Shown piece after piece: positions 1-64,000 of a stretch of DNA of 64,000 nucleotides. The stretch comes from a virus. The stretch's first letter is position 1. The number at the start of each line of letters is the position of its first letter. The notes under the pieces are model-generated. The model was not told the DNA's origin, made no database searches, and saw only the letters and a list, made by a program, of their open reading frames with translations. Where the stretch lies: positions 1 to 64,000 of IMG/VR virus record IMGVR_UViG_3300031857_000065. One strand, 5' to 3'. The position numbers were made by a program, and so were the translations under genes.

Positions 1-572
1 GCCTTGTCCGTTGCATACCCATCCTTACCGAAGTCGGCTTCCATTTCTTTCTTCGTCGAAGCTGCGGCAACAGAGTCCACGACAATCGTAACCAACTTGT
101 CCTTATCCTTTCCAGAACGGACTTTTTCAATAATTGTAGTAATTGCATCAAAGATTTCCTCAACAGTCTGGAGATGAACATAAACCAGCTTGTTCGTATC
201 AATCCCAACTGCACGGAAGAACTCTGGATTGACTGCGGTTTCTGTGTCAATCAGAACACCAACACCACCGCGTTTCTGTGTGTTTGCAATGAGCTGTGCA
301 CCGAGTAGAGACTTACCACTACCTTCCAATCCCGTCAATTCGGTAATACGACCAACAGCGATACCACCATGCGGACGATTACTAATAGCAACGTCAAGCA
401 TCGTAGCACCGGTAGAAATAAAATCTGTAAAGTCGGTAGGCGTTTCTTCACGACCATCAAGGAAGAATGCAATCTGGTCGCTGTCTTTGTTTAACTTGTT
501 TAGTGACTCTGCGATAAGAGACGCCAACTCGTCGCGGTCTGGTTCTTGAATAACCTTCTTTTCTTTTGCCAT
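1..572 (-). CDS. uvsX: RecA/UvsX-type recombinase, N-terminal part (cut by left edge)
   Basis: RecA-superfamily strand-exchange ATPase, expected to coat single-stranded DNA during phage recombination and repair. About 190 residues are readable; the C-terminus lies outside the window. Walker A GLEGSGKS is at residues 81-88, the RecA-type catalytic glutamate lies in DTETAV (E111), and Walker B VTIVVDS contains D166. The ATG at 572-570 follows a GAGGA ribosome-binding site 5 nt upstream. The gene has its own sigma70-like promoter and sits directly downstream of the gp32-like gene, its usual functional partner. The Walker A text is closer to RecA than to T4 UvsX, so the symbol marks role rather than orthology. 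Family assignment is firm. Confidence 0.93.
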   Translation of the reverse strand, partial: MAKEKKVIQEPDRDELASLIAESLNKLNKDSDQIAFFLDGREETPTDFTDFISTGATMLDVAISNRPHGGIAVGRITELTGLEGSGKSLLGAQLIANTQKRGGVGVLIDTETAVNPEFFRAVGIDTNKLVYVHLQTVEEIFDAITTIIEKVRSGKDKDKLVTIVVDSVAAASTKKEMEADFGKDGYATDK

Positions 573-591
573 ATATGTCCTCAAATGTGAA

Positions 592-635
592 AACGCAAGG
601 GTACCCCACAAATATAGTAGGGTACCACCTGCGTT
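592..635. promoter_or_regulatory. Inverted repeat overlapping the recombinase promoter
   Basis: Arms AACGCA (592-597) and TGCGTT (630-635) enclose a second pair, GTACCC and GGGTAC, giving an imperfect hairpin. On the minus strand it lies between the gp32 stop and the recombinase start and covers the spacer and -10 region of the promoter. It could terminate gp32 transcription, act as an operator or be an RNA stem. The T-run after it is weak, so a terminator role is unsure. Confidence 0.4.
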
Positions 636-640
636 GTCAA
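611..640 (-). promoter_or_regulatory. Sigma70-like promoter for the recombinase gene
   Basis: On the minus strand a perfect TTGACA (640-635) is followed after 18 nt by TATATT (616-611), 39 nt before the recombinase ATG. The -35 box sits in ACACTTGACA, which is repeated exactly at the gp32 promoter. The shared block at two adjacent replication genes makes chance less likely. Probably read by host RNA polymerase early in infection (inference). Confidence 0.6.
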
Positions 641-645
641 GTGTA

Positions 646-1428
646 TTAGTTAAATACTTCGTCGAATTCGTCAATCATATCTTTGACTGACGTTGACTTC
701 TGCGTAGTCGCAGACTTTGTTGCTGTCACGGACTTTGGTTCGTCCTTAGCGACAGGCGCCGATACCGTTGCCTTACTATCAGGGTCAAGATAACGCTCGA
801 GAGCGACCTTAAGCTCCTCATAAGTGGGTTCCTTAAAGATTGCACGAAGGTCGGGCTGATTCTCAAGGCATCCCTTGATCTTGTCAGCGGAATCCGAAAG
901 CGGAGTCTGGTTCGGCTTTGGACGAACCATCGTCTTGGCGAAGTTCGTGTCGGACTTCTCCTGTGGGATATACTCAACCACAATATCACGACCATTCTTT
1001 ACGTCTGTGATGTCGCCGTAATCGGGGTCAGCGATGATAGAAAGAAGTTCCTGATAAACCGTCTTACCGAATGACATAAATCGAACACCCTTCTCTTCCT
1101 CACCACGAACGACGATGGGAACAAAGGTACGGAGCTTCGGACGGAAAGGACGAGCCTGTGCGTAATCGTCTTTAGTACCTCCCGACGCAATCTCCTCAGC
1201 GAATTCCATAATCGGATCGCGATTACCATACGAGGTCGGGGAAAGATAGGTCTTGTTACCTAGATAATGAAAATACAGTTCAGCAAAAGGATTTTCCTTG
1301 TTTTCCTTCCACGGAACAATACGAACGACCGTCTTACCTTCGGTCGGCTTCCAAAGTGCTTCTGAACGTTCACCCTGGCGATTAAACTGGTTAAGTTTAG
1401 CTTTTAGTGCGGCAATGTTTAGACTCAT
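646..1428 (-). CDS. 32: gp32-like single-stranded DNA-binding protein
   Basis: A 260-residue protein with the layout of T4 gp32: a basic N-terminal segment (KAKLNQFNRQ) for cooperativity, a core with KTVVRIVPWKENKENPF and FMSFGKTVYQELLSII, then a low-complexity Ala/Thr/Ser/Lys linker and an acidic tail ending DMIDEFDEVFN. Such tails recruit replication and recombination partners. The Cys/His zinc site of T4 gp32 is not visible, since the core has no cysteine cluster. The start has a strong AGGAG site a few nt upstream. It lies upstream of the recombinase gene in the same orientation and has its own promoter. It would protect and organise ssDNA at the replication fork. Confidence 0.85.
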   Translation of the reverse strand: MSLNIAALKAKLNQFNRQGERSEALWKPTEGKTVVRIVPWKENKENPFAELYFHYLGNKTYLSPTSYGNRDPIMEFAEEIASGGTKDDYAQARPFRPKLRTFVPIVVRGEEEKGVRFMSFGKTVYQELLSIIADPDYGDITDVKNGRDIVVEYIPQEKSDTNFAKTMVRPKPNQTPLSDSADKIKGCLENQPDLRAIFKEPTYEELKVALERYLDPDSKATVSAPVAKDEPKSVTATKSATTQKSTSVKDMIDEFDEVFN

Positions 1429-1481
1429 TTTACTTCTCCTTAATGTTTAGTGTTTAGTGAGTTTACAACTCCCTATCAATA

Positions 1482-1510
1482 ATATTAATAGGGCCCTGCT
1501 TATATGTCAA
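1482..1510 (-). promoter_or_regulatory. Sigma70-like promoter for the gp32-like gene
   Basis: On the minus strand TTGACA (1510-1505), an exact 17-nt spacer, then TAATAT (1487-1482), 53 nt upstream of the gp32 ATG. It shares the extended ACACTTGACA block with the recombinase promoter. A CCCTAT/ATAGGG inverted repeat (1471-1493) overlaps the -10 box and start region and could be an operator or leader hairpin. Confidence 0.65.
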
Positions 1511-1516
1511 GTGTGT

Positions 1517-2341
1517 TTAGCGATTATTTATCCAAAATACTCTTACTTTAATTTTTGATTGTCGGCCTTCTGGTAATTGATTATTAAGACCGTGAAATTC
1601 TTCAATCTTACTACGAAATAAATATACTAACATTTCATTAGTATTCAAATTTAATACGATTTGGCTTGTGGTACTCATTTCCGCTGTATCACGTGCCATA
1701 TTTAACATAGAATTTTTTGGGTAGAACGGTTGTCGAAGAGCACGCGCTATATCGTGATAATCATTAACTGCTGATAACTGTTTTTCTGCACTTATCTTAC
1801 GAATCTTTGAAGATAAATATTTTATACCTTCTGTATATCCTGCGTCGGTATATAAGTGCCCGTGATTGGTACGAACAGTAATATCTTCCATATTCAATGG
1901 TTTGATGCTCACCGCATGTCTTGACGTATTTTCTATGACCGCTCCTTGTCGAGCGTTTGCTACAATCGTGTGTCCCTTGATGCCACCGTCAAATCCAGCC
2001 GCAGACTTTATGGCTCCTTTTAAATCTTTGTGACCTAACGCAGCCATAACGCGTGGAGCGTCTTGGGATTTTTGTCCAGACTTTTTAACTAATTGTTTTT
2101 CTTTTTCGTCAAATCCTACCATCAATGCGGTATTTAAAATACCAATACCGTGTTCATTCATACCTTCAACCCATCCAGTTGTCATATCATGAAATAAACA
2201 CACCTCGGTATTATCCACCAATCGTCGAACAATTTCAACTTGTGGGTTGTATGATCTATCACGATTCTTTGCTATAATGACATTAGAACCGATTGTAGAT
2301 GCGGCTACAATACATTCCCCAAGATGTGATGGTGTGTTCAT
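1517..2341 (-). CDS. Putative Ntn-hydrolase (linear amide C-N hydrolase / C45-like)
   Basis: A 274-residue protein resembling N-terminal nucleophile hydrolases of the choloylglycine-hydrolase/C45 acyltransferase type. A short leader precedes Cys10 (GEC-IVAAS), the candidate nucleophile after self-cleavage. The family-like blocks VIIAKNRDRSY, GWVEGMNEHGIGILNTAL, GHTIVANARQGAVIEN and RTNHGHLYTD follow in order. These enzymes cut or make amide bonds, and the substrate here is unknown. It is encoded upstream of the gp32-like gene and 5 bases downstream of a small unknown gene. Role could be host-signal or cell-wall amide chemistry; this is speculative. Superfamily level is moderately sure, exact family is not. 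Confidence 0.55.
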   Translation of the reverse strand: MNTPSHLGECIVAASTIGSNVIIAKNRDRSYNPQVEIVRRLVDNTEVCLFHDMTTGWVEGMNEHGIGILNTALMVGFDEKEKQLVKKSGQKSQDAPRVMAALGHKDLKGAIKSAAGFDGGIKGHTIVANARQGAVIENTSRHAVSIKPLNMEDITVRTNHGHLYTDAGYTEGIKYLSSKIRKISAEKQLSAVNDYHDIARALRQPFYPKNSMLNMARDTAEMSTTSQIVLNLNTNEMLVYLFRSKIEEFHGLNNQLPEGRQSKIKVRVFWINNR

Positions 2342-2346
2342 ATGTT

Positions 2347-2748
2347 TTAACAGTCAATAATTTTAGATAATTTTGTATTAATAGCCTTAAGTTTTCCGTA
2401 AGCTGTTACTAACACCATATTTTTTAACTCGGTCCAATCAATTTTGTACGATGTATCTAAAACGCCACCATTTTTTTGTTCTATCAATTTGTTGATTGCG
2501 TTTATAGTATAAATTGTATTTGTGTGCTTTTTTCTGTGTACTGAAATTGTTGACGGTGGTGGTGTTAACTTCAAGCTATCACTCTTTGCAACGTTATACG
2601 TTAGAATGAGTTGTGAAGCATCTTCAACGTTTTCCAACAAATAGACTTTATTAAACATTAATTTATATGTAGCTTTTATGTCGTCTATTGTCTTTTCCAA
2701 TCCGTCTACCGTTGTAAACGTACACAGTAGTTGGGTTTGTTCTTCCAT
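2347..2748 (-). CDS. Hypothetical protein (133 aa)
   Basis: Not recognised. A small soluble-looking protein of mixed alpha/beta composition with no membrane segment, signal peptide or metal motif. The N-terminus (TFTTVDGLEKTIDDIKATY) and the C-terminal half (KIDWTELKNMVLVTAYGKLKAI) look like ordinary folded sequence. It lies between the family A polymerase and the Ntn-type hydrolase and is preceded by about 50 nt of non-coding DNA with a TATTTATTGG block resembling the candidate late-promoter motif. Frame and spacing support a real gene. Confidence 0.6.
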   Translation of the reverse strand: MEEQTQLLCTFTTVDGLEKTIDDIKATYKLMFNKVYLLENVEDASQLILTYNVAKSDSLKLTPPPSTISVHRKKHTNTIYTINAINKLIEQKNGGVLDTSYKIDWTELKNMVLVTAYGKLKAINTKLSKIIDC

Positions 2749-2799
2749 ATCTATACCTATTGAAAGAGAAATACTTCCAATAAATATAATTTAGATATG

Positions 2800-4074
2800 T
2801 CAAAGTTCCTCTTTTAGAACATCATAATTGATTCCTGAATACAATCTTACTGGGAAGTTTTCTTGTTGTAGTATCTCCCGAATATCGTGTTTTATTGTAC
2901 TTATCTCGTCAGGATGGCAATCTAACAGAATTGCATCATAAGTGTAAAGAATCAATTTAGATTTCTTATCTTCAAGATATTCCAAAACACTTTTTAGTTT
3001 AGGAATTGTTTTTTCAAATTCATAACATTGGACAAAATAATTAAACAACTTATGTTCGGAAACATCTTGGTCTTGAACGTGAATTCGTCTTTTACTGATT
3101 GGTGCAACAAATCCTCTTTCTTGATAATCTGAATAAATACGGCGTGACAGTTCCTTAATACTTTTTAGTAGTGGAATGTCAGTTTCTACATCAGCACCAT
3201 AGAGGATACTAAACGTGATTTGTTTACCTTCCTCATATTCTTCTTTTGTGAGAAAGTCTTTTTGATAATACTGCTTCGCCAAATACGTGTGAATTGGTTC
3301 GATTGGCATATCGATATTCATATAATGTCCAATCAATCTTAAGTGATATGCTTCAAAATCCATCTGCACTAGATTTCCACCAGCGAATCTACTTATAAAC
3401 GCTGCACGACTGCCATCCGTTTTGTTTAACGCGGCAAAATTAATTTTTCCAAATCTGTTACTAGGTCTACCGGTCATAGTATATGGATGATATTGTGAGT
3501 ATACCAACCCATCTGTAATCAACCGACTTACCTTATCACCAAAATGTGAAATCAATAGCTTTTCATCTACAGCCAAACCAGCCGATTCAATTTTTCGTAA
3601 AACCGATACAGCAATTTTAATAAATGTATTTTCCATACCAGCTATATCATCTGCACCATTTAGTTTATGTAATATAGTGTTATGATATTTTCTAATTACA
3701 CTAGACCAGACTGTAATAGGAACTATTTTATTCACATCCTTTGTATTCTGAAACATCATATGCGTTTCTTTTACATACCAAGAAAATACATCTTCAATCT
3801 CTGGAAAAGACATATTTGCTACATAACCTAAAGTATTTATACGATCTGTGTGGAGTGTAAGAAATGTATTTTTAGGTACATCGAATATTGGTGCATCTTG
3901 ATGTGTAATAGATAATGTATAAAAGTCGCCATTAAAAAATGTATACCCAATGCATAACGTCGGATTAGACGCAGGATGTTTATGGATATCACGAAAAATC
4001 GGGGTGCATAAATGCATTTCCCGATTCATTCGTTCAACCAATTCATCATACTGTTGTTTATGATTAATAACCAT
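2800..4074 (-). CDS. Compact family A DNA polymerase (palm/fingers domain)
   Basis: A 424-residue polymerase-like protein holding the family A motifs in order. A TGRPSNRFGKINFAALNK block is at 201-218. Motif A LVQMDFEAYHLRL gives the first catalytic Asp, D239. Motif B KQITFSILYG (284-293) keeps the Lys, Phe and Tyr of the O-helix at exact +4 spacing (K284, F288, Y292). Motif C YTYDAILLD gives D380. Both catalytic aspartates are kept, but the HDE of motif C reads YDA and the O-helix arginine is replaced. About half the length of bacterial Pol I, so no room for standard 3'-5' and 5'-3' exonuclease domains. It lies between baseplate and recombination genes. Likely a specialised or accessory polymerase; activity unproven. 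Confidence 0.75.
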   Translation of the reverse strand: MVINHKQQYDELVERMNREMHLCTPIFRDIHKHPASNPTLCIGYTFFNGDFYTLSITHQDAPIFDVPKNTFLTLHTDRINTLGYVANMSFPEIEDVFSWYVKETHMMFQNTKDVNKIVPITVWSSVIRKYHNTILHKLNGADDIAGMENTFIKIAVSVLRKIESAGLAVDEKLLISHFGDKVSRLITDGLVYSQYHPYTMTGRPSNRFGKINFAALNKTDGSRAAFISRFAGGNLVQMDFEAYHLRLIGHYMNIDMPIEPIHTYLAKQYYQKDFLTKEEYEEGKQITFSILYGADVETDIPLLKSIKELSRRIYSDYQERGFVAPISKRRIHVQDQDVSEHKLFNYFVQCYEFEKTIPKLKSVLEYLEDKKSKLILYTYDAILLDCHPDEISTIKHDIREILQQENFPVRLYSGINYDVLKEEL

Positions 4075-4479
4075 TTATCCCTCGGACTGCCAATACTCCG
4101 TATAGTCTGTAATATACTTGTGGATACCACCAAATGTCAAGTCAGCTTTACGAACCGACTCTTTGTTAGTATCCCGTACTCCCATAGAAGTTACCCCGTT
4201 AGATAATATAGTATTATCTTTTTTACCGACAATTCTCCACTTTACCATTGCTGTTATAAATCGTGGATTAGTTTTAAAATCAGAATATTGGCGTTCATCA
4301 ATTTCCGATACATAATCAATATGATTACTCGGTCTTACAAAATATCGTTTAAGATATTTATTTTCTACGTCTTGTAATGTGACTATGGGAGGAGTCACTA
4401 CAGGACTTTTTTCAAACTGTTCTAATATGTTTTTCTTATCTTTTGGGTATATCTTGTTTATCAAATTAATGTCAGACAT
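4075..4479 (-). CDS. Hypothetical protein (134 aa), baseplate neighbour
   Basis: Not recognised. The N-terminal third is polar with a PVVTPPIV linker; the middle (FVRPSNHIDYVSEIDERQYSDF) and the end (DLTFGGIHKYITDYTEYWQ) are rich in aromatic residues, as in structured virion proteins. No cysteine or membrane segment. It lies 3 bases after the baseplate hub gene and abuts the polymerase gene. Position at the end of the tail/baseplate block suggests a virion or assembly role, which is inference only. Confidence 0.6.
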   Translation of the reverse strand: MSDINLINKIYPKDKKNILEQFEKSPVVTPPIVTLQDVENKYLKRYFVRPSNHIDYVSEIDERQYSDFKTNPRFITAMVKWRIVGKKDNTILSNGVTSMGVRDTNKESVRKADLTFGGIHKYITDYTEYWQSEG

Positions 4480-4482
4480 ATA

Positions 4483-7400
4483 TTAATCTCGTACCATATC
4501 TCTGTCAAGTAATGCGACAATTGCTTCCTTCCACTTGGTGCCTAAATAATTAAATTGAGCATGTATTCCAGTTTGCCAACCATTAATATCTATTGTATCT
4601 TCAATACTCATAATCTGAAATGCTCCAAACGCTTTGTAAAACGCAGGAATACGATCAACCCAGAATAATTCTCCAATACGCATTCCATTAACACCAGGCA
4701 TTCTTAAATCAGCGGTAAGTGACAATGTTCCCGGTGAAGATCCAAACGCATTAGATTTATCTCCATTTGCGTCACAACGAATATTAGCTAACATAAGTTC
4801 TGGGAATACTTCGACGTAACGGAAGATATCTTCTAATCCAGGAAACTCTCTCATAATTCCTTCTTTTACGGCCGCGGCGGCGGCCGTTGTAGTTTCTTGG
4901 GTTTGAATTTGTTGCAATTGTGCCTGAGCTCTATTGCATTTTGCACATGTTTCAGAACCTGCAGCTGTATTGGGGTCATTACAAATTGCTGGTTTTTGTG
5001 CTGGTGGCGTGGGAGTCGTGGGCGCAGCAGCTGGATTTGTTGGTGGGGTGCCCGAGAATGTAACTCTACCGTTAAATTCCCAATGCCACGCCTCCGCTGG
5101 GTCTTGTGTGAATTGATAATTAGATGCGTTTGCCTTTAACCAATTGTGGGCAGGACTACCGTTTGAAATAGAACCACCTCCCTCGGTACTTAAGTCAAAT
5201 GCCAATGCCCAACCGTGATTTGAAGTACCAGGTTGTGCACACAATCCAATATAATTTCCCGTTCTTCTAGATTTTAATTGTGTTGGGGATCTTACATGAG
5301 CAGGTCCACCGGTCCATCCTTTGTCTTTTATACAATTTATTTGTACACCGATCGGCCGGTATCCTTCACAATATTTTATTTTATGCCCAGCGGCCCACGC
5401 CGCATCCAACATTCTAATAAGCGCATCTGCTGCTTCTGGAAATGTTTTTGCGCTACCACATGCCGCATATTTATTAATAGTTACCATAGCACTCGCGGGC
5501 ATTCTACCATTACGGAATCCTGCGTCATACAGTTGAGATGCTGCAGCTAATCTCGTACTTCTGTTGGTGTACGAAATTGGCACATTAAACGGTCCTTGAA
5601 CACTATCGTACACCACAAATTCTTGTGTACTACCTGGAATTGAAACCACACCTGCGGCGGATGGTGTTGATGTTGGATTACATTGTTGGCATTTCTTACA
5701 TTCTTCACTTTCCACAGTTGACTGTGCTGCAGCTTTCTCTGCGGCATTTGCGTTATTAGCTGGCGGTTGACCGGCGGAACTTGCATTTGCTGGTCCCGGC
5801 TGGTTACCGATACCAGCCGCTTGAGCCGTCACTTGTGTATTATTTTGTCCACACGTTCCAGTTGGTGATGGTATGATTGGCTTGATAGTTAAATCTGGAC
5901 CTTGCCCACCGTTTGCACTAGGTGACAACGTAGTAATAGCAAACATTTCTCTCAAAGAATCATTTGCATCCGAAATTAATGCTGTACTACAGTTGGTATC
6001 TGTATTAGCTTGTACTTCTCCACCTGCTGCTTGTAAATCTTTAGGTTGTACCAATCCCATTGTAGCAATTTGGGAGAATAATCTTTTCGGTAATGCTAAG
6101 TCTACAGTACAATCTGTTAATTCTGACCCAACTAATTCTACACCACCACCGTCGCGTGGAATTTTTCTTATGTACTTGTTAAAAATATGAATATTGTTTT
6201 TTAATCTTTCTACTGCCGCAACCGAGTTTGGTCGGTAGTTAGCGTCAATAATCGTATATTCATATTTAGCTGTTCCAAAATCTGTGGAGGTTCCTACTGT
6301 TGGACATGTATACGTCTGTGGTTCCGCTACGTCTAGTGTAAGTGCCCAGAATCCACGGGTTGCACTGTTCATACGGTCTAATAACGTAGCAACACCTCTT
6401 AAAACCGTATCTGCGCCTGCCATACTTTCCGCAACAGCTTTGTGATTAAGCCAGACACCTGTACTTAAGAATGCTCTGTCTCTAGAGTTAGCTGGAGCCG
6501 TGTCTCCTGCTGCATTAGTTGACGTTTCCAACTTACCTATCTTAGCAAATTCTTTAGATTTATCTGTTTCGTTTAATAATTTACGAACTTCTGGGTCCGC
6601 ACGGTTGGGGCTATTGTCTTGTGAAGCTAATACTGCGGCTGCCTCATTGACAACAATCATTGTACCGGGGTCAACCGAACGTAAGAATTGATTAAAACCA
6701 ATATAATTTTCTAAAGGATCATCAATATTTTCTCCTCCAGGCGAATTAATTGCAGTTGGAGCAGAAGAACGTGCTGGTCCATCCAAATATGGTCGTATCA
6801 ATGCTATTTTTTGTTTTGTACTTTCAGGAAGTCCTGCTTTTTCGAATATCGCTTTAACACCATGTTCTGGATGATTAATTACTACATTAACAAAGAATCG
6901 CCATGTCATAAAATATGCATCATCGGATTCCGCAAAACTTTTTTCTGATGTGTTTGGTTTTTGCGTATCTGCGCCAGGCTCCCCTTCCTTTTTATTACCA
7001 TTCTGAAAATATTCCACATGGTCTTTCCATTCTGGTAATAACTCTCCTTTATATACACCGTCTAGTAGTGACTTTAAATTAAGGCCGCCTCCGACTGTTT
7101 TAGTAAAGAACGACTCGACACTATTAGCTCCTTCCGCACAAATTTGTCCGGAATTGTCTTTTGGTGGAACAACAGTTTGTTTAGTAGAATATGCCCACGC
7201 ATCTTCAGACGGACCTACTATTTTTACAGAACAGTCGAATGAACCATCAGAGTTTGCTTTAGTAGAAAAGTTTGCTACTCTACCAAACATCCACATATAC
7301 TGTCCTTGAGTCGGATACACATAACAATTTAAAATTTCTTCTAAGCCAACTTCACGTTTCGCTAGTCTATCTAACAACGAAGTTAATCTACCTCTGTCGT

Positions 7401-8025
7401 ACCAAGGAAATAAATGTTCCGAAATATCACCACGTTCTCCAAACGACGGTGATAGTTCTGCCGCAAACTGTTGCCCCCACTCCAATACCATACCAACACC
7501 CGGTATGAAAAAAGTTCTATGCAATATTTCAAGTTGAGCCAACGATGGTACTGAAATTTCTAACTGTCCGCTTGCTAATAATCCATTCTTATTTCTACCG
7601 ATTGTCATTTTGGTTATACCAGGCGGTGGTATTCTTAAAAAGTCTTTACCTTCGGCAGAGGTGGCTAATTGAATGTTATCTTCAAAAAATTTAGCTAAAA
7701 GATTATCGGCAGGATATTGTGCATATATTTTTTGATTCGTACCATCACCAGTATATGTGTATCCTACATACGGCGCTGTTCCTCCAGCGTTAGATAACAT
7801 ATCTTCTGCTCTAACGTCTGAATTAATAGCGTGTAATCCAATTGTGAATCCAATATTACCCGCTCCCAAATATTCTGGTATTTGAATAGTGGTGGTTGCT
7901 TTGACGAATGGCATTGCTACTTGAATTGTGTTATCCAACACACTTCGTGCCTTTAGGATTTTTCGTATTTCTGGATTCGTGATTTTATAGTCAAATGAAC
8001 CGAAATTGTGTTTAGACTCTGGCAT
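4483..8025 (-). CDS. Baseplate hub / tail-associated lysin with inserted M15 peptidase
   Basis: A 1,180-residue virion protein. Residues 1-700 and 1060-1180 look like a structural hub (for example FFIPGVGMVLEWGQQF, and a C-terminal GELFWVDRIPAFYKAFGAFQI). Between them, about 800-990, is a VanY/M15-like D,D-carboxypeptidase or endopeptidase domain: GYRP at 888-891, SNHGWALAFD (H937, D944) and EAWHWEF (E978, H981), the standard zinc ligands and catalytic glutamate. Short Cys-rich stretches flank the insertion (CKKCQQC at 776-782; C1015 and CAKC at 1027-1030). It would cut peptidoglycan cross-links during tail penetration. Encoded with the LysM baseplate and tape measure genes. The peptidase assignment is strong; hub assignment rests on context and layout. 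Confidence 0.8.
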   Translation of the reverse strand: MPESKHNFGSFDYKITNPEIRKILKARSVLDNTIQVAMPFVKATTTIQIPEYLGAGNIGFTIGLHAINSDVRAEDMLSNAGGTAPYVGYTYTGDGTNQKIYAQYPADNLLAKFFEDNIQLATSAEGKDFLRIPPPGITKMTIGRNKNGLLASGQLEISVPSLAQLEILHRTFFIPGVGMVLEWGQQFAAELSPSFGERGDISEHLFPWYDRGRLTSLLDRLAKREVGLEEILNCYVYPTQGQYMWMFGRVANFSTKANSDGSFDCSVKIVGPSEDAWAYSTKQTVVPPKDNSGQICAEGANSVESFFTKTVGGGLNLKSLLDGVYKGELLPEWKDHVEYFQNGNKKEGEPGADTQKPNTSEKSFAESDDAYFMTWRFFVNVVINHPEHGVKAIFEKAGLPESTKQKIALIRPYLDGPARSSAPTAINSPGGENIDDPLENYIGFNQFLRSVDPGTMIVVNEAAAVLASQDNSPNRADPEVRKLLNETDKSKEFAKIGKLETSTNAAGDTAPANSRDRAFLSTGVWLNHKAVAESMAGADTVLRGVATLLDRMNSATRGFWALTLDVAEPQTYTCPTVGTSTDFGTAKYEYTIIDANYRPNSVAAVERLKNNIHIFNKYIRKIPRDGGGVELVGSELTDCTVDLALPKRLFSQIATMGLVQPKDLQAAGGEVQANTDTNCSTALISDANDSLREMFAITTLSPSANGGQGPDLTIKPIIPSPTGTCGQNNTQVTAQAAGIGNQPGPANASSAGQPPANNANAAEKAAAQSTVESEECKKCQQCNPTSTPSAAGVVSIPGSTQEFVVYDSVQGPFNVPISYTNRSTRLAAASQLYDAGFRNGRMPASAMVTINKYAACGSAKTFPEAADALIRMLDAAWAAGHKIKYCEGYRPIGVQINCIKDKGWTGGPAHVRSPTQLKSRRTGNYIGLCAQPGTSNHGWALAFDLSTEGGGSISNGSPAHNWLKANASNYQFTQDPAEAWHWEFNGRVTFSGTPPTNPAAAPTTPTPPAQKPAICNDPNTAAGSETCAKCNRAQAQLQQIQTQETTTAAAAAVKEGIMREFPGLEDIFRYVEVFPELMLANIRCDANGDKSNAFGSSPGTLSLTADLRMPGVNGMRIGELFWVDRIPAFYKAFGAFQIMSIEDTIDINGWQTGIHAQFNYLGTKWKEAIVALLDRDMVRD

Positions 8026-8028
8026 ATA

Positions 8029-8292
8029 TTATAACTGTTGTGGTATTATTATTTGCTGTCCTGGCTGTATGAATATTGACCCATTTGCACCACCGTTAGC
8101 TCGTGCTATAATGTACCAATATTTAGGAGATCCCAAAAATCTATACGCGATTGAATCCCATCTGTCACCCATACGAGCAACGTATTTAAAATCAGTATCA
8201 GAAGAATCGTATGCGTCTGGTATCGCAGACGTATAATGACGTTTTTCATTATCGTCTCTGTCAATAAGTATTGGATTTATATACTTCGGCAT
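8029..8292 (-). CDS. LysM-domain baseplate protein (gp53 / tail protein X-like)
   Basis: An 87-residue protein, most of it one LysM-like fold: YVARMGDRWDSIAYRFLGSPKYWYIIARANG, then SIFIQPGQQIIIP. The order GD-x-W-D-x-IA ... W ... PGQ-x-x-x-IP is typical of LysM domains in phage baseplate wedge (T4 gp53) and tail protein X families. In baseplates this fold is usually a connector or binds peptidoglycan. It lies 3 bases upstream of the hub/lysin gene, fitting a baseplate module. A D-rich N-terminus (DRDDNEKRH) precedes the fold. Confidence 0.75.
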   Translation of the reverse strand: MPKYINPILIDRDDNEKRHYTSAIPDAYDSSDTDFKYVARMGDRWDSIAYRFLGSPKYWYIIARANGGANGSIFIQPGQQIIIPQQL

Positions 8293-8295
8293 ATG

Positions 8296-10134
8296 TTATC
8301 TCGTTGTGATTGTCTGTTCAAATGGACCAACTGAACCAGACATTTGTTCTGTAATACCATAGAACGGTGAACTTGCAATACGTGATTTCTTTTCTATCAA
8401 TACGAACTTCATATCAACCTGTGCTCCCATTGGAACTCCTCTATCTATATCCCACGATTCTGTTATCTCATTGAAATTAGTAGACAGTGAAGTTAAATAT
8501 CCCGGCTGGTTTACATACATATTACCGATCGTCAATCGAATAATATTTGGTTGAAGAATACCCTTATTAATTCCATAAGGATAGACCAATCCCGTTAAAT
8601 AATTAATACGTTTCCACACAACGTCTAACTCGTCTTTAGAAAACGCCAACACACCGAGTTTAAAACTAATTTCTCTTTGCACAGTAACATAACTGATAAA
8701 CTTTTCAGTTCTACCGATATATTGATAATTTTTGTATTCAGGTGATGCAGATTGTTGTAGGTCTTTTATGAACGCTCTGAATTTTATCGGGTCATCATTA
8801 CCCATAGCTATTGCTATTGTGATTGCATCATCAAAATCATTATTAATATTTCTGTATGGTCGTAGTATGTTTGCTGCACTTGAACCCGTTTCATTTGATG
8901 GGTCTTTGATATAAGAAATTCTTTTATTCGGAGTTGTTCTGTTTATTGCAATATATTTTGCATTTTGAGAAGTCATTCCACTATCTTCAAACTGCTTATC
9001 ACCCGTAATAGATTCTACATCACCCTCAAAGTATTTCAAGAATGGTATTGATTCTTCGTTATTTTTTGTAATTTCACTTATCCAAGCATTTTCTGCATCG
9101 ATAAACTTTTGCTGATTATCTATGAGCTGTTGCTTAGCTTGCATATCTTCTTTGTTATAAAGCGCCAACAGTCCATATTCCTCTACAACGTCGGACACCA
9201 ATGCAGTTCTGGACACATCGGCCCCTATGCTAACACCATCATCATTTGGAACACCTCCGGCAGTACCTCCACGGTCAGGTCGTGTGTAAGAACCGTTAGT
9301 GTAGTCGGAATCGAATATCTTGTATGACCAATCTGATGATCCGTTTGATATATAAAAATACGTTTTGTATAATCCATCCCACCTACCAGCACCATTAGGT
9401 ATTGCACCATATCTAATCGTATTCGAAAATACAAACGTTTCGTTTTCTGGATTTAATACACCGCCGTATTTGAATCTGACTGTCGGGTTAACAAAAGATA
9501 ATATGTAATCACTATCTTTTGTTCCTAATTCCGGTCTAGTTTTTTTCCAACCATCTGCATCATATCCAAAATCGTCACCAACGTTTTTCTTCGCAGTGAA
9601 GGCAGAAATAGTACTGGTAATTGGTCCTGCTATTTTTTTCAGTAGTCCTTTTATACCACCAGTTGCATTTTTTGTAAAACTATCATATGTTGATTTTTGC
9701 AGCTGTCCTAATTTTCTTACGTTTGAGTAAGATGTATCTGTTTTTTTTAATAAAGTGTTTAATGGCCGTAGGTGTCGTCGTAAATGCAGAAATGGTACGG
9801 CGTTGCCAATAGCAAATACAGGATTAATTAATCGTGTTTGCTCAAATGTGTTTCCAGTTTGAAGTAATTGCTGTTTCAATAAAAACGTTACTCCACGAAC
9901 ACTAAATGTAAAAAGTGTCAATCGTTTTACATCTTGTAATGCACTAGTTACTGGTAGAGCGCGTCCCAATGCTCTACTTGCTCCACCAAAATATCCATCA
10001 CCGACGCGACGAACTACAAGAGGGTCGTCATTTCTACCGGTACTCGGTTTTCCATTTTCGAATTTAGTGGTTGCGCCTTTATATAATTTATTGACTGTCT
10101 GATTATACCGTTTTTCTAGATTAGTAAATGCCAT
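8296..10134 (-). CDS. Putative baseplate/tail structural protein (612 aa)
   Basis: Family not recognised. The N-terminal 200 residues are basic and partly helical with repeated Leu/Arg segments (RALGRALPVTSALQDVKRL, FLHLRRHLRPL). The middle is rich in Gly/Tyr/Asp (YDADGWKKTRPELG, YFYISNGSSDW). The C-terminal part (about 440-600) holds FRAFIKDLQQSASPEYKNY, YPYGINKGILQPNIIRLTIG and WDIDRGVPMGAQVDMKFVLI, a layout common in tail or baseplate proteins. It sits between the tape measure and the LysM baseplate gene with 2- to 3-base spacing, so a baseplate or tail-end role is likely. Confidence 0.65.
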   Translation of the reverse strand: MAFTNLEKRYNQTVNKLYKGATTKFENGKPSTGRNDDPLVVRRVGDGYFGGASRALGRALPVTSALQDVKRLTLFTFSVRGVTFLLKQQLLQTGNTFEQTRLINPVFAIGNAVPFLHLRRHLRPLNTLLKKTDTSYSNVRKLGQLQKSTYDSFTKNATGGIKGLLKKIAGPITSTISAFTAKKNVGDDFGYDADGWKKTRPELGTKDSDYILSFVNPTVRFKYGGVLNPENETFVFSNTIRYGAIPNGAGRWDGLYKTYFYISNGSSDWSYKIFDSDYTNGSYTRPDRGGTAGGVPNDDGVSIGADVSRTALVSDVVEEYGLLALYNKEDMQAKQQLIDNQQKFIDAENAWISEITKNNEESIPFLKYFEGDVESITGDKQFEDSGMTSQNAKYIAINRTTPNKRISYIKDPSNETGSSAANILRPYRNINNDFDDAITIAIAMGNDDPIKFRAFIKDLQQSASPEYKNYQYIGRTEKFISYVTVQREISFKLGVLAFSKDELDVVWKRINYLTGLVYPYGINKGILQPNIIRLTIGNMYVNQPGYLTSLSTNFNEITESWDIDRGVPMGAQVDMKFVLIEKKSRIASSPFYGITEQMSGSVGPFEQTITTR

Positions 10135-10136
10135 AA

Positions 10137-13100
10137 TTATCCTCTACGCATTAAGCCGACAGTTGTTGAGGCATCGGTTCTGCCCACCAAAATCTTACCA
10201 ATTTTTTGACCGTCTACTTCTACATTCATTCTACCAATAGCGTTTACTACTTGGTCCAGTTTTGCTTCTAACTTGGTCAAATCAACCGAAACAGATGGTG
10301 TAGTTTCAGTTTTTTGTTTATTTGCATCTCTACCCAACGCACCAAATGATAAGAATCTTACACCAGTATTTACTGCATCAGATACCATATCATCAGCATA
10401 TGCAACAACGTTATCTCTATTATTCAATGCAATTGCACCAGACGGTGTAACCAAAGTACGTTCACCATATCCTGAACGAGATACTACGTCATCACCAAAC
10501 CAGTTCATCGGGTTCAACTTACTCGCCACGCTTCTCACAGCATTTACCGGATTCAAGGAAGAAATCTTTTCCTTAATCCAATCAAATATTCTTGTAAACG
10601 CACCAGTTATACCATTCCAAATCATCTCTGGTAATGATGTAAACCAAGTTACTGCTGTATCAAATGCTGTAGATATTTTTTCTGGTAATGAAGTAAACCA
10701 ATCACCTATTGATGAAAGACCTGCCGTTATTTTTTCTGGTAAACTTGCAAACCAATCAACCACACTATTGAACTTCTCGGTTACCAGTGCCCAGAAGTCT
10801 GGGAAGAATTTCTTTATTGGACCAAAGAAGAAATCTACCATCATTTTACCTATATCAGAAAATAGACTCTTGACTGAATCCCACAGTTTACCCACCGCTT
10901 CTTTTGCTCCAGAGAAATCTCCAGAAAGTAATTTAGTTATAACGGCTAATCCACGAAATGTAATTTCCAAACCACCAGAAAACACTCTCAATACTACTGC
11001 CAAGAGTTGTAATGGACGTAGTACAATCATACCAATGACCGACCCAACCACTTCAAATGCTTTACCTAATTTCTTAGCGGTTTCACTTGTTTCACCACCG
11101 GGACCAGAAAAGACTGCAAACATTGACATAAACGCATCTTTTACTGGTGATAATGATTTCCACACCATACCAAATGCTTCTTTAATTGGCGTGAACATAC
11201 TGATAAATCCTGATATTTGTTGACCGAATACGTGTGCAACGCCTGGGAAGTATTTGTTAATTGATTTACCTAATGTGTTTCCTATAAATCCACCGACCAT
11301 CATACCAAGTGGACCTCCCATTGCTCCCAAAGCAGTTCCCACAGCAGCCAATCCACCTTGAACCAAACCGGAACCCGCAGCTTCTGTTCCAGATTTGCCT
11401 TGCTGTCTAGCCGTCATAAATCCTTCGGCTGCTCCAAATATACCAGATAATGCAGATCCACCCAGCTTCACACCTTTACTTACAGGCGATATTAGAGATT
11501 TTGCTACTGACCCCGCACCCTGCATAATAGAACCAGTAACTCGACCAGGCGCAGCTATAGCCGTTCTAATACTTTGTAACGGTGATGTTATAGCGGTACG
11601 TAATCCTTGTAGGAAAGTAGTTTGTGTTGCAGCAGTACCTGCAGCGGATGTCGCTGCAGTGCCTGCGGCGGATGTCGCTGCAGTTCCCGCTGCTCCGGTT
11701 CCAGGCAATTTTATAAATTTAGAAATTATGTTTTGGGCAGTTGAAGTTCCCAATCCCTTTGCTATAAATCCAAGTGTTGTAGCAATTCCAGTAAATACTA
11801 ATGCCTGTGCTTCCCCAAGGTTAACTAATCTGGATAAGAATCCGTTTGCATCTTTTTGTAATTGTTCCGGTGATAACGTTGCTTCTCCAGAACCTTCAGT
11901 TCCTTTCGGTGCTCCCAAACGTTGGAGTTCTTCCATAGAAATACCAAACGCTTGTGATAGAGCTAGTTGTTCTGACCGACGAAGTTTAGTTAGGTCTTTA
12001 CCTTGCGATGCAAGTTGTGATCTCAACTCTTCCATCAACGCACCGGTGTCTCCAGATTCCGCAACTTCAGCCAGTCTGCTACTATCAAATCCGAAGCCCA
12101 TTGCTCCAAGTTCTGCCTGTTTCTCTAGGAAGCCTTCAAAGTCACCAATAATATTATCACCGACTTGATCAATCTTACCTAAATCTACACCAATCTTCTT
12201 TGCGTCTGCTGCGGCGCGTGCAAATGAAACAGCAAATCGTGTTCCATTTCGAGCCAACAATTCGGAATTTTGACCAATTGCTGCCATTGCATCTTTAGAA
12301 GTCAATCCCTTCTTAGCAAATTCACTAACGAACTGATCTTGTGCTTTCTTTGCAGCACCAGTATCACCCATTGTTTGGGTCATAAAGACACGGCGTGCTT
12401 TTGCCAACTCACCAGCACCAACACCCATTTCTTTAGCTTGACGTGCTATATCAGCGGCGGCACCAGAAGTTAGTACGCCACCAAATTCAGATTGGAATGC
12501 TGCTTGTGCTTCTTGAATTTGTTCCGTAGTAACGCCAGCCTGTTTACCTAACGAAGTAAATGTTCCAGCAAAACTCTTAACACTAGCTACAAGATTTTCA
12601 AATTTTAATTTTGCAGCAGAACCCGCTGACAATCCAAACTGTTGTTGCGTTTGACGTACCGTAGCTACTAGATTACCAAGAGCATTACCTAATGTTTGTA
12701 ATGTACCCGCAAGCGCATTCATACTCTTTGCTATACCAGACGCCAATGTATTTGCTGCTTCCTTTCTAACGGTTTCTTCTTCGGCGATTCTATCTTCTAA
12801 AGCTTTTTGTAAATTATTTTCAGCGGCTGTTGACTGTAGCACCTCTCCAGCTTGCTGTTGCAATTTGTCTGTTAAATTATCTATTTCACTTTGATAATCG
12901 TTATTTATTGCTTCTAATTCTTGTAATCCTTCACTTATTTGTTGTGCTTCAGATTCCATACCACCGATAGATTGAATTAAATCCAATCGACGTAAGTTTT
13001 CTCGCGTGAGAGTATTATTGTTTTGTGCAATAGCGGATTCGTAAGCACCTGCGGCATCGGCTGCTGACTGCATATCTGCTTCCATACCAGGAATTGAAGC

Positions 13101-14063
13101 AGCAATACTGTCTCTGTACTGAATCTCTGCTTTTCGCATTTCTTTTGTTTCATTAAACGCAGCAAGGATACTTTCTTTTCTAGCTTGTAGAGTTTTTACA
13201 AGTTGTTCTTCTTCTTGTGTTAATTCCTTCTGTTTTCCTCTACCTTTGAATTCACCACGTTTTTGAATTCGACGTATCTCTTCATTTACCGCATCAATTT
13301 GAGATTTTTGAACTTCTTCATTACCTCGTAATGATTTAATTCTATCGTTACTTGCTGCAACATCTTCATTAGCAGCATTAATTTGAGATTGCATGAATCT
13401 TTCTAGATCTCTTGAAGATTCTGCTTGACTCTGTAACGCTTGATTTGCGCTCTTTATTTGCGATATTCGTTCTTCAGTTGCTTGCTTTTCACCTTGTGCT
13501 GCTTTTATTTGAGCTTGTACGTATCCTAACGATTCGTTTCTAGAATCAATTAATGCTTGCACTCCACCTTGTTCTTGGACTTTTTGTTCTAGGGTTGCAA
13601 ACGTACTATCTGCTTCTTTTAATAATGCAGCCGTGTGTTGTTTCTGTGCATTCAACAATTCTCGTGCTTGTGCAACTGATGCTTGTGCAACTGATACCTT
13701 AGCTTTTGCTACGGCATATTCTGCTTTAGTTGTCTGAATTACATTTAAAAATTCATTAGACGCGGCACCCATCGAACGCTTGAGTCTACTTGCTTGCGTC
13801 GATTGCTCTTGAAGTGATTGTTTAGTTGCATCTAACTGTTTAGTAGCCGTGGCTACCTCATCACCGAACTGCTTAAGTGCGCTCTTAATAGTATTTGCAG
13901 TACTACTTAATTCTTTTAATGAGGAAGATGTTTTTGTAGCAGAATCTGACGCACCCTTAAGATTAACCTTTCCGGCATCTTCAGATAACTTTTTTAAACT
14001 TGCTGTAAGCGAAGCAATCGTACTAGATAATTCTTCGGTGTTTACCGTAGTATCTTCCGCCAT
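10137..14063 (-). CDS. Tail tape measure protein
   Basis: A 1,308-residue protein. About 450 residues of Gln/Ala/Glu-rich coiled coil are followed by a conserved-looking helical core, a SAAGTAAT triplicate linker, and two hydrophobic stretches (TALGAMGGPLGMMVGGFIG and VIGMIVLRPLQLLAVVLRVF). Three copies of a WFxSLPEKI repeat of about 22 residues lie near the C-terminus, a pattern seen in tape measures. It sets tail length and exits during DNA ejection, the hydrophobic parts plausibly entering the inner membrane. At the usual 1.5 angstrom per residue this predicts a tail near 195 nm (inference). It lies downstream of the gp26-type gene and the putative frameshift, the normal chaperone-then-tape-measure order. 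Confidence 0.88.
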   Translation of the reverse strand: MAEDTTVNTEELSSTIASLTASLKKLSEDAGKVNLKGASDSATKTSSSLKELSSTANTIKSALKQFGDEVATATKQLDATKQSLQEQSTQASRLKRSMGAASNEFLNVIQTTKAEYAVAKAKVSVAQASVAQARELLNAQKQHTAALLKEADSTFATLEQKVQEQGGVQALIDSRNESLGYVQAQIKAAQGEKQATEERISQIKSANQALQSQAESSRDLERFMQSQINAANEDVAASNDRIKSLRGNEEVQKSQIDAVNEEIRRIQKRGEFKGRGKQKELTQEEEQLVKTLQARKESILAAFNETKEMRKAEIQYRDSIAASIPGMEADMQSAADAAGAYESAIAQNNNTLTRENLRRLDLIQSIGGMESEAQQISEGLQELEAINNDYQSEIDNLTDKLQQQAGEVLQSTAAENNLQKALEDRIAEEETVRKEAANTLASGIAKSMNALAGTLQTLGNALGNLVATVRQTQQQFGLSAGSAAKLKFENLVASVKSFAGTFTSLGKQAGVTTEQIQEAQAAFQSEFGGVLTSGAAADIARQAKEMGVGAGELAKARRVFMTQTMGDTGAAKKAQDQFVSEFAKKGLTSKDAMAAIGQNSELLARNGTRFAVSFARAAADAKKIGVDLGKIDQVGDNIIGDFEGFLEKQAELGAMGFGFDSSRLAEVAESGDTGALMEELRSQLASQGKDLTKLRRSEQLALSQAFGISMEELQRLGAPKGTEGSGEATLSPEQLQKDANGFLSRLVNLGEAQALVFTGIATTLGFIAKGLGTSTAQNIISKFIKLPGTGAAGTAATSAAGTAATSAAGTAATQTTFLQGLRTAITSPLQSIRTAIAAPGRVTGSIMQGAGSVAKSLISPVSKGVKLGGSALSGIFGAAEGFMTARQQGKSGTEAAGSGLVQGGLAAVGTALGAMGGPLGMMVGGFIGNTLGKSINKYFPGVAHVFGQQISGFISMFTPIKEAFGMVWKSLSPVKDAFMSMFAVFSGPGGETSETAKKLGKAFEVVGSVIGMIVLRPLQLLAVVLRVFSGGLEITFRGLAVITKLLSGDFSGAKEAVGKLWDSVKSLFSDIGKMMVDFFFGPIKKFFPDFWALVTEKFNSVVDWFASLPEKITAGLSSIGDWFTSLPEKISTAFDTAVTWFTSLPEMIWNGITGAFTRIFDWIKEKISSLNPVNAVRSVASKLNPMNWFGDDVVSRSGYGERTLVTPSGAIALNNRDNVVAYADDMVSDAVNTGVRFLSFGALGRDANKQKTETTPSVSVDLTKLEAKLDQVVNAIGRMNVEVDGQKIGKILVGRTDASTTVGLMRRG

Positions 14064-14066
14064 TCA

Positions 14067-14441
14067 TTATCCTCGAAGTGCGTGATATGTTGCCGCAAAC
14101 AACGTAGCAACATTTCCACTTGGTGCAGTTGCTATTGCTGGTCCCATAGTTGCTGCACCTTTTATAGAAATATCTCTTTTTAATCGAGCCATTGGTGCGC
14201 CATTAACATGCCACCCCGGAAACATTAAATCCCCGACCAATGTAGCTAATGGTGCTCCAGCTGTTGCTAAACCTTTAAATAATTTATTACCTTTAATAGT
14301 ATACAAAGGAGTGGCAGAACGAGTTGCCGATCCAGCGAATACTCGGAAGTTGTCCACTACCGTTATCATTGGAGAACCCGCTCGTGCCCATCCTTTATAC
14401 CCTCTATCATAATCACTTAAAAGTTCTTTGAGTAATATCAT
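14067..14441 (-). CDS. Five-fold repeat protein (beta-flower-like), tail region
   Basis: A 124-residue protein built, after a 12-residue helical start (ILLKELLSDYDR), of five successive 19-20-residue repeats that begin with an aromatic or Ile residue, a variable residue and Gly, then carry a Gly/Ala-x-Pro turn: YKGWARAGSP, FAGSATRSATP, FKGLATAGAP, FPGWHVNGAP and IKGAATMGPA. Such a count and spacing suggests a closed five-bladed beta structure similar to proteins named 5-fold beta-flower; this is inference from repeat geometry. No enzymatic motif. It sits directly upstream of the tape measure gene and downstream of the chaperone pair, so it may be a tail or tail-assembly component. Confidence 0.55.
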   Translation of the reverse strand: MILLKELLSDYDRGYKGWARAGSPMITVVDNFRVFAGSATRSATPLYTIKGNKLFKGLATAGAPLATLVGDLMFPGWHVNGAPMARLKRDISIKGAATMGPAIATAPSGNVATLFAATYHALRG

Positions 14442-14446
14442 ATGGA

Positions 14447-14596
14447 TTACCGTTTAGATGCCTTTTCTATTCTGTCTGCTTCTTCTTGTTTCAACTTACC
14501 AAACTCACGTATATAGAAATTTCGAAGATAAACAGGCATTTGATATAACTCTATGACGCTAAGCGCCCCTTTTGAATAGTGTGCTGTTATCAGCAT
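14447..14596 (-). CDS. Small tail-assembly ORF, probable frameshift extension of the gp26-type protein
   Basis: From ATG 14596 this is a 49-residue ORF (MLITAHYSKGALSVIELYQ ... MPVYLRNFYIREFGKLKQE ...), ending at TAA 14449-14447. The protein-like sequence continues upstream of this ATG in the same frame (GLTPEYKAEIHKS) back into the end of the gp26-type gene. The frame has no ATG, GTG or TTG between an upstream stop and this ATG. No good ribosome-binding site precedes the ATG, since the nearest GGAG is over 20 nt away. Two readings remain: a separately started 49-residue protein, or the C-terminal part of a +1 frameshift product, as in tail-assembly chaperones. Position just before the tape measure region favours the second. 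Confidence 0.65.
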   Translation of the reverse strand: MLITAHYSKGALSVIELYQMPVYLRNFYIREFGKLKQEEADRIEKASKR

Positions 14597-14609
14597 CGAC
14601 TTATGGATT

Positions 14610-15389
14610 TCAGCCTTGTACTCCGGCGTCAGGCCAAAAGAAGTTGATGCCGATAGGCAACCTCACCGATAAGTTGTCAGAACCACATGAATCACAATCA
14701 ACATTTACATTGAAGTCAACATCTGGAATAAGCTGTCTGTACTGTTCACGTAAGAATCTTGTATCCTTAACTAACAAGTTTTCCACAAATGTCCAAATCT
14801 TTCCTTTGTTTGTTTCACCGTTTACTGACGAAATCATTGCTCGAAGTCTTGCGGTCGTATCGGATTCTATTTCTGAATTTGCCTTCTTAAGAGCCTTCGT
14901 TTCCTTCTCAATAGCCAATTCATCTCCACGGGTCAACAACTTTAATGTTACTTCTGCTTTAGACACCGGAAGAACTATTTTAATTTCAGTCGGACTATTT
15001 CCGTCTGGTTCGTTTTCTGTTTTTAATGTAGTCAAATCAACCGTTTCTTCAATAGTCTTGCCACACTTCGGACAAGTCATTCCTACAGAATAATCTTTAC
15101 CATATCCAAGAATTCTGGTAGCAACCATCACTGCATTTAAATCACCAATTAATAGATCCGATGATTTTACACCCTTTGTGACGATTAAACTATCCATCAA
15201 CTTATCCAACACAACACCTTTCTGAATTAAGTTAGTTGACGTAAGGATATCTTCTTCCTTTGCGGTCATATACTTAATTTCGATTTGTCCAGAACGTAAC
15301 GGACTTCCTTCTGCATAAAAGACTCCCTTTGAAGGTAAATCAATTACTTCAGTTGGAAATAGATTTTCTGTAACTGTTTTTTGCTCCAT
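14610..15389 (-). CDS. T4 gp26/PF12322-like baseplate or tail-assembly protein with zinc-finger pairs
   Basis: A 259-residue protein resembling the T4 base plate protein family (gp26): N-terminal PTEVIDLPSKGVFY, then IKYMTAKEEDILTSTNLI and a helical KLMDSLIVTKGV segment. Two cysteine pairs, CPKCG (about 133-137) and CDSCG (about 235-239), could bind one zinc ion. In many phages proteins in this slot act as tail-assembly chaperones. The gene starts at ATG 15389 after a TAAGGAG site and ends with NFFWPDAGVQG. The last codons overlap another open frame, suggesting a longer frameshifted form. It is transcribed just ahead of the repeat protein and the tape measure. Confidence 0.7.
   Translation of the reverse strand: MEQKTVTENLFPTEVIDLPSKGVFYAEGSPLRSGQIEIKYMTAKEEDILTSTNLIQKGVVLDKLMDSLIVTKGVKSSDLLIGDLNAVMVATRILGYGKDYSVGMTCPKCGKTIEETVDLTTLKTENEPDGNSPTEIKIVLPVSKAEVTLKLLTRGDELAIEKETKALKKANSEIESDTTARLRAMISSVNGETNKGKIWTFVENLLVKDTRFLREQYRQLIPDVDFNVNVDCDSCGSDNLSVRLPIGINFFWPDAGVQG
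14634..14642 (-). promoter_or_regulatory. Candidate +1 programmed frameshift site
   Basis: Minus-strand codons TTC TTT TGG near the 3' end of the gp26-type gene. A tRNA-Phe on TTT can re-pair perfectly one base forward (TTT again) before the TGG codon. That skips one T and opens the frame encoding GLTPEYKAEIHKS, which runs on to TAA at 14449. It is placed 8 codons before the zero-frame stop. Known tail-chaperone genes use such slips, more often -1; here the geometry requires +1 or -2. Confidence 0.5.
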
Positions 15390-15422
15390 ATGTAACTCCT
15401 TATTAATATAAAATATTTACTG

Positions 15423-15442
15423 CTGATATTAATAAATATCAG
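15423..15442. repeat. Perfect inverted repeat at the end of the SNF2-type gene
   Basis: Arms CTGATATT (15423-15430) and AATATCAG (15435-15442) with a 4-nt loop. It overlaps the stop codon of the helicase gene and lies 34 nt upstream of the gp26-type start. No T-run follows on the minus strand, so it is a weak terminator candidate; it may be an mRNA-end or processing hairpin, or a dyad operator. The loop also contains a TATTTATT block. Confidence 0.35.
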
Positions 15443-17322
15443 TCAGAATCGTTTTCTATGTCAAAGCGTTCATTATATGCGCTATTTAATCTTCTGACAA
15501 ACTCCTTAAAATAAGACTTTTGTTTATCCGGCGTAACCAATGCACCATCTACAATCATATCGGCTACCGATTGTTTTTCTTTTAGAATATCACGCATATA
15601 CTCGTCCATCGTACCATCACAGACCATATAATAGACCTGTACTTGTGCCTTTTGGCCAATACGATGGGTTCTGTCCTCTGCCTGTTCGTGATTTGCGGGA
15701 ACCCAATCCATATTCAGAAATACAACCGTATCAATCTTGTGTTGCAATCCGTCGATACCCATACCGGCTGCTAACAGGCTGAATAATCCAATCTTAGCCT
15801 GCCCGCTAACTAATTTGTCAATAGTTTCTTGGCGTTCATTTTTATTCATTTCACCTGTCAATAGTGCTGCGTGATGTCCATAATGTTCCAGCAAGAACTT
15901 CAATGGAGCAATATAATTACTGAAGATGAGGATGGGTTTGTCGTTATCCAGAAATTCATCAATCATTTCTACCAACCGAGGTAACTTCTTTTCAATTAGG
16001 AAGCTTTGTAGTTTTGGCATGTGTTTAATAGAAGGTTTCCCATCCATTTTCCATTTACCAAATAATTCTTTCAATAATTCGTTGTATTCTTTTCTTTCGT
16101 CCTTCGTCAATTCCACATATAAATCATTCCGTTGTTTAGCCGGTAATTCCGTTAGTACTTGATCTTTCTTTCGTCGAATTACCAAATCTTTTGTGCGGTC
16201 GTGGAGGTCTTGAAGATTCATTGGTGCTTGACCTTTCCATCCACCATATCTTTGCGTGAAATGGAAGAAGTTATTGAAGCGTTCCTTATCCAAGAAGTTC
16301 AATAAACTAAATGCTTCAATCGGACGAGACATGACCGGCGTTCCCGTCAAGAAAATCGTATACTTGGTTTTGATGCCGGGATACTTACGGCGTTCTTTCC
16401 ACGACCCAAGAATGCTCTTTGCTCGAATAGTCTGACGATTCTTTAGATAGGTTGCTTCATCACACACCAATAAGTCAAATCCTTGGTCACGAAGCCAATG
16501 ATTATTTTTCGCAACTGCATCGTAATGGGTAATATGAAACTGGTGTTTAAGGTTTCCATCGTACACCTTACTATCCCAAACAGTACTCTCTTTGCCCGTG
16601 AACTTTTTAATTTCACGTTGCCAATTCACGACTACGGACAAAGGACAAACAATTAACGTTTTGAGATTATGAAGTTGTGCGTACGCAATAGCTTGCACCG
16701 TCTTACCCAATCCCGGCGCATCCGCAATGAGACACCGACCACCAGCTCTATCGACGAATTGTACACCAACTTTTTGGTATGGATAGAGGTTGAGTTTCAA
16801 TCCCTTAATTTCAAAATCCGTATCTTCCTTTTGACGAATTTCATCTAAATCTTCCCGACGTTCTTGTAACTTACCTAATAATTTTTCAGCCGACGATGAT
16901 AAAACGGAATTTGGAAACAACTTCTTGACTTTTGGAAGATGTACTGCGGGAAACTCCCAATGCTTTTCATCACCATTCCATTTCCGTCCGTCAATCTCAT
17001 ACTTGAATTGTTCCAATAGGAGTTTGTTGTACGGCATGACAATATAGGCCGTCTTGGTGTCCTTCAAATGGACTTCAATTGGACCTGTCTGTTGTTCTCG
17101 TTCTTCTTTGGGTTTATCGGATTGCTTGACACGGGGTAGTTGTAAGTCCGATACATCATCACCTAACAAAGCTCGTTGTGCTGCTTCAATCCATTTTGCT
17201 GGTAATGTTTTAGTTGTGGTTATCCATTGTAAATACTGCGGGGCAGTACGCCGAACGCTACCCAACGTATGCCCCGAGTATTTTCCCCACGTAAAGACCA
17301 CTTCATCCAACGAAGGATGCAT
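15439..17322 (-). CDS. SNF2-family (SMARCAL1-like) DNA helicase/translocase
   Basis: A 627-residue SF2 ATPase. The N-terminus (FTWGKYSGHTLGSVRRTAPQYLQWI, residues 10-34) resembles the small DUF3820/ExoX C-terminal domain. Residues about 80-125 resemble the HARP substrate-recognition region of SMARCAL1. ATPase motifs are Walker A DAPGLGKT (201-208), DEAT (288-291), TGTP (326-329) and motif VI QAEDRTHRIGQ (547-557). SMARCAL1 proteins reanneal DNA and reverse forks, so the role is likely in replication or recombination restart, comparable in function to T4 UvsW. The start at ATG 17322 overlaps the upstream stop by one base (TAATG), implying translational coupling. Confidence 0.88.
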   Translation of the reverse strand: MHPSLDEVVFTWGKYSGHTLGSVRRTAPQYLQWITTTKTLPAKWIEAAQRALLGDDVSDLQLPRVKQSDKPKEEREQQTGPIEVHLKDTKTAYIVMPYNKLLLEQFKYEIDGRKWNGDEKHWEFPAVHLPKVKKLFPNSVLSSSAEKLLGKLQERREDLDEIRQKEDTDFEIKGLKLNLYPYQKVGVQFVDRAGGRCLIADAPGLGKTVQAIAYAQLHNLKTLIVCPLSVVVNWQREIKKFTGKESTVWDSKVYDGNLKHQFHITHYDAVAKNNHWLRDQGFDLLVCDEATYLKNRQTIRAKSILGSWKERRKYPGIKTKYTIFLTGTPVMSRPIEAFSLLNFLDKERFNNFFHFTQRYGGWKGQAPMNLQDLHDRTKDLVIRRKKDQVLTELPAKQRNDLYVELTKDERKEYNELLKELFGKWKMDGKPSIKHMPKLQSFLIEKKLPRLVEMIDEFLDNDKPILIFSNYIAPLKFLLEHYGHHAALLTGEMNKNERQETIDKLVSGQAKIGLFSLLAAGMGIDGLQHKIDTVVFLNMDWVPANHEQAEDRTHRIGQKAQVQVYYMVCDGTMDEYMRDILKEKQSVADMIVDGALVTPDKQKSYFKEFVRRLNSAYNERFDIENDSD

Positions 17323-17552
17323 TAAGCCTCAACCTCTAGTATTTCTTCTGGAGTTGTTGCACGAACATATACCATTCGTTCCATGTCCAATTGCCAACCC
17401 TCCTCTGGATCTAATTTTAATATTTGCATCATTTGTTCATTAGCAAGTTTAATCTGTTGCATTAATTGTGATTGATATTTTTTTAACGCTTCGTTATTAT
17501 TTAATATCAATTGCGCTAATGCGATAGGAACGTCCATCGTTACTTCTTTCAT
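17322..17552 (-). CDS. Hypothetical small helical protein (76 aa)
   Basis: Not recognised. Strongly helical with a central KKYQSQLMQQIKLANEQMMQILKL stretch (in pieces, residues about 24-47) suggesting a short coiled coil, then an acidic C-terminus ending EEILEVEA. It lies directly between the DUF6065 gene and the helicase gene, sharing a one-base TAATG overlap with the helicase start, so it is probably co-translated with it. It could be a small partner or structural adaptor; there is no direct evidence of function. Confidence 0.6.
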   Translation of the reverse strand: MKEVTMDVPIALAQLILNNNEALKKYQSQLMQQIKLANEQMMQILKLDPEEGWQLDMERMVYVRATTPEEILEVEA

Positions 17553-18623
17553 TTATTTTACCTCAACTGAAATCTTCTTTTTCTTTGTTGCTGTCTTACT
17601 CTTATTAGCTTTTGGAAGTTGAGTACTTTGTAATTTTAATTGCGTCTCAGCGATACGCAACTTCAACTCTAACTCCTTCACTTTATTTTCCATTTCTATT
17701 TCTTTGGAATTTACAGCAACTTGCTGGTTGGTCGATTGTGCGTTTTGAGAAGATTCTAGATTACGTTGATCTTGAATCTTTTTTGTCAGTTCCCAGTATA
17801 TAGGCGGCGTTTCAAACTTACCAATTCGTTTATCAACAAATTCCCGTACATTTGGTTTGGTTCTATGCGTGGACTGTTGTTTACCTTCCGCGTTAGTATG
17901 AAATGGACACTTTTTACTTGAAGCAGTTGGATCACCCATAAGCGATCCATCCTTTACTTCAGCCGGATATACTCCTCTAAAGTAGTGTTTCTGCCATACA
18001 TCTGCTGAATGGTGACCCGCTCGTTGTTCGGACATATATTTTAATCTCGAAACATTCCAATTCCAGTAATCATCGTGAAATTCTTTGAATTCTGGATCGT
18101 GGAGCGAACGAATTTCTGCTTCCGTATTATCAAACACCGTCAAGTCGATAGGGAAAATAAGCGCAATAGGATCTCCTATTTTTACTTCAAAAGATCCAGG
18201 TTGTGTAAATCTCCAATTTAGAGTAAAGGAATATCTTAACCAGTGCGCTTCTACTACCCCAGACAATGGTATAACGTTTGGCACAGGTGTGTTCGGTGCA
18301 CCAGTAACGTATAGTCCGTATGGATATTCCATTTGGAATAACCATCCAGCATGCCAAGTTAAGGTACCTTCTCCAAAGTGAGACGATGGAGTTCCATAAC
18401 CATCGTGGTGTTTTATTTTTACACCAGAAGGCGCATTATTTCCATCCCACTCTGCTGTGAAGTGTGCCTCTGACAATATTTCCCACCCAAATGAATTAGC
18501 CATAGATAATGGTAAACATCTGTACGGGTTTTTATTTACTGCATCGTCCATCCAAGGACGTTTAGATCCAGCAGGCTGTAGTCTAAACGGTCTGTCGGAT
18601 GCGGGATATGCTATCATTTTCAT
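17553..18623 (-). CDS. DUF6065-family protein with C-terminal coiled coil
   Basis: A 356-residue protein. Residues 1-260 match the DUF6065 pattern as I know it: an N-terminal RPWMDDAVNKNPYRCLPL, SFGWEILSE, a GTLTWHAGWLF block and a late SSKKCPFHTN Cys-His motif. The remaining 100 residues are a Gln/Glu/Lys-rich coiled coil ending in a very basic tail (KSKTATKKKKISVEVK). The family has no established activity; it often occurs near small-molecule modification genes. The start has an AGAGG site (AAAGAGGTTACTATG). It is the last gene of the modification cluster before the helicase. The lysine-rich tail, unlike the compact N-terminal domain, may bind nucleic acid or a virion surface (inference). 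Confidence 0.65.
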   Translation of the reverse strand: MKMIAYPASDRPFRLQPAGSKRPWMDDAVNKNPYRCLPLSMANSFGWEILSEAHFTAEWDGNNAPSGVKIKHHDGYGTPSSHFGEGTLTWHAGWLFQMEYPYGLYVTGAPNTPVPNVIPLSGVVEAHWLRYSFTLNWRFTQPGSFEVKIGDPIALIFPIDLTVFDNTEAEIRSLHDPEFKEFHDDYWNWNVSRLKYMSEQRAGHHSADVWQKHYFRGVYPAEVKDGSLMGDPTASSKKCPFHTNAEGKQQSTHRTKPNVREFVDKRIGKFETPPIYWELTKKIQDQRNLESSQNAQSTNQQVAVNSKEIEMENKVKELELKLRIAETQLKLQSTQLPKANKSKTATKKKKISVEVK

Positions 18624-18644
18624 AGTAACCTCTTTATTTTAAGT

Positions 18645-19265
18645 TTATTTTAAATCATCTATTTTGATTAATATCATAGATCGATATGGTTCAGACGTAT
18701 CTTCATCAATACAATATATAGGGTTTAAATAAAATGGATTTATTTCCATATTAATTTGTCTAAAATCAGAGTCTAAAATATCTTTATTTTCTATAAGATT
18801 CCTTCTACTACTGGTTAGCAAGTATGTACTTCCACTATTTTTTATGTTCTCTAGGGACTTTTTTATATTCTCATAAGAAAGATGTATAAAACAATCTCGC
18901 ACTATAACTAAATCCTTTTTAGGTAAAGGATCTTCTGTAATATCTAAATGTAGAAATTCATGCTGTGGATAATTTAGTCTGTTGTCATTGACGAATACTT
19001 CGGCAATGTCCGCTCCGACGTATTCGATTCCCGTCAAATTGACTTCTTTCATCCAATGAAAGTCACCACACGGTATGTCTAGAATTGATTTGATATTAAA
19101 TGTATCAAATAATTTTGGCAATGCATTTCTTAAAGGTTTTGTAGATTCTAATGTACTACCACCACCACTTCGAGTTTCTATGCATCCCCACCCATTTGCC
19201 GTTGGATTCATAGCATGTACAGCGTGTATTATAATCTCAAATTCGTGTTTAAGTTTTTCGTTCAT
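18645..19265 (-). CDS. Class I SAM-dependent methyltransferase
   Basis: Start placed at ATG 19265 (MNEKLKHEFE), giving 206 residues, because it overlaps the upstream oxygenase stop as ATGA; a longer in-frame reading to 19316 would run into the oxygenase gene. Motif I ILDIPCGDFHWM (61-72) is a typical SAM-binding loop, followed by EYVGADIAE (motif II) and LVIVRDCFIHLSYENI. The SGGGSTLEST block before motif I is common in methyltransferases of sugar-modification clusters. The acceptor is unknown; given its neighbours (oxygenase, carbamoyltransferases) a glycan or sugar hydroxyl or carboxyl is plausible. Confidence 0.8.
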   Translation of the reverse strand: MNEKLKHEFEIIIHAVHAMNPTANGWGCIETRSGGGSTLESTKPLRNALPKLFDTFNIKSILDIPCGDFHWMKEVNLTGIEYVGADIAEVFVNDNRLNYPQHEFLHLDITEDPLPKKDLVIVRDCFIHLSYENIKKSLENIKNSGSTYLLTSSRRNLIENKDILDSDFRQINMEINPFYLNPIYCIDEDTSEPYRSMILIKIDDLK

Positions 19266-19792
19266 GCAAAACTCCAATGCATGAATAGTTGAACAACATG
19301 CTGGTGTGGTTCGCAAATTAAATCATCACGCCAATGTGTCATTGTTGTTCCTAACATCATACCACCATCACCTCGACCAATATTCAAAGGAACTTGATTA
19401 TTTGTCTTATCAATACACCACAATGGCCATTCCTTATCTAAACTATTAAATAGCGTAATAGACATAGTGTAATCAAGACCTTGACGATCAACGTGTTTGT
19501 GTAAAGTTCCACCATTATAATAAATGCGTCCAAACGAATTAGCGGGAGTCATTTTAACTCCCAACTCGTCTTGCAATCTGTCTGTTAATGATCGCAATGC
19601 GGCCTCAAACTCTGGATGGTTTCCACCATACGAATTATCATAAAACTTTTGGTCACCACCTTCATAAACTAAACGATCTGTAGCTTTCATGTCATACATC
19701 AACTGAGCAAAGTCGTCGCACTGCTGGTGTGTCAGTACGTCTTTAATGTATGCATACCCATGTCGAGCAAAAAATTCTGATTGGTTGTTCAT
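19262..19792 (-). CDS. 2-oxoglutarate/Fe(II)-dependent oxygenase, prolyl-hydroxylase-like
   Basis: A 176-residue double-stranded beta-helix oxygenase. The HxD iron ligands are in LHKHVD (H100, D102); the distal His is either H153 (THWRDD) or one of EPHQH (H163/H165), so the exact ligand set is unsure. Similar short phage enzymes are prolyl 4-hydroxylase-like or sugar-directed. It overlaps its upstream neighbour, a carbamoyltransferase, and its downstream neighbour, a methyltransferase, by ATGA at both ends, so the three are tightly co-translated. The phage also encodes proteins with hundreds of Thr-Pro-Ser units and GT60 enzymes of the kind that glycosylate hydroxyproline, so prolyl hydroxylation is an attractive but unproven role. 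Confidence 0.78.
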   Translation of the reverse strand: MNNQSEFFARHGYAYIKDVLTHQQCDDFAQLMYDMKATDRLVYEGGDQKFYDNSYGGNHPEFEAALRSLTDRLQDELGVKMTPANSFGRIYYNGGTLHKHVDRQGLDYTMSITLFNSLDKEWPLWCIDKTNNQVPLNIGRGDGGMMLGTTMTHWRDDLICEPHQHVVQLFMHWSFA

Positions 19793-21345
19793 AACTGTGA
19801 TCCTCTGTTTTTTTGTATAATATAATCTTCCAATATAACGGCGTCCATCTCTTTACTATCTAGAACTGTGAGTGCTTCTTTATACGTATTCAAAATTGGT
19901 TTTCCTGCCACATTGAACGAAGTATTTAATAATACACCTATTCCAGTTTTATTATGCATTTCTGTTAATAAATTATATAAAAATTCATTTTGTTTTTTAG
20001 TTACAGTTTGTACTCTCGCTGTACCATCCACGTGCACTATTGCTTCTAGTTTATTTTTATATTCATCTTTTACTCTTGGACAAAAACTCATCCAACGGCT
20101 TTCAGTATTCCATTCAAAATATTTGTTAACATCTTCTAGACGGACCACGGGAGCGAAGGGACGATAATATTCTCTACCTTTTACTTTAGCATTCAATATA
20201 TCTTTTATTCCAGTAATAGCAGGATTACACAATATACTTCTATTTCCTAGTGCTCTTGGACCATGTTCACATCTATCTCGTACCACACCTACAATTTTAC
20301 CAGATATAATATAGTCTGCTAATTTAGCGATGTCAAGTACTTGTGCCGATCGTTCGTGTGCAATTCTTATTAATTCATGTCTATCCCATACTACGGGCCC
20401 AGCATATGTACAATCAATTGGTTCTGTTGGTTTGATAGTAGATGCTAATAATCCAACCGCCAACCCACAATCATTTGGATTAGGTGGAACAAATACGTTT
20501 CTAGTTCTAGCAAGTTTGGTATTATTTAATATATTAAGCCCACACCCACCAACTAAAATTAAGGGTAATGAAGGGTATTCCTTTAAAAATGGCGTTATCT
20601 CTTCTTCAAAAAGTTGCTCAAAGACAAATTGATTTGAAGCAGCTAAATCTTTAGCGTCTTGGCCAGTGAATCTAAATTCCTCTGGAATGTCAAGAACCTT
20701 CCTTATTGTAGTCACCGTTTCCGGTATTTTCCCATCATCCCCGCTATTATATATAGTATGTAATTTATTGACGAATTCTTCCGTGGCGTTTCCGTAGTTT
20801 GCAAACCCCATAATTTTTCCGGCGTACACCAAGTTTCCCCAAAACGGTTCTTCCTTTCGTATATCTTCAATATAATGTGCAACCAATCCATATGGAACAG
20901 CTAAATCTCTTTTACCAGAATATATTTTTGTAATACCCGCGCGCTTATCACCTATAAACACATTGAAAAATCCTTCATCTGAACCACCATCAGCTGATAC
21001 TATTAACGCATTACTATATGGGGATTGGTATAATCCAGAGTATGCGTGAGCTGTGTGGTGTGGTAACCATGTGTATTTTTTAGCGGGAAATATTTTATAG
21101 TATTCTTGGTGCACGGAATTATATATTACGCTTTCATATTCCGTTACTCCATATTTTTGATTAAAGTAGTTTTTTATTTCGTGAATCACTGCTATATTAT
21201 ATGGCTCTCTTATGTTATAGTAAAACCATAATGCGCAATTTTTTATTGAAGTAAATCTTTCTACTTCCACTACTTCTAAAAGTTTGTCATCTTTTGATAT
21301 AGCTATTGTTGCATTATGAGAACCAAACATTCCTATATTAAACAT
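19789..21345 (-). CDS. Carbamoyltransferase A (NodU/CmcH family)
   Basis: Start set at ATG 21345 (MFNIGMFGSHNATI), giving 518 residues, the same length as its paralogue at 22122-23681; a longer frame upstream would overlap the preceding gene by 89 bases. Family motifs are PHHTAHAYSGLY (about 95-106), VSADGGSDEGFF, GGCGLNILNN (266-275), EHGPRALGNRSI (360-371) and YYRPFAPV (393-400). These enzymes carbamoylate sugar hydroxyls using carbamoyl phosphate and ATP. It overlaps the GT31-like gene by 8 bases and the oxygenase by 4. Likely adds carbamoyl groups to the glycan made by neighbouring transferases; acceptor unknown. Confidence 0.92.
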   Translation of the reverse strand: MFNIGMFGSHNATIAISKDDKLLEVVEVERFTSIKNCALWFYYNIREPYNIAVIHEIKNYFNQKYGVTEYESVIYNSVHQEYYKIFPAKKYTWLPHHTAHAYSGLYQSPYSNALIVSADGGSDEGFFNVFIGDKRAGITKIYSGKRDLAVPYGLVAHYIEDIRKEEPFWGNLVYAGKIMGFANYGNATEEFVNKLHTIYNSGDDGKIPETVTTIRKVLDIPEEFRFTGQDAKDLAASNQFVFEQLFEEEITPFLKEYPSLPLILVGGCGLNILNNTKLARTRNVFVPPNPNDCGLAVGLLASTIKPTEPIDCTYAGPVVWDRHELIRIAHERSAQVLDIAKLADYIISGKIVGVVRDRCEHGPRALGNRSILCNPAITGIKDILNAKVKGREYYRPFAPVVRLEDVNKYFEWNTESRWMSFCPRVKDEYKNKLEAIVHVDGTARVQTVTKKQNEFLYNLLTEMHNKTGIGVLLNTSFNVAGKPILNTYKEALTVLDSKEMDAVILEDYIIQKNRGSQL

Positions 21346-22120
21346 ATTTTCGTAAAACCTTATTGTGAAATTGTATGTACTCTTCCGTACTACTGATTCT
21401 AAATCTATACGCAAAATACTTTTCATTTGCTATTATGTCATCGACGTAATCTACTAACGGGCCACCGTTATCGCCTAAACTTGTAGCGGATGTTTTTACA
21501 TCTTGATGTACTTCGTCCCAGACGGCATAATTTAATTTATTAAATAGTATTACTCCCACACCAAGATCTTCCATAGATAACGGATACGGTAAAGATAAAT
21601 ATTCTTCTTTATTGTTTACTAATTGTTGTACACAATCTTTTGATAGATAATTAAAACTTCCTCCGCAAAAATAATACTCATTGTTGTACATATTTCGTGC
21701 ACCATCATATTGTTTATCTTTTCTTTCCAGTGAATCTAGAAATTTGTGCATCTTTTTAATATCAAGGTAAGTCGTATTACAAATTCGAACTATATAATCA
21801 AATTCTAAATTATTAAGACACCACTCATATGCTATGATAAGTTTTTGATTACGTGGATCTGTAAGAGGATTGCTTACTACATCTTGTACCCCACACACAA
21901 GAATATTATTACCGTGGTTATCATACATAATCGCAGAACCCTTGGCGGGCGTTCCACTTAAATGTGAATACGGTTTATCTTCTAAATCATAACCTCCGTA
22001 ATAATGAATAACTGTTACGTCTGGGTGTTTTACTCTTGCCCATGTACTTTTTGCTAACGCATCTATTGCATTATATTCAAAATGCCACGTTGATTGGTTT
22101 AGTACTATAATTTTAGTCAT
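21338..22120 (-). CDS. GT31-like glycosyltransferase
   Basis: A 260-residue GT-A-type protein. FDYIVRICNTTYLDIKKMHKFL (central strand-helix region, about 107-128) occupies the place of the DxD strand, with no clean DxD. YYFCGGSFNYLSKDCVQQL (about 149-167) and SMEDLGVGVIL (182-192) match the GG-x-x-Y-x-x-S and E-D-x-x-x-G pattern of beta-1,3-galactosyl/GlcNAc (GT31/Fringe) enzymes. It sits between the two carbamoyltransferase paralogues, with 1- and 8-base junctions, implying a shared glycan substrate. Family is suggested by motif order only. Confidence 0.6.
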   Translation of the reverse strand: MTKIIVLNQSTWHFEYNAIDALAKSTWARVKHPDVTVIHYYGGYDLEDKPYSHLSGTPAKGSAIMYDNHGNNILVCGVQDVVSNPLTDPRNQKLIIAYEWCLNNLEFDYIVRICNTTYLDIKKMHKFLDSLERKDKQYDGARNMYNNEYYFCGGSFNYLSKDCVQQLVNNKEEYLSLPYPLSMEDLGVGVILFNKLNYAVWDEVHQDVKTSATSLGDNGGPLVDYVDDIIANEKYFAYRFRISSTEEYIQFHNKVLRKYV

Positions 22121-22121
22121 A

Positions 22122-23681
22122 TTAATCCTTTTTTATATAATAATTTTCCAAAATCAACCCATCCATTTCCACATTTTCTAGCATCCAGACAGCATCTCTG
22201 TATGTATTCAGAATTGGTTTTCCTGCGATATTGAAGGATGTATTTATTAATACACCGACTCCTGAAAGTCGTTTTACTTCACCTAATAGGTGATACAGAA
22301 AAGAATTTTGCATTTCTGTTACTGTTTGCAATCTAGCCGTGTTATCGATATGTGTGACAGATGGTAAAATTGATCGGTATTCCGTTTTTACTCTTGGGCT
22401 AAATGTCATCCAACGTGCTTCACCTTCCCAATCAAAATAAGTATTTGCATCTTCCAATCTAGTTACGGGTGCAAACGGACGATAATATTCTCTATGTTTG
22501 ACTTTTGCATTTAGTATATCTTTCATACCTACAGTTGGCATGCAAAGAATACTTCTGTTTCCCAATGCCCTAGCCCCGTGTTCAGAACGACCACGAACAA
22601 TTCCAATAATTTTTCCAGAAATTAAATCTTCTGCTAATTTTGTGAAATCTACTTCGGTTGCATTATATTTGTTTACGTACTCATGTAATAAATGTCTATC
22701 CCAAACTTCAGGTCCGATATAAGTGGAATCAAATGCATCCGATGGCTTTAAAAACCCTAACATAAATCCTAAACTCAATCCTCTATCGTCTGGATTTGGC
22801 GTTACATGCGTCTTTGTTAATTTATTTACTTGTGTGTTATTCAGTACATTTAAAGCACATCCACCAGTTAAACATAATTTGTCATCACTACCTATGATAT
22901 CTTTGTATGATAACTTTTCAAACAATTGCTCAAACGCATATTGAGAAGTTCTGACTACATCCACTTCTAACTGGCCAGTTAACTCATCTGGATAACCTAA
23001 TTTTTTATAATTGTTATACTTGTCCTCGTAAGTAGAATGATGTCCTTTGTAGTATTCTAAAAAATTATTTATGTTATTGTGTAAAATTTTACCGTATGCT
23101 GACAATCCCATCAACTTACCCGAATGTACCAGATATCCTTGAAATCTATCTTGTTTGCTCAATGAACTACAATAAAATCCAATTTGTGCATATTTTTCTC
23201 CGATATTATAATCAGGTTCCGTTCTATATAATGTGACTCCATTCTGTCTAGTTGCTTTATAAAAATTAAAACACCCATCATTACCACCACCATCAAAACT
23301 AATAATTGTTGCTTCTTTTAAATTAGTTTGATAAAATGCATTATACGCGTGTCCTTCTTGGTGACCCATCTCTATTAAATTTTTTGCGTTAAAAATATCT
23401 AAAACACTTCCGTGTGCAGACCAATATCCACCCGTGAGTACTTCCAAATCTGTAGGGTTACATATTAGATTTTGGTATTTGTCTGCACCATATTTTATTT
23501 TGAAGTATAGAAGTATTTCTTTTACAGCATGTATAGGATTATGAGTGGTAGGTAGATACCACGTTAAACTTATATTTTTAACGTTTAGCCATCTTTCCAA
23601 TTCCACAACTTCTAGAATTTCATCATCTCGACTTATCGTAAATGACGCATTGTGTCCTGTGTATATTGATAAATTAAACAT
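22122..23681 (-). CDS. Carbamoyltransferase B (NodU/CmcH family)
   Basis: A 519-residue paralogue of carbamoyltransferase A. It has MGHQEGHAYNAFYQ (105-118), SFDGGGNDGCFNF, GGCALNVLNN, EHGARALGNRSI and EYYRPFAPV. The N-terminal MFNLSIYTGHNASF aligns with that of A. The pair has clearly diverged (for example HQEGH for HHTAH), so they probably modify different positions or sugars. It sits just downstream of the GT60 gene at 23694 and one base from the GT31-like gene. Predicted to transfer carbamoyl from carbamoyl phosphate onto a sugar hydroxyl of a nucleotide sugar or glycan. Confidence 0.92.
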   Translation of the reverse strand: MFNLSIYTGHNASFTISRDDEILEVVELERWLNVKNISLTWYLPTTHNPIHAVKEILLYFKIKYGADKYQNLICNPTDLEVLTGGYWSAHGSVLDIFNAKNLIEMGHQEGHAYNAFYQTNLKEATIISFDGGGNDGCFNFYKATRQNGVTLYRTEPDYNIGEKYAQIGFYCSSLSKQDRFQGYLVHSGKLMGLSAYGKILHNNINNFLEYYKGHHSTYEDKYNNYKKLGYPDELTGQLEVDVVRTSQYAFEQLFEKLSYKDIIGSDDKLCLTGGCALNVLNNTQVNKLTKTHVTPNPDDRGLSLGFMLGFLKPSDAFDSTYIGPEVWDRHLLHEYVNKYNATEVDFTKLAEDLISGKIIGIVRGRSEHGARALGNRSILCMPTVGMKDILNAKVKHREYYRPFAPVTRLEDANTYFDWEGEARWMTFSPRVKTEYRSILPSVTHIDNTARLQTVTEMQNSFLYHLLGEVKRLSGVGVLINTSFNIAGKPILNTYRDAVWMLENVEMDGLILENYYIKKD

Positions 23682-23693
23682 AACCGTTTTATG

Positions 23694-24617
23694 TTACAGA
23701 GTCTTAATTTGTTTATTTTTGAAATCTATTCCTGAAAATTGCTCGTACTCATCTAGAGTTCGATGTGTACCCAGACCGTATTTACCCAGATCACCACCTT
23801 CAAATAACCTTCGAAGTCGTTCCATCGCAACTTTATGTCTATACTGTCCAAATTCCGGTGGTAGTACGGTAAAGTGTTTTTTGTTTGGTTCGTTATGTGC
23901 TCTATGCCACGATACTATTCTATCGGGCGTGTATATATCATATCCTTTTGTATACGATCTTACGGCTAAAGCAAATTCTTCACCAGTATAATAATGTAAT
24001 GGATCTTGTTCCACTTCAACTACCCATTGGCCGTCTGAAAATATAAACCCACCATATAGTACGGGGACTCTTACATTTTTATATCCAGTACGCTGTTCAT
24101 TTTCATATCCACCGTATTCAATCCAGTATTGACTAGTTATATTTTTTATTTTAGGTATTTGTATTTTATCCATATCAAATATATTACTAAACAAATAGTC
24201 TATACCATATTCGTCATTTCTAGAGTATGATGGAGATAAATATGAAATTATAGGTTTTGGTGATATGTTTCTTAAATTTTCTATATTTCGTATTAACACG
24301 GAGTCCCAATGTTTTATAACCCGAGTGTGTGAATCTATTTGTAATGCATATCTTTCATTTGCATAATATTTCTGTGCTATATTTCTTGCCCAACAACCAC
24401 CTCTTGATTCTGTCCAATGGTGCAATTCTAAATGTATTGGATACTTGCCGAGTAAATGATTGATGCAGTTTTCATTCGTCTCTGGCTCTTCATCAAATTG
24501 GTGCACTACAGAAAATACTAATCTTTGAGGATTTTCGGCTTTACTAATTAGGTCTAGTATGGTATGTGGTAGTTCATAATCACGAAAACTTGCAATTGCT
24601 ATAAAGATTTTTTCCAT
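23694..24617 (-). CDS. GT60-like (Skp1 GnT1-type) glycosyltransferase
   Basis: A 307-residue enzyme with the PF11397/GT60 pattern: IFIAIASFRDYELPHTILDLI at the N-terminus, ESRGGCWARNI, YALQIDSHTR with the DSH metal motif at 95-97, TGEEFALAVRSYTKGYDIYTP (GEE about 212-214), SWHRAH, and the C-terminal GLGTHRTLDEYEQFSGIDF. GT60 enzymes in eukaryotes add alpha-GlcNAc to hydroxyproline of Skp1. It is single-domain, separated by 2 bases from the three-domain transferase gene and followed by carbamoyltransferase B. The donor here cannot be told from sequence. One of four GT60-type domains in the window. Confidence 0.85.
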   Translation of the reverse strand: MEKIFIAIASFRDYELPHTILDLISKAENPQRLVFSVVHQFDEEPETNENCINHLLGKYPIHLELHHWTESRGGCWARNIAQKYYANERYALQIDSHTRVIKHWDSVLIRNIENLRNISPKPIISYLSPSYSRNDEYGIDYLFSNIFDMDKIQIPKIKNITSQYWIEYGGYENEQRTGYKNVRVPVLYGGFIFSDGQWVVEVEQDPLHYYTGEEFALAVRSYTKGYDIYTPDRIVSWHRAHNEPNKKHFTVLPPEFGQYRHKVAMERLRRLFEGGDLGKYGLGTHRTLDEYEQFSGIDFKNKQIKTL

Positions 24618-24619
24618 TT

Positions 24620-27391
24620 TTAGATCCGTCTAAATTTAATTGACAAGTAATCCTCCAATTCTTCTAATGAACGAGAATATGAATTGGAAGTATTAAAAAG
24701 TATATCATTTATAATTTCAACAGACTTGTCTGTTATTTCATTATGATTTGTTTTTCTGTATACGGTGCCGTCCAAGTCATGTATATTATAATTATGCCAT
24801 ACTGTCGCCTCAGCGGGTAATTTTATATCCCATCCTTTTAAATAAGATAAGAACGTTTGTGCTTCTTCTTCACCTTTAGATTTTATTTGCATAGGTACTT
24901 GTATATCTCCAGTCCATTCGATTGGTGCAAATATAAATCCTGCACCTATCCATTTGTTGTCGAATATTTCGTACTTATCCATTGCTACTAAATTTTTTGT
25001 AACTAATCTGTTATCTATTGGATTAACATTTTCAACATCCATATGTCCACTAATAACTAATGGGGCATTAGTTTTTATAGATAAAAAGTTTTTTTCCGTA
25101 TCGGTAAGTTCGAATCCATTTGGATATGTAGAGAATACCACTTTTTTGTTTGGCATACTTCTATATTGATTTATTAGTATACCATCCCAATTTTGTTTAA
25201 ATCTACTGTGTGCGTCAATCTGCAAAAAGAAATCCTCATCAGTTATTAATTCTTGCTTTATTCTTTCACGCGCCCAAACAACTCCCAGAGAATCTTCATC
25301 TGGAGTAAATAATATTTTCATGTTTGGAAAATTTTCATTAAGTAATTCTTTATGATATTCTTCGTTATCTTGAAGATGGACACCTACCATAATTCGTGAT
25401 GAGTCTTGTGCCGTTTCATATAAATTTCTTAATGTAGTTAATAACTGGCGGTCGCAATAGCTAGCTACAGAAACAAATATTTTTTTAGGTTTAAAATCCC
25501 AGGCGTCTTTAAATTCTCGTGCCCAATTACCTATGAATCTTTTTGTTTCAGTAGAATCACATTGCTCATCTTGATTAAACGTACTAGTATTGATATAAAA
25601 GTTTTTATCTTCTATATCTTTCATATATCCTCGAAGTCTGTATATATACGAGGAAAGAGTGGAATAATCGTTACCTATAAACTTTATAGATCTTGTACAT
25701 ATGAGTTGTTCTATTATCGGAATAAAATTATAGTGCACATTTTCTAGTTTTGCTAAATGTGCAATATCTTCGTAATAGTGTAACTGATAGTGTTGGGCAA
25801 GTTTGTCAAAAAATGATTTATCGGTATGGTCTGTTGCAATATACAATGTGGAACCATCTGGTATTATATCTTTGATATTATCATAGATTTGCTCCGCTGT
25901 AATGAACAAATGCTTATACTGAAAATCATTTCTTCTTATGTGGATTGCATAGTATTTTCTGTCTCCCAACACTTCTATTGCCCGCCAACCCAATTCCATT
26001 AATTTAGGAGTGTAATGAACGTGCCGTGCTATTAATTTTTTAAGTTCTACGTCAAATGTCGTATATATGGTTTGATAAAAATTTCCTAACAATTTACCAT
26101 CAAAAAATAAACACTCATTGTGACCAAGTAGTTCAATCATATCAGTTACAGAACGTCCATGTTTAAATGATTCGTCTGGTAGTGATTCTGTAAAATTTAA
26201 AACGTGAAATTCTGGTTCTGTTATGGTTTTACTAATTTCTGCAACTGCTTCGAACGTAGGAGTAATATTTTTCAGTCTACAGAAATCAAAAAAAGACATT
26301 GTTTTTATTCCTAAATCAGACATATCAAAAAAATCTTCTAGCCCAAACGTATCTTTTAGCAAATACATATTATACTTTGGAGGTAGTACTAATGTCTTAT
26401 TCGTTAAATATGCTATACAAACCGCCAGTTCTAATGACATTCGTATGTTGTTAAATCCACCCGGCCACGGTTTTAAAATAATATATCCGGTTTTACCAGT
26501 GTAATTGTTAAATATATTAGAAAAATTCCATTTTAAATGGTACAGATAATCCGTTCTTTCTTGTGCAATATTAGATAACAAAAGTTCATCTAATTTGTTT
26601 CTTGCTCTATTTACGTCTATTTGCATATTCTGATTGTGTGTGTAATCTTGTTTGAAAAATAAAGAATTATTATTCGCATCAAATATTTCATTCGGGAAAT
26701 GTGCGATAAGACTGACTTCATTACTGTCATTTTCTTTCCATGCCGTACAGAATCCAAAGTCCTCTACGTATTGAATTTTTAAATTGTTCTTTTTAACTGC
26801 GTAATCCAATCCCCACATTTCAGATTCCCATCGTTTCGTTTCACGTTTAATTTGCTCTGAACTGGTAATATAATCGTCTATTATTTTTTTTAATGTACCA
26901 AACTTAATACAAAATGGATACATCACACCAAACCCGTCTCTATCATTTTCAATTTTCCAATTCTGTAACGGTGCGTAGTGAATAAATCTTTGTGCTATAA
27001 TTTCGTTATATTTAGGAACAAATTCTACTGGATGTAAAAATATCATATCTGGGTCTAGAAATAATAAATTATCTTCGTCTTTAAAAGAAGAGTTATCGCA
27101 TAACCATTTTATCGACATGAATTTATTTGGTATAGCTCCCCACCAATATTTTTCACCACGTTTTGATTCTGATTCTAGATTTTCCCATTCTGTAGCATAA
27201 TCTGGTAAATCTATTACTACTACATCCGTGTCTGTGTATTCATCCAACGGTCTATTTCTACCCATCGGATCTGCACATCGTAATAACACAAGTTTACCTG
27301 ATTGCTTTACTTTCTTCCGTGACCAGTTTAATAAACGACACTGCCACGATTGATACTCACTATTACTAGTTGGTACTATGATATAATCCAT
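24620..27391 (-). CDS. Three-domain glycosyltransferase: GT-A (HPAT/SGT-like) + O-fucosyltransferase-like + GT60-like
   Basis: A 923-residue fusion. Domain 1 (about 1-250) is a GT-A fold with FLDPDMIFLHP (DPD at 113-115) and KYWWGAIPNKFMSIKWL, resembling plant hydroxyproline-arabinosyl and peptidyl-serine galactosyltransferases. Domain 2 (about 300-595) matches GDP-fucose protein O-fucosyltransferases: ILKPWPGGFNNIRMSLELA, then YYAIHIRRNDFQ (H484, R486-R487) and IKFIGNDYSTLSSYIYRLR. Domain 3 (about 636-923) is GT60-like: KKIFVSVASYCDRQLLTTLRNL, FFLQIDAHSRF (DAH 726-728), YLKGWDIKLPAEATVWHNY. It overlaps the epimerase gene by 26 bases. It could build a short oligosaccharide in one polypeptide, as the bifunctional Skp1 enzyme PgtA does. 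Domains are clear; donors and order are inferred. Confidence 0.82.
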   Translation of the reverse strand: MDYIIVPTSNSEYQSWQCRLLNWSRKKVKQSGKLVLLRCADPMGRNRPLDEYTDTDVVVIDLPDYATEWENLESESKRGEKYWWGAIPNKFMSIKWLCDNSSFKDEDNLLFLDPDMIFLHPVEFVPKYNEIIAQRFIHYAPLQNWKIENDRDGFGVMYPFCIKFGTLKKIIDDYITSSEQIKRETKRWESEMWGLDYAVKKNNLKIQYVEDFGFCTAWKENDSNEVSLIAHFPNEIFDANNNSLFFKQDYTHNQNMQIDVNRARNKLDELLLSNIAQERTDYLYHLKWNFSNIFNNYTGKTGYIILKPWPGGFNNIRMSLELAVCIAYLTNKTLVLPPKYNMYLLKDTFGLEDFFDMSDLGIKTMSFFDFCRLKNITPTFEAVAEISKTITEPEFHVLNFTESLPDESFKHGRSVTDMIELLGHNECLFFDGKLLGNFYQTIYTTFDVELKKLIARHVHYTPKLMELGWRAIEVLGDRKYYAIHIRRNDFQYKHLFITAEQIYDNIKDIIPDGSTLYIATDHTDKSFFDKLAQHYQLHYYEDIAHLAKLENVHYNFIPIIEQLICTRSIKFIGNDYSTLSSYIYRLRGYMKDIEDKNFYINTSTFNQDEQCDSTETKRFIGNWAREFKDAWDFKPKKIFVSVASYCDRQLLTTLRNLYETAQDSSRIMVGVHLQDNEEYHKELLNENFPNMKILFTPDEDSLGVVWARERIKQELITDEDFFLQIDAHSRFKQNWDGILINQYRSMPNKKVVFSTYPNGFELTDTEKNFLSIKTNAPLVISGHMDVENVNPIDNRLVTKNLVAMDKYEIFDNKWIGAGFIFAPIEWTGDIQVPMQIKSKGEEEAQTFLSYLKGWDIKLPAEATVWHNYNIHDLDGTVYRKTNHNEITDKSVEIINDILFNTSNSYSRSLEELEDYLSIKFRRI

Positions 27392-28337
27392 ATTGTTCCC
27401 GTATCCAGTTAAATGTACGAGTCATTCCTTCTTCTAATGTAATAGCAGGTTCCCAATTTAACAATGCCTTTACTTTGTCATTATGTGAGTTTCTTCCACG
27501 TACTCCCAACGGTCCTTCAATATGTTTACGTTGGAGTTTGACACCAGCTGCATTTTCAATAATCGTAATTAATTCATTAACGGACACCATTCGGTCTGAT
27601 CCAATATTAAATGCCGATTGATGTGGACTATCCATTACACGAATTGTTCCTTCGACTGCATCATCAATATACAAAAACGACCGTGTTTGCTCACCATCAC
27701 CCCACACTTCAATCGTATCAGAGTTAGTGTGTAAAGCATGTGCGACTTTTCTACAGAGCGCGGCCGGTGCTTTTTCTCGTCCACCTTGCCACGTACCTAC
27801 TGGACCGTAGACATTGTGGTATCGGACAATACGGGTTTCAATTCCAAAATCTTCGGTGAAATGACGACACATGCGTTCCATAAACAGCTTTTCCCAACCA
27901 TACCCATCTTCGGGATCGGCTGGGTATTCTGTACCTTCAATTAAAGGTTCTGGTTCTGTCGTGTTTTGTTTATACACAGGATAGACACAAGCGGTCGATG
28001 CGAAGAGAAACTTCTTTGCTCCGTTTAGGTGTGCTGCTTTTAATGTATTGGTGTCTGGAATAATGGATAACATACACAATGTCTTATTGTGTTCGATAAA
28101 TCCCATTCCACCCATATCACACGCTAAATGATAGACTTCATCAATACCTTGCGTGGCGTTTAGAGCAACATCGTAATCCGTTAAGTCTCCGACGATGTTT
28201 TCTGCTGACTCGGTAATTTGATACCATTTATCAAACGGCTTTTTATCAATTGCTCGTACTGTATATATTTCTGCTAATTTCTTTACTATATGTCCGGCAA
28301 TAAACCCACCGGCTCCCGTAACCAATATTGTTTTCAT
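27366..28337 (-). CDS. gme: GDP-mannose 3,5-epimerase-like NDP-sugar epimerase
   Basis: An extended SDR of 323 residues, very close in motif text to plant GDP-mannose 3,5-epimerase (GDP-D-mannose to GDP-L-galactose/L-gulose): GAGGFIAG (8-15), ACDMGGMGF (72-80), ASTACVYP with C117, YGWEK (Y146, K150), GTWQGGREKAPAA with K189, WGDGEQTRSFLYIDD and GVRGRNS. The catalytic Cys and both Lys of the plant enzyme are present. I place the start at ATG 28337 because AGAGGA lies 7 nt upstream; the ATG two codons earlier is too close to that site. It feeds GDP-sugar to the transferase encoded next, with which it overlaps. Confidence 0.85.
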   Translation of the reverse strand: MKTILVTGAGGFIAGHIVKKLAEIYTVRAIDKKPFDKWYQITESAENIVGDLTDYDVALNATQGIDEVYHLACDMGGMGFIEHNKTLCMLSIIPDTNTLKAAHLNGAKKFLFASTACVYPVYKQNTTEPEPLIEGTEYPADPEDGYGWEKLFMERMCRHFTEDFGIETRIVRYHNVYGPVGTWQGGREKAPAALCRKVAHALHTNSDTIEVWGDGEQTRSFLYIDDAVEGTIRVMDSPHQSAFNIGSDRMVSVNELITIIENAAGVKLQRKHIEGPLGVRGRNSHNDKVKALLNWEPAITLEEGMTRTFNWIREQYGLYHSTN

Positions 28338-28431
28338 AACCATTTCCTCTTAATTATTTTTCAGTATTACAATTTAGTATATTCGTACTGTACTATAATA
28401 CATATTTACGTTTTTACCTCACCAATTGATT

Positions 28432-30468
28432 TTACTCACACGAACTGTTCGATCCGCCGCAATCAATATAATTTGTACACGATAATACATATTCTGTACC
28501 ATTACAAGTGTACAAATCTTGGCCCACACATTGAGTAGCTCCAAAAGTACATGTTGCTGGTGATGGTGTTGGTGAAGGTGTTTCTGGTGAAGGTGTTACC
28601 GGTGAAGGTGTTACCGGTGAAGGCGTTGGTGCTACGGGTGGGCATGGTGTATTTTGACATTGCCCAGCACAGCAATATGCACACGGTGAACAATCTTGAG
28701 CATCAACACATGGTATTGTAGGACATTGTATTTCAGGCGAAGGCGTCACTGGCGAAGGTGTTTCCGGCGAAGGCGTCACTGGCGAAGGTGTTACTGGTGA
28801 AGGCGTCACTGGCGAAGGTGTTACTGGTGAAGGCGTCACTGGCGAAGGTGTTACTGGTGAAGGCGTCACTGGCGAAGGTGTTACTGGTGAAGGCGTCACT
28901 GGCGAAGGTGTTACTGGTGAAGGCGTCACTGGTGAAGGCGTCACCGGCGAAGGCGTCACCGGTGAAGGCGTCACCGGCGAAGGTGTTACTGGTGAAGGCG
29001 TTACGGGCGCAGGCGTTTTTGTTGCAGACGGCGTAATACTTGGAGTAGTAGTAATACTTGGCGTAATAGATGGTGTAATAGAAGGCGTTCTAGTAATACT
29101 TGGTGTTCTAGTAATAGACGGCGTAGTGGTAATACTTGGAGTAATACTTGGTGTTCTAGTAATAGACGGCGTAGTGGTAATACTTGGAGTAATACTTGGT
29201 GTTCTAGTAATAGAAGGCGTAGCGGTAATACTTGGCGTTCTAGTAATAGAAGGTGTAGTGGTAATAGACGGCGTTGTCGTAATACTTGGCGTAATACTTG
29301 GCGTAGTTGTTATTGATGGAGTTACTGTAGTACTTGGTGTTTTAGTAATTGAAGGGGTAGCAGTGACACTCGGTGTTACTGATGGCGTTACTACTCCTTG
29401 TGTACACGGCCAACACGTTCCGAGAGTAAGTGCTTCAGCAACTGCTGTACATCCACCACCAGTAGGATCTGGATAATTATTACAGCTTGGAACTGTAGTA
29501 CACTCACAAAATACATAATTAATTGTGGTAGCAGAAGGTGTTACCGATGGAGTTGGTGTATTAGTTGGTGTCGTAGTTACCGATGGGGTTGTTGTTATTG
29601 AGGGCGTTACCGTTGGGGTAACAGTTCTAGTAGTTGTTATCGACGGCGTTATTGATGGAGTTGCTGTTATTGATGGAGTTGCTGTTATTGATGGTGTAGT
29701 TGTTATAGAAGGTGTAAGAGTAGGCGTTGGTGTTACAGATTGATTTGTTGTTTGTGTTATTGATGGAGTTACTGTTCTAGTTGGAGTTATAGACGGTGTT
29801 GTGGTAATAGATGGTGTTGTGGTAATAGATGGTGTTCGTGTTAAACTTGGTGTAACAGTTATTGACGGTGTAATTGAAGGTGTAGATGTTATAGTTGGAG
29901 TAACCGTTATTGACGGTGTTGTTGTGATAGAAGGTGTTACTGTCACAGACGGTGTAATAGATGGTGTTCTAGTAATACTAGGCGTAGTAGTAACAGAAGG
30001 TGTGGTCGTAATAGACGGCGTAGTTGTGATACTCGGTGTTCTAGTGATAGAAGGCGTTCTGGTAACTGATGGTGTAGTTGTTATAGAAGGTGTTACAGTT
30101 ACACTTGGGGTAACCGACGGCGTAGTTGTTACTGACGGTGTTACTGTCATCGTCGGGGTAGCTGTCGGTGTTTTTGTTGGGGTTATGGATGGAGAGGGAA
30201 TTGGATAACATAAAAAATAATTTTCTCTACCAGAATGCGGCGGTACTGATGGGTATGTGTCATAGGCATCCGTGACCGTAGTTAACGCATTATAATAACC
30301 AGGCGGACAACTTGTAGCTTGAATTCCAGGAGTACCTTTTGGTCCTATAACACCAACCAACGCACGTGCTGCTACAACAGATGGATTGTTTACTAATGCG
30401 TAAGCAGAACTAGCTGTTTGTGCGAAGGAACCCGTAGAAGGAATACCGAATGGAAAAAATACAGCCAC
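28432..30468 (-). CDS. Mucin-like Thr/Ser/Pro repeat virion protein with Cys-rich modules (678 aa)
   Basis: Starts at GTG 30468 after TTAGGAG. Order: N-terminal 88 residues with FFPFGIPSTGSFAQTAS and a collagen-like GPKGTPG; TPSITT-type repeats to about residue 310; a Cys-rich insert (CECTTVPSCNNYP ... CWPC); more TPSIT repeats; an SPVTP tract from five perfect 30-bp repeats; a second Cys cluster (CSPCAYCCAGQC); and a terminal six-Cys module (CX6CX7CX8CX5CX6C). No signal peptide or membrane segment. The N-terminus resembles the two small genes upstream. Probably a virion fibre or decoration protein whose Ser/Thr/Pro tracts may be glycosylated by the adjacent enzymes. Exact role unproven. Confidence 0.72.
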   Translation of the reverse strand: MAVFFPFGIPSTGSFAQTASSAYALVNNPSVVAARALVGVIGPKGTPGIQATSCPPGYYNALTTVTDAYDTYPSVPPHSGRENYFLCYPIPSPSITPTKTPTATPTMTVTPSVTTTPSVTPSVTVTPSITTTPSVTRTPSITRTPSITTTPSITTTPSVTTTPSITRTPSITPSVTVTPSITTTPSITVTPTITSTPSITPSITVTPSLTRTPSITTTPSITTTPSITPTRTVTPSITQTTNQSVTPTPTLTPSITTTPSITATPSITATPSITPSITTTRTVTPTVTPSITTTPSVTTTPTNTPTPSVTPSATTINYVFCECTTVPSCNNYPDPTGGGCTAVAEALTLGTCWPCTQGVVTPSVTPSVTATPSITKTPSTTVTPSITTTPSITPSITTTPSITTTPSITRTPSITATPSITRTPSITPSITTTPSITRTPSITPSITTTPSITRTPSITRTPSITPSITPSITTTPSITPSATKTPAPVTPSPVTPSPVTPSPVTPSPVTPSPVTPSPVTPSPVTPSPVTPSPVTPSPVTPSPVTPSPVTPSPVTPSPVTPSPVTPSPETPSPVTPSPEIQCPTIPCVDAQDCSPCAYCCAGQCQNTPCPPVAPTPSPVTPSPVTPSPETPSPTPSPATCTFGATQCVGQDLYTCNGTEYVLSCTNYIDCGGSNSSCE
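28771..28920 (-). repeat. Five perfect 30-bp tandem repeats (SPVTP tract)
   Basis: The 30-bp unit beginning aggcgtcactggcgaaggtg is repeated exactly five times at 28771, 28801, 28831, 28861 and 28891, with degenerate units on both sides. It codes for two pentads of T-P-S-P-V. Exact identity, unlike the codon-varied TPSITT arrays, points to recent expansion and likely length variation between relatives. Confidence 0.9.
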
Positions 30469-30481
30469 AAAATTCTCCTAA

Positions 30482-30676
30482 TTATGTTGGAACAACAATT
30501 AACGTTGGTGAAGCATCTACTTCTTTATACGGGTCACCAGGCAAACCTAGTAAATTTTCAGCGTAAGCGGCAAGTGCCGCGGTGGTAGGTGTATTTGCCG
30601 ATGCAATAGTTACACTTGCCGAAACTGCGAAAGAAGTACTAATTGGTAATCCTAATGGTATAAATTGTATACTCAT
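30482..30676 (-). CDS. Small virion-type protein (64 aa)
   Basis: Not a known family. The N-terminus IQFIPLGLPISTSFAVSAS parallels FFPFGIPSTGSFAQTAS of the 678-residue mucin-like protein encoded 13 bases downstream, and a LGLPGDPYK segment follows the Ala-rich middle at the place where that protein has its collagen-like GPKGTPG. It looks like a shortened paralogue of the mucin protein's N-terminal anchor. A co-assembling anchor or fibre base is plausible. Short, low-complexity and without enzymatic motif. Confidence 0.6.
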   Translation of the reverse strand: MSIQFIPLGLPISTSFAVSASVTIASANTPTTAALAAYAENLLGLPGDPYKEVDASPTLIVVPT

Positions 30677-30685
30677 ATGCCGACT

Positions 30686-30934
30686 CTAGTTAAAATTGCA
30701 AACTTCTTTTAACGAAGGATTTGCTCTTAACTGTAAATACTGTTCATAGGTTATTTTACAAATTCCAGGAACTCCAAGATCGCCTTTTGATCCAGAAGTA
30801 CCCGACTCTGCGAAAGAAGCTGTAAATACGTACATCAAGTATTGTGCATTATTTGCGTAAGACGAAGATAAGGCAAATGATGAGGTGTATAAACTTCCAG
30901 AAGCGTATGGATAAAAAGCTGAGCTAGTAGTCAT
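30686..30934 (-). CDS. Small fibre-like protein with collagen-type stretch (82 aa)
   Basis: Ser/Ala/Tyr-rich N-terminus (ASGSLYTSSFALSSSYANNAQY), the same style as the ASYA repeats of the fibre at 61974-63059, then SGSKGDLGVPG, a short Gly-x-y run, and a C-terminal CKITYEQYLQLRANPSLKEVC with two cysteines that could pair. It belongs with the 64-residue gene and the mucin-like protein as a set of proteins sharing a fibre-type anchor followed by a Gly-rich turn. Likely virion structural. Confidence 0.6.
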   Translation of the reverse strand: MTTSSAFYPYASGSLYTSSFALSSSYANNAQYLMYVFTASFAESGTSGSKGDLGVPGICKITYEQYLQLRANPSLKEVCNFN

Positions 30935-30937
30935 AGT

Positions 30938-31825
30938 TTAATCTTCTAGTGAAAATACATGTAAGTTTACAGTTGGAGTTATAGGAGAACCCGAAGATGA
31001 TACGTTCTGCATATAATAATAAACAGAATTTATTCCTTCCATTTTTGTTGGATCTGTGATTAATTCCGATAAGTCGTTTCCCATATTTTGTAAATTAGCT
31101 CCTATGATTTTAGGAGTAAAATAAACTATATTACTTCCAGAGATAACAGTATCTATTATTAATCCAATTGATTCCGATGGTTCAGTTGCAAATAATCTAT
31201 TTCTTTCACTAACATTATATATACTACCGCTATTATTATACATTCTAAATCTAACCATGTGGCTAGAGTTTGCTAATGAAGCACTTACCATTATATAAGT
31301 TTTTGGTACAGTTGGTGACGTAATACTGGTAAATGTACCACTTGCATACGCTAACGCCGCAATAGTCGAAGAAGGTGTTATTTGTATTAATCTACGATTA
31401 TTTTCTGTGTACGATGTATTAATCGCAGGAGTTATAGATGTATCTTCTATTAAAAGCCTATTAATTTTAAAGGAGGAACCCGAAGGCGTGCATCTATAAT
31501 ACGTTAATGGTGTAGTTGCCGAATTCGTATGTCCTATTGACGCTGGGTTTATCGTATATACTGTATTACTTAAACTCATACTGTAGTCACCGACAAGTGC
31601 TACGGTTGGTGGTACGGTTGAACCAAATATACGGGAAATTTCAGTAGAATCGTCTCTACTCTGAATTGTGTCATAGATTCGTAATCTAGCAGGTTGTGTA
31701 GATTCTATACTTAATATAAGAAAAGAACCCCCAAGGGCAACCGAACCACTACCGACCGTATCGGTAACTGTAATAACGTCTCTGGTAATTTTTGCCCCGG
31801 CTTGGACCTGTTCTTTTAATCCCAT
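30938..31825 (-). CDS. Virion-type protein with a tandem-duplicated beta domain (295 aa)
   Basis: Two similar halves. About 35-130 (FLILSIESTQPARLRIYDT ... ISRIFGS ... YTINPASIG ... PLTYYRCTPSGS) aligns with about 180-285 (YIMVSASLANSSHMVRFRMY ... RNRLFAT ... VYFTPKIIG ... SVYYYMQNVSSSGS). The pattern of alternating polar/hydrophobic strands suggests beta-sandwich modules like those in phage adhesins. It is the first gene after a 56-bp gap carrying a TATTTATAC element and starts a block with the small fibre genes and the mucin-like protein. Function unproven. Confidence 0.65.
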   Translation of the reverse strand: MGLKEQVQAGAKITRDVITVTDTVGSGSVALGGSFLILSIESTQPARLRIYDTIQSRDDSTEISRIFGSTVPPTVALVGDYSMSLSNTVYTINPASIGHTNSATTPLTYYRCTPSGSSFKINRLLIEDTSITPAINTSYTENNRRLIQITPSSTIAALAYASGTFTSITSPTVPKTYIMVSASLANSSHMVRFRMYNNSGSIYNVSERNRLFATEPSESIGLIIDTVISGSNIVYFTPKIIGANLQNMGNDLSELITDPTKMEGINSVYYYMQNVSSSGSPITPTVNLHVFSLED

Positions 31826-31851
31826 AAATCCACGTTGTTAAAGATACACTA

Positions 31852-31861
31852 GTATAAATAT
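31852..31861 (-). promoter_or_regulatory. Candidate late-promoter element TATTTATAC
   Basis: Minus strand ATATTTATAC followed by TAGTGTA, 27 nt upstream of the ATG at 31825. The same block occurs at three other operon heads in this window at 25-31 nt from the start codon. Probably a phage-specific -10-type element. Confidence 0.5.
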
Positions 31862-31881
31862 AAAACTATATGTCTTTTACA

Positions 31882-33738
31882 TTAGGATTCCTTCCTCAAT
31901 TCACTCTGATAAAAATTAAATCTATTGTGTTCTATAGGTGACGCAAGGAAAATTCCACTAGTTAATTCGTTTTTTCTGGTTTGTTGGAATATATGACTCA
32001 TCCATGTTTGTTCGTATGGTCTAGCCCACTTTGTGTTTAAAAACATTTTTTGATTACCTTCTTTACTGACTATTTGTGGCCAATTACTGTAATAAATCTG
32101 CCCTTTAATATAAGGAGTTTCATCCACAATGTGAATTGTATCAAAAACAGTTTTTGGAGCATTTGGATCAGTTCCGTGTTCAGGTAACTTATTATAGTTA
32201 GGCCAAACTTCATTTCTAACTGATTGTGGTACATTATACCAAGCCCACTGCACACTATTATCACCGTAAAATTCGGAAAAAGACATTTTAAAGAAATCAA
32301 ATTTTTCTTTTACCATAATTTTAACGAGCTTTTCATATAAGTTTGGTATATGTGATCTAAATCCATTTCTACAGTTCTTACCAATAAAAGACTCGTTGTT
32401 AATATGCATATCGTCTTCAAAAAACATATAAAAATCAGCGTCGGATTCGCTAAAATGTTCTGCTATAAATTGTCTACCACCACATACACCTAAATTCTCT
32501 CTATGAATTTCCTCGAACCCATACAGTTCACATAACTTATCGTATTGTTCAAATAAACTAGTATCCGTAGAGTTATTTACTAATATTTTTCTACATCGTG
32601 TAAACATAGTGTCATCAGCCGATTGTATGGACTTCACGACAGATTCAAATTGTTCTGTAGAATTAAATCCAAGAACATACAGATTTACTTTAGCAGTTTT
32701 TGGTGTTAGTTCTTTCGGCGGTAAATTTTTTATAAGTTCGTCTACGTCCTTTAATTTTTCAAAAAACGGCCATACCAAACCGTCGCCTGAAAGTTCAAAT
32801 CTATATATTGTTTCTGGATATAGATGTGCCATTACAGCAAATATACTTTCTTCCGTACCCATAAAATTACTTTCTAGGGTTTGTCGTAAAAGATTATAAT
32901 AATTACTATTTGCCGTTGCTATTGAAGTTTTGGAACCACCAAAAAATCCACCACGACACACATATTTTAAATGTTGTGTTTTGGCATATCTTTCAATATC
33001 AGTACGTGGAAAGCCATGAACTTCATATCCATCCTCATACGGATATGATAAGAATATAAACGCATCAACTTCTTCGGTTAATTTTGGTAGATTTTCTAAA
33101 ACGACATCGTGATGAAAATATCCTGGATGTACTGTCGTGGAGATGCCTGCATCTAACCAATAAAAATAATTTGTATTAAATGGATTACTGATTGATGCAT
33201 CGTTCAGTAAAAACATCTTGCTCATAACTACCGGATTATAAAACTCTAAATTTGCTTGTGGAGAGTTTTCTAACCATGCTGCCTGTTTCTTCCAATTTTC
33301 AGTATTTCTAATTTCTTGTACTTTTTCGTAGAAGGGAAACCAAGTTTTTAGTTCTTCTAACTCCATAACTTTGACATGAGTATTTTTTCTTGATCTATGC
33401 TTCCAAACAAATTCTTCATCTTCTTTTGCTACATAAATGTATAAATTTGAAGGAGTTTTGAGTAACTCTGCAAATTTGTCAAGATAATAAGAATACGGAC
33501 GTTTAAAATCATCACCGAGTGACCCTCTACCTAAATTCCAAAGAGCGGTTACTATGGTCGTATCAGAATTTTCTAAAGTTTTGAATTCTTCAACAGTATT
33601 GTCTACTTGTTGTGAAGATTCTTGCTCAGTTTTAGGAATCTCGTCTATCGTGAATCGTAAAACTTTATCTCCGAGATTTATAACGAAAGATTTACCATCT
33701 TCAGATAAAGTCTGTAATATATCCTTTAAGTTTATCAT
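31882..33738 (-). CDS. Two-domain glycosyltransferase: HtrL/YibB-like + GT2-like
   Basis: A 618-residue protein. Residues about 58-330 match the HtrL/YibB (WlaTC) pattern: DTTIVTALWNLGRG, NPVVMSKMFLLNDAS, YFYWLDAGIS (194-200) and a late MGTEESIFAVM block. Residues about 348-618 resemble a GT2-type GT-A domain: KVNLYVLGFNS, LVNNSTD, RENLGVCGGRQF, YMFFEDDMH (EDD 441-443). The N-terminal 50 residues are a separate acidic linker. Fusion implies two coupled sugar additions or a donor/acceptor arrangement. It is the last gene of the large glycosylation cluster before the virion block. Sugar donors unknown. Confidence 0.72.
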   Translation of the reverse strand: MINLKDILQTLSEDGKSFVINLGDKVLRFTIDEIPKTEQESSQQVDNTVEEFKTLENSDTTIVTALWNLGRGSLGDDFKRPYSYYLDKFAELLKTPSNLYIYVAKEDEEFVWKHRSRKNTHVKVMELEELKTWFPFYEKVQEIRNTENWKKQAAWLENSPQANLEFYNPVVMSKMFLLNDASISNPFNTNYFYWLDAGISTTVHPGYFHHDVVLENLPKLTEEVDAFIFLSYPYEDGYEVHGFPRTDIERYAKTQHLKYVCRGGFFGGSKTSIATANSNYYNLLRQTLESNFMGTEESIFAVMAHLYPETIYRFELSGDGLVWPFFEKLKDVDELIKNLPPKELTPKTAKVNLYVLGFNSTEQFESVVKSIQSADDTMFTRCRKILVNNSTDTSLFEQYDKLCELYGFEEIHRENLGVCGGRQFIAEHFSESDADFYMFFEDDMHINNESFIGKNCRNGFRSHIPNLYEKLVKIMVKEKFDFFKMSFSEFYGDNSVQWAWYNVPQSVRNEVWPNYNKLPEHGTDPNAPKTVFDTIHIVDETPYIKGQIYYSNWPQIVSKEGNQKMFLNTKWARPYEQTWMSHIFQQTRKNELTSGIFLASPIEHNRFNFYQSELRKES

Positions 33739-33750
33739 AAAATACCTTTA

Positions 33751-34491
33751 TTATAATGCGTTTATCCACGGAAGTTGAATATCTTGTTTATCTGGGTGAT
33801 TACTGTAGTCTAATCCTTGAATTGGGAATGATGTCGTTTCTAACTCAAAATTACCAAGCAGTCTTTTGTTTACGAAAGATAATTCGAGTACATGTGGAAA
33901 ATTTTGTATTTCCAAACCACGATTTCCCGTTTTACTCAAATTTAATGTAAAGGTGTTTCCCCAAGAATTACCGTGAATATGAAACAACAAAAGATCAGAA
34001 AATTGATTTTCAATCAAACTGATTAGTTTTTCTTGATGCTCTCTAACGTGTATATCGTGTACTTCTAGGATAAATCCTGCAATATTTGAACCCAATTTAA
34101 CATTATCAAACATAGTGTATTCAGATCCTTCTGCGTCAACTTTCAACAGAATATCTGATTTTCTATCTAGTAATACGTTTATCGGCATATTACCCTCATC
34201 ATATCCCACGTTATTCTTTATAAAGAAAATATCTTTATTGATATTATCTTTAAATTCGTGACACAGACCGCCACAAGAACACGTTCCGTCATATACTTCA
34301 ATTGGAGTCTTGAATTTATTGTACCAATCTCTTTCAAAAGAGTAATCAGAACCCAATCCAACAGTAATAAGTTTATTTGAAACTTCTGCAATTGTTTCGT
34401 TAATTATATAACCACCATCTCTGTTATCACCCAAACGCATTTTAGGTGAAAACACATTGTATACATTTAATGCTTCAATAATATTAGACAT
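33751..34491 (-). CDS. FkbM-like methyltransferase 1
   Basis: A 246-residue SAM-dependent methyltransferase of FkbM/METTL24-like type: MRLGDNRDGGYII near the N-terminus, LITVGLGSDYSFERDW (SAM loop), IEVYDGTC, and ILLKVDAEGSEYTMF, where the DxEGSE block is the FkbM signature. CSCGGLC after the SAM loop could bind a metal. Such enzymes O-methylate sugars or polyketides. It sits between glycosyltransferase genes with 3- to 12-base gaps, so a glycan methylation role is likely. One of two FkbM-type genes here. Confidence 0.75.
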   Translation of the reverse strand: MSNIIEALNVYNVFSPKMRLGDNRDGGYIINETIAEVSNKLITVGLGSDYSFERDWYNKFKTPIEVYDGTCSCGGLCHEFKDNINKDIFFIKNNVGYDEGNMPINVLLDRKSDILLKVDAEGSEYTMFDNVKLGSNIAGFILEVHDIHVREHQEKLISLIENQFSDLLLFHIHGNSWGNTFTLNLSKTGNRGLEIQNFPHVLELSFVNKRLLGNFELETTSFPIQGLDYSNHPDKQDIQLPWINAL

Positions 34492-34494
34492 ATT

Positions 34495-35319
34495 TTATCT
34501 CTCCAGATATCCAAGTTTATACCACATATTACTCACATCTTCCATATTTTTTTGAATAGATTGATTGGTTCTAAATGCATTACAACCGTGAATATCGGAC
34601 GTAATAGGAACCATTCTTATTACTGGGAATGTTTCTACGCGTGGTGAATTGTCTCCATTACAATTTTCACACTTCAACACTATCTTTTTTATATTTTTAT
34701 ATCCCATATAAGCAGACAACACAATATCATCATTCCAATGTTGTGCCATAAAGTTTTCTAAATCCTTTAAATCTTCAGAAAAAAATGATCTTAAATAAGA
34801 CACAGTTTTATATCCCTCTAACATTCTCACTCTTATATCTTCCGCTAACGATGTAACGAAATGTTGTCCACCGGTTGGATGAACGCCTCTATTGTCAGCC
34901 GGAAGTGATTCATTAATAGAACCCATTCCAGCATATCCTATGGCACATTCTTTATACTTCGTTTGAGCGTCTATGTGAGCTTGGACAAATCCATCGTTAT
35001 ATGCAAGATCATCGTCTACCGTTATAAGAATAGTATTCGGATCAGTTACACGTTTTAGTGTAGGATATATCTTTGTTATTGGACCGTAATCTTTACATCT
35101 AAACACTTTTAAATGTTTGTATGTTGATTGCCATTCTCTTAACCAATCGGGAACTGTTATTTGCTGACCTCTGTGTTCGTATGGAACATTTAAATGTACT
35201 TCGTAGTCAGCGTTTGATTGTTCTAATATCGTCTTTAAAGACGGACGAATTCCCCATTCAGAATCAACCTCAAATAATCTTCGAGGTAACGTTGTCATTG
35301 TTACGATAACCTTTGTCAT
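34495..35319 (-). CDS. GT-A glycosyltransferase with DDD motif
   Basis: A 274-residue GT-A-like enzyme. It opens VIVTMTTLPRRL with RPSLKTILEQSNADYEVHLNVP (the nucleotide-binding start) and has ILITVDDDLAYND, where DDD (102-104) fits the metal-binding DxD, then a QHWNDDIVLSAYMGY acceptor-side block. A CENCNGD cysteine pair lies near the C-terminus. Resembles bacterial and viral family-2-type transferases. Flanked by a methyltransferase and a GT-B transferase. Donor unknown. Confidence 0.68.
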   Translation of the reverse strand: MTKVIVTMTTLPRRLFEVDSEWGIRPSLKTILEQSNADYEVHLNVPYEHRGQQITVPDWLREWQSTYKHLKVFRCKDYGPITKIYPTLKRVTDPNTILITVDDDLAYNDGFVQAHIDAQTKYKECAIGYAGMGSINESLPADNRGVHPTGGQHFVTSLAEDIRVRMLEGYKTVSYLRSFFSEDLKDLENFMAQHWNDDIVLSAYMGYKNIKKIVLKCENCNGDNSPRVETFPVIRMVPITSDIHGCNAFRTNQSIQKNMEDVSNMWYKLGYLER

Positions 35320-35329
35320 ATCTATTATC

Positions 35330-36334
35330 TCAATTTAAAAAGTTTTTATTGAATCTGTCCATTATAATTTCTGCGGAGAAATTTCTGTAGCAGTTCCAAT
35401 CCTCATACTTTAAATATGTACCAAGGTTATTAATAATGTCATAAAGCTCTTCATAACTGTTATAAATTAATCCCTTGTCTCCTAAAATTTCCAGATGACA
35501 TCGTTCTCCCGATAATCCGTATGTTATTACAGGTTTATTTGCGCTACTAAATTCTGCCACAGCCATTCCGAACGTTTCTCCACCTCCTCTGGCGTGTAAC
35601 ATAGCATCGCATGTTTTAACAAACTTAGCCTTTCGAGTTAAATCCCACGTACCAGGCAACCATCTATAATTTTCATGCGTGTGTGTTATACCACGATGAG
35701 TACTTGGTATATTCATAAAAATAAAATAAATGTCATTACGTTCTGACAAGACTCTATCCATCACCATATGTACAAAATCAATATTAAATTCAGTTGGACC
35801 ACCATAACACCCAAACACCGTCGCTGTTTTTGGTATACCTAGCTCATCTCTTAAATCTTCGTCAACTACAGGCAACGGTTCAACGATATGAGGTACCGCG
35901 TGATTTTCTCTAGGTGAATATCCCATCGTCCCAGCCAACCAATCAGACACATACATATATCGATGTCCGTGTGGTTCATTAAACAAAAATACTGCGTGTA
36001 TTAAATTTTTGATATAATTTTCATCTAACATACCACCATCACGTTGTCCGGCTTTAATATAATAAAAATATTCAGCGTTATATTCTCTCAACATATGCGT
36101 CTGAACATCGTACAATCCACCCAATTCTCTACCGACTAGATGTACACGACCTGGAAACTGTTTTTCGAATTTATCTAGTGTAGACTTATCCCCTATATCT
36201 TCTCTAACAGCACTGTGTGAATATATGACACTACGATTTCCTAAAATTTCTTCGTTATATTTTGCATAAAGAAACATAGCAACACTAGTACCACGCAATC
36301 CTAGATTGTTATCCCAAAATCCTATAGTTTTCAT
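35330..36334 (-). CDS. GT-B glycosyltransferase (GT4-like)
   Basis: A 334-residue enzyme with a GT-B layout: N-terminal GFWDNNLGLRGTSVAMFLYAKY; a C-terminal Rossmann part beginning TATVFGCYGGPTEFNIDFVH; and the nucleotide-sugar signature ARGGGETFGMAVAEFSSANKPVI, containing the E-x7-E pair E253/E261 typical of retaining GT4 enzymes. It overlaps the GT10 gene by 4 bases (ATGA). Likely elongates the same glycan as its neighbours; donor unknown. Confidence 0.78.
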   Translation of the reverse strand: MKTIGFWDNNLGLRGTSVAMFLYAKYNEEILGNRSVIYSHSAVREDIGDKSTLDKFEKQFPGRVHLVGRELGGLYDVQTHMLREYNAEYFYYIKAGQRDGGMLDENYIKNLIHAVFLFNEPHGHRYMYVSDWLAGTMGYSPRENHAVPHIVEPLPVVDEDLRDELGIPKTATVFGCYGGPTEFNIDFVHMVMDRVLSERNDIYFIFMNIPSTHRGITHTHENYRWLPGTWDLTRKAKFVKTCDAMLHARGGGETFGMAVAEFSSANKPVITYGLSGERCHLEILGDKGLIYNSYEELYDIINNLGTYLKYEDWNCYRNFSAEIIMDRFNKNFLN

Positions 36335-37212
36335 ATACCACTCTCCGCTACTTCTATAATTTTTGTCATGAGATTAAATTCATTAAAAAATCTCTGTTTA
36401 ATTTTTAGTGCTTCTGGTAACATTTGTCGATAAAGTTCTTCTGCGTTTTCGTTTATATGTTTTAGTAGGTTGGCAATGCCATCTAAATCTTCTAAATCAT
36501 CTATTACAAAATACCCATTTTCAGGAAAAACCTCTTTGATATTTTTTGCACCGTAGTATATTGGGATGGTGTTTGTTAAAATTGCATCATAAAATTTTTC
36601 TGAAATGTAGTTTTGTTCTCTACTGTTTTCTATACCAATACTAAATCGATATGGTTTTAATCCTTCAATTTTTCTTGGGAGTCCACCAACGCAATTTGGA
36701 GAATCACAATCTCTGAATACATCTACCGATACACTCGAACGCATCAAGTATTGAGCTACATCATCTCGTTTATCGTATAGACATGAAGATATATTGTAAA
36801 TGTTTCTTTTATCCGACAATATACAACTGATATTTTTTGTTTTTTCGTAATCAATTTTGGTATCTTCTACAGTCCAATTTTCGCCACCAGCTCCGTAGAA
36901 CATATAGGTTGGACACTCAACTACTCTAGTCGAATCATCAAATATGTTTTTATCTTGAGCGAAGATTGTAGCATCAATACCCGAATTGTTTCTTTGTACG
37001 TTTCCCGACCAACACGGTTCCATATTAAAAATATATTTTTTTATTCCAGACGGTACGACTTGCGTTTCATATCCGCAATAAAAAATAACGTCAAATTCAT
37101 CACCGTGAACAAATTCTACATTTGTTAAATCTTGTCCTATATAAAATTGGTCAAATAATCGTTTTGTACCTTGTTCAGAAGAACACCAGTTTGGAAGAAA
37201 TTTAATTTTCAC
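36331..37212 (-). CDS. GT10-family fucosyltransferase
   Basis: A 293-residue protein carrying the alpha-1,3-fucosyltransferase (GT10) signature GLKPYRFSIGIENSREQNYISEKFYDAI (about 184-211) and TNTIPIYYGA, in the same order as in bacterial FucTs. GT10 enzymes transfer L-fucose from GDP-fucose to GlcNAc or glucose. The window also encodes GDP-L-fucose synthase at 40122-41039, so supply and use of GDP-fucose are both phage-encoded. ATGA overlap with the GT-B gene and 3 bases to the FkbM methyltransferase. Confidence 0.85.
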   Translation of the reverse strand: MKIKFLPNWCSSEQGTKRLFDQFYIGQDLTNVEFVHGDEFDVIFYCGYETQVVPSGIKKYIFNMEPCWSGNVQRNNSGIDATIFAQDKNIFDDSTRVVECPTYMFYGAGGENWTVEDTKIDYEKTKNISCILSDKRNIYNISSCLYDKRDDVAQYLMRSSVSVDVFRDCDSPNCVGGLPRKIEGLKPYRFSIGIENSREQNYISEKFYDAILTNTIPIYYGAKNIKEVFPENGYFVIDDLEDLDGIANLLKHINENAEELYRQMLPEALKIKQRFFNEFNLMTKIIEVAESGI

Positions 37213-37215
37213 AAC

Positions 37216-37890
37216 TTATCCTCTATAAAAAGAAATATTTACTTCATTATCTGCTGGGTCATTCGTGGACACTCGTATATCGTTAAATCCACATTGTTTT
37301 AAATACTCAATTGTTTCTTCTTTAGAATTTTGATTTTTATATAAAATGTCTGGTTTGTTTGCAGCTTCTACCGTTCCAGAATTTACTATATGAATGTAGT
37401 CTCCCAAACCTTTCAATACATTTAAATCTGATCCTTGTGTATCTACCCAAAGAAAATCAATATGGTCTATGTTATTTTGTTGTATAAAAGAATCCAATCT
37501 AATGACATTAACTTCTATTTCTTCCAGAACTAACATATCCGTTCTTCCGTACCAAGAATCCAATACATTATCCGACAATTCTAGTAAAGAACTACATCCA
37601 TGCCAATTATGTTCCACGAATTTATGAAAGTCTAAATCTACAAATGTTTGAATTTCTTTTTTTGATGGTTCGCCTGATATACGAAATGATGCCGTTCCAT
37701 TAAAATCAGAAACAGCAGTTTGTGTTACAACATAGTTAGGATAATCTTTTGTTTGTTGTTTTATGTAATTCACTAAAGCAGGAACAGGTTCAAATGCATA
37801 TACTCTAGCATCTGGATTTTTGCGTATAATTGGCACAGAACTATCACCATTATTTGCTCCTACATCAAAAAATATATATTGTTCGTTCAT
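37216..37890 (-). CDS. FkbM-like methyltransferase 2
   Basis: A 224-residue SAM-dependent methyltransferase: IFFDVGANNGDSSVPII (motif I, residues 6-22), VYAFEPVPALV (motif II), IEVNVIRLDSFI and FLWVDTQGSDLNVLKGL, the DxQGxD/E variant of the FkbM signature. Related to, but clearly different from, the enzyme at 33751-34491. ATGA overlap with the next upstream gene. Probably methylates a sugar hydroxyl of the phage glycan. Confidence 0.82.
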   Translation of the reverse strand: MNEQYIFFDVGANNGDSSVPIIRKNPDARVYAFEPVPALVNYIKQQTKDYPNYVVTQTAVSDFNGTASFRISGEPSKKEIQTFVDLDFHKFVEHNWHGCSSLLELSDNVLDSWYGRTDMLVLEEIEVNVIRLDSFIQQNNIDHIDFLWVDTQGSDLNVLKGLGDYIHIVNSGTVEAANKPDILYKNQNSKEETIEYLKQCGFNDIRVSTNDPADNEVNISFYRG

Positions 37891-38711
37891 GGTCTTAAGT
37901 CTCCGTACTCATCAATTCGTCGAATTAAACTTGCTGAAAAGTCTTTAGATGGTAACATAACTGTTTTTATTTTATTGTACCACACGTTCAACGACCAGAC
38001 TGTTTCTGGAATTGGTTTGTGCTTCCATTTGTGTGATTCACTACACAATAAATTATTTTTCATACACTCATCAAAGTAAAAATTTTTAATATTTAAAGCA
38101 TGTTTACAATTAGGATGTAGTATAAATCCAGTATCTATAAATCCATGATTATCTGGCCACGCTCTATCATCTCTATCACACCAAGAACACCAATAATCGG
38201 TATATGCGTATAATACTTCTTCATTTAAGATAGTTAAATCGGGAAATACATCTGGCTGTAAATCATATCTCCAGAAAACAATCCAATCATAATTTTCATC
38301 CCAATTCACCATATTAAATACTTTTTCGATTGAAATAAATTTATGAATTGGACCTAACATACTTTTATCTTCATAAAAAACTTCACACCCATTTGTAGTC
38401 GGATACAATTTTTTCAATGACTCAATGAAAATATTCTGCGAATCTTCCGTGCTATCAAATAATGGTTTATCTATTTGAAACTTTTTGGGATTGTATAAGT
38501 TATTAAACTTAATAGGAAATTGTTTATCTACGTCAAACTTATAAGACTGTGACCAGGGTGAACGATGTACTACATCGTGTGATTCCGCTTCGTCCCACCA
38601 CGCATGTGCATATACATCACAATCATATACGTCTAATATATGTTTTTTTATGTGTGGAAAAACTTCCTCATATAATCGTGGTTGACCTGAAAGCAGAAGT
38701 GCAATTTTCAT
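37887..38711 (-). CDS. Putative glycosyltransferase (MKIALLLSGQPR family)
   Basis: A 274-residue protein of a type often seen in viral and bacterial polysaccharide loci. It begins IALLLSGQPRLYEEVFPHIKKHI, has DCDVYAHAWWDE, YDWIVFWRYDLQPDVFPDL (a strand followed by an acidic pair, in place of DxD) and DTGFILHPNCKHALNI. I know the family only as glycosyltransferase-like; its sugar is unknown. Overlaps both neighbours by 4 bases, so it is tightly co-translated with two methyltransferase genes. Confidence 0.55.
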   Translation of the reverse strand: MKIALLLSGQPRLYEEVFPHIKKHILDVYDCDVYAHAWWDEAESHDVVHRSPWSQSYKFDVDKQFPIKFNNLYNPKKFQIDKPLFDSTEDSQNIFIESLKKLYPTTNGCEVFYEDKSMLGPIHKFISIEKVFNMVNWDENYDWIVFWRYDLQPDVFPDLTILNEEVLYAYTDYWCSWCDRDDRAWPDNHGFIDTGFILHPNCKHALNIKNFYFDECMKNNLLCSESHKWKHKPIPETVWSLNVWYNKIKTVMLPSKDFSASLIRRIDEYGDLRP

Positions 38712-39307
38712 ACAACTTTTTTATATGCGTGCTTATATCCTGTGGATTTGAACGTTTCAAATCCATTCTGCAAAATATATTCGTGAATAGTTTCATGTGG
38801 GTACTGTTCAACATCATCAAAAACTATTATACCATTTGTAGCTATTCTACTTTTAAAGAAATCAAATTCATCCTTAACGATATTCACTTCATGTGGTCCG
38901 TCAATAATTACTAACGCATATTTGTTATAAATACGTTCTTCGTTAATGTATACAGGAATACCATCAGAAAATCTTTTGAAAAACTGTGTGTCTGTCATAT
39001 TGAAAAACAAAAAGTATGTATTCAATTCATAAGACAATTGATGTATGTCTCGTAGAAACATATTTTTTACATTATTTGTATATCCCGCACTGTGTATACC
39101 ATTTATATCGTGATATGGAATGTCTCCGTATGGATCAACCGAAAGAAATATTCTATCTCGTTGATTCATTTCCGAAAATGTTTCCATAAGTAATTTGAGT
39201 CCACCACCTTGATACGATCCTAATTCACATACCAAACCTTCAATTTCCTTTACAGCAACACATGCATCCTTGATTACATAATAATCATTTCCATCGGTTT
39301 TTAACAT
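38708..39307 (-). CDS. Class I methyltransferase (TylF/Methyltransf_24-like)
   Basis: A 199-residue SAM-dependent methyltransferase: LVCELGSYQGGGLKLLMETF (motif I, about 25-44), FLSVDPYGDIPY (acidic motif II), YALVIIDGPHEVNIVKDEFDFF (post II) and TNGIIVFDDVEQYPH (motif III). The ELGSYQGGG loop and the IDGPH segment resemble macrocin-type O-methyltransferases, which methylate sugar hydroxyls. Supports methylation as part of the glycan made by this locus. Confidence 0.75.
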   Translation of the reverse strand: MLKTDGNDYYVIKDACVAVKEIEGLVCELGSYQGGGLKLLMETFSEMNQRDRIFLSVDPYGDIPYHDINGIHSAGYTNNVKNMFLRDIHQLSYELNTYFLFFNMTDTQFFKRFSDGIPVYINEERIYNKYALVIIDGPHEVNIVKDEFDFFKSRIATNGIIVFDDVEQYPHETIHEYILQNGFETFKSTGYKHAYKKVV

Positions 39308-39320
39308 AATTTATCTCATT

Positions 39321-40118
39321 TTATAATTTTGCTTTTTCCCAATTACTACCGTTATATTTTACACAAAATACATCGTGGTGAATATATGAATCAATTTCTG
39401 CTAATTTATAACCAGCAACTTTTACCCCAATACCCAACTCGAATGCTTCCATATCAGGACTACATGCGATGTACGGTTGTCCAATTTGAGATTCTAATTT
39501 TTCATTAAATTCAGCAATTTTATCTGACATAATCTGTAATTTATTATCTTCATTCTTTAAGAACAGTATGTGTTCACATGGCATTGGAGCATCTTCCCAC
39601 TCCGGTGGTACGGTATTCAAGTTTAAGTTATAAAAATTAAATTTGGCGCTAAACATATTTGCTATGCCTGAACAATGTTCTGTTAACTGTTGCAGGAAGT
39701 ATCCCGTACCAGATCTATTTACCATGCCGTTTTGGTTGTTTTCTTCTAGTTTGGTAATTGTTTCTGTTACCAATTCATTATCAACTGTTTTAAAGAATGA
39801 TGAATCGCAATCTAAATACAGAACATAATCGTATTTCGATGGTACATCTTTTAGTGCTAAAAATTTTAGTAATTGATTGAATGCACCAACCCAAACCTGT
39901 TTATCTTCCAACGTGTCTACAAATAAAGAAACTCTGTCACCATATTTTAATAATGCGTCGGAAAACAGTTCTGGTCTGTTTGTTGCTACTCGAATATCAA
40001 AATTCGTTTTTTCCATCGTAGAATCTATCAAACGATTGGCAAACGTTGCATATATCTCTGCACCATCCTTAATTTTATTGGGTTGAATAAAACATATAGT
40101 AGATACTAGTATTTTCAT
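39321..40118 (-). CDS. GT-A glycosyltransferase with DCD motif
   Basis: A 265-residue protein with GT-A features: N-terminal MKILVSTICFIQPN, RVATNRPELFSD, and YDYVLYLDCDSSFF, whose DCD (103-105) is a clear DxD metal motif following two hydrophobic strands. A late MPCEHILFLKNEDNKL block and SPDMEAFELGIGV lie near the acceptor side. Similar in style to hypothetical viral transferases. It lies 3 bases after the GDP-fucose synthase gene. Donor and acceptor unknown. Confidence 0.62.
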   Translation of the reverse strand: MKILVSTICFIQPNKIKDGAEIYATFANRLIDSTMEKTNFDIRVATNRPELFSDALLKYGDRVSLFVDTLEDKQVWVGAFNQLLKFLALKDVPSKYDYVLYLDCDSSFFKTVDNELVTETITKLEENNQNGMVNRSGTGYFLQQLTEHCSGIANMFSAKFNFYNLNLNTVPPEWEDAPMPCEHILFLKNEDNKLQIMSDKIAEFNEKLESQIGQPYIACSPDMEAFELGIGVKVAGYKLAEIDSYIHHDVFCVKYNGSNWEKAKL

Positions 40119-40121
40119 ATT

Positions 40122-41039
40122 TTACTTCCTACAGTTAGTGTAATTTTCTACAAACCACTCTACGGTATTTTTTATACCAACATCTAGAGGAGTATATTCT
40201 ATTGGACAAAGTGTTCTAACCACATTGGAATCGCTTGGCTTTCTGTATTGTCCGTCTTTTGACACATCTCCGTCAAATAGTAATTGTCCCTCATAACCTA
40301 TAGCATTAGAAATTAGCTCTGCTACCGATTTTATACTATATGATGTTTCTGATGAAACTATTAATGGTGTTGGTGTTGTGTAATTTTCTATAGCCCACGC
40401 TAATATTTTCCCTAAATCTTCAGCGTATATAAATTCCCGTTCTGCCAATCCAGTACCCATCATATTCATCAATGGTTGATTATTTATTTTATTCAAATAC
40501 ATCTTATGAATTAACGCAGGAATTACATGAGATTTTTCAAGATTAAATTGATCATATTTGCCATAAATATTTGTTGGGATAATCGTGGTCCAATCTGTTC
40601 CGTATTGTTTATTATATGTTCGTATTTGAACTTCTAACATGCGTTTTGCATAAGCATATCCAAAGTTGCTATGATGTGGTTCACCCTTATGAATTTTATC
40701 AGGCGTTAGAGGATACGTCACATCATCTGGGAATATACAAGTGGACAACATTCCAATTAAGTTTTGCACTTTAAATTTATGAGCACAGTTTAGTACATTT
40801 GCGTTCATCAACACATTATCTTCAAAAAACTCTACTGGGTATTTCATATTATACGTTATGCCACCTACTTTAGAAGCTAAATGGATAACGTGCGTTGGTC
40901 GATAGTAATAAAACAACGCCGCAGTATCTTCGTAACTAGTTAAATCGTAATCCTTTGAAGAAACATAATATGCGTCAGGAAGAGATTGTTTCAAGTTTTC
41001 TCCAACCAACCCAGTTCCACCTGTTACTAAAATTCTCAT
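40122..41039 (-). CDS. fcl: GDP-L-fucose synthase
   Basis: A 305-residue SDR epimerase-reductase that turns GDP-4-keto-6-deoxy-D-mannose into GDP-L-fucose with NADPH. Shared blocks with human and bacterial enzymes are GGTGLVG (7-13), HLASKVGGI (53-61), MLSTCIFPD (S99, C101), SNFGYAYAKRM with Y128 and K132, IPTNIYGKYDQF and SDSNVVRT. No GDP-mannose 4,6-dehydratase is visible in this window, so the precursor must come from the host or from elsewhere in the phage genome. Supplies GDP-fucose to the GT10 and O-fucosyltransferase-like domains. Confidence 0.92.
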   Translation of the reverse strand: MRILVTGGTGLVGENLKQSLPDAYYVSSKDYDLTSYEDTAALFYYYRPTHVIHLASKVGGITYNMKYPVEFFEDNVLMNANVLNCAHKFKVQNLIGMLSTCIFPDDVTYPLTPDKIHKGEPHHSNFGYAYAKRMLEVQIRTYNKQYGTDWTTIIPTNIYGKYDQFNLEKSHVIPALIHKMYLNKINNQPLMNMMGTGLAEREFIYAEDLGKILAWAIENYTTPTPLIVSSETSYSIKSVAELISNAIGYEGQLLFDGDVSKDGQYRKPSDSNVVRTLCPIEYTPLDVGIKNTVEWFVENYTNCRK

Positions 41040-41040
41040 A

Positions 41041-42000
41041 TTATTCTAACCCCAACCAATTAATTGTGTGTCTTACATTGTTCGGATACATAAGATATTT
41101 TTCATAATACTCTCTTGCATTAGTAGATACAAATCTTAAAAATTCTTTGTCATCTATTACTTCTAAATAACGTTGCTCTATTAACTTTGCGTGATGTTCT
41201 AATCCCATCCTATCTAATCCAACACCACAAGTACGTTGTTCTGTTGGTAAGTCATTCGGCCTATCTACTGAAATATAGTGTACATTTGGAATTAATGGTT
41301 CTTTAAGACTGCTAGCGAATTCAAAACGCAAAAACGGTATACCCATTCCCATATATTCAATATCTCTATAACACAACTCACCAACACCGCCTATGGATAA
41401 TCCGATTTCGTGATTAATTGCTTCGTTGAAATAATCATTTTGATTAATTGTTTGGCCTGATTCCAAGATAGATGGAGAAAAGTACTTTAAAATAGGACGG
41501 TCATCAATTTTACCACGAAAGTATAATTTTTTATTAAAATTGAGTATTAACTTTCTTTTATAAAAATATTCTTCTAAATTAGTCAATCCACTTTGAAAAT
41601 AAATCCATGGGGAATATTTACTGGTATGTGGATTTTCTACGTTGTGTTTAATAATTTGGTCTATGTACTGTGCCACCAATACTTTTTTTAAGTGTGGATT
41701 CTCTCTTTCAGCTATTACGTGTCCGGTCAATACATCACACGCTGTCAATATATAGAAGTCACCCGATTCTACGTTTTCTATAACGTAGTCTGATTCATAA
41801 ATTTCTAAATCACATTTTGCCTTTTTGAGTTTTATTGGCATTGGTATTGTATGGGCATGTTCGAAATATCTGTTTTCTTCAATTTCAAACGTTTTACCTA
41901 ACTCGTAAGTCAAAGCATCCCAAAAAAAATTATAATATCTATAATACCTAGTGTACTTGTTGCAGGAATTATGAATACGTAATTTTGTTTTGTGCTGCAT
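41041..42000 (-). CDS. Putative glycosyltransferase (GT-B-like, 319 aa)
   Basis: Start set at ATG 42000 (MQHKTKLRIHNSCNKYTRYY) because the upstream GT60-like gene ends at 42002; an in-frame extension to 42126 would run through that gene. Family uncertain. LTACDVLTGHVI, a KKVLVAQYIDQII strand-helix, and the C-terminal GGVGELCYRDIEYMGMGIPFLRFEF, with its acidic-Gly-Pro loop, resemble the nucleotide-sugar site of GT-B enzymes (E/D near GxP). Position between a GT60-like enzyme and GDP-fucose synthase supports a glycan role. Confidence 0.5.
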   Translation of the reverse strand: MQHKTKLRIHNSCNKYTRYYRYYNFFWDALTYELGKTFEIEENRYFEHAHTIPMPIKLKKAKCDLEIYESDYVIENVESGDFYILTACDVLTGHVIAERENPHLKKVLVAQYIDQIIKHNVENPHTSKYSPWIYFQSGLTNLEEYFYKRKLILNFNKKLYFRGKIDDRPILKYFSPSILESGQTINQNDYFNEAINHEIGLSIGGVGELCYRDIEYMGMGIPFLRFEFASSLKEPLIPNVHYISVDRPNDLPTEQRTCGVGLDRMGLEHHAKLIEQRYLEVIDDKEFLRFVSTNAREYYEKYLMYPNNVRHTINWLGLE

Positions 42001-42001
42001 T

Positions 42002-43243
42002 TTAGATATCTCCAACCAATCGATCACACCATCCGTGTGATTTAGAATGTGGCCAAACAATCCATCTGGCGGGTTTTGCCGTTGCGTGAAACTGTCTCCA
42101 CAATTTACAATATCCGTCAGGATCATTCTTCATTTGTATGATATCATCTTCTGTAGCATCGTGTCTATATATCTCGTTACCAAATTCATCTTCAAATGCT
42201 ACCGCCCAAAAATCATAGTCATTATACGGTACATATTGATATGGTAAATCAATACAATGTTTAAAAATTCTAAAGAATGGTTGATTTGGCGGGTTGGGTG
42301 GTTCACGATGTTCTAACGTATGTTTTTGTATACTTCTTGTAGAAAATTGTATTCCCGCATATTCTTCGTACTGCTGTAGTGTACGTTGTGTACCAAATCC
42401 AAATTCTCCAAAATCTTCATTAGGGTCATTCTCGTTATCCACGTTTAACAATCTTCTGTTACGTGCCAACGATTGATTATCCCAATTAGTCCAATCTGAT
42501 ATGTCGTCCCACGATTTACGAGGGCGGTGATTTCGTGAATATTCGTGCCACACTACAGGTTTATGTGCCGCAAACAAATCATATCCCCACGTATACGCTC
42601 GTGCGGCAATAGAAATTTCCTCACCGTGAAACAAGTAGTTCGGATCGTGAGGAACTTCTTTACAAAATTGTCCAAGTGTGAATCCAAAATGAGCGGAATA
42701 AAATCTACTTGGATATGGTAATTTACGATTTTTCCAATCAGGAATAACAGCGGGTATAAAAAATACTGCTCCAGCTGGAGTGAATCTGTCAAATGTTAAG
42801 AACCACGGGTCTGGTGCTCGTCCCGTGGGATCGTTATGTGGTTCATAACTTGACATATATGCAGTCAATAATGGTTTTTTATATCCTGCTTTTTGTAAAT
42901 CTTTGACCATCTTAATTAGCATACTATCCCAATTTTTAGCAAAACGATGATGTGAATCTAATTGTAGGGTATATGCTTCTCCGTTCCAATGTTGTTGGAT
43001 TTGATACCGTGCCCAACACGTTCCTTTTGTCTGTAGATGTGGAATATCTAGAATTATAAATCGTGAATCGTTTTTAAACTCATCTAAATTGTCCCAGACA
43101 TCTTCGTTAGAATGCTGCCACGCAATACAGAATCGAAGATTTTCCGGGTTCTTCGCATTGGATATACAATCACGAATAGTGGGTAGTAATTCTGGATCAC
43201 GGTATGCTGCAATTTGAACGAAAATATTTTTATTTTTTCTCAT
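42002..43243 (-). CDS. GT60-like glycosyltransferase with C-terminal extension (413 aa)
   Basis: Start set at ATG 43243 (MRKNKNIFVQIAAYRDPELL); an upstream TTG in the same frame lacks support. GT60 blocks: the N-terminal IAAYRDPELLPTIRDCI, GTCWARYQIQ, YTLQLDSHHRF (DSH 96-98), FHGEEISIAARAYTWGYDLFA, VVWHEYSRN and GFGTQRTLQQYEEYAGIQF. After about residue 310 there is an extra domain (YDFWAVAFEDEFGNEIYRHD ... RWIVWPHSKSHGWCDRL) shared with the next GT60 gene and absent from the 307-residue paralogue. It likely acts on the same glycoprotein or glycan; donor unknown. Confidence 0.87.
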   Translation of the reverse strand: MRKNKNIFVQIAAYRDPELLPTIRDCISNAKNPENLRFCIAWQHSNEDVWDNLDEFKNDSRFIILDIPHLQTKGTCWARYQIQQHWNGEAYTLQLDSHHRFAKNWDSMLIKMVKDLQKAGYKKPLLTAYMSSYEPHNDPTGRAPDPWFLTFDRFTPAGAVFFIPAVIPDWKNRKLPYPSRFYSAHFGFTLGQFCKEVPHDPNYLFHGEEISIAARAYTWGYDLFAAHKPVVWHEYSRNHRPRKSWDDISDWTNWDNQSLARNRRLLNVDNENDPNEDFGEFGFGTQRTLQQYEEYAGIQFSTRSIQKHTLEHREPPNPPNQPFFRIFKHCIDLPYQYVPYNDYDFWAVAFEDEFGNEIYRHDATEDDIIQMKNDPDGYCKLWRQFHATAKPARWIVWPHSKSHGWCDRLVGDI

Positions 43244-43244
43244 A

Positions 43245-44564
43245 TTATCGTCCAAATTTACCAGTTAATCTTTCACACCACCCATTACTCTTACTATGAG
43301 GCCACACGATCCACCCATCAGCTGGTTGATCAGAATAGAATGCTCTCCATATATGCACAAACTTATCTGCTTCATAAGGTACACTCATAGCCATATTTAT
43401 TTCATTTTCATCAGCATCATGTCTATGAAATTCTATTCCATCTTTATTTGTAAACGCAACTACCCAGAAATTATAATCCTTCTCTGGTAATGATCCTTTA
43501 TACACATCAATACATACTTTATGATAAGGAACCAATCCTTGTGTATGGGATTCTACATCTAAAGAAACTGGAGGGCGTATTTTTTGTATGGTCATCGTAT
43601 GAGCACGTTTTGTAGAAAACTCCAATCCAGCATACATTTCATATTCCTGAAGTGTTCGTACATTATCTTTTAATTTTCTGTTCTTCGATTCAATACCGTA
43701 CATTTTGCGATGATATGCGTGTGAGATTCTATCTTCTGATGCCCAATTTGTATGGTCCTCCCAATGTTTACTCTTTCCTTCTCTATAGTATTCGTGCCAA
43801 GCAATAGTTCTGTGTGGTGCGAATAGATCGTACCCCGCCATATAAGAACGAACAGATAAATCAATTTCTTCACCGTGAAAATAATAATTTGGGTCATACG
43901 GAACTTCTTTAACAAATATTCCGTCAGCAAATATAAAATGACCAGACATGAATCTTGATGGAACTGGTGATGTCAGTTCTCTCCAATCGTCTATTGTATG
44001 TGGTAAGAAGTGTACTGGCCCTTCTGGACCAAATCTGTCAAATTCCATAATCCACGGAGCAGGTAATTCACCTTCAGGTCCTGTTACTGGATTAAAATCT
44101 GGTAAGTATGAACTCAGCAGTGGTTTTGTGTGTCCTTTACTACGCAATCCTTCTAACATTTCTATTACTTGCGTATCCCAATGTTCGGTAAATCTATGAT
44201 GTGAATCTAGTTGTAGTGTATAAGTTTCGCCATTATACAATTTCTGTATTTTTTCACGCATCCAGCAAACACCTTTAGATTTACGATAATCTATATCTAT
44301 TATCTTAAATCTTGTGTCATCTTTGAACTCATCTAAATTATCCCACTTCTCATAGGGAGAATGCTGCCAACCAATGGCAATAGTCAAATTTTCTGGATGA
44401 TCTGCGTTTTGTAATAAACTGCGAAGAGTGTGTAATAATTCTGGATCACGGTATGCTGCAATTTGAACGAAAATAGTAGGTACTTTCTTTTTAACTCGTC
44501 CAGCAGTCTTTTTTATACTCTGATTTCTTACAGTCTTTTTAACAACTTTCTTTTTTGTAGTCAT
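43245..44564 (-). CDS. GT60-like glycosyltransferase, basic N-terminus (439 aa)
   Basis: Start set at ATG 44564 (MTTKKKVVKK), preceded by GAGGG at good spacing; an in-frame TTG at 44594 is less likely. The N-terminal 28 residues are highly basic (TTKKKVVKKTVRNQSIKK). GT60 blocks follow: IFVQIAAYRDPELLHTLRSLL, GVCWMREKIQ, YTLQLDSHHRF, FHGEEIDLSVRSYMAGYDLF, IAWHEYYRE and NVRTLQEYEMYAGLEF. The C-terminal YNFWVVAFTNKDG ... GWIVWPHSKSNGWCERL domain is shared with the neighbour. It opens the large glycosylation operon behind tandem promoter elements. Confidence 0.87.
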   Translation of the reverse strand: MTTKKKVVKKTVRNQSIKKTAGRVKKKVPTIFVQIAAYRDPELLHTLRSLLQNADHPENLTIAIGWQHSPYEKWDNLDEFKDDTRFKIIDIDYRKSKGVCWMREKIQKLYNGETYTLQLDSHHRFTEHWDTQVIEMLEGLRSKGHTKPLLSSYLPDFNPVTGPEGELPAPWIMEFDRFGPEGPVHFLPHTIDDWRELTSPVPSRFMSGHFIFADGIFVKEVPYDPNYYFHGEEIDLSVRSYMAGYDLFAPHRTIAWHEYYREGKSKHWEDHTNWASEDRISHAYHRKMYGIESKNRKLKDNVRTLQEYEMYAGLEFSTKRAHTMTIQKIRPPVSLDVESHTQGLVPYHKVCIDVYKGSLPEKDYNFWVVAFTNKDGIEFHRHDADENEINMAMSVPYEADKFVHIWRAFYSDQPADGWIVWPHSKSNGWCERLTGKFGR

Positions 44565-44594
44565 AAAACCCTCATTTATATAACCTGTACACAA

Positions 44595-44604
44595 GTATAA
44601 ATAG
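44595..44604 (-). promoter_or_regulatory. Candidate late-promoter element TATTTATAC
   Basis: Minus strand CTATTTATAC followed by TTGTGTA, 31 nt upstream of the GT60 ATG at 44564. Lies directly downstream of a sigma70-like promoter, so this operon may have both early- and late-type control. Confidence 0.5.
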
Positions 44605-44620
44605 TTTACGTCAATAGAAA

Positions 44621-44649
44621 AATATAATCTACTCGACTTAACAAGTCAA
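44621..44649 (-). promoter_or_regulatory. Sigma70-like promoter for the glycosylation operon
   Basis: Minus strand TTGACT (44649-44644), exactly 17 nt, then TATATT (44626-44621), 57 nt upstream of the GT60 start. A GACTTGTTAAGTC dyad overlaps the -35 region and may be an operator. Implies that glycan genes can be expressed by host-type RNA polymerase. Confidence 0.6.
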
Positions 44650-44655
44650 GGTTTA

Positions 44656-45087
44656 CTACAGCTTTTTAATTATTGGTAAAGTATTTTGTAGTTTCTGTCC
44701 TATATTAGCATTTTGAGTCGTATACATGAGACTATATTCATTTGGTACCGTTTTTATCCATTTTATTGGATTGGTATTAATATACGATTGTACTAATGTT
44801 TTTGATGGGCCTTCAACCCTATTCGTAAAATCTAAAGGAGTTATAACGTTTTTATCTTTATCAAAACACGATAAATTTAATATAAACTCATCATCTGTGG
44901 TGTCGTATTGCAACCATAACACTCTAAAAGGTGTTTGTTTATCAATTAAATAATGAATTTGTCGATATAATCCGTTTCCCGTGGTGAGTGATTTTAAAGC
45001 ATCACACGTTGTATTATCCACACAGTTATAATTTTGGATTATTGCGTTAGCATCAACCAATAATTGTAAATCTTGAAATGTATTCAT
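44656..45087 (-). CDS. Hypothetical protein (143 aa)
   Basis: Not recognised. A compact alpha/beta-looking protein: LVDANAIIQNYNCVDNTTCDALKSL near the N-terminus, then FRVLWLQYDTTDDEFILNLSCFDKDK and LVQSYINTNPIKWIKTVPNEYSLMYTTQ. No enzyme motif, signal peptide or membrane segment. It follows the 1,549-residue mucin-like gene by 33 bases and precedes the glycosylation operon promoter, so it closes the virion block. Possibly a chaperone or small structural partner of the mucin-like protein (inference). Confidence 0.55.
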   Translation of the reverse strand: MNTFQDLQLLVDANAIIQNYNCVDNTTCDALKSLTTGNGLYRQIHYLIDKQTPFRVLWLQYDTTDDEFILNLSCFDKDKNVITPLDFTNRVEGPSKTLVQSYINTNPIKWIKTVPNEYSLMYTTQNANIGQKLQNTLPIIKKL

Positions 45088-45120
45088 ATTTATTCTCTAA
45101 ATTTTAAGTTACCGTTATTT

Positions 45121-48100
45121 TTACGTACAAAGGAATTGACTTCCACCACAGTCTACATAATCCACACATGCTAGTTCATAAGTTCCGAGATTACAATAGT
45201 ATAGATTTACTCCAATACACGCATACGTGCCGTCTTGACACGAAGATGTCGGTGATGGTGTTACTGGTGCGGGTGTTGGTGCAGGTGTTACTGGTGCAGG
45301 TGTTGGTGCTGGTGTTGGCGAAGGCGTTACTGGTGCAGGTGTTGGTGATGGTGTTGGCGAAGGCGTTACTGGCGATGGTGTTGGTGACGGCGTTGGTGAA
45401 GGCGTTACCGGTGATGGTGTTACTGGCGAAGGTGTTGGTGATGGTGTTGGCGAAGGCGTTACTGGTGATGGTGTTACTGGTGATGGGGTAACAGGTGAAG
45501 GCGTTACAGGTGACGGCGTTACTGGCGATGGCGTCGGTGACGGCGTTGGCGAAGGCGTCACTGGCGATGGCGTTCTTGTTTTAGATGGAGTTATCGTCGG
45601 TGTCGGTGTAATAGTCGGTGTTACTGATGGTATAATATTTTCTAATTGAATTGCCGCTGCTTTAATATTTAACGTCTGGCTGTGGGTCCAATCTAACTGT
45701 CCAGCTGTACTTGATGCATATTTTTTGGACATATTTACTTCAAAATCATATGTCAATGCCGTACTGGTTGTTGTCCATTCCGAGGTAGATCCTCCTGCCG
45801 CTGACAACGTACTTGGTGAACCGAATGCATTTACTCCAACACCAATTCCAATCATTAAAGAACTATTATCCGCATCTGTGTATAATGGAACGAACATACT
45901 TGTGCCGTTTGTACTGGTAAAATCTTTATCCCACACGGCTACAGCATTTTTATAATTAGTATGATACATACGATAATACATAGTACCGTTATACGCAATT
46001 TCTAATGCACCTGTGCCAGAATTTGGACTGAATAATGTCCAGATTGTTAGAGCAATACCATCACCAATATTAGCTGATTCTTGTTGCATTGTTAATGCGG
46101 TTCTTCCCCAACTTCCAGACCACCACATTGCTGTCGGTTTACCGTATGTTGGAAATTCTGCCTGTGAAGCCACACGTGCTACTAACGCTGTAGCGTTTGA
46201 TTGTACGGTCCATGTATGTGATCCTGTAGATGCTCCCGTTGTTGTATTACTACTTGCTGACCCACTAGCAAGTTCAATAACCATTGTTCCCGGTGTGTTA
46301 GAAGGCGTAATAGACGGTGTTCTGGTAATAGACGGCGTAGTGGTAATACTCGGCGTTCTAGTAATAGACGGCGTTCTAGTAATAGACGGTGTTGTAGTAA
46401 TACTTGGCGTTCTAGTAATAGACGGCGTTGTTGTAATACTTGGCGTGATACTTGGCGTTCTTGTAATAGAAGGCGTTGTAGTAATGCTTGGCGTAGTGGT
46501 AATAGACGGTGTTTTGGTAATACTTGGCGTGATGGTAATACTTGGAGTAATACTTGGCGTAGTAGTAATAGATGGTGTAGTCGTAATAGACGGCGTTCTA
46601 GTAATACTTGGCGTAGTAGTAATAGATGGTGTTGTAGTAATAGAAGGCGTTGTCGTAATACTTGGTGTTCTGGTAATACTTGGTGTAGTCGTAATAGATG
46701 GTGTAGTGGTAATAGACGGCGTAATACTAGGAGTAATACTTGGTGTTCTGGTAATACTAGGCGTGGTAGTAATAGATGGCGTAGTTGTTACGCTTGGCGT
46801 TCTAGTAATAGACGGTGTAGTAGTAATACTTGGCGTTGTAGTAACACTCGGCGTTTTCGTAATAGAAGGCGTTGTAGTAATAGAAGGCGTTACCGTAATA
46901 CTTGGAGTAATACTCGGCGTTGTAGTAATAGAAGGCGTTGTAGTAATAGAAGGCGTTGTCGTAATACTTGGTGTTCTGGTAATACTAGGAGTAGTAGTAA
47001 TAGATGGTGTGATGGTAACAGATGGTGTAACGGTAATACTTGGCGTTTTAGTAATAGATGGCGTAGTTGTAATTGATGGAGTAATACTTGGCGTTACGGT
47101 AATACTCGGCGTTGTAGTAATACTTGGCGTTGTAGTAATAGAAGGCGTTTTAGTAATACTTGGAGTAATACTTGGCGTTGTAGTAATACTTGGCGTTGTA
47201 GTGATAGAAGGTGTAGTAGTAATTGACGGCGTTTTAGTAATACTTGGCGTTGTTGTAATACTTGGTGTAGTGGTAATACTTGGGGTTCTAGTAATAGAAG
47301 GCGTTTTTGTAATACTTGGTGTAGTTGTAATAGATGGAGTAATACTTGGTGTAGTTGTAATAGACGGTGTTGTAGTAATACTTGGTGTAGTCGTAATAGA
47401 TGGTGTGGTGGTAATAGACGGAGTTACACTTGGTGTTGTAGTAATACTTGGCGTAATGGTAATAGAAGGTGTAATGCTAGGTGTTGTAGTAATAGACGGC
47501 GTTCTGGTAATAGAAGGCGTAGTGGTAATACTTGGCGTTCTAGTTACGGAAGGTGTGGTTGTAATAGACGGTGTGGTAGTAATACTTGGCGTTTTAGTAA
47601 TAGATGGCGTAGTTGTAATTGATGGAGTAATACTTGGCGTAACAGTAATAGACGGTGTAGTAGTAATACTCGGGGTTCTAGTAATAGAAGGCGTAGTGGT
47701 AATAGATGGTGTAATACTAGGCGTAATAGTAACAGAAGGCGTTGTAGTAATACTTGGTGTTGTAGTGACAGAAGGCGTTATCGTAATACTTGGCGTAATA
47801 CTTGGCGTAGTCGTAATAGACGGCGTTCTGGTAATAGACGGCGTAGTGGTAATAGACGGCGTAATACTGGGCGTAGTAGTAATAGAAGGCGTAGTGGTAA
47901 TACTTGGTGTGGTGGTAATAGATGGAGTAGTCGTAATGGATGGTGTAATGCTTGGTGTAGTTGTGATAGAAGGCGTTACCGTAACACTAGGCGTTCTTGT
48001 AATAGAAGGCGTTATCGTAATACTCGGCGTTTTAGTAATAGAAGGCGTAGTAGTAATACTTGGCGTTCTTGTAATAGATGGTGTAGTAGTAATAGAAGGC

Positions 48101-49770
48101 GTTGTCGTAATACTTGGCGTAATACTTGGTGTAGTTGTAATAGATGGTGTAGTAGTTACTGATGGCGTGGTAGTAATAGACGGCGTTACCGTAATACTTG
48201 GTGTAGTCGTAATAGAAGGCGTTTTGGTAATACTTGGCGTTGTAGTAATAGAAGGCGTAGTTGTAATAGAAGGCGTTTTGGTAATACTTGGTGTGGTAGT
48301 AATAGATGGTGTAGTGGTAATAGATGGAGTAATACTTGGTGTGGTAGTAACACTAGGCGTGGTGGTGATAGACGGTGTAGTAGTTACTGATGGTGTTGTA
48401 GTGATACTTGGTGTATTTGTAACAGATGGTGTTGTGGTAATAGAAGGCGTAGTTGTAATTGATGGAGTAATACTCGGTGTTGTGGTAATAGACGGCGTAG
48501 TAGTAATAGAAGGCGTTACCGTAACACTCGGTGTTTTTGTAATAGAAGGCGTAGTAGTAATAGACGGTGTTACCGTAATACTTGGGGTTACACTAATCCC
48601 CGGCGAAGACGTAATACTTGGCGTAATACTTGGCGTTTTAGTAATAGATGGTGTAACTGTAATACTTGGAGTAGTTGTAACTGACGGTGTTGTGGTAATA
48701 GACGGCGTAGTGGTAATAGACGGCGTAGTGGTAATAGACGGCGTAGTGGTAATTGACGGTGTAATACTTGGAGTAATACTTGGCGTAGTAGTAATAGATG
48801 GTGTAGTCGTAATAGAAGGCGTGGTAGTAATACTTGGCGTAGTAGTAATAGATGGTGTTTTGGTAACACTTGGTGTTGTAGTAATAGAAGGCGTGGTAGT
48901 AATACTTGGTGTTCTGGTAATACTAGGAGTGGTAGTAATAGATGGCGTAACGCTTGGCGTCGTGGTAACACTAGGGGTAGTTGTAATAGACGGCGTTGTA
49001 GTAATACTTGGAGTAGTTGTGATAGACGGTGTAGTGGTAATAGATGGTGTAACACTTGGCGTAGTTGTTACGCTTGGCGTTGTAGTAATAGAAGGTGTGA
49101 TACTTGGGGTTACCGTAATAGATGGCGTTCTGGTAACACTCGGTGTTGTAGTAATAGAAGGTGTTTTAGTAATAGATGGTGTAATGGTAATACTTGGCGT
49201 AATACTTGGCGTTTTAGTAATAGATGGTGTAACAGTAATACTTGGCGTAATACTTGGCGTAGTGGTAATAGACGGCGTAGTGGTAATAGACGGCGTAGTA
49301 GTAATACTTGGCGTTTTAGTTACGCTTGGTGTAGTCGTAATAGAAGGCGTTCTAGTAATACTTGGGGTGATAGTAATTGATGGCGTAGTCGTAATAGATG
49401 GCGTTCTAGTAATACTTGGCGTAGTTGTAATAGATGGTGTAATAGTAATAGAAGGTGTAACTGTAATACTTGGCGTAGTAGTAGCAGTAATAGACGGAGT
49501 TATCGTAATTGAAGGGGTGTTAGTAACACTAGGTGTAGTTGTTACTGTTATTGACGGAGTAATACTTGGCGTTCTAGTAATAGAAGGCGTAATACTTGGC
49601 GTAATTGTGATTGATGGTGTAATACTAGGCGTTACGCTTCTCGACGGAGTAATACTTGGTGTAACCGATGGAGTACGAGTAATTGAAGGCGTAGGCGTTG
49701 GTGTTATTGCCCCAAATAAACCAAACGACCTAACACTAGCACCACCTCGTGCACCAAGTACCGGAGTCAT
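45121..49770 (-). CDS. Giant mucin-like TPSITT-repeat protein with globular domain and six-Cys tail (1,549 aa)
   Basis: Order: 22-residue leader (TPVLGARGGASVRSFG), about 1,130 residues of TPS(I/V)T(T/R/K/V) repeats of six residues with interspersed four-residue units, a globular beta-rich domain (about 1158-1370: TAMWWSGSWGRTALTMQQ, YYRMYHTNYKNAVAVWDKDF), a Pro-rich SPVTPSPTPS tract (about 1377-1506), and a six-Cys module at 1507-1548 with CX6CX7CX8CX5CX6C. No membrane segment. Probable fibre or surface protein with a long stalk and distal domains; hundreds of Thr/Ser sites suit dense O-glycosylation by the neighbouring enzymes. No cognate family recognised. Function inferred from layout. 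Confidence 0.75.
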   Translation of the reverse strand: MTPVLGARGGASVRSFGLFGAITPTPTPSITRTPSVTPSITPSRSVTPSITPSITITPSITPSITRTPSITPSITVTTTPSVTNTPSITITPSITATTTPSITVTPSITITPSITTTPSITRTPSITTTPSITITPSITRTPSITTTPSVTKTPSITTTPSITTTPSITTTPSITPSITVTPSITKTPSITPSITITPSITKTPSITTTPSVTRTPSITVTPSITPSITTTPSVTTTPSVTPSITTTPSITTTPSITTTPSITTTPSVTTTPSVTPSITTTPSITRTPSITTTPSITTTPSVTKTPSITTTPSITTTPSITTTPSITTTPSITPSITPSITTTPSITTTPSITTTPSITTTPSVTTTPSITVTPSITKTPSITPSITSSPGISVTPSITVTPSITTTPSITKTPSVTVTPSITTTPSITTTPSITPSITTTPSITTTPSVTNTPSITTTPSVTTTPSITTTPSVTTTPSITPSITTTPSITTTPSITKTPSITTTPSITTTPSITKTPSITTTPSITVTPSITTTPSVTTTPSITTTPSITPSITTTPSITTTPSITRTPSITTTPSITKTPSITITPSITRTPSVTVTPSITTTPSITPSITTTPSITTTPSITTTPSITTTPSITPSITTTPSITRTPSITTTPSITPSITITPSVTTTPSITTTPSVTITPSITPSITTTPSITRTPSITTTPSITVTPSITPSITTTPSITKTPSITTTPSITTTPSVTRTPSITTTPSITRTPSITTTPSITPSITITPSITTTPSVTPSITTTPSITTTPSITTTPSITTTPSITPSITTTPSITKTPSITRTPSITTTPSITTTPSITKTPSITTTPSITTTPSITTTPSITPSITKTPSITTTPSITTTPSITVTPSITPSITTTPSITKTPSITVTPSVTITPSITTTPSITRTPSITTTPSITTTPSITTTPSITPSITVTPSITTTPSITKTPSVTTTPSITTTPSITRTPSVTTTPSITTTPSITRTPSITPSITPSITTTPSITTTPSITRTPSITTTPSITTTPSITTTPSITRTPSITTTPSITTTPSITPSITITPSITKTPSITTTPSITTTPSITRTPSITPSITTTPSITRTPSITTTPSITRTPSITRTPSITTTPSITRTPSITPSNTPGTMVIELASGSASSNTTTGASTGSHTWTVQSNATALVARVASQAEFPTYGKPTAMWWSGSWGRTALTMQQESANIGDGIALTIWTLFSPNSGTGALEIAYNGTMYYRMYHTNYKNAVAVWDKDFTSTNGTSMFVPLYTDADNSSLMIGIGVGVNAFGSPSTLSAAGGSTSEWTTTSTALTYDFEVNMSKKYASSTAGQLDWTHSQTLNIKAAAIQLENIIPSVTPTITPTPTITPSKTRTPSPVTPSPTPSPTPSPVTPSPVTPSPVTPSPVTPSPVTPSPTPSPTPSPVTPSPVTPSPTPSPTPSPVTPSPTPSPTPAPVTPSPTPAPTPAPVTPAPTPAPVTPSPTSSCQDGTYACIGVNLYYCNLGTYELACVDYVDCGGSQFLCT
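46300..49704 (-). repeat. TPSITT repeat array of the 1,549-aa protein
   Basis: About 3.4 kb coding for near-identical hexads, basic period 18 bp with frequent 12-bp short units (TPSI/TPSV). The protein is strongly conserved while codons vary, including serine switching between AGT and TCT/TCC in adjacent units. That pattern suggests selection on the protein and, perhaps, against recombination between exact copies. Confidence 0.9.
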
Positions 49771-49779
49771 ACAATCTTA

Positions 49780-50295
49780 TTAAACGAAAGGTATTACTGA
49801 TGCTAACACAGTAAATGTAGCATTTGCTGTTTTTATTATAACATACGAATACACATCAATACAATTTGTGTTACCCGCTGAGGGAACAGCACCACCTTGC
49901 CATTTTGGTGTTACAGAAGCACCATCAATTGTATGAGATGTGACATAAAATGCGGGAGAACCGTTTGTTACTAAAAACGCCAAACTCAAACTTTGCCCAA
50001 TATACATTATATTATTTAATGTAGTTGAAATGTCACCTGTGAAGTTTAGAGTCCAATTACCCGATGAGTTGGTTGTATAATACAACACCCCTTGTGATAA
50101 TACATTAAAATTAATTGTCCCCGTTGCCGCAGTCGCAGCAATAGTATTTTTTTCTAATATTTGTTGTAGAACTGTCGTACCGCCAACATGAAGAGAACCA
50201 CTTGGTGTGGTCACATCTCCAACTGATAGTTTGTTCACAGGTCCGATATTCGTTCCAGTTCTTATTAATGCGCCAGAAAGTCTTGTCTCAGCCAC
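49780..50295 (-). CDS. Virion-type beta protein (171 aa)
   Basis: Starts at GTG 50295 behind GTGAGGTG at good spacing. Not a known family. It begins AETRLSGALIRTGTNIGP and then reads like a fibre or tip module: LSVGDVTTPSGSLHVGGTTVLQQ, FNVLSQGVLYYTTNSSGNWTLNF, IGQSLSLAFLVTNGSPAFYVTS and a hydrophobic end. Ser/Thr/Gly-rich beta pattern without Cys-rich segments. Located between the two giant mucin-like genes, so it is probably a partner in the same virion structure. It follows a TATTTATA element. Confidence 0.6.
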   Translation of the reverse strand: MAETRLSGALIRTGTNIGPVNKLSVGDVTTPSGSLHVGGTTVLQQILEKNTIAATAATGTINFNVLSQGVLYYTTNSSGNWTLNFTGDISTTLNNIMYIGQSLSLAFLVTNGSPAFYVTSHTIDGASVTPKWQGGAVPSAGNTNCIDVYSYVIIKTANATFTVLASVIPFV

Positions 50296-50319
50296 GAATA
50301 CACCTCACGTTATACATTT

Positions 50320-50331
50320 CATATAAATATG
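50320..50331 (-). promoter_or_regulatory. Candidate late-promoter element within a palindrome
   Basis: Minus strand CATATTTATATG, part of a 16-bp palindrome-like TTCATAT/ATATGAA, 25 nt upstream of the GTG at 50295. Differs from the other three copies only after TATTTATA. The dyad could also be a hairpin between the two genes. Confidence 0.42.
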
Positions 50332-50335
50332 AATT

Positions 50336-53300
50336 TTAATAACTAAATGAAGATTCGTTAGATAATGCGAACTCATAATTTGTAATATCATCACCAATTA
50401 CCCAATACAAACGTCCATTTTTGATAAATATTTCACCTGCTTTACGATTGGTTATTTGTACTCTAGCACCAGTAATTACTCTTGTCACCCCACTATAATC
50501 ACTGTATAATAATTGTTCTCCGTACACCCAAATATTACCTTGGTCTTTTACAGGTAAAGATTGATTTACACCACCAATGTATGAATGTTCCACCATTCCA
50601 ACTTTATAACGTAATTCTATACCATAAATTGCTATATCACTAACTTTTACTTCAGACGGGGTAATTGATGGAGTTATAGAAGGTGTTATTGTTACACTCG
50701 GTGTTACTGTAGGGGTAGTTGAACGAGTCGGTGTAATAGTTGGCGTAACCGTTGGTGTTTTTGTTACACTACGAGTCGGTGTTATCGATGGGGTTTTAGT
50801 TATTGATGGGGTAATACTGACGGTAATTGATGGTGTAATAGACGGAGTTGTAGTAACACTAGGTGTAACGCCTGATGTTCTAGTGATACTTGGTGTAGTT
50901 GTGATAGAAGGCGTTCTAGTAATACTTGGGGTAGTAGTAATACTTGGGGTAGTAGTAATACTTGGGGTAGTAGTAATTGAAGGCGTTGTAGTAATACTAG
51001 GTGTAACACTTGTTGTTCTAGTAATACTTGGGGTAGTCGTAATAGATGGCGTTCTAGTAATACTTGGCGTTGTGGTAATAGACGGCGTAGTGGTAATAGA
51101 TGGCGTGATACTTGGCGTTCTAGTGACACTAGGCGTTCTAGTAATACTTGGAGTAGTAGTAATAGACGGCGTAGTGGTAATAGATGGCGTAGTAGTAATA
51201 CTTGGTGTGGTAGTAATTGACGGCGTAGTAGTAATACTTGGCGTAATACTTGGCGTAGTTGTGATTGATGGTGTTCTGGTAACAGACGGTGTAGTAGTGA
51301 TACTGGGTGTAGAAGTAACAGACGGCGTAGTGGTAATAGATGGCGTGATACTGGGCGTTCTAGTAATACTTGGCGTTGTGGTAATAGACGGCGTAGTAGT
51401 AATACTTGGGGTAGTAGTAATAGAAGGTGTTCTAGTGACACTAGGTGTAGTGGTAATAGACGGCGTGGTAGTGATACTCGGTGTAACGGTAACAGATGGT
51501 GTTGATCCTGGTGTTGTAGTGATACTCGGCGTTCTAGTAATACTTGGCGTAGTTGTAATACTTGGCGTTGTGGTAATACTTGGCGTTGTGGTAATAGATG
51601 GCGTTGCCGTGATAGACGGTGTTGTAGTAATACTAGGCGTGGTTGTAACAGACGGTGTTGTAGTAATACTAGGCGTGGTTGTAACAGACGGCGTATTGGT
51701 GATGGATGGTGTAACACTAGGCGTTGTAGTAATACTTGGCGTAATAGTAACACTTGGTGTAACACTTGGTGTGGTGGTAATAGATGGCGTATTGGTGATG
51801 GATGGTGTAACACTAGGCGTTGTAGTAACAGATGGAGTAACACTTGGTGTAGTAGTAATAGACGGCGTTCTAGTAATACTTGGCGTTGTAGTAATACTTG
51901 GGGTAGTAGTAATACTTGGGGTAGTAGTAATACTCGGGGTAGTGGTAATAGATGGCGTAGTGGTTATTGATGGTGTAACGCTTGGCGTAGTTGTAACGCT
52001 TGGCGTAGTTGTAACGCTTGGCGTAGTTGTAATACTTGGAGTTCTAGTAATACTTGGCGTAGTTGTAATACTTGGCGTAGTTGTAACGCTTGGCGTAGTT
52101 GTAATACTTGGTGTGATACTTGGCGTAGTAGTAATACTTGGCGTAGTTGTTATACTAGGTGTGACACTTGGGGTCGTTGTTATACTCGGCGTAGTAGTAA
52201 TACTTGGGGTAGTAGTAATACTTGGCGTAACAGTAATAGATGGTGTTGCGGTAATAGAAGGCGTTGTGGTAATACTAGGCGTAGTAGTAATACTTGGGGT
52301 AACAGTTATACTAGGCGTAGTAGTAATAGATGGCGTAGTTGTTATACTTGGTGTGGTAGTAATTGACGGCGTAGTAGTAATACTTGGGGTAGTAGTAATA
52401 CTTGGCGTAGTGGTAATAGAAGGCGTTGTTGTAATAGATGGTGTTGTTGTAGCCGAAGGAGTTACAGTAACACTAGGGGTTGCTGTAATACTAGGACTTA
52501 CTGTAATACTTGGTGTAATAGAAGGTGTTGTGGTTATTGATGGAGTTACAGTTATTGATGGAGTTACAGATACACCAGGTGAAGCTGTAATACTTGGTGT
52601 AACTGTTACACTTGGAGTTGTGGTGATAGATGGCGTTGTAGTAATACTTGGCGTAGCCGTAACAGATGGTGTTGTAGTAATAGAAGGTGTGATACTCGGT
52701 GTTGTAGTAATACTTGGCGTAATTGTAACCGACGGCGTAATACTTGGAGTAGTAGTAATAGACGGCGTAGTAGTAACAGATGGTGTAGTAGTAATACTTG
52801 GCGTGATACTTGGCGTAGTAGTAATACTTGGCGTAGTTGTTATACTTGGTGTTACCGTTATTGATGGTGTAACGCTAGGTGTTCTAGTAACAGATGGCGT
52901 AGCAGTAATAGAAGGCGTAACGGTAACCGATGGCGTAGCAGTGACCGATGGTGTTGTTGTAATAGATGGTGTGACTGTAATAGATGGTGTAACTGTAACC
53001 GATGGTGTTATACTTGGTGTGGTAGTAATTGACGGCGTAGTAGTAATACTTGGGGTAGTAGTAATACTCGGCGTAGTGGTAACAGATGGTGTAGTAGTAA
53101 TACTCGGCGTAGTGGTTATTGATGGCGTAACGCTTGGAGTAGTTGTAACGCTTGGCGTAGTAGTAATACTAGGCGTGACGCTAGGTGTAGTAGTAATACT
53201 AGGCGTGGTGGTAATAGATGGCGTGACACTTGGAGTAGTGGTAATTGACGGCGTAGTGGTAATAGAAGGCGTTACCGTAATAGACGGTGTTGTGGTAATA

Positions 53301-55408
53301 CTCGGAGTAGTTGTAATTGACGGAGTAGTAGTAATACTTGGTGTAGTGGTAATAGATGGCGTAACGGTAATACTTGGCGTGACACTAGGAGTGGTAGTGA
53401 TACTTGGCGTTGTAGTAATAGATGGTGTAGTAGTAATACTGGGTGTAATACTTGGTGTTGTGGTGATACTTGGGGTAGTAGTAATACTTGGGGTAGTAGT
53501 AATACTTGGGGTAGTAGTAATACTTGGGGTTGTAGTAATAGATGGTGTAGTGGTAATAGATGGTGTAGTGGTAATGGAAGGTGTGACACTTGGTGTAGTA
53601 GTAATACTAGGCGTTGTAGTAATAGATGGCGTTCTAGTAATAGATGGCGTTACAGTAATACTTGGGGTAGTCGTAATACTTGGAGTAGTGGTAATAGAAG
53701 GCGTAGTAGTAATACTTGGAGTTCTAGTAATAGACGGTGTATTAGTAACGCTGGGTGTTGTAGTAATACTCGGAGTAGTCGTAATACTTGGTGTTGTGGT
53801 AATGGAAGGTGTGACACTTGGGGTAGTAGTAATACTAGGCGTGGTAGTAATAGACGGTGTTGTAGTAATACTTGGCGTAATACTCGGCGTGGTAGTAATA
53901 CTCGGCGTTGTGGTAATAGATGGTGTGACTGTAATAGATGGTGTTATACTTGGCGTAATAGTAATTGACGGCGTTGTTGTGATAGACGGTGTTACAGTAA
54001 TAGATGGTGTAGTGGTAATAGAAGGCGTAGTGGTAATACTTGGAGTTCTAGTAATACTCGGCGTTGTAGTAACACTCGGTGTAGTAGTAATAGACGGTGT
54101 GGTCGTAATAGATGGCGTAATACTTGGGGTGGTGGTAATACTAGGCGTTGTTGTAATACTAGGCGTTGTAGTAATACTAGGGGTAACAGTTATACTTGGT
54201 GTAGTGGTAATAGATGGTGTTACAGTAATAGACGGTGTTGGTGTTGGTGTTGGTGTTGTAGTTGGCGTTGGACTCGGTGCAGCAACGGCACCATCCAAAT
54301 CCATAATAACAATGGCTGCATCAGAAATTGTCGCATTTACGTTTGCTTCTGGACGCCATGCGATGACTTTTGTAATCGACCCCGCAGTTAATGATTCAAC
54401 GTCCGTCCATCCGTGTGCAAATTCGTCAATATTATTAACGGATGCTTCACGGAGTGGTTGGCGGGTTGCTGTATATTGACCAGGTTCCGTAGTTGAAGTA
54501 CCAAAGTGAGAAAAGACTGATGAGTTAGTTGCGCTAATTTTTGTCGTCCACGTACCCACCACTAAATGATTGCCTGTGTTTGCAATAGTTGGCGTATATG
54601 TTATTATGGCGGTTGGTGCACCGGCACTTGTAGAGTCTATTTGTGCAGATTCACTGACCGCGGCATACGTTTCTGCAAATTTAGACCTGTCTAATGCTAA
54701 TAATGTTCGATATTGATTGACAATATTTTGTCCGTTTGGTGAGCTATGTTCTAGTGAAAACGTTGTTGTTGCACCAAGAGAAGCCGTTACGATTGCAAAA
54801 TATGGTGTTATTCCTAATGTATCTTTTGCATAATACTGTGTTCGTACCATATAGGTGTTTGTGCCGTCAGACAATTGTACAACCATATCATCCGCTGCTT
54901 GTGCCGTTCGTGGAGTATTGACGTTACACGATCCAAACACAAACCATTCGCCAGCAGGAATATTAATAGAATCTATTGGAGTAGCTACGGCATTTGTTGT
55001 AGCAATTTGTGTGCTATCATATGAAGAAACGTCAGCATCATCTAATTCTAACACATTAATATACGCGTCAGAAATGGTAGCAGTACCGGCGGATGCACTC
55101 CATTGTATAGCAAATTCAATTGTTGTAGTAGATGAAGCAGTAAATACGTTTACATCCACTGCACTCATTCTGTCCGTTAAGTCTTGTGGTTCAAATTCAA
55201 ATTGCTGTAATGTTACTCCATTAGTAACGTTTTGTAGTCGAACGCGCGCACGAGAAGTTAACGCACTATGACTCATTATTGCTGACCAGAATATCGCATA
55301 GCGTTTACCCGCCGTAACACTAACACTTACGGAAGTACGACTACTGTATGCAGTTAGAGGGGATCCTGAAGCTGCTGTTTGTGCAGCTTGTGAATATATT
55401 CTGGCCAT
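50336..55408 (-). CDS. Giant mucin-like TPSITT-repeat protein with N-terminal beta domains (1,690 aa)
   Basis: Three tandem beta-rich N-terminal units (about 15-125, 130-240, 245-373) that each end in a similar strand (ISDAYINVLELDD; QYRTLLALD; ISDAAIVIMDLDG), then about 1,200 residues of TPSITT-type repeats (379-1585), then a 105-residue C-terminal domain (VKVSDIAIYGIELRYKVG ... ARVQITNRKAGEIFIKNGRLYWV). No cysteine module, unlike the other two mucin-like proteins. The N-terminal units resemble adhesin/jelly-roll modules; the C-terminus may anchor to the virion. Likely a long tail fibre or whisker with a glycosylated stalk. Function unproven. Confidence 0.75.
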   Translation of the reverse strand: MARIYSQAAQTAASGSPLTAYSSRTSVSVSVTAGKRYAIFWSAIMSHSALTSRARVRLQNVTNGVTLQQFEFEPQDLTDRMSAVDVNVFTASSTTTIEFAIQWSASAGTATISDAYINVLELDDADVSSYDSTQIATTNAVATPIDSINIPAGEWFVFGSCNVNTPRTAQAADDMVVQLSDGTNTYMVRTQYYAKDTLGITPYFAIVTASLGATTTFSLEHSSPNGQNIVNQYRTLLALDRSKFAETYAAVSESAQIDSTSAGAPTAIITYTPTIANTGNHLVVGTWTTKISATNSSVFSHFGTSTTEPGQYTATRQPLREASVNNIDEFAHGWTDVESLTAGSITKVIAWRPEANVNATISDAAIVIMDLDGAVAAPSPTPTTTPTPTPTPSITVTPSITTTPSITVTPSITTTPSITTTPSITTTPSITPSITTTPSITTTPSVTTTPSITRTPSITTTPSITTTPSITVTPSITTTPSITITPSITPSITVTPSITTTPSITTTPSITPSITTTPSITTTPSITTTPSVTPSITTTPSITTTPSITTTPSVTNTPSITRTPSITTTPSITTTPSITTTPSITVTPSITRTPSITTTPSITTTPSVTPSITTTPSITTTPSITTTPSITTTPSITTTPSITTTPSITTTPSITPSITTTPSITTTPSITTTPSVTPSITVTPSITTTPSITTTPSITTTPSITTTPSITVTPSITTTPSITTTPSVTPSITTTPSITTTPSVTPSITTTPSVTTTPSVTPSITTTPSITTTPSVTTTPSITTTPSITTTPSITTTPSITPSVTVTPSITVTPSITTTPSVTATPSVTVTPSITATPSVTRTPSVTPSITVTPSITTTPSITTTPSITPSITTTPSVTTTPSITTTPSITPSVTITPSITTTPSITPSITTTPSVTATPSITTTPSITTTPSVTVTPSITASPGVSVTPSITVTPSITTTPSITPSITVSPSITATPSVTVTPSATTTPSITTTPSITTTPSITTTPSITTTPSITTTPSITTTPSITTTPSITVTPSITTTPSITTTPSITATPSITVTPSITTTPSITTTPSITTTPSVTPSITTTPSITTTPSITPSITTTPSVTTTPSITTTPSITRTPSITTTPSVTTTPSVTTTPSVTPSITTTPSITTTPSITTTPSITTTPSITTTPSITRTPSITTTPSVTPSVTTTPSVTPSITNTPSITTTPSVTPSVTITPSITTTPSVTPSITNTPSVTTTPSITTTPSVTTTPSITTTPSITATPSITTTPSITTTPSITTTPSITRTPSITTTPGSTPSVTVTPSITTTPSITTTPSVTRTPSITTTPSITTTPSITTTPSITRTPSITPSITTTPSVTSTPSITTTPSVTRTPSITTTPSITPSITTTPSITTTPSITTTPSITTTPSITTTPSITRTPSVTRTPSITPSITTTPSITTTPSITRTPSITTTPSITRTTSVTPSITTTPSITTTPSITTTPSITTTPSITRTPSITTTPSITRTSGVTPSVTTTPSITPSITVSITPSITKTPSITPTRSVTKTPTVTPTITPTRSTTPTVTPSVTITPSITPSITPSEVKVSDIAIYGIELRYKVGMVEHSYIGGVNQSLPVKDQGNIWVYGEQLLYSDYSGVTRVITGARVQITNRKAGEIFIKNGRLYWVIGDDITNYEFALSNESSFSY
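50656..54274 (-). repeat. TPSITT repeat array of the 1,690-aa protein
   Basis: About 3.6 kb of six-residue repeat code, 18-bp period with occasional 12-bp units. Consensus T-P-S-(I/V)-T-(T/R/V/N/A). Codon use alternates as in the neighbouring array, yet the reading frame stays open throughout. The opposite strand is also open for long stretches as a by-product. Confidence 0.9.
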
Positions 55409-55421
55409 CTACTACCTCATA

Positions 55422-55766
55422 TTACGGTTGAGTGGGCCAAATAATGTTTTCAGGTTCTACTTGTTGTTGAGGAACGTTTCGTAATTCTTGACGATAAGAT
55501 GCCCACGCAGCTTTTTGTCCAGCATCTAACGGACTGTCAGATAACTGCGTCCAATCTGATGATTGTAATAATTCATCTCGGTCAGCACGAACCACATCCC
55601 ACTTTAGTTCTAATGATACTTCCGCATCCAATCCACGAAGCTCCAATTCTGTGGGTTTTGGTATTGTGTTTTCTGGATACCAAGCTAATGTGTTGTAATC
55701 ATCATTACCACATGTCCATATCGTATTTGGATATCGTTTTGTAAGAATTTCTACTAAATTTGCCAT
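55422..55766 (-). CDS. Tail-fibre assembly-like protein (PF16778-type, 114 aa)
   Basis: The C-terminal part holds RADRDELLQSSDWTQLSDSPLDAGQKAAWASYRQELR, the R-x-x-LL-x-x-SDWTQL...W-x-x-YRQ-x-LR pattern of phage tail-assembly chaperones of the PF16778 type, often found beside tail-fibre genes. The N-terminal ILTKRYPNTIWTCGNDDYNTLAWYPEN is less typical. It sits between the giant propeller-like protein and the first mucin-like protein, so it probably helps fold or attach one of these fibres. Length 114 residues fits small chaperones. Confidence 0.72.
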   Translation of the reverse strand: MANLVEILTKRYPNTIWTCGNDDYNTLAWYPENTIPKPTELELRGLDAEVSLELKWDVVRADRDELLQSSDWTQLSDSPLDAGQKAAWASYRQELRNVPQQQVEPENIIWPTQP

Positions 55767-55780
55767 AGTACATAACTCCG

Positions 55781-58700
55781 TTATTCTGTTATTCGTCCCT
55801 TAATTCCACGTGCCGCATTAAAACTAACCGTAATTCCATCATTTGGTGAGGTAAATGATGCAGCAGTAGTGCCTGCTATAATTAGTTTGTTACCTGCACC
55901 AACTTGTACGGAATTACCAAAATCTGCCGCACCAGTTCCTATTTGATATTTTTTCCACGTTTCCGTTGTTATATCAAATATCGCCACAAACACATCACTA
56001 GAACCAAACGAATTTCCATCATCAGCAAATACACCTGTAGTAGACCCTACAATTGCAATACGACCATCTCTCAAATACGTGCTTGGTTTGCCAAAAGTAT
56101 TTAATGTATCGTTTTGTGTGGTACCTAACTGATAGACATTGCCCCAAGTATCAGTACTATAATTAAATAAAATAATACCGATATCTTCTGCACCAAGATT
56201 TGCACTACCACCAACGTCACCAGCAGTTTCATACGTAATTGCTAACGTATTTGGTATAACGTTATTTATATCATGCACAACAAATCCTCGGTCAGCTAAC
56301 CCAGATCCAGTAGTATAATAGTCGGTGGTAAATCGTGCCGCACCGCCGGCAGGTGGGACAAATTGTGTCAAGTTACGAACATCGGTGATACCCAAGAAAA
56401 TATCATATCCACCTACGGGCGTACCACCAAGGTCGCCCGCTGTACGACCAACGAATGCTACCCGCCCATCTGATAATTCGGTAAGCGAATAAATTTCTTC
56501 ATCGAATTCTGTACCAATCTGATTAATTAAGAATCCGGTATCAGAAAGTGGATTAGCGGGATCATAAAACGCAATCATATAATCGTACACACCCGTGTTA
56601 CCCGTATTATATGCTACTACGTCACCAGATGCTACCGCTGCAATTCCAATACGTCCTGCGTTACTACCCGAGGTTAATTCAATTACATCGTACGCAAAGA
56701 TATTACCATCGTCTGCTTCACCGTCACCGGCTACACCAATTTGTGTCCATGTAACTAAACTATTAATAGGATTAATTGCTCCTTCAATATAAGAGCCGGA
56801 ATTTTTATATTCTTGTAAATCGTTTAAATCTAGTACGCCAAAAAATCCGTCAAACACATTACTACCTTCGTAAATTTCGTTCATGTATGAACTAGATATT
56901 GAAGTAAATGTTATAGACGCGCTTGTTAATAATGTTCCTGCAGTATTAGTTGGTGTTGTTGATGTACTGGATGTACCTAAACTTGCGGTTGAAGTTAGTG
57001 CTGAAGCAGAAGCATACCACATATCCATTCCCGTTTCATCTTGTAAATGATGATTACCAGTTCCAAAACCAGTACGAGCAAATCTAAATATCAATCCTCG
57101 GCGTCCGTTGGTATGTGATTCTGACCACCCTGCAGTGATATAATTAAATGTCGTAACATCACGTTCTATTGCATATAATGATTCTGCCTTATCGTGACCT
57201 AATCCATTAATAAAGAATACACTTCCCGTGTTATCAAATCCAGCAATAATACCATCACCACCCCCATGTTCAGCACCAGTTACTTGTGTACCAGAACTAC
57301 TTGCATACCCCACAGCAAAAAATCGTCGTGATGAAGTGGCGACCGATGATGGAGATGCGGAGACTGCTTTCCAATATGAACCTGACGTAGTAGTTGTCCA
57401 TTGACTTGTTAGTCCACCACTTTGACTAACAATTTCTGTTGCAAATCCATTCGTACCTTCCGTACCCACCACTACATATTCCAAATATCCAGAACCCGTA
57501 CCGGTGTTTCGCATGTCCATTGCTTCCGTATTTGTAGAAGCGCTGTTGTGACTGCGCATCCATTCTATCATTGGAGTGTTGATAATTGTTCCTACTCCAA
57601 ATGATGCTGTACTGACACTTCCCGTAATTTTTCCTGCAAAGGTAAACCTACCGTCTGATGTGGTTTCATGTCTGCGTACTCTATTTACTACTAAATTAGG
57701 ATACGAGTTTTGTTCTTGAATAGTACCGTCAGTATCAACCGTTGTAAGAGTTGTTGTACTACCCGAAACAACGGAAAGTAAAATATAATCTGTGTTATTT
57801 TTTGTGACCCGAGCAACAGAGCTTGCATATTGATTGTCAGACGTACCGTACATTTTTGTCCACACAATAGATCCAGTAGAGTCTAACTTAATTAATAATG
57901 CATCTTGATTTCCACTTCCACTGTTAGTAGTACCACCGGCGACATATAGGTATCCCAAGGTGTCCCGAGTAATTGCATATGCGGTATCTGCTAATGACCC
58001 ACCAGATATATCTCGTTGCCATTGAAGATCAAAATCCTTGTCGTATTTTGCAACTACAATACTTGAACTTTGAATATGGTTCCCAGCATAGTATTGTGAC
58101 CCCGTACTGTCCGTTACCATATCAATAAATTCAATTTTTTCTGTAGTGTTCATTGACTTTACTAATCCACGACCAATACCATGTACGAATAATCTACTTT
58201 TCGGTACTAATTCATCTTTAGTATATCCGACAATATAAATTTTACCATTTGATGCTTGTGTTACGCCCGTAATAAAGTCATCAAAACGTCCAGTAACTTG
58301 GTAATATTCTGGTGGCGATGTATCTCCTGGACTAAACAATGCGATAAGACCGTTGTTATAATTAATATCAAAGTCATCATCTATCGCTGCTTTAGTACCC
58401 ACAAATAACTGGCGACCGTCCTGTAATTCTATACCTTGTATAAAATTTTCGTCGGCCGACAAAACAGCTTGTCGTTTATCAAAAAATTGTGTACTGCTAT
58501 CATCATATTGTAAAACGGGCATAGTCACATCAAGACCTTGTGGTTCTTGAGATCCAGAACGTTTTAATGTACCCGTTGATGTATCAAACTGCACGTAGCC
58601 ATTTGTTAAGGCATTTCGTACAATAAATGAATTACTACCTGTGATGTAATCTAAATGCTTATAACCTAAAAACGGGATGTCTGGAGAAAAGGAGTACACA

Positions 58701-60007
58701 CCTGACCCAGAATATGTCGTACCCGACCCCGAAGCGTCACCGGAAATCATTGTGTAAAATTTGAATTCTTCTACATTAAAGTTCAATCCGTGAACACGTA
58801 AATATTTTCCAGGATTATTAGATACAATTTGTCCTTGATTGTACCACACACTAGCACTATATTTATACAAATTTACTCCACCATCATTTGTATTACTGAC
58901 CGCTGCGTATAAAGTATTATTAGCAATTTCTAAATGACAATCCGGTCGTACATTCGAACCGCTGATAATAGTTGTTACTGTTGGGAGTTCTGATAGGTTA
59001 TTTGCGGATGTAAAGTTCCACACCTTTAAGTCAAATTTTCCAGAAGAACCGCTATTGTAAATAGCAGGAATATATATTTCCGATCCTATACGTTTTCCTA
59101 CACTTGCGCGAAATGGATACAAACTAGACGACCCTGGTGTTCTAGCAATCTGTGCATCTGCTAAATCATATGTCCCATGATTGACTTCGGCATTAAACAC
59201 TTGATTAACATAATTAAATGTACGAGAAAATACATCCCATTGTGATCCATTTGCTGTCAAGTAAAATGCATGAAATCTATCAGATGATCCATTAATTATA
59301 CCACCCATCATATAATTTTTATTTGTGACAGATGGAAGTTCTAAATCGTTATGAGAATTGTGTGCACCACCAACGGACGGTGTGTGAACGCGAGCCATAA
59401 CAGATAAATAATTTGTTGCTCCAGATTTTACAGACACGTTAATCATATGCCCATATTCTTCAATTCCAGTTGGTCCTTGTCTATCTTCTGCTCCCATTAC
59501 AAATCGACCATTATTAAATGTCGCATATGACGTAGGATTGTGTGCATGATATTGATAAAAATCCCAAGTATATGATCCGGTCGGTACATACAAACGATCC
59601 CAATAGAAGAAATCGTCAAGTGTCGCACTAGTCGTACCATATTGTCCTAAATGAGCAAAGAAAAACGCATCATCTTCACGAACACCAGTAATATCGTTTA
59701 CACCACGACCAATATGAATAATATCACTACCGTGATAATTGACCCAATTGCTAGACCCACTTAAACTTTCCGATACTAATTGTACGGTTCCTGTTATCGT
59801 GTGAAACCCATCAGTACGAGATCCAGATAGTAATGTATTCCATTTATACGCTCTAATTAATCCAGAGCCGTTATTGATCTGATTAGATGTGGAACTTGCT
59901 GAATAAATAATATAATATCCCTCGTCCATCCCGCAACCTGCGGGATGTGGGAGATACCATTTAGTATTATTAAGGTCTACACTTCTAGTGACATTAGTTA
60001 TTGGCAT
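55781..60007 (-). CDS. Large beta-propeller-type fibre/adhesin (1,408 aa)
   Basis: Large beta-rich protein. The N-terminal region (VRSVDLN-type start, KWYLPHPAGCGMDEGYYIIYSAS) precedes many segments of the SBBP-type repeat seen in propeller adhesins, such as FDLQWQRDISGG ... GYLYVAGGTTNSG ... ALLIKLDSTGSIVWTKMYG, and several RVAFVGRTAG/GRIAIVGSTTG blades in the last third. Tyr/Ser/Gly rich, few cysteines. Probably a receptor-binding or tail-tip protein. It starts at ATG 60007, overlapping the methyltransferase gene by 14 bases. The propeller assignment is by pattern; the exact role is inferred from the surrounding virion genes. Confidence 0.7.
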   Translation of the reverse strand: MPITNVTRSVDLNNTKWYLPHPAGCGMDEGYYIIYSASSTSNQINNGSGLIRAYKWNTLLSGSRTDGFHTITGTVQLVSESLSGSSNWVNYHGSDIIHIGRGVNDITGVREDDAFFFAHLGQYGTTSATLDDFFYWDRLYVPTGSYTWDFYQYHAHNPTSYATFNNGRFVMGAEDRQGPTGIEEYGHMINVSVKSGATNYLSVMARVHTPSVGGAHNSHNDLELPSVTNKNYMMGGIINGSSDRFHAFYLTANGSQWDVFSRTFNYVNQVFNAEVNHGTYDLADAQIARTPGSSSLYPFRASVGKRIGSEIYIPAIYNSGSSGKFDLKVWNFTSANNLSELPTVTTIISGSNVRPDCHLEIANNTLYAAVSNTNDGGVNLYKYSASVWYNQGQIVSNNPGKYLRVHGLNFNVEEFKFYTMISGDASGSGTTYSGSGVYSFSPDIPFLGYKHLDYITGSNSFIVRNALTNGYVQFDTSTGTLKRSGSQEPQGLDVTMPVLQYDDSSTQFFDKRQAVLSADENFIQGIELQDGRQLFVGTKAAIDDDFDINYNNGLIALFSPGDTSPPEYYQVTGRFDDFITGVTQASNGKIYIVGYTKDELVPKSRLFVHGIGRGLVKSMNTTEKIEFIDMVTDSTGSQYYAGNHIQSSSIVVAKYDKDFDLQWQRDISGGSLADTAYAITRDTLGYLYVAGGTTNSGSGNQDALLIKLDSTGSIVWTKMYGTSDNQYASSVARVTKNNTDYILLSVVSGSTTTLTTVDTDGTIQEQNSYPNLVVNRVRRHETTSDGRFTFAGKITGSVSTASFGVGTIINTPMIEWMRSHNSASTNTEAMDMRNTGTGSGYLEYVVVGTEGTNGFATEIVSQSGGLTSQWTTTTSGSYWKAVSASPSSVATSSRRFFAVGYASSSGTQVTGAEHGGGDGIIAGFDNTGSVFFINGLGHDKAESLYAIERDVTTFNYITAGWSESHTNGRRGLIFRFARTGFGTGNHHLQDETGMDMWYASASALTSTASLGTSSTSTTPTNTAGTLLTSASITFTSISSSYMNEIYEGSNVFDGFFGVLDLNDLQEYKNSGSYIEGAINPINSLVTWTQIGVAGDGEADDGNIFAYDVIELTSGSNAGRIGIAAVASGDVVAYNTGNTGVYDYMIAFYDPANPLSDTGFLINQIGTEFDEEIYSLTELSDGRVAFVGRTAGDLGGTPVGGYDIFLGITDVRNLTQFVPPAGGAARFTTDYYTTGSGLADRGFVVHDINNVIPNTLAITYETAGDVGGSANLGAEDIGIILFNYSTDTWGNVYQLGTTQNDTLNTFGKPSTYLRDGRIAIVGSTTGVFADDGNSFGSSDVFVAIFDITTETWKKYQIGTGAADFGNSVQVGAGNKLIIAGTTAASFTSPNDGITVSFNAARGIKGRITE

Positions 60008-60635
60008 TTAACACTACTCCTTCGTAATTTGCCCACGTATGTGAAGGACTGACATCGATCCATTGCTCTACTGTTTTATTAGTAAATGCTTCACCACAAT
60101 CTAAATCTACAATATGAAATACCTTCTGTGACACACTATTACAATTAAAAATAATTTGTGTAAAGTCATCAAATGACGGGAGTACATCTTCAGTCACTAT
60201 ACAATCAAATGCGGTGTGACCCGTTGCTTGTTGTATTTCGGTAGTAAAGTTACTTGACGTAATATCAATATTATGAATTGGAAATTGTATTTTTTCTGGA
60301 TTTTTGGGGTCTTTGGTTAGTAATTGAATATAAGATGAATTATCAAATCCGTATACGACCATACCCAACTTTTGTAATGATTCCATCAAAAATCCTAATG
60401 CACATCCTGCGACCAACACCCGACTACCTGCGGCAAGATTAAAATGTGTGACAATATGTTGCGCACGGATATCAAACATTTTCATAGATGTAAAATACTG
60501 ACGACAGTATGTTGCCAGTTTTCCAGTACACACACAACTCTTTATGTGTTTAGCTTTACATCCTTTTTGTTTGTATACGTATTTTTCATAGGAATTACGA
60601 AAACCTTCTACGTTCCAATTATAAATTTGTGCCAT
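59994..60635 (-). CDS. SAM-dependent methyltransferase in the fibre block
   Basis: A 213-residue class I-type methyltransferase: AAGSRVLVAGCALGFLMESLQKLG (motif I, about 69-92), VVYGFDNSSY (motif II) and FDCIVTEDVLPSFDDF (post-II). The N-terminal region (YKQKGCKAKHIKSCVCTGK) has a Cys cluster that could bind a metal. It is embedded among fibre genes, unlike the other methyltransferases, so it may modify a virion protein or a glycan. It overlaps the propeller gene and lies 2 bases after a small fibre-like gene. Confidence 0.65.
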   Translation of the reverse strand: MAQIYNWNVEGFRNSYEKYVYKQKGCKAKHIKSCVCTGKLATYCRQYFTSMKMFDIRAQHIVTHFNLAAGSRVLVAGCALGFLMESLQKLGMVVYGFDNSSYIQLLTKDPKNPEKIQFPIHNIDITSSNFTTEIQQATGHTAFDCIVTEDVLPSFDDFTQIIFNCNSVSQKVFHIVDLDCGEAFTNKTVEQWIDVSPSHTWANYEGVVLNANN

Positions 60636-60637
60636 AA

Positions 60638-61003
60638 TTAACCCGAGATAGGAATACCAGGACGGAAAAGTAAATCAGTAGTATTAATTGCAAATCCAAT
60701 ATATAATACTCGAATTGTTGAAGATGGTGTTGGTGGTGATGAAGTTAATCCACCAAACTCATCAAGAAAATATGGAGCGCCTGCTACAAGTCCACTTAAT
60801 TCCGGTATTACACCTGCTGCGTAATATACGCCTGCCTGTTTAAATAGTACTGCATTTAATTGAGATGCCGTGTCATTATAACTTGCGTTGGTTACAGTAT
60901 TGTTTCCACTTATTCGTACTATTTTACCATTAGTTCCACCTACCAAACCATCTACAGTGAGTGCAACGTCAGTAATAAGATTTGTCGATTTGATAAATGC
61001 CAT
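60638..61003 (-). CDS. Small virion-type beta protein (121 aa)
   Basis: Not recognised by name. A beta-rich sequence: LITDVALTVDGLVGGTNGKIVRISGNNTVTNASY, then FKQAGVYYAAGVIPELSGLVAGAPYFLDEFGGLTS and IRVLYIGFAINTTDLLF. The style, including the xAGAPYFLDxxGG element, is that of phage tail-fibre or tip beta-barrel modules. No cysteine or metal site. Located between a two-module jelly-roll protein and the methyltransferase gene in a run of virion genes. Role inferred from position. Confidence 0.58.
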   Translation of the reverse strand: MAFIKSTNLITDVALTVDGLVGGTNGKIVRISGNNTVTNASYNDTASQLNAVLFKQAGVYYAAGVIPELSGLVAGAPYFLDEFGGLTSSPPTPSSTIRVLYIGFAINTTDLLFRPGIPISG

Positions 61004-61004
61004 A

Positions 61005-61961
61005 CTATACTCCTAACCGTGTTAATTCAAAAAATGTATTGTCTGCTTCTATAGTACCTAAATTTTCAGTATTACTATATGTTATTTCTATATAATCATT
61101 TAATTCTAAATAATATGTTTCGTCTAATTCAGCCGATTCGTTTGCGCCTAACGTTATTGTTTCTATATCTGTGGTGTTGTTTTTTTTGACATTAATCGTA
61201 TATGAATCAGATGAACCATTTATACCAGTTAAAATAAATGCACGTAATCTATAATATCCAGCAGTGGATACTGTAAATTTGCTAGGTTCGCCGTTATCCC
61301 AATATACGTTTCCTGCCGAATCAGCATTTGTATTAAATACAATATCAGATGTTAACCATTCTATAGCAGTTTCTGTACTTGATACCGATAATTGATTTTG
61401 CAATTCTGCTTTTATTCCGCTAAATTCAAATCCAGGAATTAACGAACTACCGAATGTATATCCCACCAACTGAACTTCCACGAATGTACCTTCAACTAAT
61501 CTACCAATATTATTATCTTCGGACGCATATAATATAATTTCATCACCGCTATTTAATAATGTAGTTACGTCATATATACCCGATTGATAAGCAGCCATCG
61601 ACTCTTGTATTAATGTCGATGAGTTTCTTTTTAATTCGATAGTATATGACGCACCGTTACCTTCTTGTCCCGTGTATATTGACAAATGTAATCTATAGTA
61701 TCCGGTAGTTGGAATGCGTATTATAGTTGCAGCTGATGCATTAAAAAACCCAGAGGTATCAAATTCTTCTGTATCCCATGGTATTGTACTTAATGTATCA
61801 TTTAAAAATACATCATTTGCTAAACTAATTTTTGTTCCGAAAAATTGTTTGATGCCGGGCGTGTTGGATATATTCCACTTCACGCTATCGTATTTCCACA
61901 CTTTTCCATTTCCATCTGTATATTGCTGTCCCGTCGTTGGGTTTGTCGGAAAACTTAACAT
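61005..61961 (-). CDS. Fibre/adhesin with two C1q/TNF-like jelly-roll modules (318 aa)
   Basis: After a LSFPTNPTTGQQYTDGNGKVWKYDSVKWN leader, common at the start of phage fibre proteins, there are two similar jelly-roll units. The first is about 40-170 (IRIPTTGYYRLHLSIYTG ... VEVQLVGYTFG) and the second about 190-318 (FTVSTAGYYRLRAFILTG ... FFELTRLG). The repeated GYYRL strand plus the final hydrophobic strand is the C1q/TNF-like signature. Such domains trimerise and bind receptors. Next to the ASYA-repeat fibre, so a tail-fibre or tip subunit is likely. Confidence 0.68.
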   Translation of the reverse strand: MLSFPTNPTTGQQYTDGNGKVWKYDSVKWNISNTPGIKQFFGTKISLANDVFLNDTLSTIPWDTEEFDTSGFFNASAATIIRIPTTGYYRLHLSIYTGQEGNGASYTIELKRNSSTLIQESMAAYQSGIYDVTTLLNSGDEIILYASEDNNIGRLVEGTFVEVQLVGYTFGSSLIPGFEFSGIKAELQNQLSVSSTETAIEWLTSDIVFNTNADSAGNVYWDNGEPSKFTVSTAGYYRLRAFILTGINGSSDSYTINVKKNNTTDIETITLGANESAELDETYYLELNDYIEITYSNTENLGTIEADNTFFELTRLGV

Positions 61962-61973
61962 ATCACATTCCTA

Positions 61974-63059
61974 TTAATTTAGACTTGCACTAACATATTT
62001 AGTGCCGTTATAGATATACAACCAATTACCAGAAAAATAAATTGATCCAGTTAATGGTGTAGTTGGTTGAAAATTTGGAATAGTAAACGTTATAGATGAA
62101 CTTGCTGCTTGTACAACAGCACCTACATCGTATGTTGGGTCTGATTGTAATACCCACTGCCCTTGACTTGCGCTAACATAATAGATGTATGTTTTACCAG
62201 TTGTGTTATCATACCATAGTTCATTCTGAGCAGGATATGCCGGTGCGGTAGCTGACGATGTTATTGCCGAAGAATTTAATGCATACGATGCTGTAGTTGC
62301 GAAACTTGCTGTACCGTTGAAAGAACCAGTAAATGAGCCGGTGTACGATGCCTGGCCGACCGTTGCACTTCCCGTATATACTGATACTTTAAATGTTAGA
62401 CTAGAAGTTTCTGCGTAACTACTTGAAATTGAATTATTTGCCCAACTACTGGTACCAATAAGTTGACCAGTAAATGATCCACTAAATGACCCAGTATTAA
62501 TTTGTACCGAACTGGATACAAGTCCACTAGGTTTATTTGTTATATCGTCCCAATCACTTGACATTCCACTAACATAAGACGCAGTGGTTGCGTAGTTTGC
62601 CCAACTACTAGTACCAAATAACGAACTAGTTATACCTTGTGTTACATTTAGTGAACCGGTAATGTACTGATTTCCATTAAATTGATTTGAACCAGTTGTT
62701 ACAAATATATTATAGTTTGATATTTGTGTAGATGATGATACCAATCCAATTGGTTTGTTTGAAATAGTATCCCATGTACTGGCCGCTCCACTTACATATG
62801 AAGCAGTTAATGCATACGATGATGACGCTGCAAACGCAGAATAAGACGCAGATTCAATAGACCCACTAAGCGATAATGCATAAATAGCATACGACGAAGT
62901 TACTGCGTATGACGCAGTTATTGCGCTCTGTGCTACATTTAAGTATGGAGAAGTCTGGGATACTAAAGTTGTAGGTTGTCGTAAAATGACACGCGTATTA
63001 TTTATTTCACTTTCTATATTGACATTTAAATCTGGAACATCTAATTCAATATGTGCCAT
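61974..63059 (-). CDS. Tail fibre with TSSWA/TASYA repeats (361 aa)
   Basis: Ser/Ala/Tyr-rich fibre. After a short N-terminus (IELDVPDLNVNIES) come repeated blocks such as SSYALTASYVSGAAS, TSSWANYATTASYVSG, LIGTSSWANNSISSSYAETSS and TASFATTASYALNSS, in approximate 12-20-residue periods alternating with SGSFTGSF-type strands; a small C-terminal domain (PTYDVGAVVQAASSSITF ... YNGTKYVSASLN) ends it. This repeat style is common in long tail fibres of environmental phages and predicts a beta-spiral or triple-stranded shaft. The start ATG overlaps the upstream stop (TAATG). Confidence 0.7.
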   Translation of the reverse strand: MAHIELDVPDLNVNIESEINNTRVILRQPTTLVSQTSPYLNVAQSAITASYAVTSSYAIYALSLSGSIESASYSAFAASSSYALTASYVSGAASTWDTISNKPIGLVSSSTQISNYNIFVTTGSNQFNGNQYITGSLNVTQGITSSLFGTSSWANYATTASYVSGMSSDWDDITNKPSGLVSSSVQINTGSFSGSFTGQLIGTSSWANNSISSSYAETSSLTFKVSVYTGSATVGQASYTGSFTGSFNGTASFATTASYALNSSAITSSATAPAYPAQNELWYDNTTGKTYIYYVSASQGQWVLQSDPTYDVGAVVQAASSSITFTIPNFQPTTPLTGSIYFSGNWLYIYNGTKYVSASLN

Positions 63060-63415
63060 TAGTAATCTCTAGTAACTGCTGGTCTGATCGTAAATGCCCC
63101 TTCTAATAAACGACGAACAACTTCGCCCGAAGATCCCGTAATCATCAATAAATCGTACACATATGTACGTTGTTCTAACATATCTGTTTGTTCCGGCGTT
63201 AAACTAACAAAAATACTACCACTAGCATATGGTAATATTTTTTCTACATTAAATGTGGCGGCAACTTCTGTTGTTGTGTAGTTTTCACGCATTTGCCCAA
63301 CAAACGTGTAATTGGTAATGTCTATAGGAACACTACCAGATGTATCGGTGTATATATGTGCAAGAATTTTGAAAGTTTCTCCTTGACCTATATCAAAATC
63401 CGTAATGTCTGCCAT
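63059..63415 (-). CDS. BppU-like baseplate/fibre N-terminal-domain protein (118 aa)
   Basis: Start set at ATG 63415 (MADITDFDIGQGETF); an upstream in-frame start exists but would begin 39 bases earlier within the probable promoter/leader region. A beta-rich protein with FDIGQGETFKILAHIYTDTSGSVPIDITNYTFVGQMR and IFVSLTPEQTDMLEQRTYVYDLLMIT, matching the layout of phage baseplate upper protein (BppU) N-terminal domains that attach fibres to baseplates. It is the first gene behind the tail-tube terminator and a TATTTATAC element, heading the fibre operon. Confidence 0.62.
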   Translation of the reverse strand: MADITDFDIGQGETFKILAHIYTDTSGSVPIDITNYTFVGQMRENYTTTEVAATFNVEKILPYASGSIFVSLTPEQTDMLEQRTYVYDLLMITGSSGEVVRRLLEGAFTIRPAVTRDY

Positions 63416-63441
63416 AGTATTCTCACGAAAAAAGCACTCTT

Positions 63442-63451
63442 GTATAAATAT
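63442..63451 (-). promoter_or_regulatory. Candidate late-promoter element TATTTATAC
   Basis: Minus strand ATATTTATAC followed by AAGAGTG, 27 nt upstream of the ATG at 63415 and downstream of the tail-tube terminator. Same block as at 31852, 44595 and, partly, 50320. Confidence 0.5.
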
Positions 63452-63491
63452 CAAAAACCATATTAAGAGAGTGATTTTGACTTATAAAAAT

Positions 63492-63529
63492 ATAACTCTC
63501 GCAGATGAATGAACACCTGCGAGAGTTAT
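63492..63529 (-). terminator. Rho-independent-type terminator after the tail tube gene
   Basis: A perfect 13-bp stem: ATAACTCTCGCAG (63492-63504) pairs with CTGCGAGAGTTAT (63517-63529) around a 12-nt loop. On the minus strand the stem is followed by ATTTTTATAAG. It lies about 20 nt downstream of the tail-tube stop and upstream of the fibre operon, as expected for a terminator insulating a highly expressed virion gene. Confidence 0.85.
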
Positions 63530-63548
63530 TATTAAATTGTAACTACGA

Positions 63549-64000
63549 TTAGTAGTTCAATACGCAATAGTCTGGTTGAATTTCAATTGTGAATTCAACT
63601 TGGTCATCTGCACCCCAATCCATTTCTGCAAAGTCTACTTGAGTAATTTGTGCACCCTTAATAATCCACTCTTCAACCTTGTCACCTACTGGGCCAAGAA
63701 CGTTGAGGGTTAAATCTTTCTTGTAGAATTCAAGATAGCCGTCACGGCCTGTTACTGATTCGTGGTGTAAACGAACCCATTCCATTACTGCTTGTGCGCC
63801 TGATGGAACAATTGGATCGTAAAGTGTCAATGACATTGTGCCCCACTTGGTTTTGCCCTTAACATAACGTTGAACGTTAATGTGGTCAAGTGCTTTTGCG
63901 TCTTGGGTTAACTTTGGACGATTGATTTTCTTTACGATGTATGAAGGAATACCATCCATATAAAGGATGAAGCGATTCTTCATTTTTGGTTCAAATGCTG
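63549..64000 (-). CDS. 19: Tail tube protein, T4 gp19-like (5' end beyond window)
   Basis: The readable part is 150 residues and includes FEPKMKNRFILYMDGIPSYIVKKINRP, the N-terminal signature of T4-type tail tube proteins, then LDHINVQRYVKGKTKWGTMSLTLYDP and a beta-rich end (IKGAQITQVDFAEMDW ... FTIEIQPDYCVLNY). The frame stays open to the right edge (AFEPK precedes the internal Met), so the ATG at 63983 is probably not the true start and the gene continues outside the window. Tube subunits stack as hexameric rings inside the sheath. Position before the fibre block, behind a strong terminator, fits a highly expressed tail gene. Confidence 0.85.
   Translation of the reverse strand, partial: AFEPKMKNRFILYMDGIPSYIVKKINRPKLTQDAKALDHINVQRYVKGKTKWGTMSLTLYDPIVPSGAQAVMEWVRLHHESVTGRDGYLEFYKKDLTLNVLGPVGDKVEEWIIKGAQITQVDFAEMDWGADDQVEFTIEIQPDYCVLNY

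Follow-up and report, generated by a model that had tools for sequence, protein, structure and literature searches.

GT60 transferases paired with Thr/Pro/Ser-repeat proteins suggest a phage-encoded, mucin-type O-glycosylation system

The window, a 64,000-nucleotide stretch of DNA from a large lake phage, carries three Thr/Pro/Ser-repeat (PTS) proteins interleaved with four GT60 domains and many other sugar-modifying genes, and we consider it likely that it encodes a cytosolic, mucin-type protein O-glycosylation system acting on TPSITT-type repeats. Mucins are commonly held to have arisen in eukaryotes, and the glycosyltransferases of phages tend to be explained as modifiers of LPS or DNA. Co-occurrence, gene adjacency, fold and a report on XacN1 virions lend strong support to the core reading, namely self-encoded mucin-type O-glycosylation of repeat proteins; this part of the first-pass annotation stood, whereas its recourse to the logic of Skp1 glycosylation did not. 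The genes concerned are the following.

18645..19316, minus: methyltransferase, Methyltransf_25/12-like (Pfam 1.5e-5, just below cut-off; phrog_3382 2.4e-44)
19262..19792, minus: probable Fe(II)/2-oxoglutarate (2OG) oxygenase, phrog_2954 family (3.5e-25)
19789..21426, minus: NodU/CmcH-type O-carbamoyltransferase 1 (Carbam_trans_C 7.7e-62, Carbam_trans_N 5.8e-18)
22122..23681, minus: O-carbamoyltransferase 2 (Carbam_trans_C 3.5e-56)
23694..24617, minus: GT60a, predicted polypeptide glycosyltransferase, single domain (PF11397 2.6e-49; DSH motif)
24620..27391, minus: fusion of HPAT (1-223; PF23452 2.4e-6), O-FucT (303-590; PF10250 4.7e-28) and GT60b (694-872; PF11397 4.2e-31)
27366..28343, minus: GDP-mannose 3,5-epimerase, GDP-L-galactose supply (phmmer 4.7e-91 to the solved GDP-mannose 3',5'-epimerase 2c59)
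28432..30468, minus: PTS1, mucin-like protein, 678 aa (61% Ser+Thr+Pro, 40 TPS[IV]T units)
30686..30934, minus: small protein between PTS1 and the 30938 protein, order kept in relatives (tblastn)
30938..31825, minus: conserved protein, syntenic neighbour of PTS genes (40-45% identical copies by the PTS gene in six related phages)
31882..33738, minus: HtrL plus second GT-A-like domain, 618 aa (PF09612 2.3e-17)
33751..34491, minus: FkbM-like methyltransferase, weak (PF05050 0.0082)
34495..35319, minus: GT2-like transferase, weak (PF00535 0.015)
35330..36334, minus: GT4-like transferase (PF00534 8.6e-5)
36331..37212, minus: GT10 fucosyltransferase (PF00852 4.5e-16)
37216..37890, minus: FkbM methyltransferase (PF05050 1.5e-22)
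38708..39307, minus: methyltransferase, Methyltransf_24/TylF-like (PF13578 1.7e-7)
40122..41039, minus: GDP-L-fucose synthase (phmmer about 8e-86 to 4e5y)
41041..42126, minus: conserved protein, possibly a transferase (homologues in 19/83 GT60 loci)
42002..43255, minus: GT60c, predicted polypeptide glycosyltransferase (PF11397 2e-71)
43245..44594, minus: GT60d, predicted polypeptide glycosyltransferase (PF11397 1.6e-65; phrog_24687 3e-142)
45121..49770, minus: PTS2, mucin-like protein, 1549 aa (788 Ser+Thr, 168 TPS[IV]T units)
49780..50295, minus: phrog_5906 domain protein (PHROG 9.3e-30)
50336..55408, minus: PTS3, mucin-like protein, 1690 aa (832 Ser+Thr, 171 TPS[IV]T units)
59994..60635, minus: methyltransferase, fibre region (PF13489 7.1e-5)

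The three mucin-like reading frames are present as first annotated, with TPS[IV]T as the repeat unit counted, and Ser, Thr and Pro make up 61-68% of their residues. PTS1, whose gene adjoins the cassette of GT60a and the fusion, contains 279 Ser+Thr and consists of TPSIT and TPSPV repeats followed by a Cys-rich C-terminus, and PTS3 begins with a globular region of about 375 aa. A fourth PTS protein of 702 aa lies beyond the window, bringing the total to 2229 Ser+Thr in four Ser/Thr/Pro-rich tandem-repeat proteins; it is adjoined by an 874-aa protein (L004:10885-13509) with a C-terminal phrog_5906 domain. Across the arrays, codons paired at a spacing of six are frequently synonymous yet non-identical (in PTS3, 480 pairs are synonymous and 354 nonsynonymous), so that the repeat peptide has been kept while the DNA drifts.

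The four GT60-like domains of the first-pass annotation were all recovered by Pfam as PF11397, with scores of 109-242 bits against a curated cut-off of 21. One of them lies in a 923-aa fusion protein, to which we can add an N-terminal hydroxyproline O-arabinosyltransferase (HPAT) domain, and the HPAT, O-FucT and GT60 domains of this protein recur at bacterial loci in different fusions. All four carry the metal-binding DxH motif (DSH or DAH), with D130 and H132 invariant across 96 aligned sequences. Polypeptide GalNAc-transferases are the initiators of mucin glycosylation, and an AF2 model of GT60d (pLDDT 93.2) shows a GT-A fold like theirs. The top 32 Foldseek matches of this model in the PDB are all polypeptide GalNAc-transferases (best E 3.7e-11), several of them solved with mucin peptides; the C-terminal domains differ, which holds the whole-chain TM-score to only about 0.45. 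The DxH motif is common to GT27 and GT60 (PMC7185993). In Trypanosoma cruzi mucins, a GT60 enzyme makes GlcNAc-alpha-Thr (PMC9472816), and mucin-type glycosylation in Dictyostelium is likewise started by GT60 (PMC3188802).

A PTS reading frame was found within 10 kb of 49/83 viral GT60 loci compared with 1/78 control loci around the major capsid gene (Fisher p = 2e-17), which links the initiating transferase to its putative acceptor, though part of this enrichment could reflect position, since capsid-gene controls sit away from fibre regions. Whole-record comparisons lessen this positional bias and do not abolish it. After clustering at 80% identity, PTS genes remain nearby in 29/53 viral GT60 clusters. 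The nearest PTS gene is at most 150 bp from GT60 in 26/49 loci and is usually the next gene upstream; of 30 PTS genes within 1 kb, 28 lie on the upstream side. Adjacency exceeds chance, with GT60 next to a PTS gene in 28 loci against the 10 expected had genes been picked at random (no more than 20 in any of 2000 draws). The repeat sequence varies among phages (TPSITT, TPTATPTNTP, TPSVTITP), while its composition and the pairing with GT60 persist, and GT60-negative relatives carrying the same locus are devoid of PTS arrays. PTS sequence is present in 11/11 GT60-positive records of at least 100 kb and in 1/19 GT60-negative records; transferases lacking repeat proteins thus occur only in shorter fragments, of which 15 GT60-positive ones have no repeat motif on the whole contig. 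In about 40% of the viral GT60 loci, no PTS protein is encoded within 10 kb, and GT60 was not detected in four PTS-rich phage fragments (G041, G068, G070 and G077). Bacterial loci also pair GT60 with PTS proteins, 14 of them within 500 bp, and one bacterial PTS protein carries a twin-arginine-like leader. As many phages and some bacteria show this pairing, some phages probably build sugar-coated, mucin-like tail proteins.

Cultured phages follow the same pattern: the jumbo phages XacN1 and RAS14, which carry GT60, have 29 and 25 repeat-motif sites, respectively, and RaK2, SCTP-2, Atu_ph07, slurp01 and S-SCSM1, which lack it, have none. XacN1 ORF334 is a 43% identical GT60 protein, with an HtrL homologue and a carbamoyltransferase nearby; of the many PTS ORFs of XacN1, 369, 370 and 372 adjoin the tail sheath ORF367. 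At least two glycoproteins have been reported in XacN1 virions; in the part of the report drawn on here, they are tied to glycosyltransferases in general, are not assigned to the PTS ORFs, and mucin-like repeats go unmentioned (PMC5852040).

With regard to the other genes, Pfam bears out the two carbamoyltransferases and the O-FucT, GT10 and HtrL assignments of the first-pass annotation, whose GDP-sugar enzymes could be specified by phmmer as an epimerase and a fucose synthase; a GMD gene is present on a conspecific contig. Pfam confirms methyltransferases of the FkbM/TylF type, and five methyltransferases in all are plausible, several of them falling below its cut-off. The 'GT31-like' label for 39321-40118 found no support in Pfam or NCBIfam, and the 41041..42126 protein matched no family in either. 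The two-domain HtrL protein is the second conserved enzyme of the module, homologues being present in 72/83 viral GT60 loci against 0/78 controls; its model is similar, though at low TM-score, to the tandem glycosyltransferases LH3, LARGE1 and chondroitin polymerase. Homologues of the GT2-like gene occur in 14/83 GT60 loci, and the 30686..30934 protein has tblastn matches adjoining the PTS gene in G005, G010, G019, G034 and G036. The 2OG oxygenase is a probable assignment: the protein has an HxD at residues 100-102 and is 30% identical (E=1e-6) to the final domain of a bacterial HPAT-GT60-2OG protein, but has no Pfam match. Its family, phrog_2954, is a cyanophage family labelled 'ferrochelatase' and inconsistently annotated, the S-SCSM1 gene adjoining O-FucT being called a 2OG-Fe(II) oxygenase by one record and a ferrochelatase by the other.

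The cluster could instead remodel host LPS or capsule for superinfection exclusion, the PTS proteins being unmodified flexible fibre linkers that share a hypervariable host-recognition island by chance. This is how glycosyltransferase/carbamoyltransferase/2OG clusters of pelagimyophages, cyanophages and jumbo phages are currently read, and sugar-gene clusters of related T4-like phages are usually interpreted as modifying LPS or capsule (PMC7029224, PMC7824862). The GT10, GT4 and FkbM genes are indeed typical of polysaccharide loci, but among the cluster genes scanned, Pfam detected no lipid-linked initiating transferase, flippase, polymerase or Gtr-type membrane system. Moreover, GT60 members of known activity act on Thr/Ser or hydroxyproline of polypeptides, and GT60 and PTS genes adjoin each other within loci more often than by chance, an adjacency that bacterial genomes show as well. 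Cyanophage S-SCSM1, a GT60-negative phage, groups O-FucT, carbamoyltransferase and 2OG genes in a cluster and has no PTS motif; sugar clusters as such therefore do not bring PTS proteins, and we consider the LPS/capsule explanation quite improbable. That the transferases decorate phage DNA bases in a TET/JBP-TAGT-like manner seems scarcely credible: the TAGT family matches the fusion protein at 2e-4, below its cut-off, against 4e-31 for PF11397 on the same domain, a Tet_JBP search of five records gave no match (its positive controls were also silent), and the linkage is to repeat-protein genes.

Closer to the proposed system is a Skp1/extensin-like pathway, in which the 2OG oxygenase would hydroxylate the repeat Pro, and GT60 and HPAT would then glycosylate hydroxyproline rather than Thr. 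Pro is present in every repeat, the probable oxygenase adjoins the two carbamoyltransferases, GT60a and the HPAT-O-FucT-GT60 fusion, and bacterial loci L350 and L358 surround a PTS protein with HPAT, GT60, O-FucT and PF13640 2OG domains, some in one chain. However, this oxygenase-like protein is distant and has no homologue in the other GT60-positive phages compared, the PF13640 prolyl-hydroxylase domain was found in none of seven records tested, and the described mucin-type GT60 enzymes act on Thr (PMC9472816). None of the 83 viral GT60 loci carries a homologue of HPAT or O-FucT, which excludes hydroxyproline as a general rule, and as an account of the whole system this pathway is unlikely. 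Of the two cassettes, only that of HPAT-O-FucT-GT60 makes a hydroxyproline branch plausible, because its bacterial relatives carry prolyl-hydroxylase-type domains (HPAT-GT60-P4H clusters). Skp1, first proposed as the closest logic, is a poorer match than the GT60/GT27 enzymes acting on mucin Thr (PMC9472816, PMC3188802, PMC7185993), and on the co-occurrence, cultured-phage and fold results, mucin-type Thr glycosylation as in T. cruzi and Dictyostelium is, in our analysis, the best analogue.

The phage system shares with T. cruzi TcOGNT and Dictyostelium the PF11397 family, the DxH motif, a GalNAc-transferase-like fold and Thr-rich repeat acceptors (putative in the phage). Theirs, however, are eukaryotic, Golgi-based and directed at secreted surface mucins, whereas the phage enzymes have no predicted secretory route and are encoded next to their putative acceptors, with several transferases in one cluster. 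The Skp1 pathway resembles the proposed system in being cytosolic, in initiation by GT60, in later fucose addition and in an oxygenase that may act first, but Skp1 is modified on one Pro against hundreds of repeats, the phage lacks a canonical P4H domain, and HPAT and O-FucT are foreign to that pathway. In mycobacteriophages, as Freeman et al. (2023, cited in PMC12894461) reportedly described, phage enzymes glycosylate virion proteins, as proposed here, although the targets are said to be capsid and tail-tube subunits, with other transferases and no GT60 or mucin repeats. PBCV-1 differs in being an algal virus with unrelated acceptor and enzymes and no mucin-type repeats. Its Vp54 nevertheless exemplifies virus-encoded, host-ER-independent glycosylation of a structural protein (cited in PMC5852040).

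We infer the following scheme, including the repeats as acceptors. The GT60 enzymes, bacterial and phage cousins of polypeptide GalNAc-transferases, would begin by attaching a sugar, probably a HexNAc supplied by a UDP donor, straight to Thr/Ser of TPSITT-type repeats; in the 19-28 kb cassette, this step might also fall on hydroxyproline. The chain would be extended or varied by the HtrL protein and by the lineage-specific GT10, O-FucT, HPAT and GT4, with nucleotide sugars including GDP-L-fucose and GDP-L-galactose from phage enzymes, and capped by carbamoyl- and methyltransferases. Dense glycans would stiffen the repeats of long tail or fibre proteins into bottle-brush rods that carry hundreds of sugars; possible gains are a longer reach, shielding, resistance to proteases, or binding to glycans or mucus. 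For this uncultured phage, the scheme would imply a putative glycan coat on the virion.

Whether GT60 and PTS proteins constitute a widespread prokaryotic mucin system, serving tail proteins in many tailed phages and PTS proteins in some bacteria, with one branch fusing hydroxylase, HPAT, O-FucT and GT60, we judge evenly balanced; that branch would imply hydroxyproline-arabinose chemistry, to our knowledge otherwise found in plants. If GT60 and the repeats form one system, many unexplained phage genes gain a testable function, and phage surfaces can carry self-made mucin coats, with consequences for adhesion, shielding, and resistance to antibodies and proteases. The cytosolic, single-operon format would then offer a practical tool for producing mucin-like glycoproteins, and where GT60/GT27 mucin initiation came from in evolution would become a question within prokaryotes.

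Four Thr/Pro/Ser-repeat, mucin-like proteins (PTS proteins) were recognised, three of them exactly at the positions proposed in the first-pass annotation:

28432-30468: PTS1
45121-49770: PTS2
50336-55408: PTS3
L004:8774-10882 (L004 being one of the stretches read): fourth PTS protein

Together, they have 2,229 Ser and Thr among their 4,619 residues, the repeat unit being TPS[IV]T followed by one variable residue, most often T. The codons of the repeats differ while the peptide is retained, as expected if the amino acid sequence is under selection. Two long plus-strand ORFs (46013-49783 and 50883-54479) were rejected as genes; they are artefacts of the repeat arrays, read in antisense. PTS1, PTS2 and the fourth protein (3/4) have in common a Cys-rich C-terminal domain (C..G..LY.C....Y.L.C..Y.DCGGS...C), which comes after TPSPV repeats.

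With regard to the enzymes, Pfam identified in the window four GT60 (PF11397) domains, an HPAT–O-FucT–GT60 fusion, GT10, HtrL and two carbamoyltransferases, together with a GT4-like protein and several methyltransferases. Two of the enzymes previously described only as acting on GDP-sugars can now be named, namely, GDP-mannose 3,5-epimerase and GDP-L-fucose synthase. A DUF6065 protein (17553-18623; Pfam 2.4e-64) adjoins the glycosylation cassette, and a look-alike, by eye, of choloylglycine hydrolase/acyltransferase-type N-terminal-nucleophile hydrolases (1517-2341) stands out among the tail genes.

The source contig (98,475 bp, the window being its bases 1-64000) carries T4-like head and tail genes. 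Both of its ends overlap with a conspecific contig of 166.6 kb, G039:

Window 1-33689: overlap with G039 (99.9% over 33.7 kb)
G000:87972-98475 (source record): overlap with G039 (99.3% over 10.5 kb)

This double overlap suggests a genome whose map closes into a circle of about 221 kb, which would make it a jumbo phage. GDP-mannose 4,6-dehydratase, the step toward GDP-fucose for which the window has no gene, is encoded on G039 (1.3e-113), so that, with the epimerase and the synthase, fucose and L-galactose donors can be phage-made out of GDP-mannose. The dehydratase lies in a second sugar locus (G039:79053-97707), where RmlA/RmlB-type dTDP-sugar enzyme and DegT-like aminotransferase look-alikes (by eye) and several transferase-like genes were also noticed. 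Scans of viral contigs with the GDP-fucose synthase and the 2OG protein returned matches almost all from the same species.

A sequence search of the PDB with the GT60 profile gave no match; in a fold search with the AlphaFold model of GT60d (43245-44594; pLDDT 93.2), the top 32 PDB matches were all polypeptide GalNAc-transferases, several of them solved with mucin peptides. All four window GT60 domains harbour the catalytic DxH motif, which, like Ser/Thr chemistry, is common to GT27 and GT60 (PMC7185993). GT60 makes GlcNAc-alpha-Thr on Trypanosoma cruzi mucins (PMC9472816) and starts mucin-type glycosylation in Dictyostelium (PMC3188802). Given this fold, the motif and these activities, the simplest reading is that phage GT60 would glycosylate the repeat Thr directly. 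The core of the first-pass interpretation, enzymes modifying the repeat proteins encoded among them, is supported, but its analogy with Skp1 has to be replaced by mucin-type Thr glycosylation. The HtrL model resembles, with a low TM-score, the tandem glycosyltransferases LH3, LARGE1 and chondroitin polymerase, which would fit a chain-extending enzyme. The acceptor, sugar, linkage and benefit of the proposed glycan are those that we infer.

An alignment search of viral contigs revealed at least ~590 GT60 relatives, the best 80 of which were kept. At 49 of the 83 GT60 loci from these best 80, an ORF that qualifies as PTS (S+T+P of 60% or more over 60 residues, T ≥12, P ≥10) lies within 10 kb, compared with 1 of 78 capsid-protein loci (p = 2e-17), and a looser definition gives 53 and 4 loci, respectively. 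After removal of near-duplicates, the pairing is seen in 29 of 53 clusters. Within loci, GT60–PTS adjacency was observed 28 times against 10 expected, the PTS gene of close pairs being mostly immediately upstream of GT60. In four Burkholderia-type species (L311, L316, L322, L328), a PT-repeat protein is found in a conserved arrangement, about 4.05 kb downstream of GT60 on the opposite strand. Two GT60-positive contigs (G005, G008), classed as devoid of repeat proteins from the TPSITTTPSIT pattern, proved by composition scan to encode adjacent TPTATPTNTP proteins; the exact motif is therefore the wrong marker. Since a two-domain HtrL protein occurs at 72 of the 83 loci (same best 80 of at least ~590) and at no control locus, the most fitting description of the module is GT60, HtrL and PTS, with variable decoration enzymes. 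No earlier description of the GT60–PTS pairing in phages or bacteria, nor of phage mucin-like repeats with glycosyltransferases, was found in the open literature searched.

PTS arrays are missing from close phage relatives that have no GT60. Among 24 GT60-positive records without a nearby PTS, nine have TPxxTPxxTP elsewhere. Among these nine are all five records that are 100 kb or longer; G049 and G061, two of the five, have one match each. PTS sequence is present in 11/11 GT60-positive records (at least 100 kb) versus 1/19 GT60-negative ones; the p-value of this comparison is indicative only, the records being pooled from several searches under two PTS criteria. Cultured complete genomes are the cleanest test: the GT60-positive jumbo phages XacN1 and RAS14 have 29 and 25 motif sites, and RaK2, SCTP-2, Atu_ph07, slurp01 and S-SCSM1 have neither GT60 nor any motif site. 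Exceptions exist both ways: there are GT60-positive fragments with no repeats, and fragments rich in repeats with no GT60. On an 86-kb phage fragment on which neither GT60 nor HtrL was detected, five PTS-containing proteins lie directly downstream of gp25/gp6-type baseplate look-alikes (G041:58848-73976, read as L175-L176).

The phage studied here is uncultured. In XacN1, PTS ORFs 369, 370 and 372 come after the tail sheath and sheath-stabiliser genes, and a PTS stretch forms the end of the giant ORF325, which adjoins the baseplate; the genes nearby include those for GT60 (ORF334), an HtrL homologue (ORF330) and a carbamoyltransferase. PTS regions also occur in XacN1 ORF350 and ORF384, and virion proteomics data for this phage are public (PXD008065). 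According to the portion of the XacN1 report drawn on here, the virion proteome includes at least two glycoproteins, for which the authors suggest the phage's own glycosyltransferases as makers; mucin-like repeats are not mentioned there (PMC5852040).

Accessory transferases of this kind could instead serve lipopolysaccharide or capsule (PMC7029224, PMC7824862), a reading now weakened. DNA glycosylation by the window transferases was considered and rejected, since PF11397 outscores TAGT and the linkage is to repeat-protein genes; a Tet_JBP search was silent, as were its positive controls.

The 19-28 kb cassette differs in comprising a 2OG-like protein, HPAT, O-FucT, GT60 and the epimerase. Its domains recur in other fusions in Marine bacterium B5-7 (L350) and a gammaproteobacterial locus (L358), including HPAT–GT60–2OG(PF13640)–2OG in a single 1,170-residue chain of L350, whose last domain shares 30% identity with the phage 2OG protein. 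A phmmer search of the PDB with the latter gave chance matches only. The cyanophage family phrog_2954, labelled 'ferrochelatase' and represented here at 19262-19792, probably consists of 2OG-Fe(II) oxygenases; the S-SCSM1 gene adjoining O-FucT is annotated as a ferrochelatase in one record copy and as a 2OG-Fe(II) oxygenase in the other (MK867354.2/NC_070962.1). The bacterial domains and this identity give merit to the hydroxylation initially proposed, for this cassette, but not in general, as no HPAT or O-FucT homologue occurs at any of the 83 viral GT60 loci (from the best 80 of at least ~590), and no PF13640 domain in the seven phage records tested. In both bacteria, fused HPAT, GT60, O-FucT and 2OG/P4H-like domains surround a PTS protein:

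L350:606-4118: cluster around the PTS protein, Marine bacterium B5-7
L358:32-7166: cluster around the PTS protein, Gammaproteobacteria

The L358 PTS protein carries a twin-arginine-like leader (GRRKLLKAGG), and, judging from sequence, these clusters hint at a bacterial hydroxyproline O-glycosylation that would take place ahead of export.
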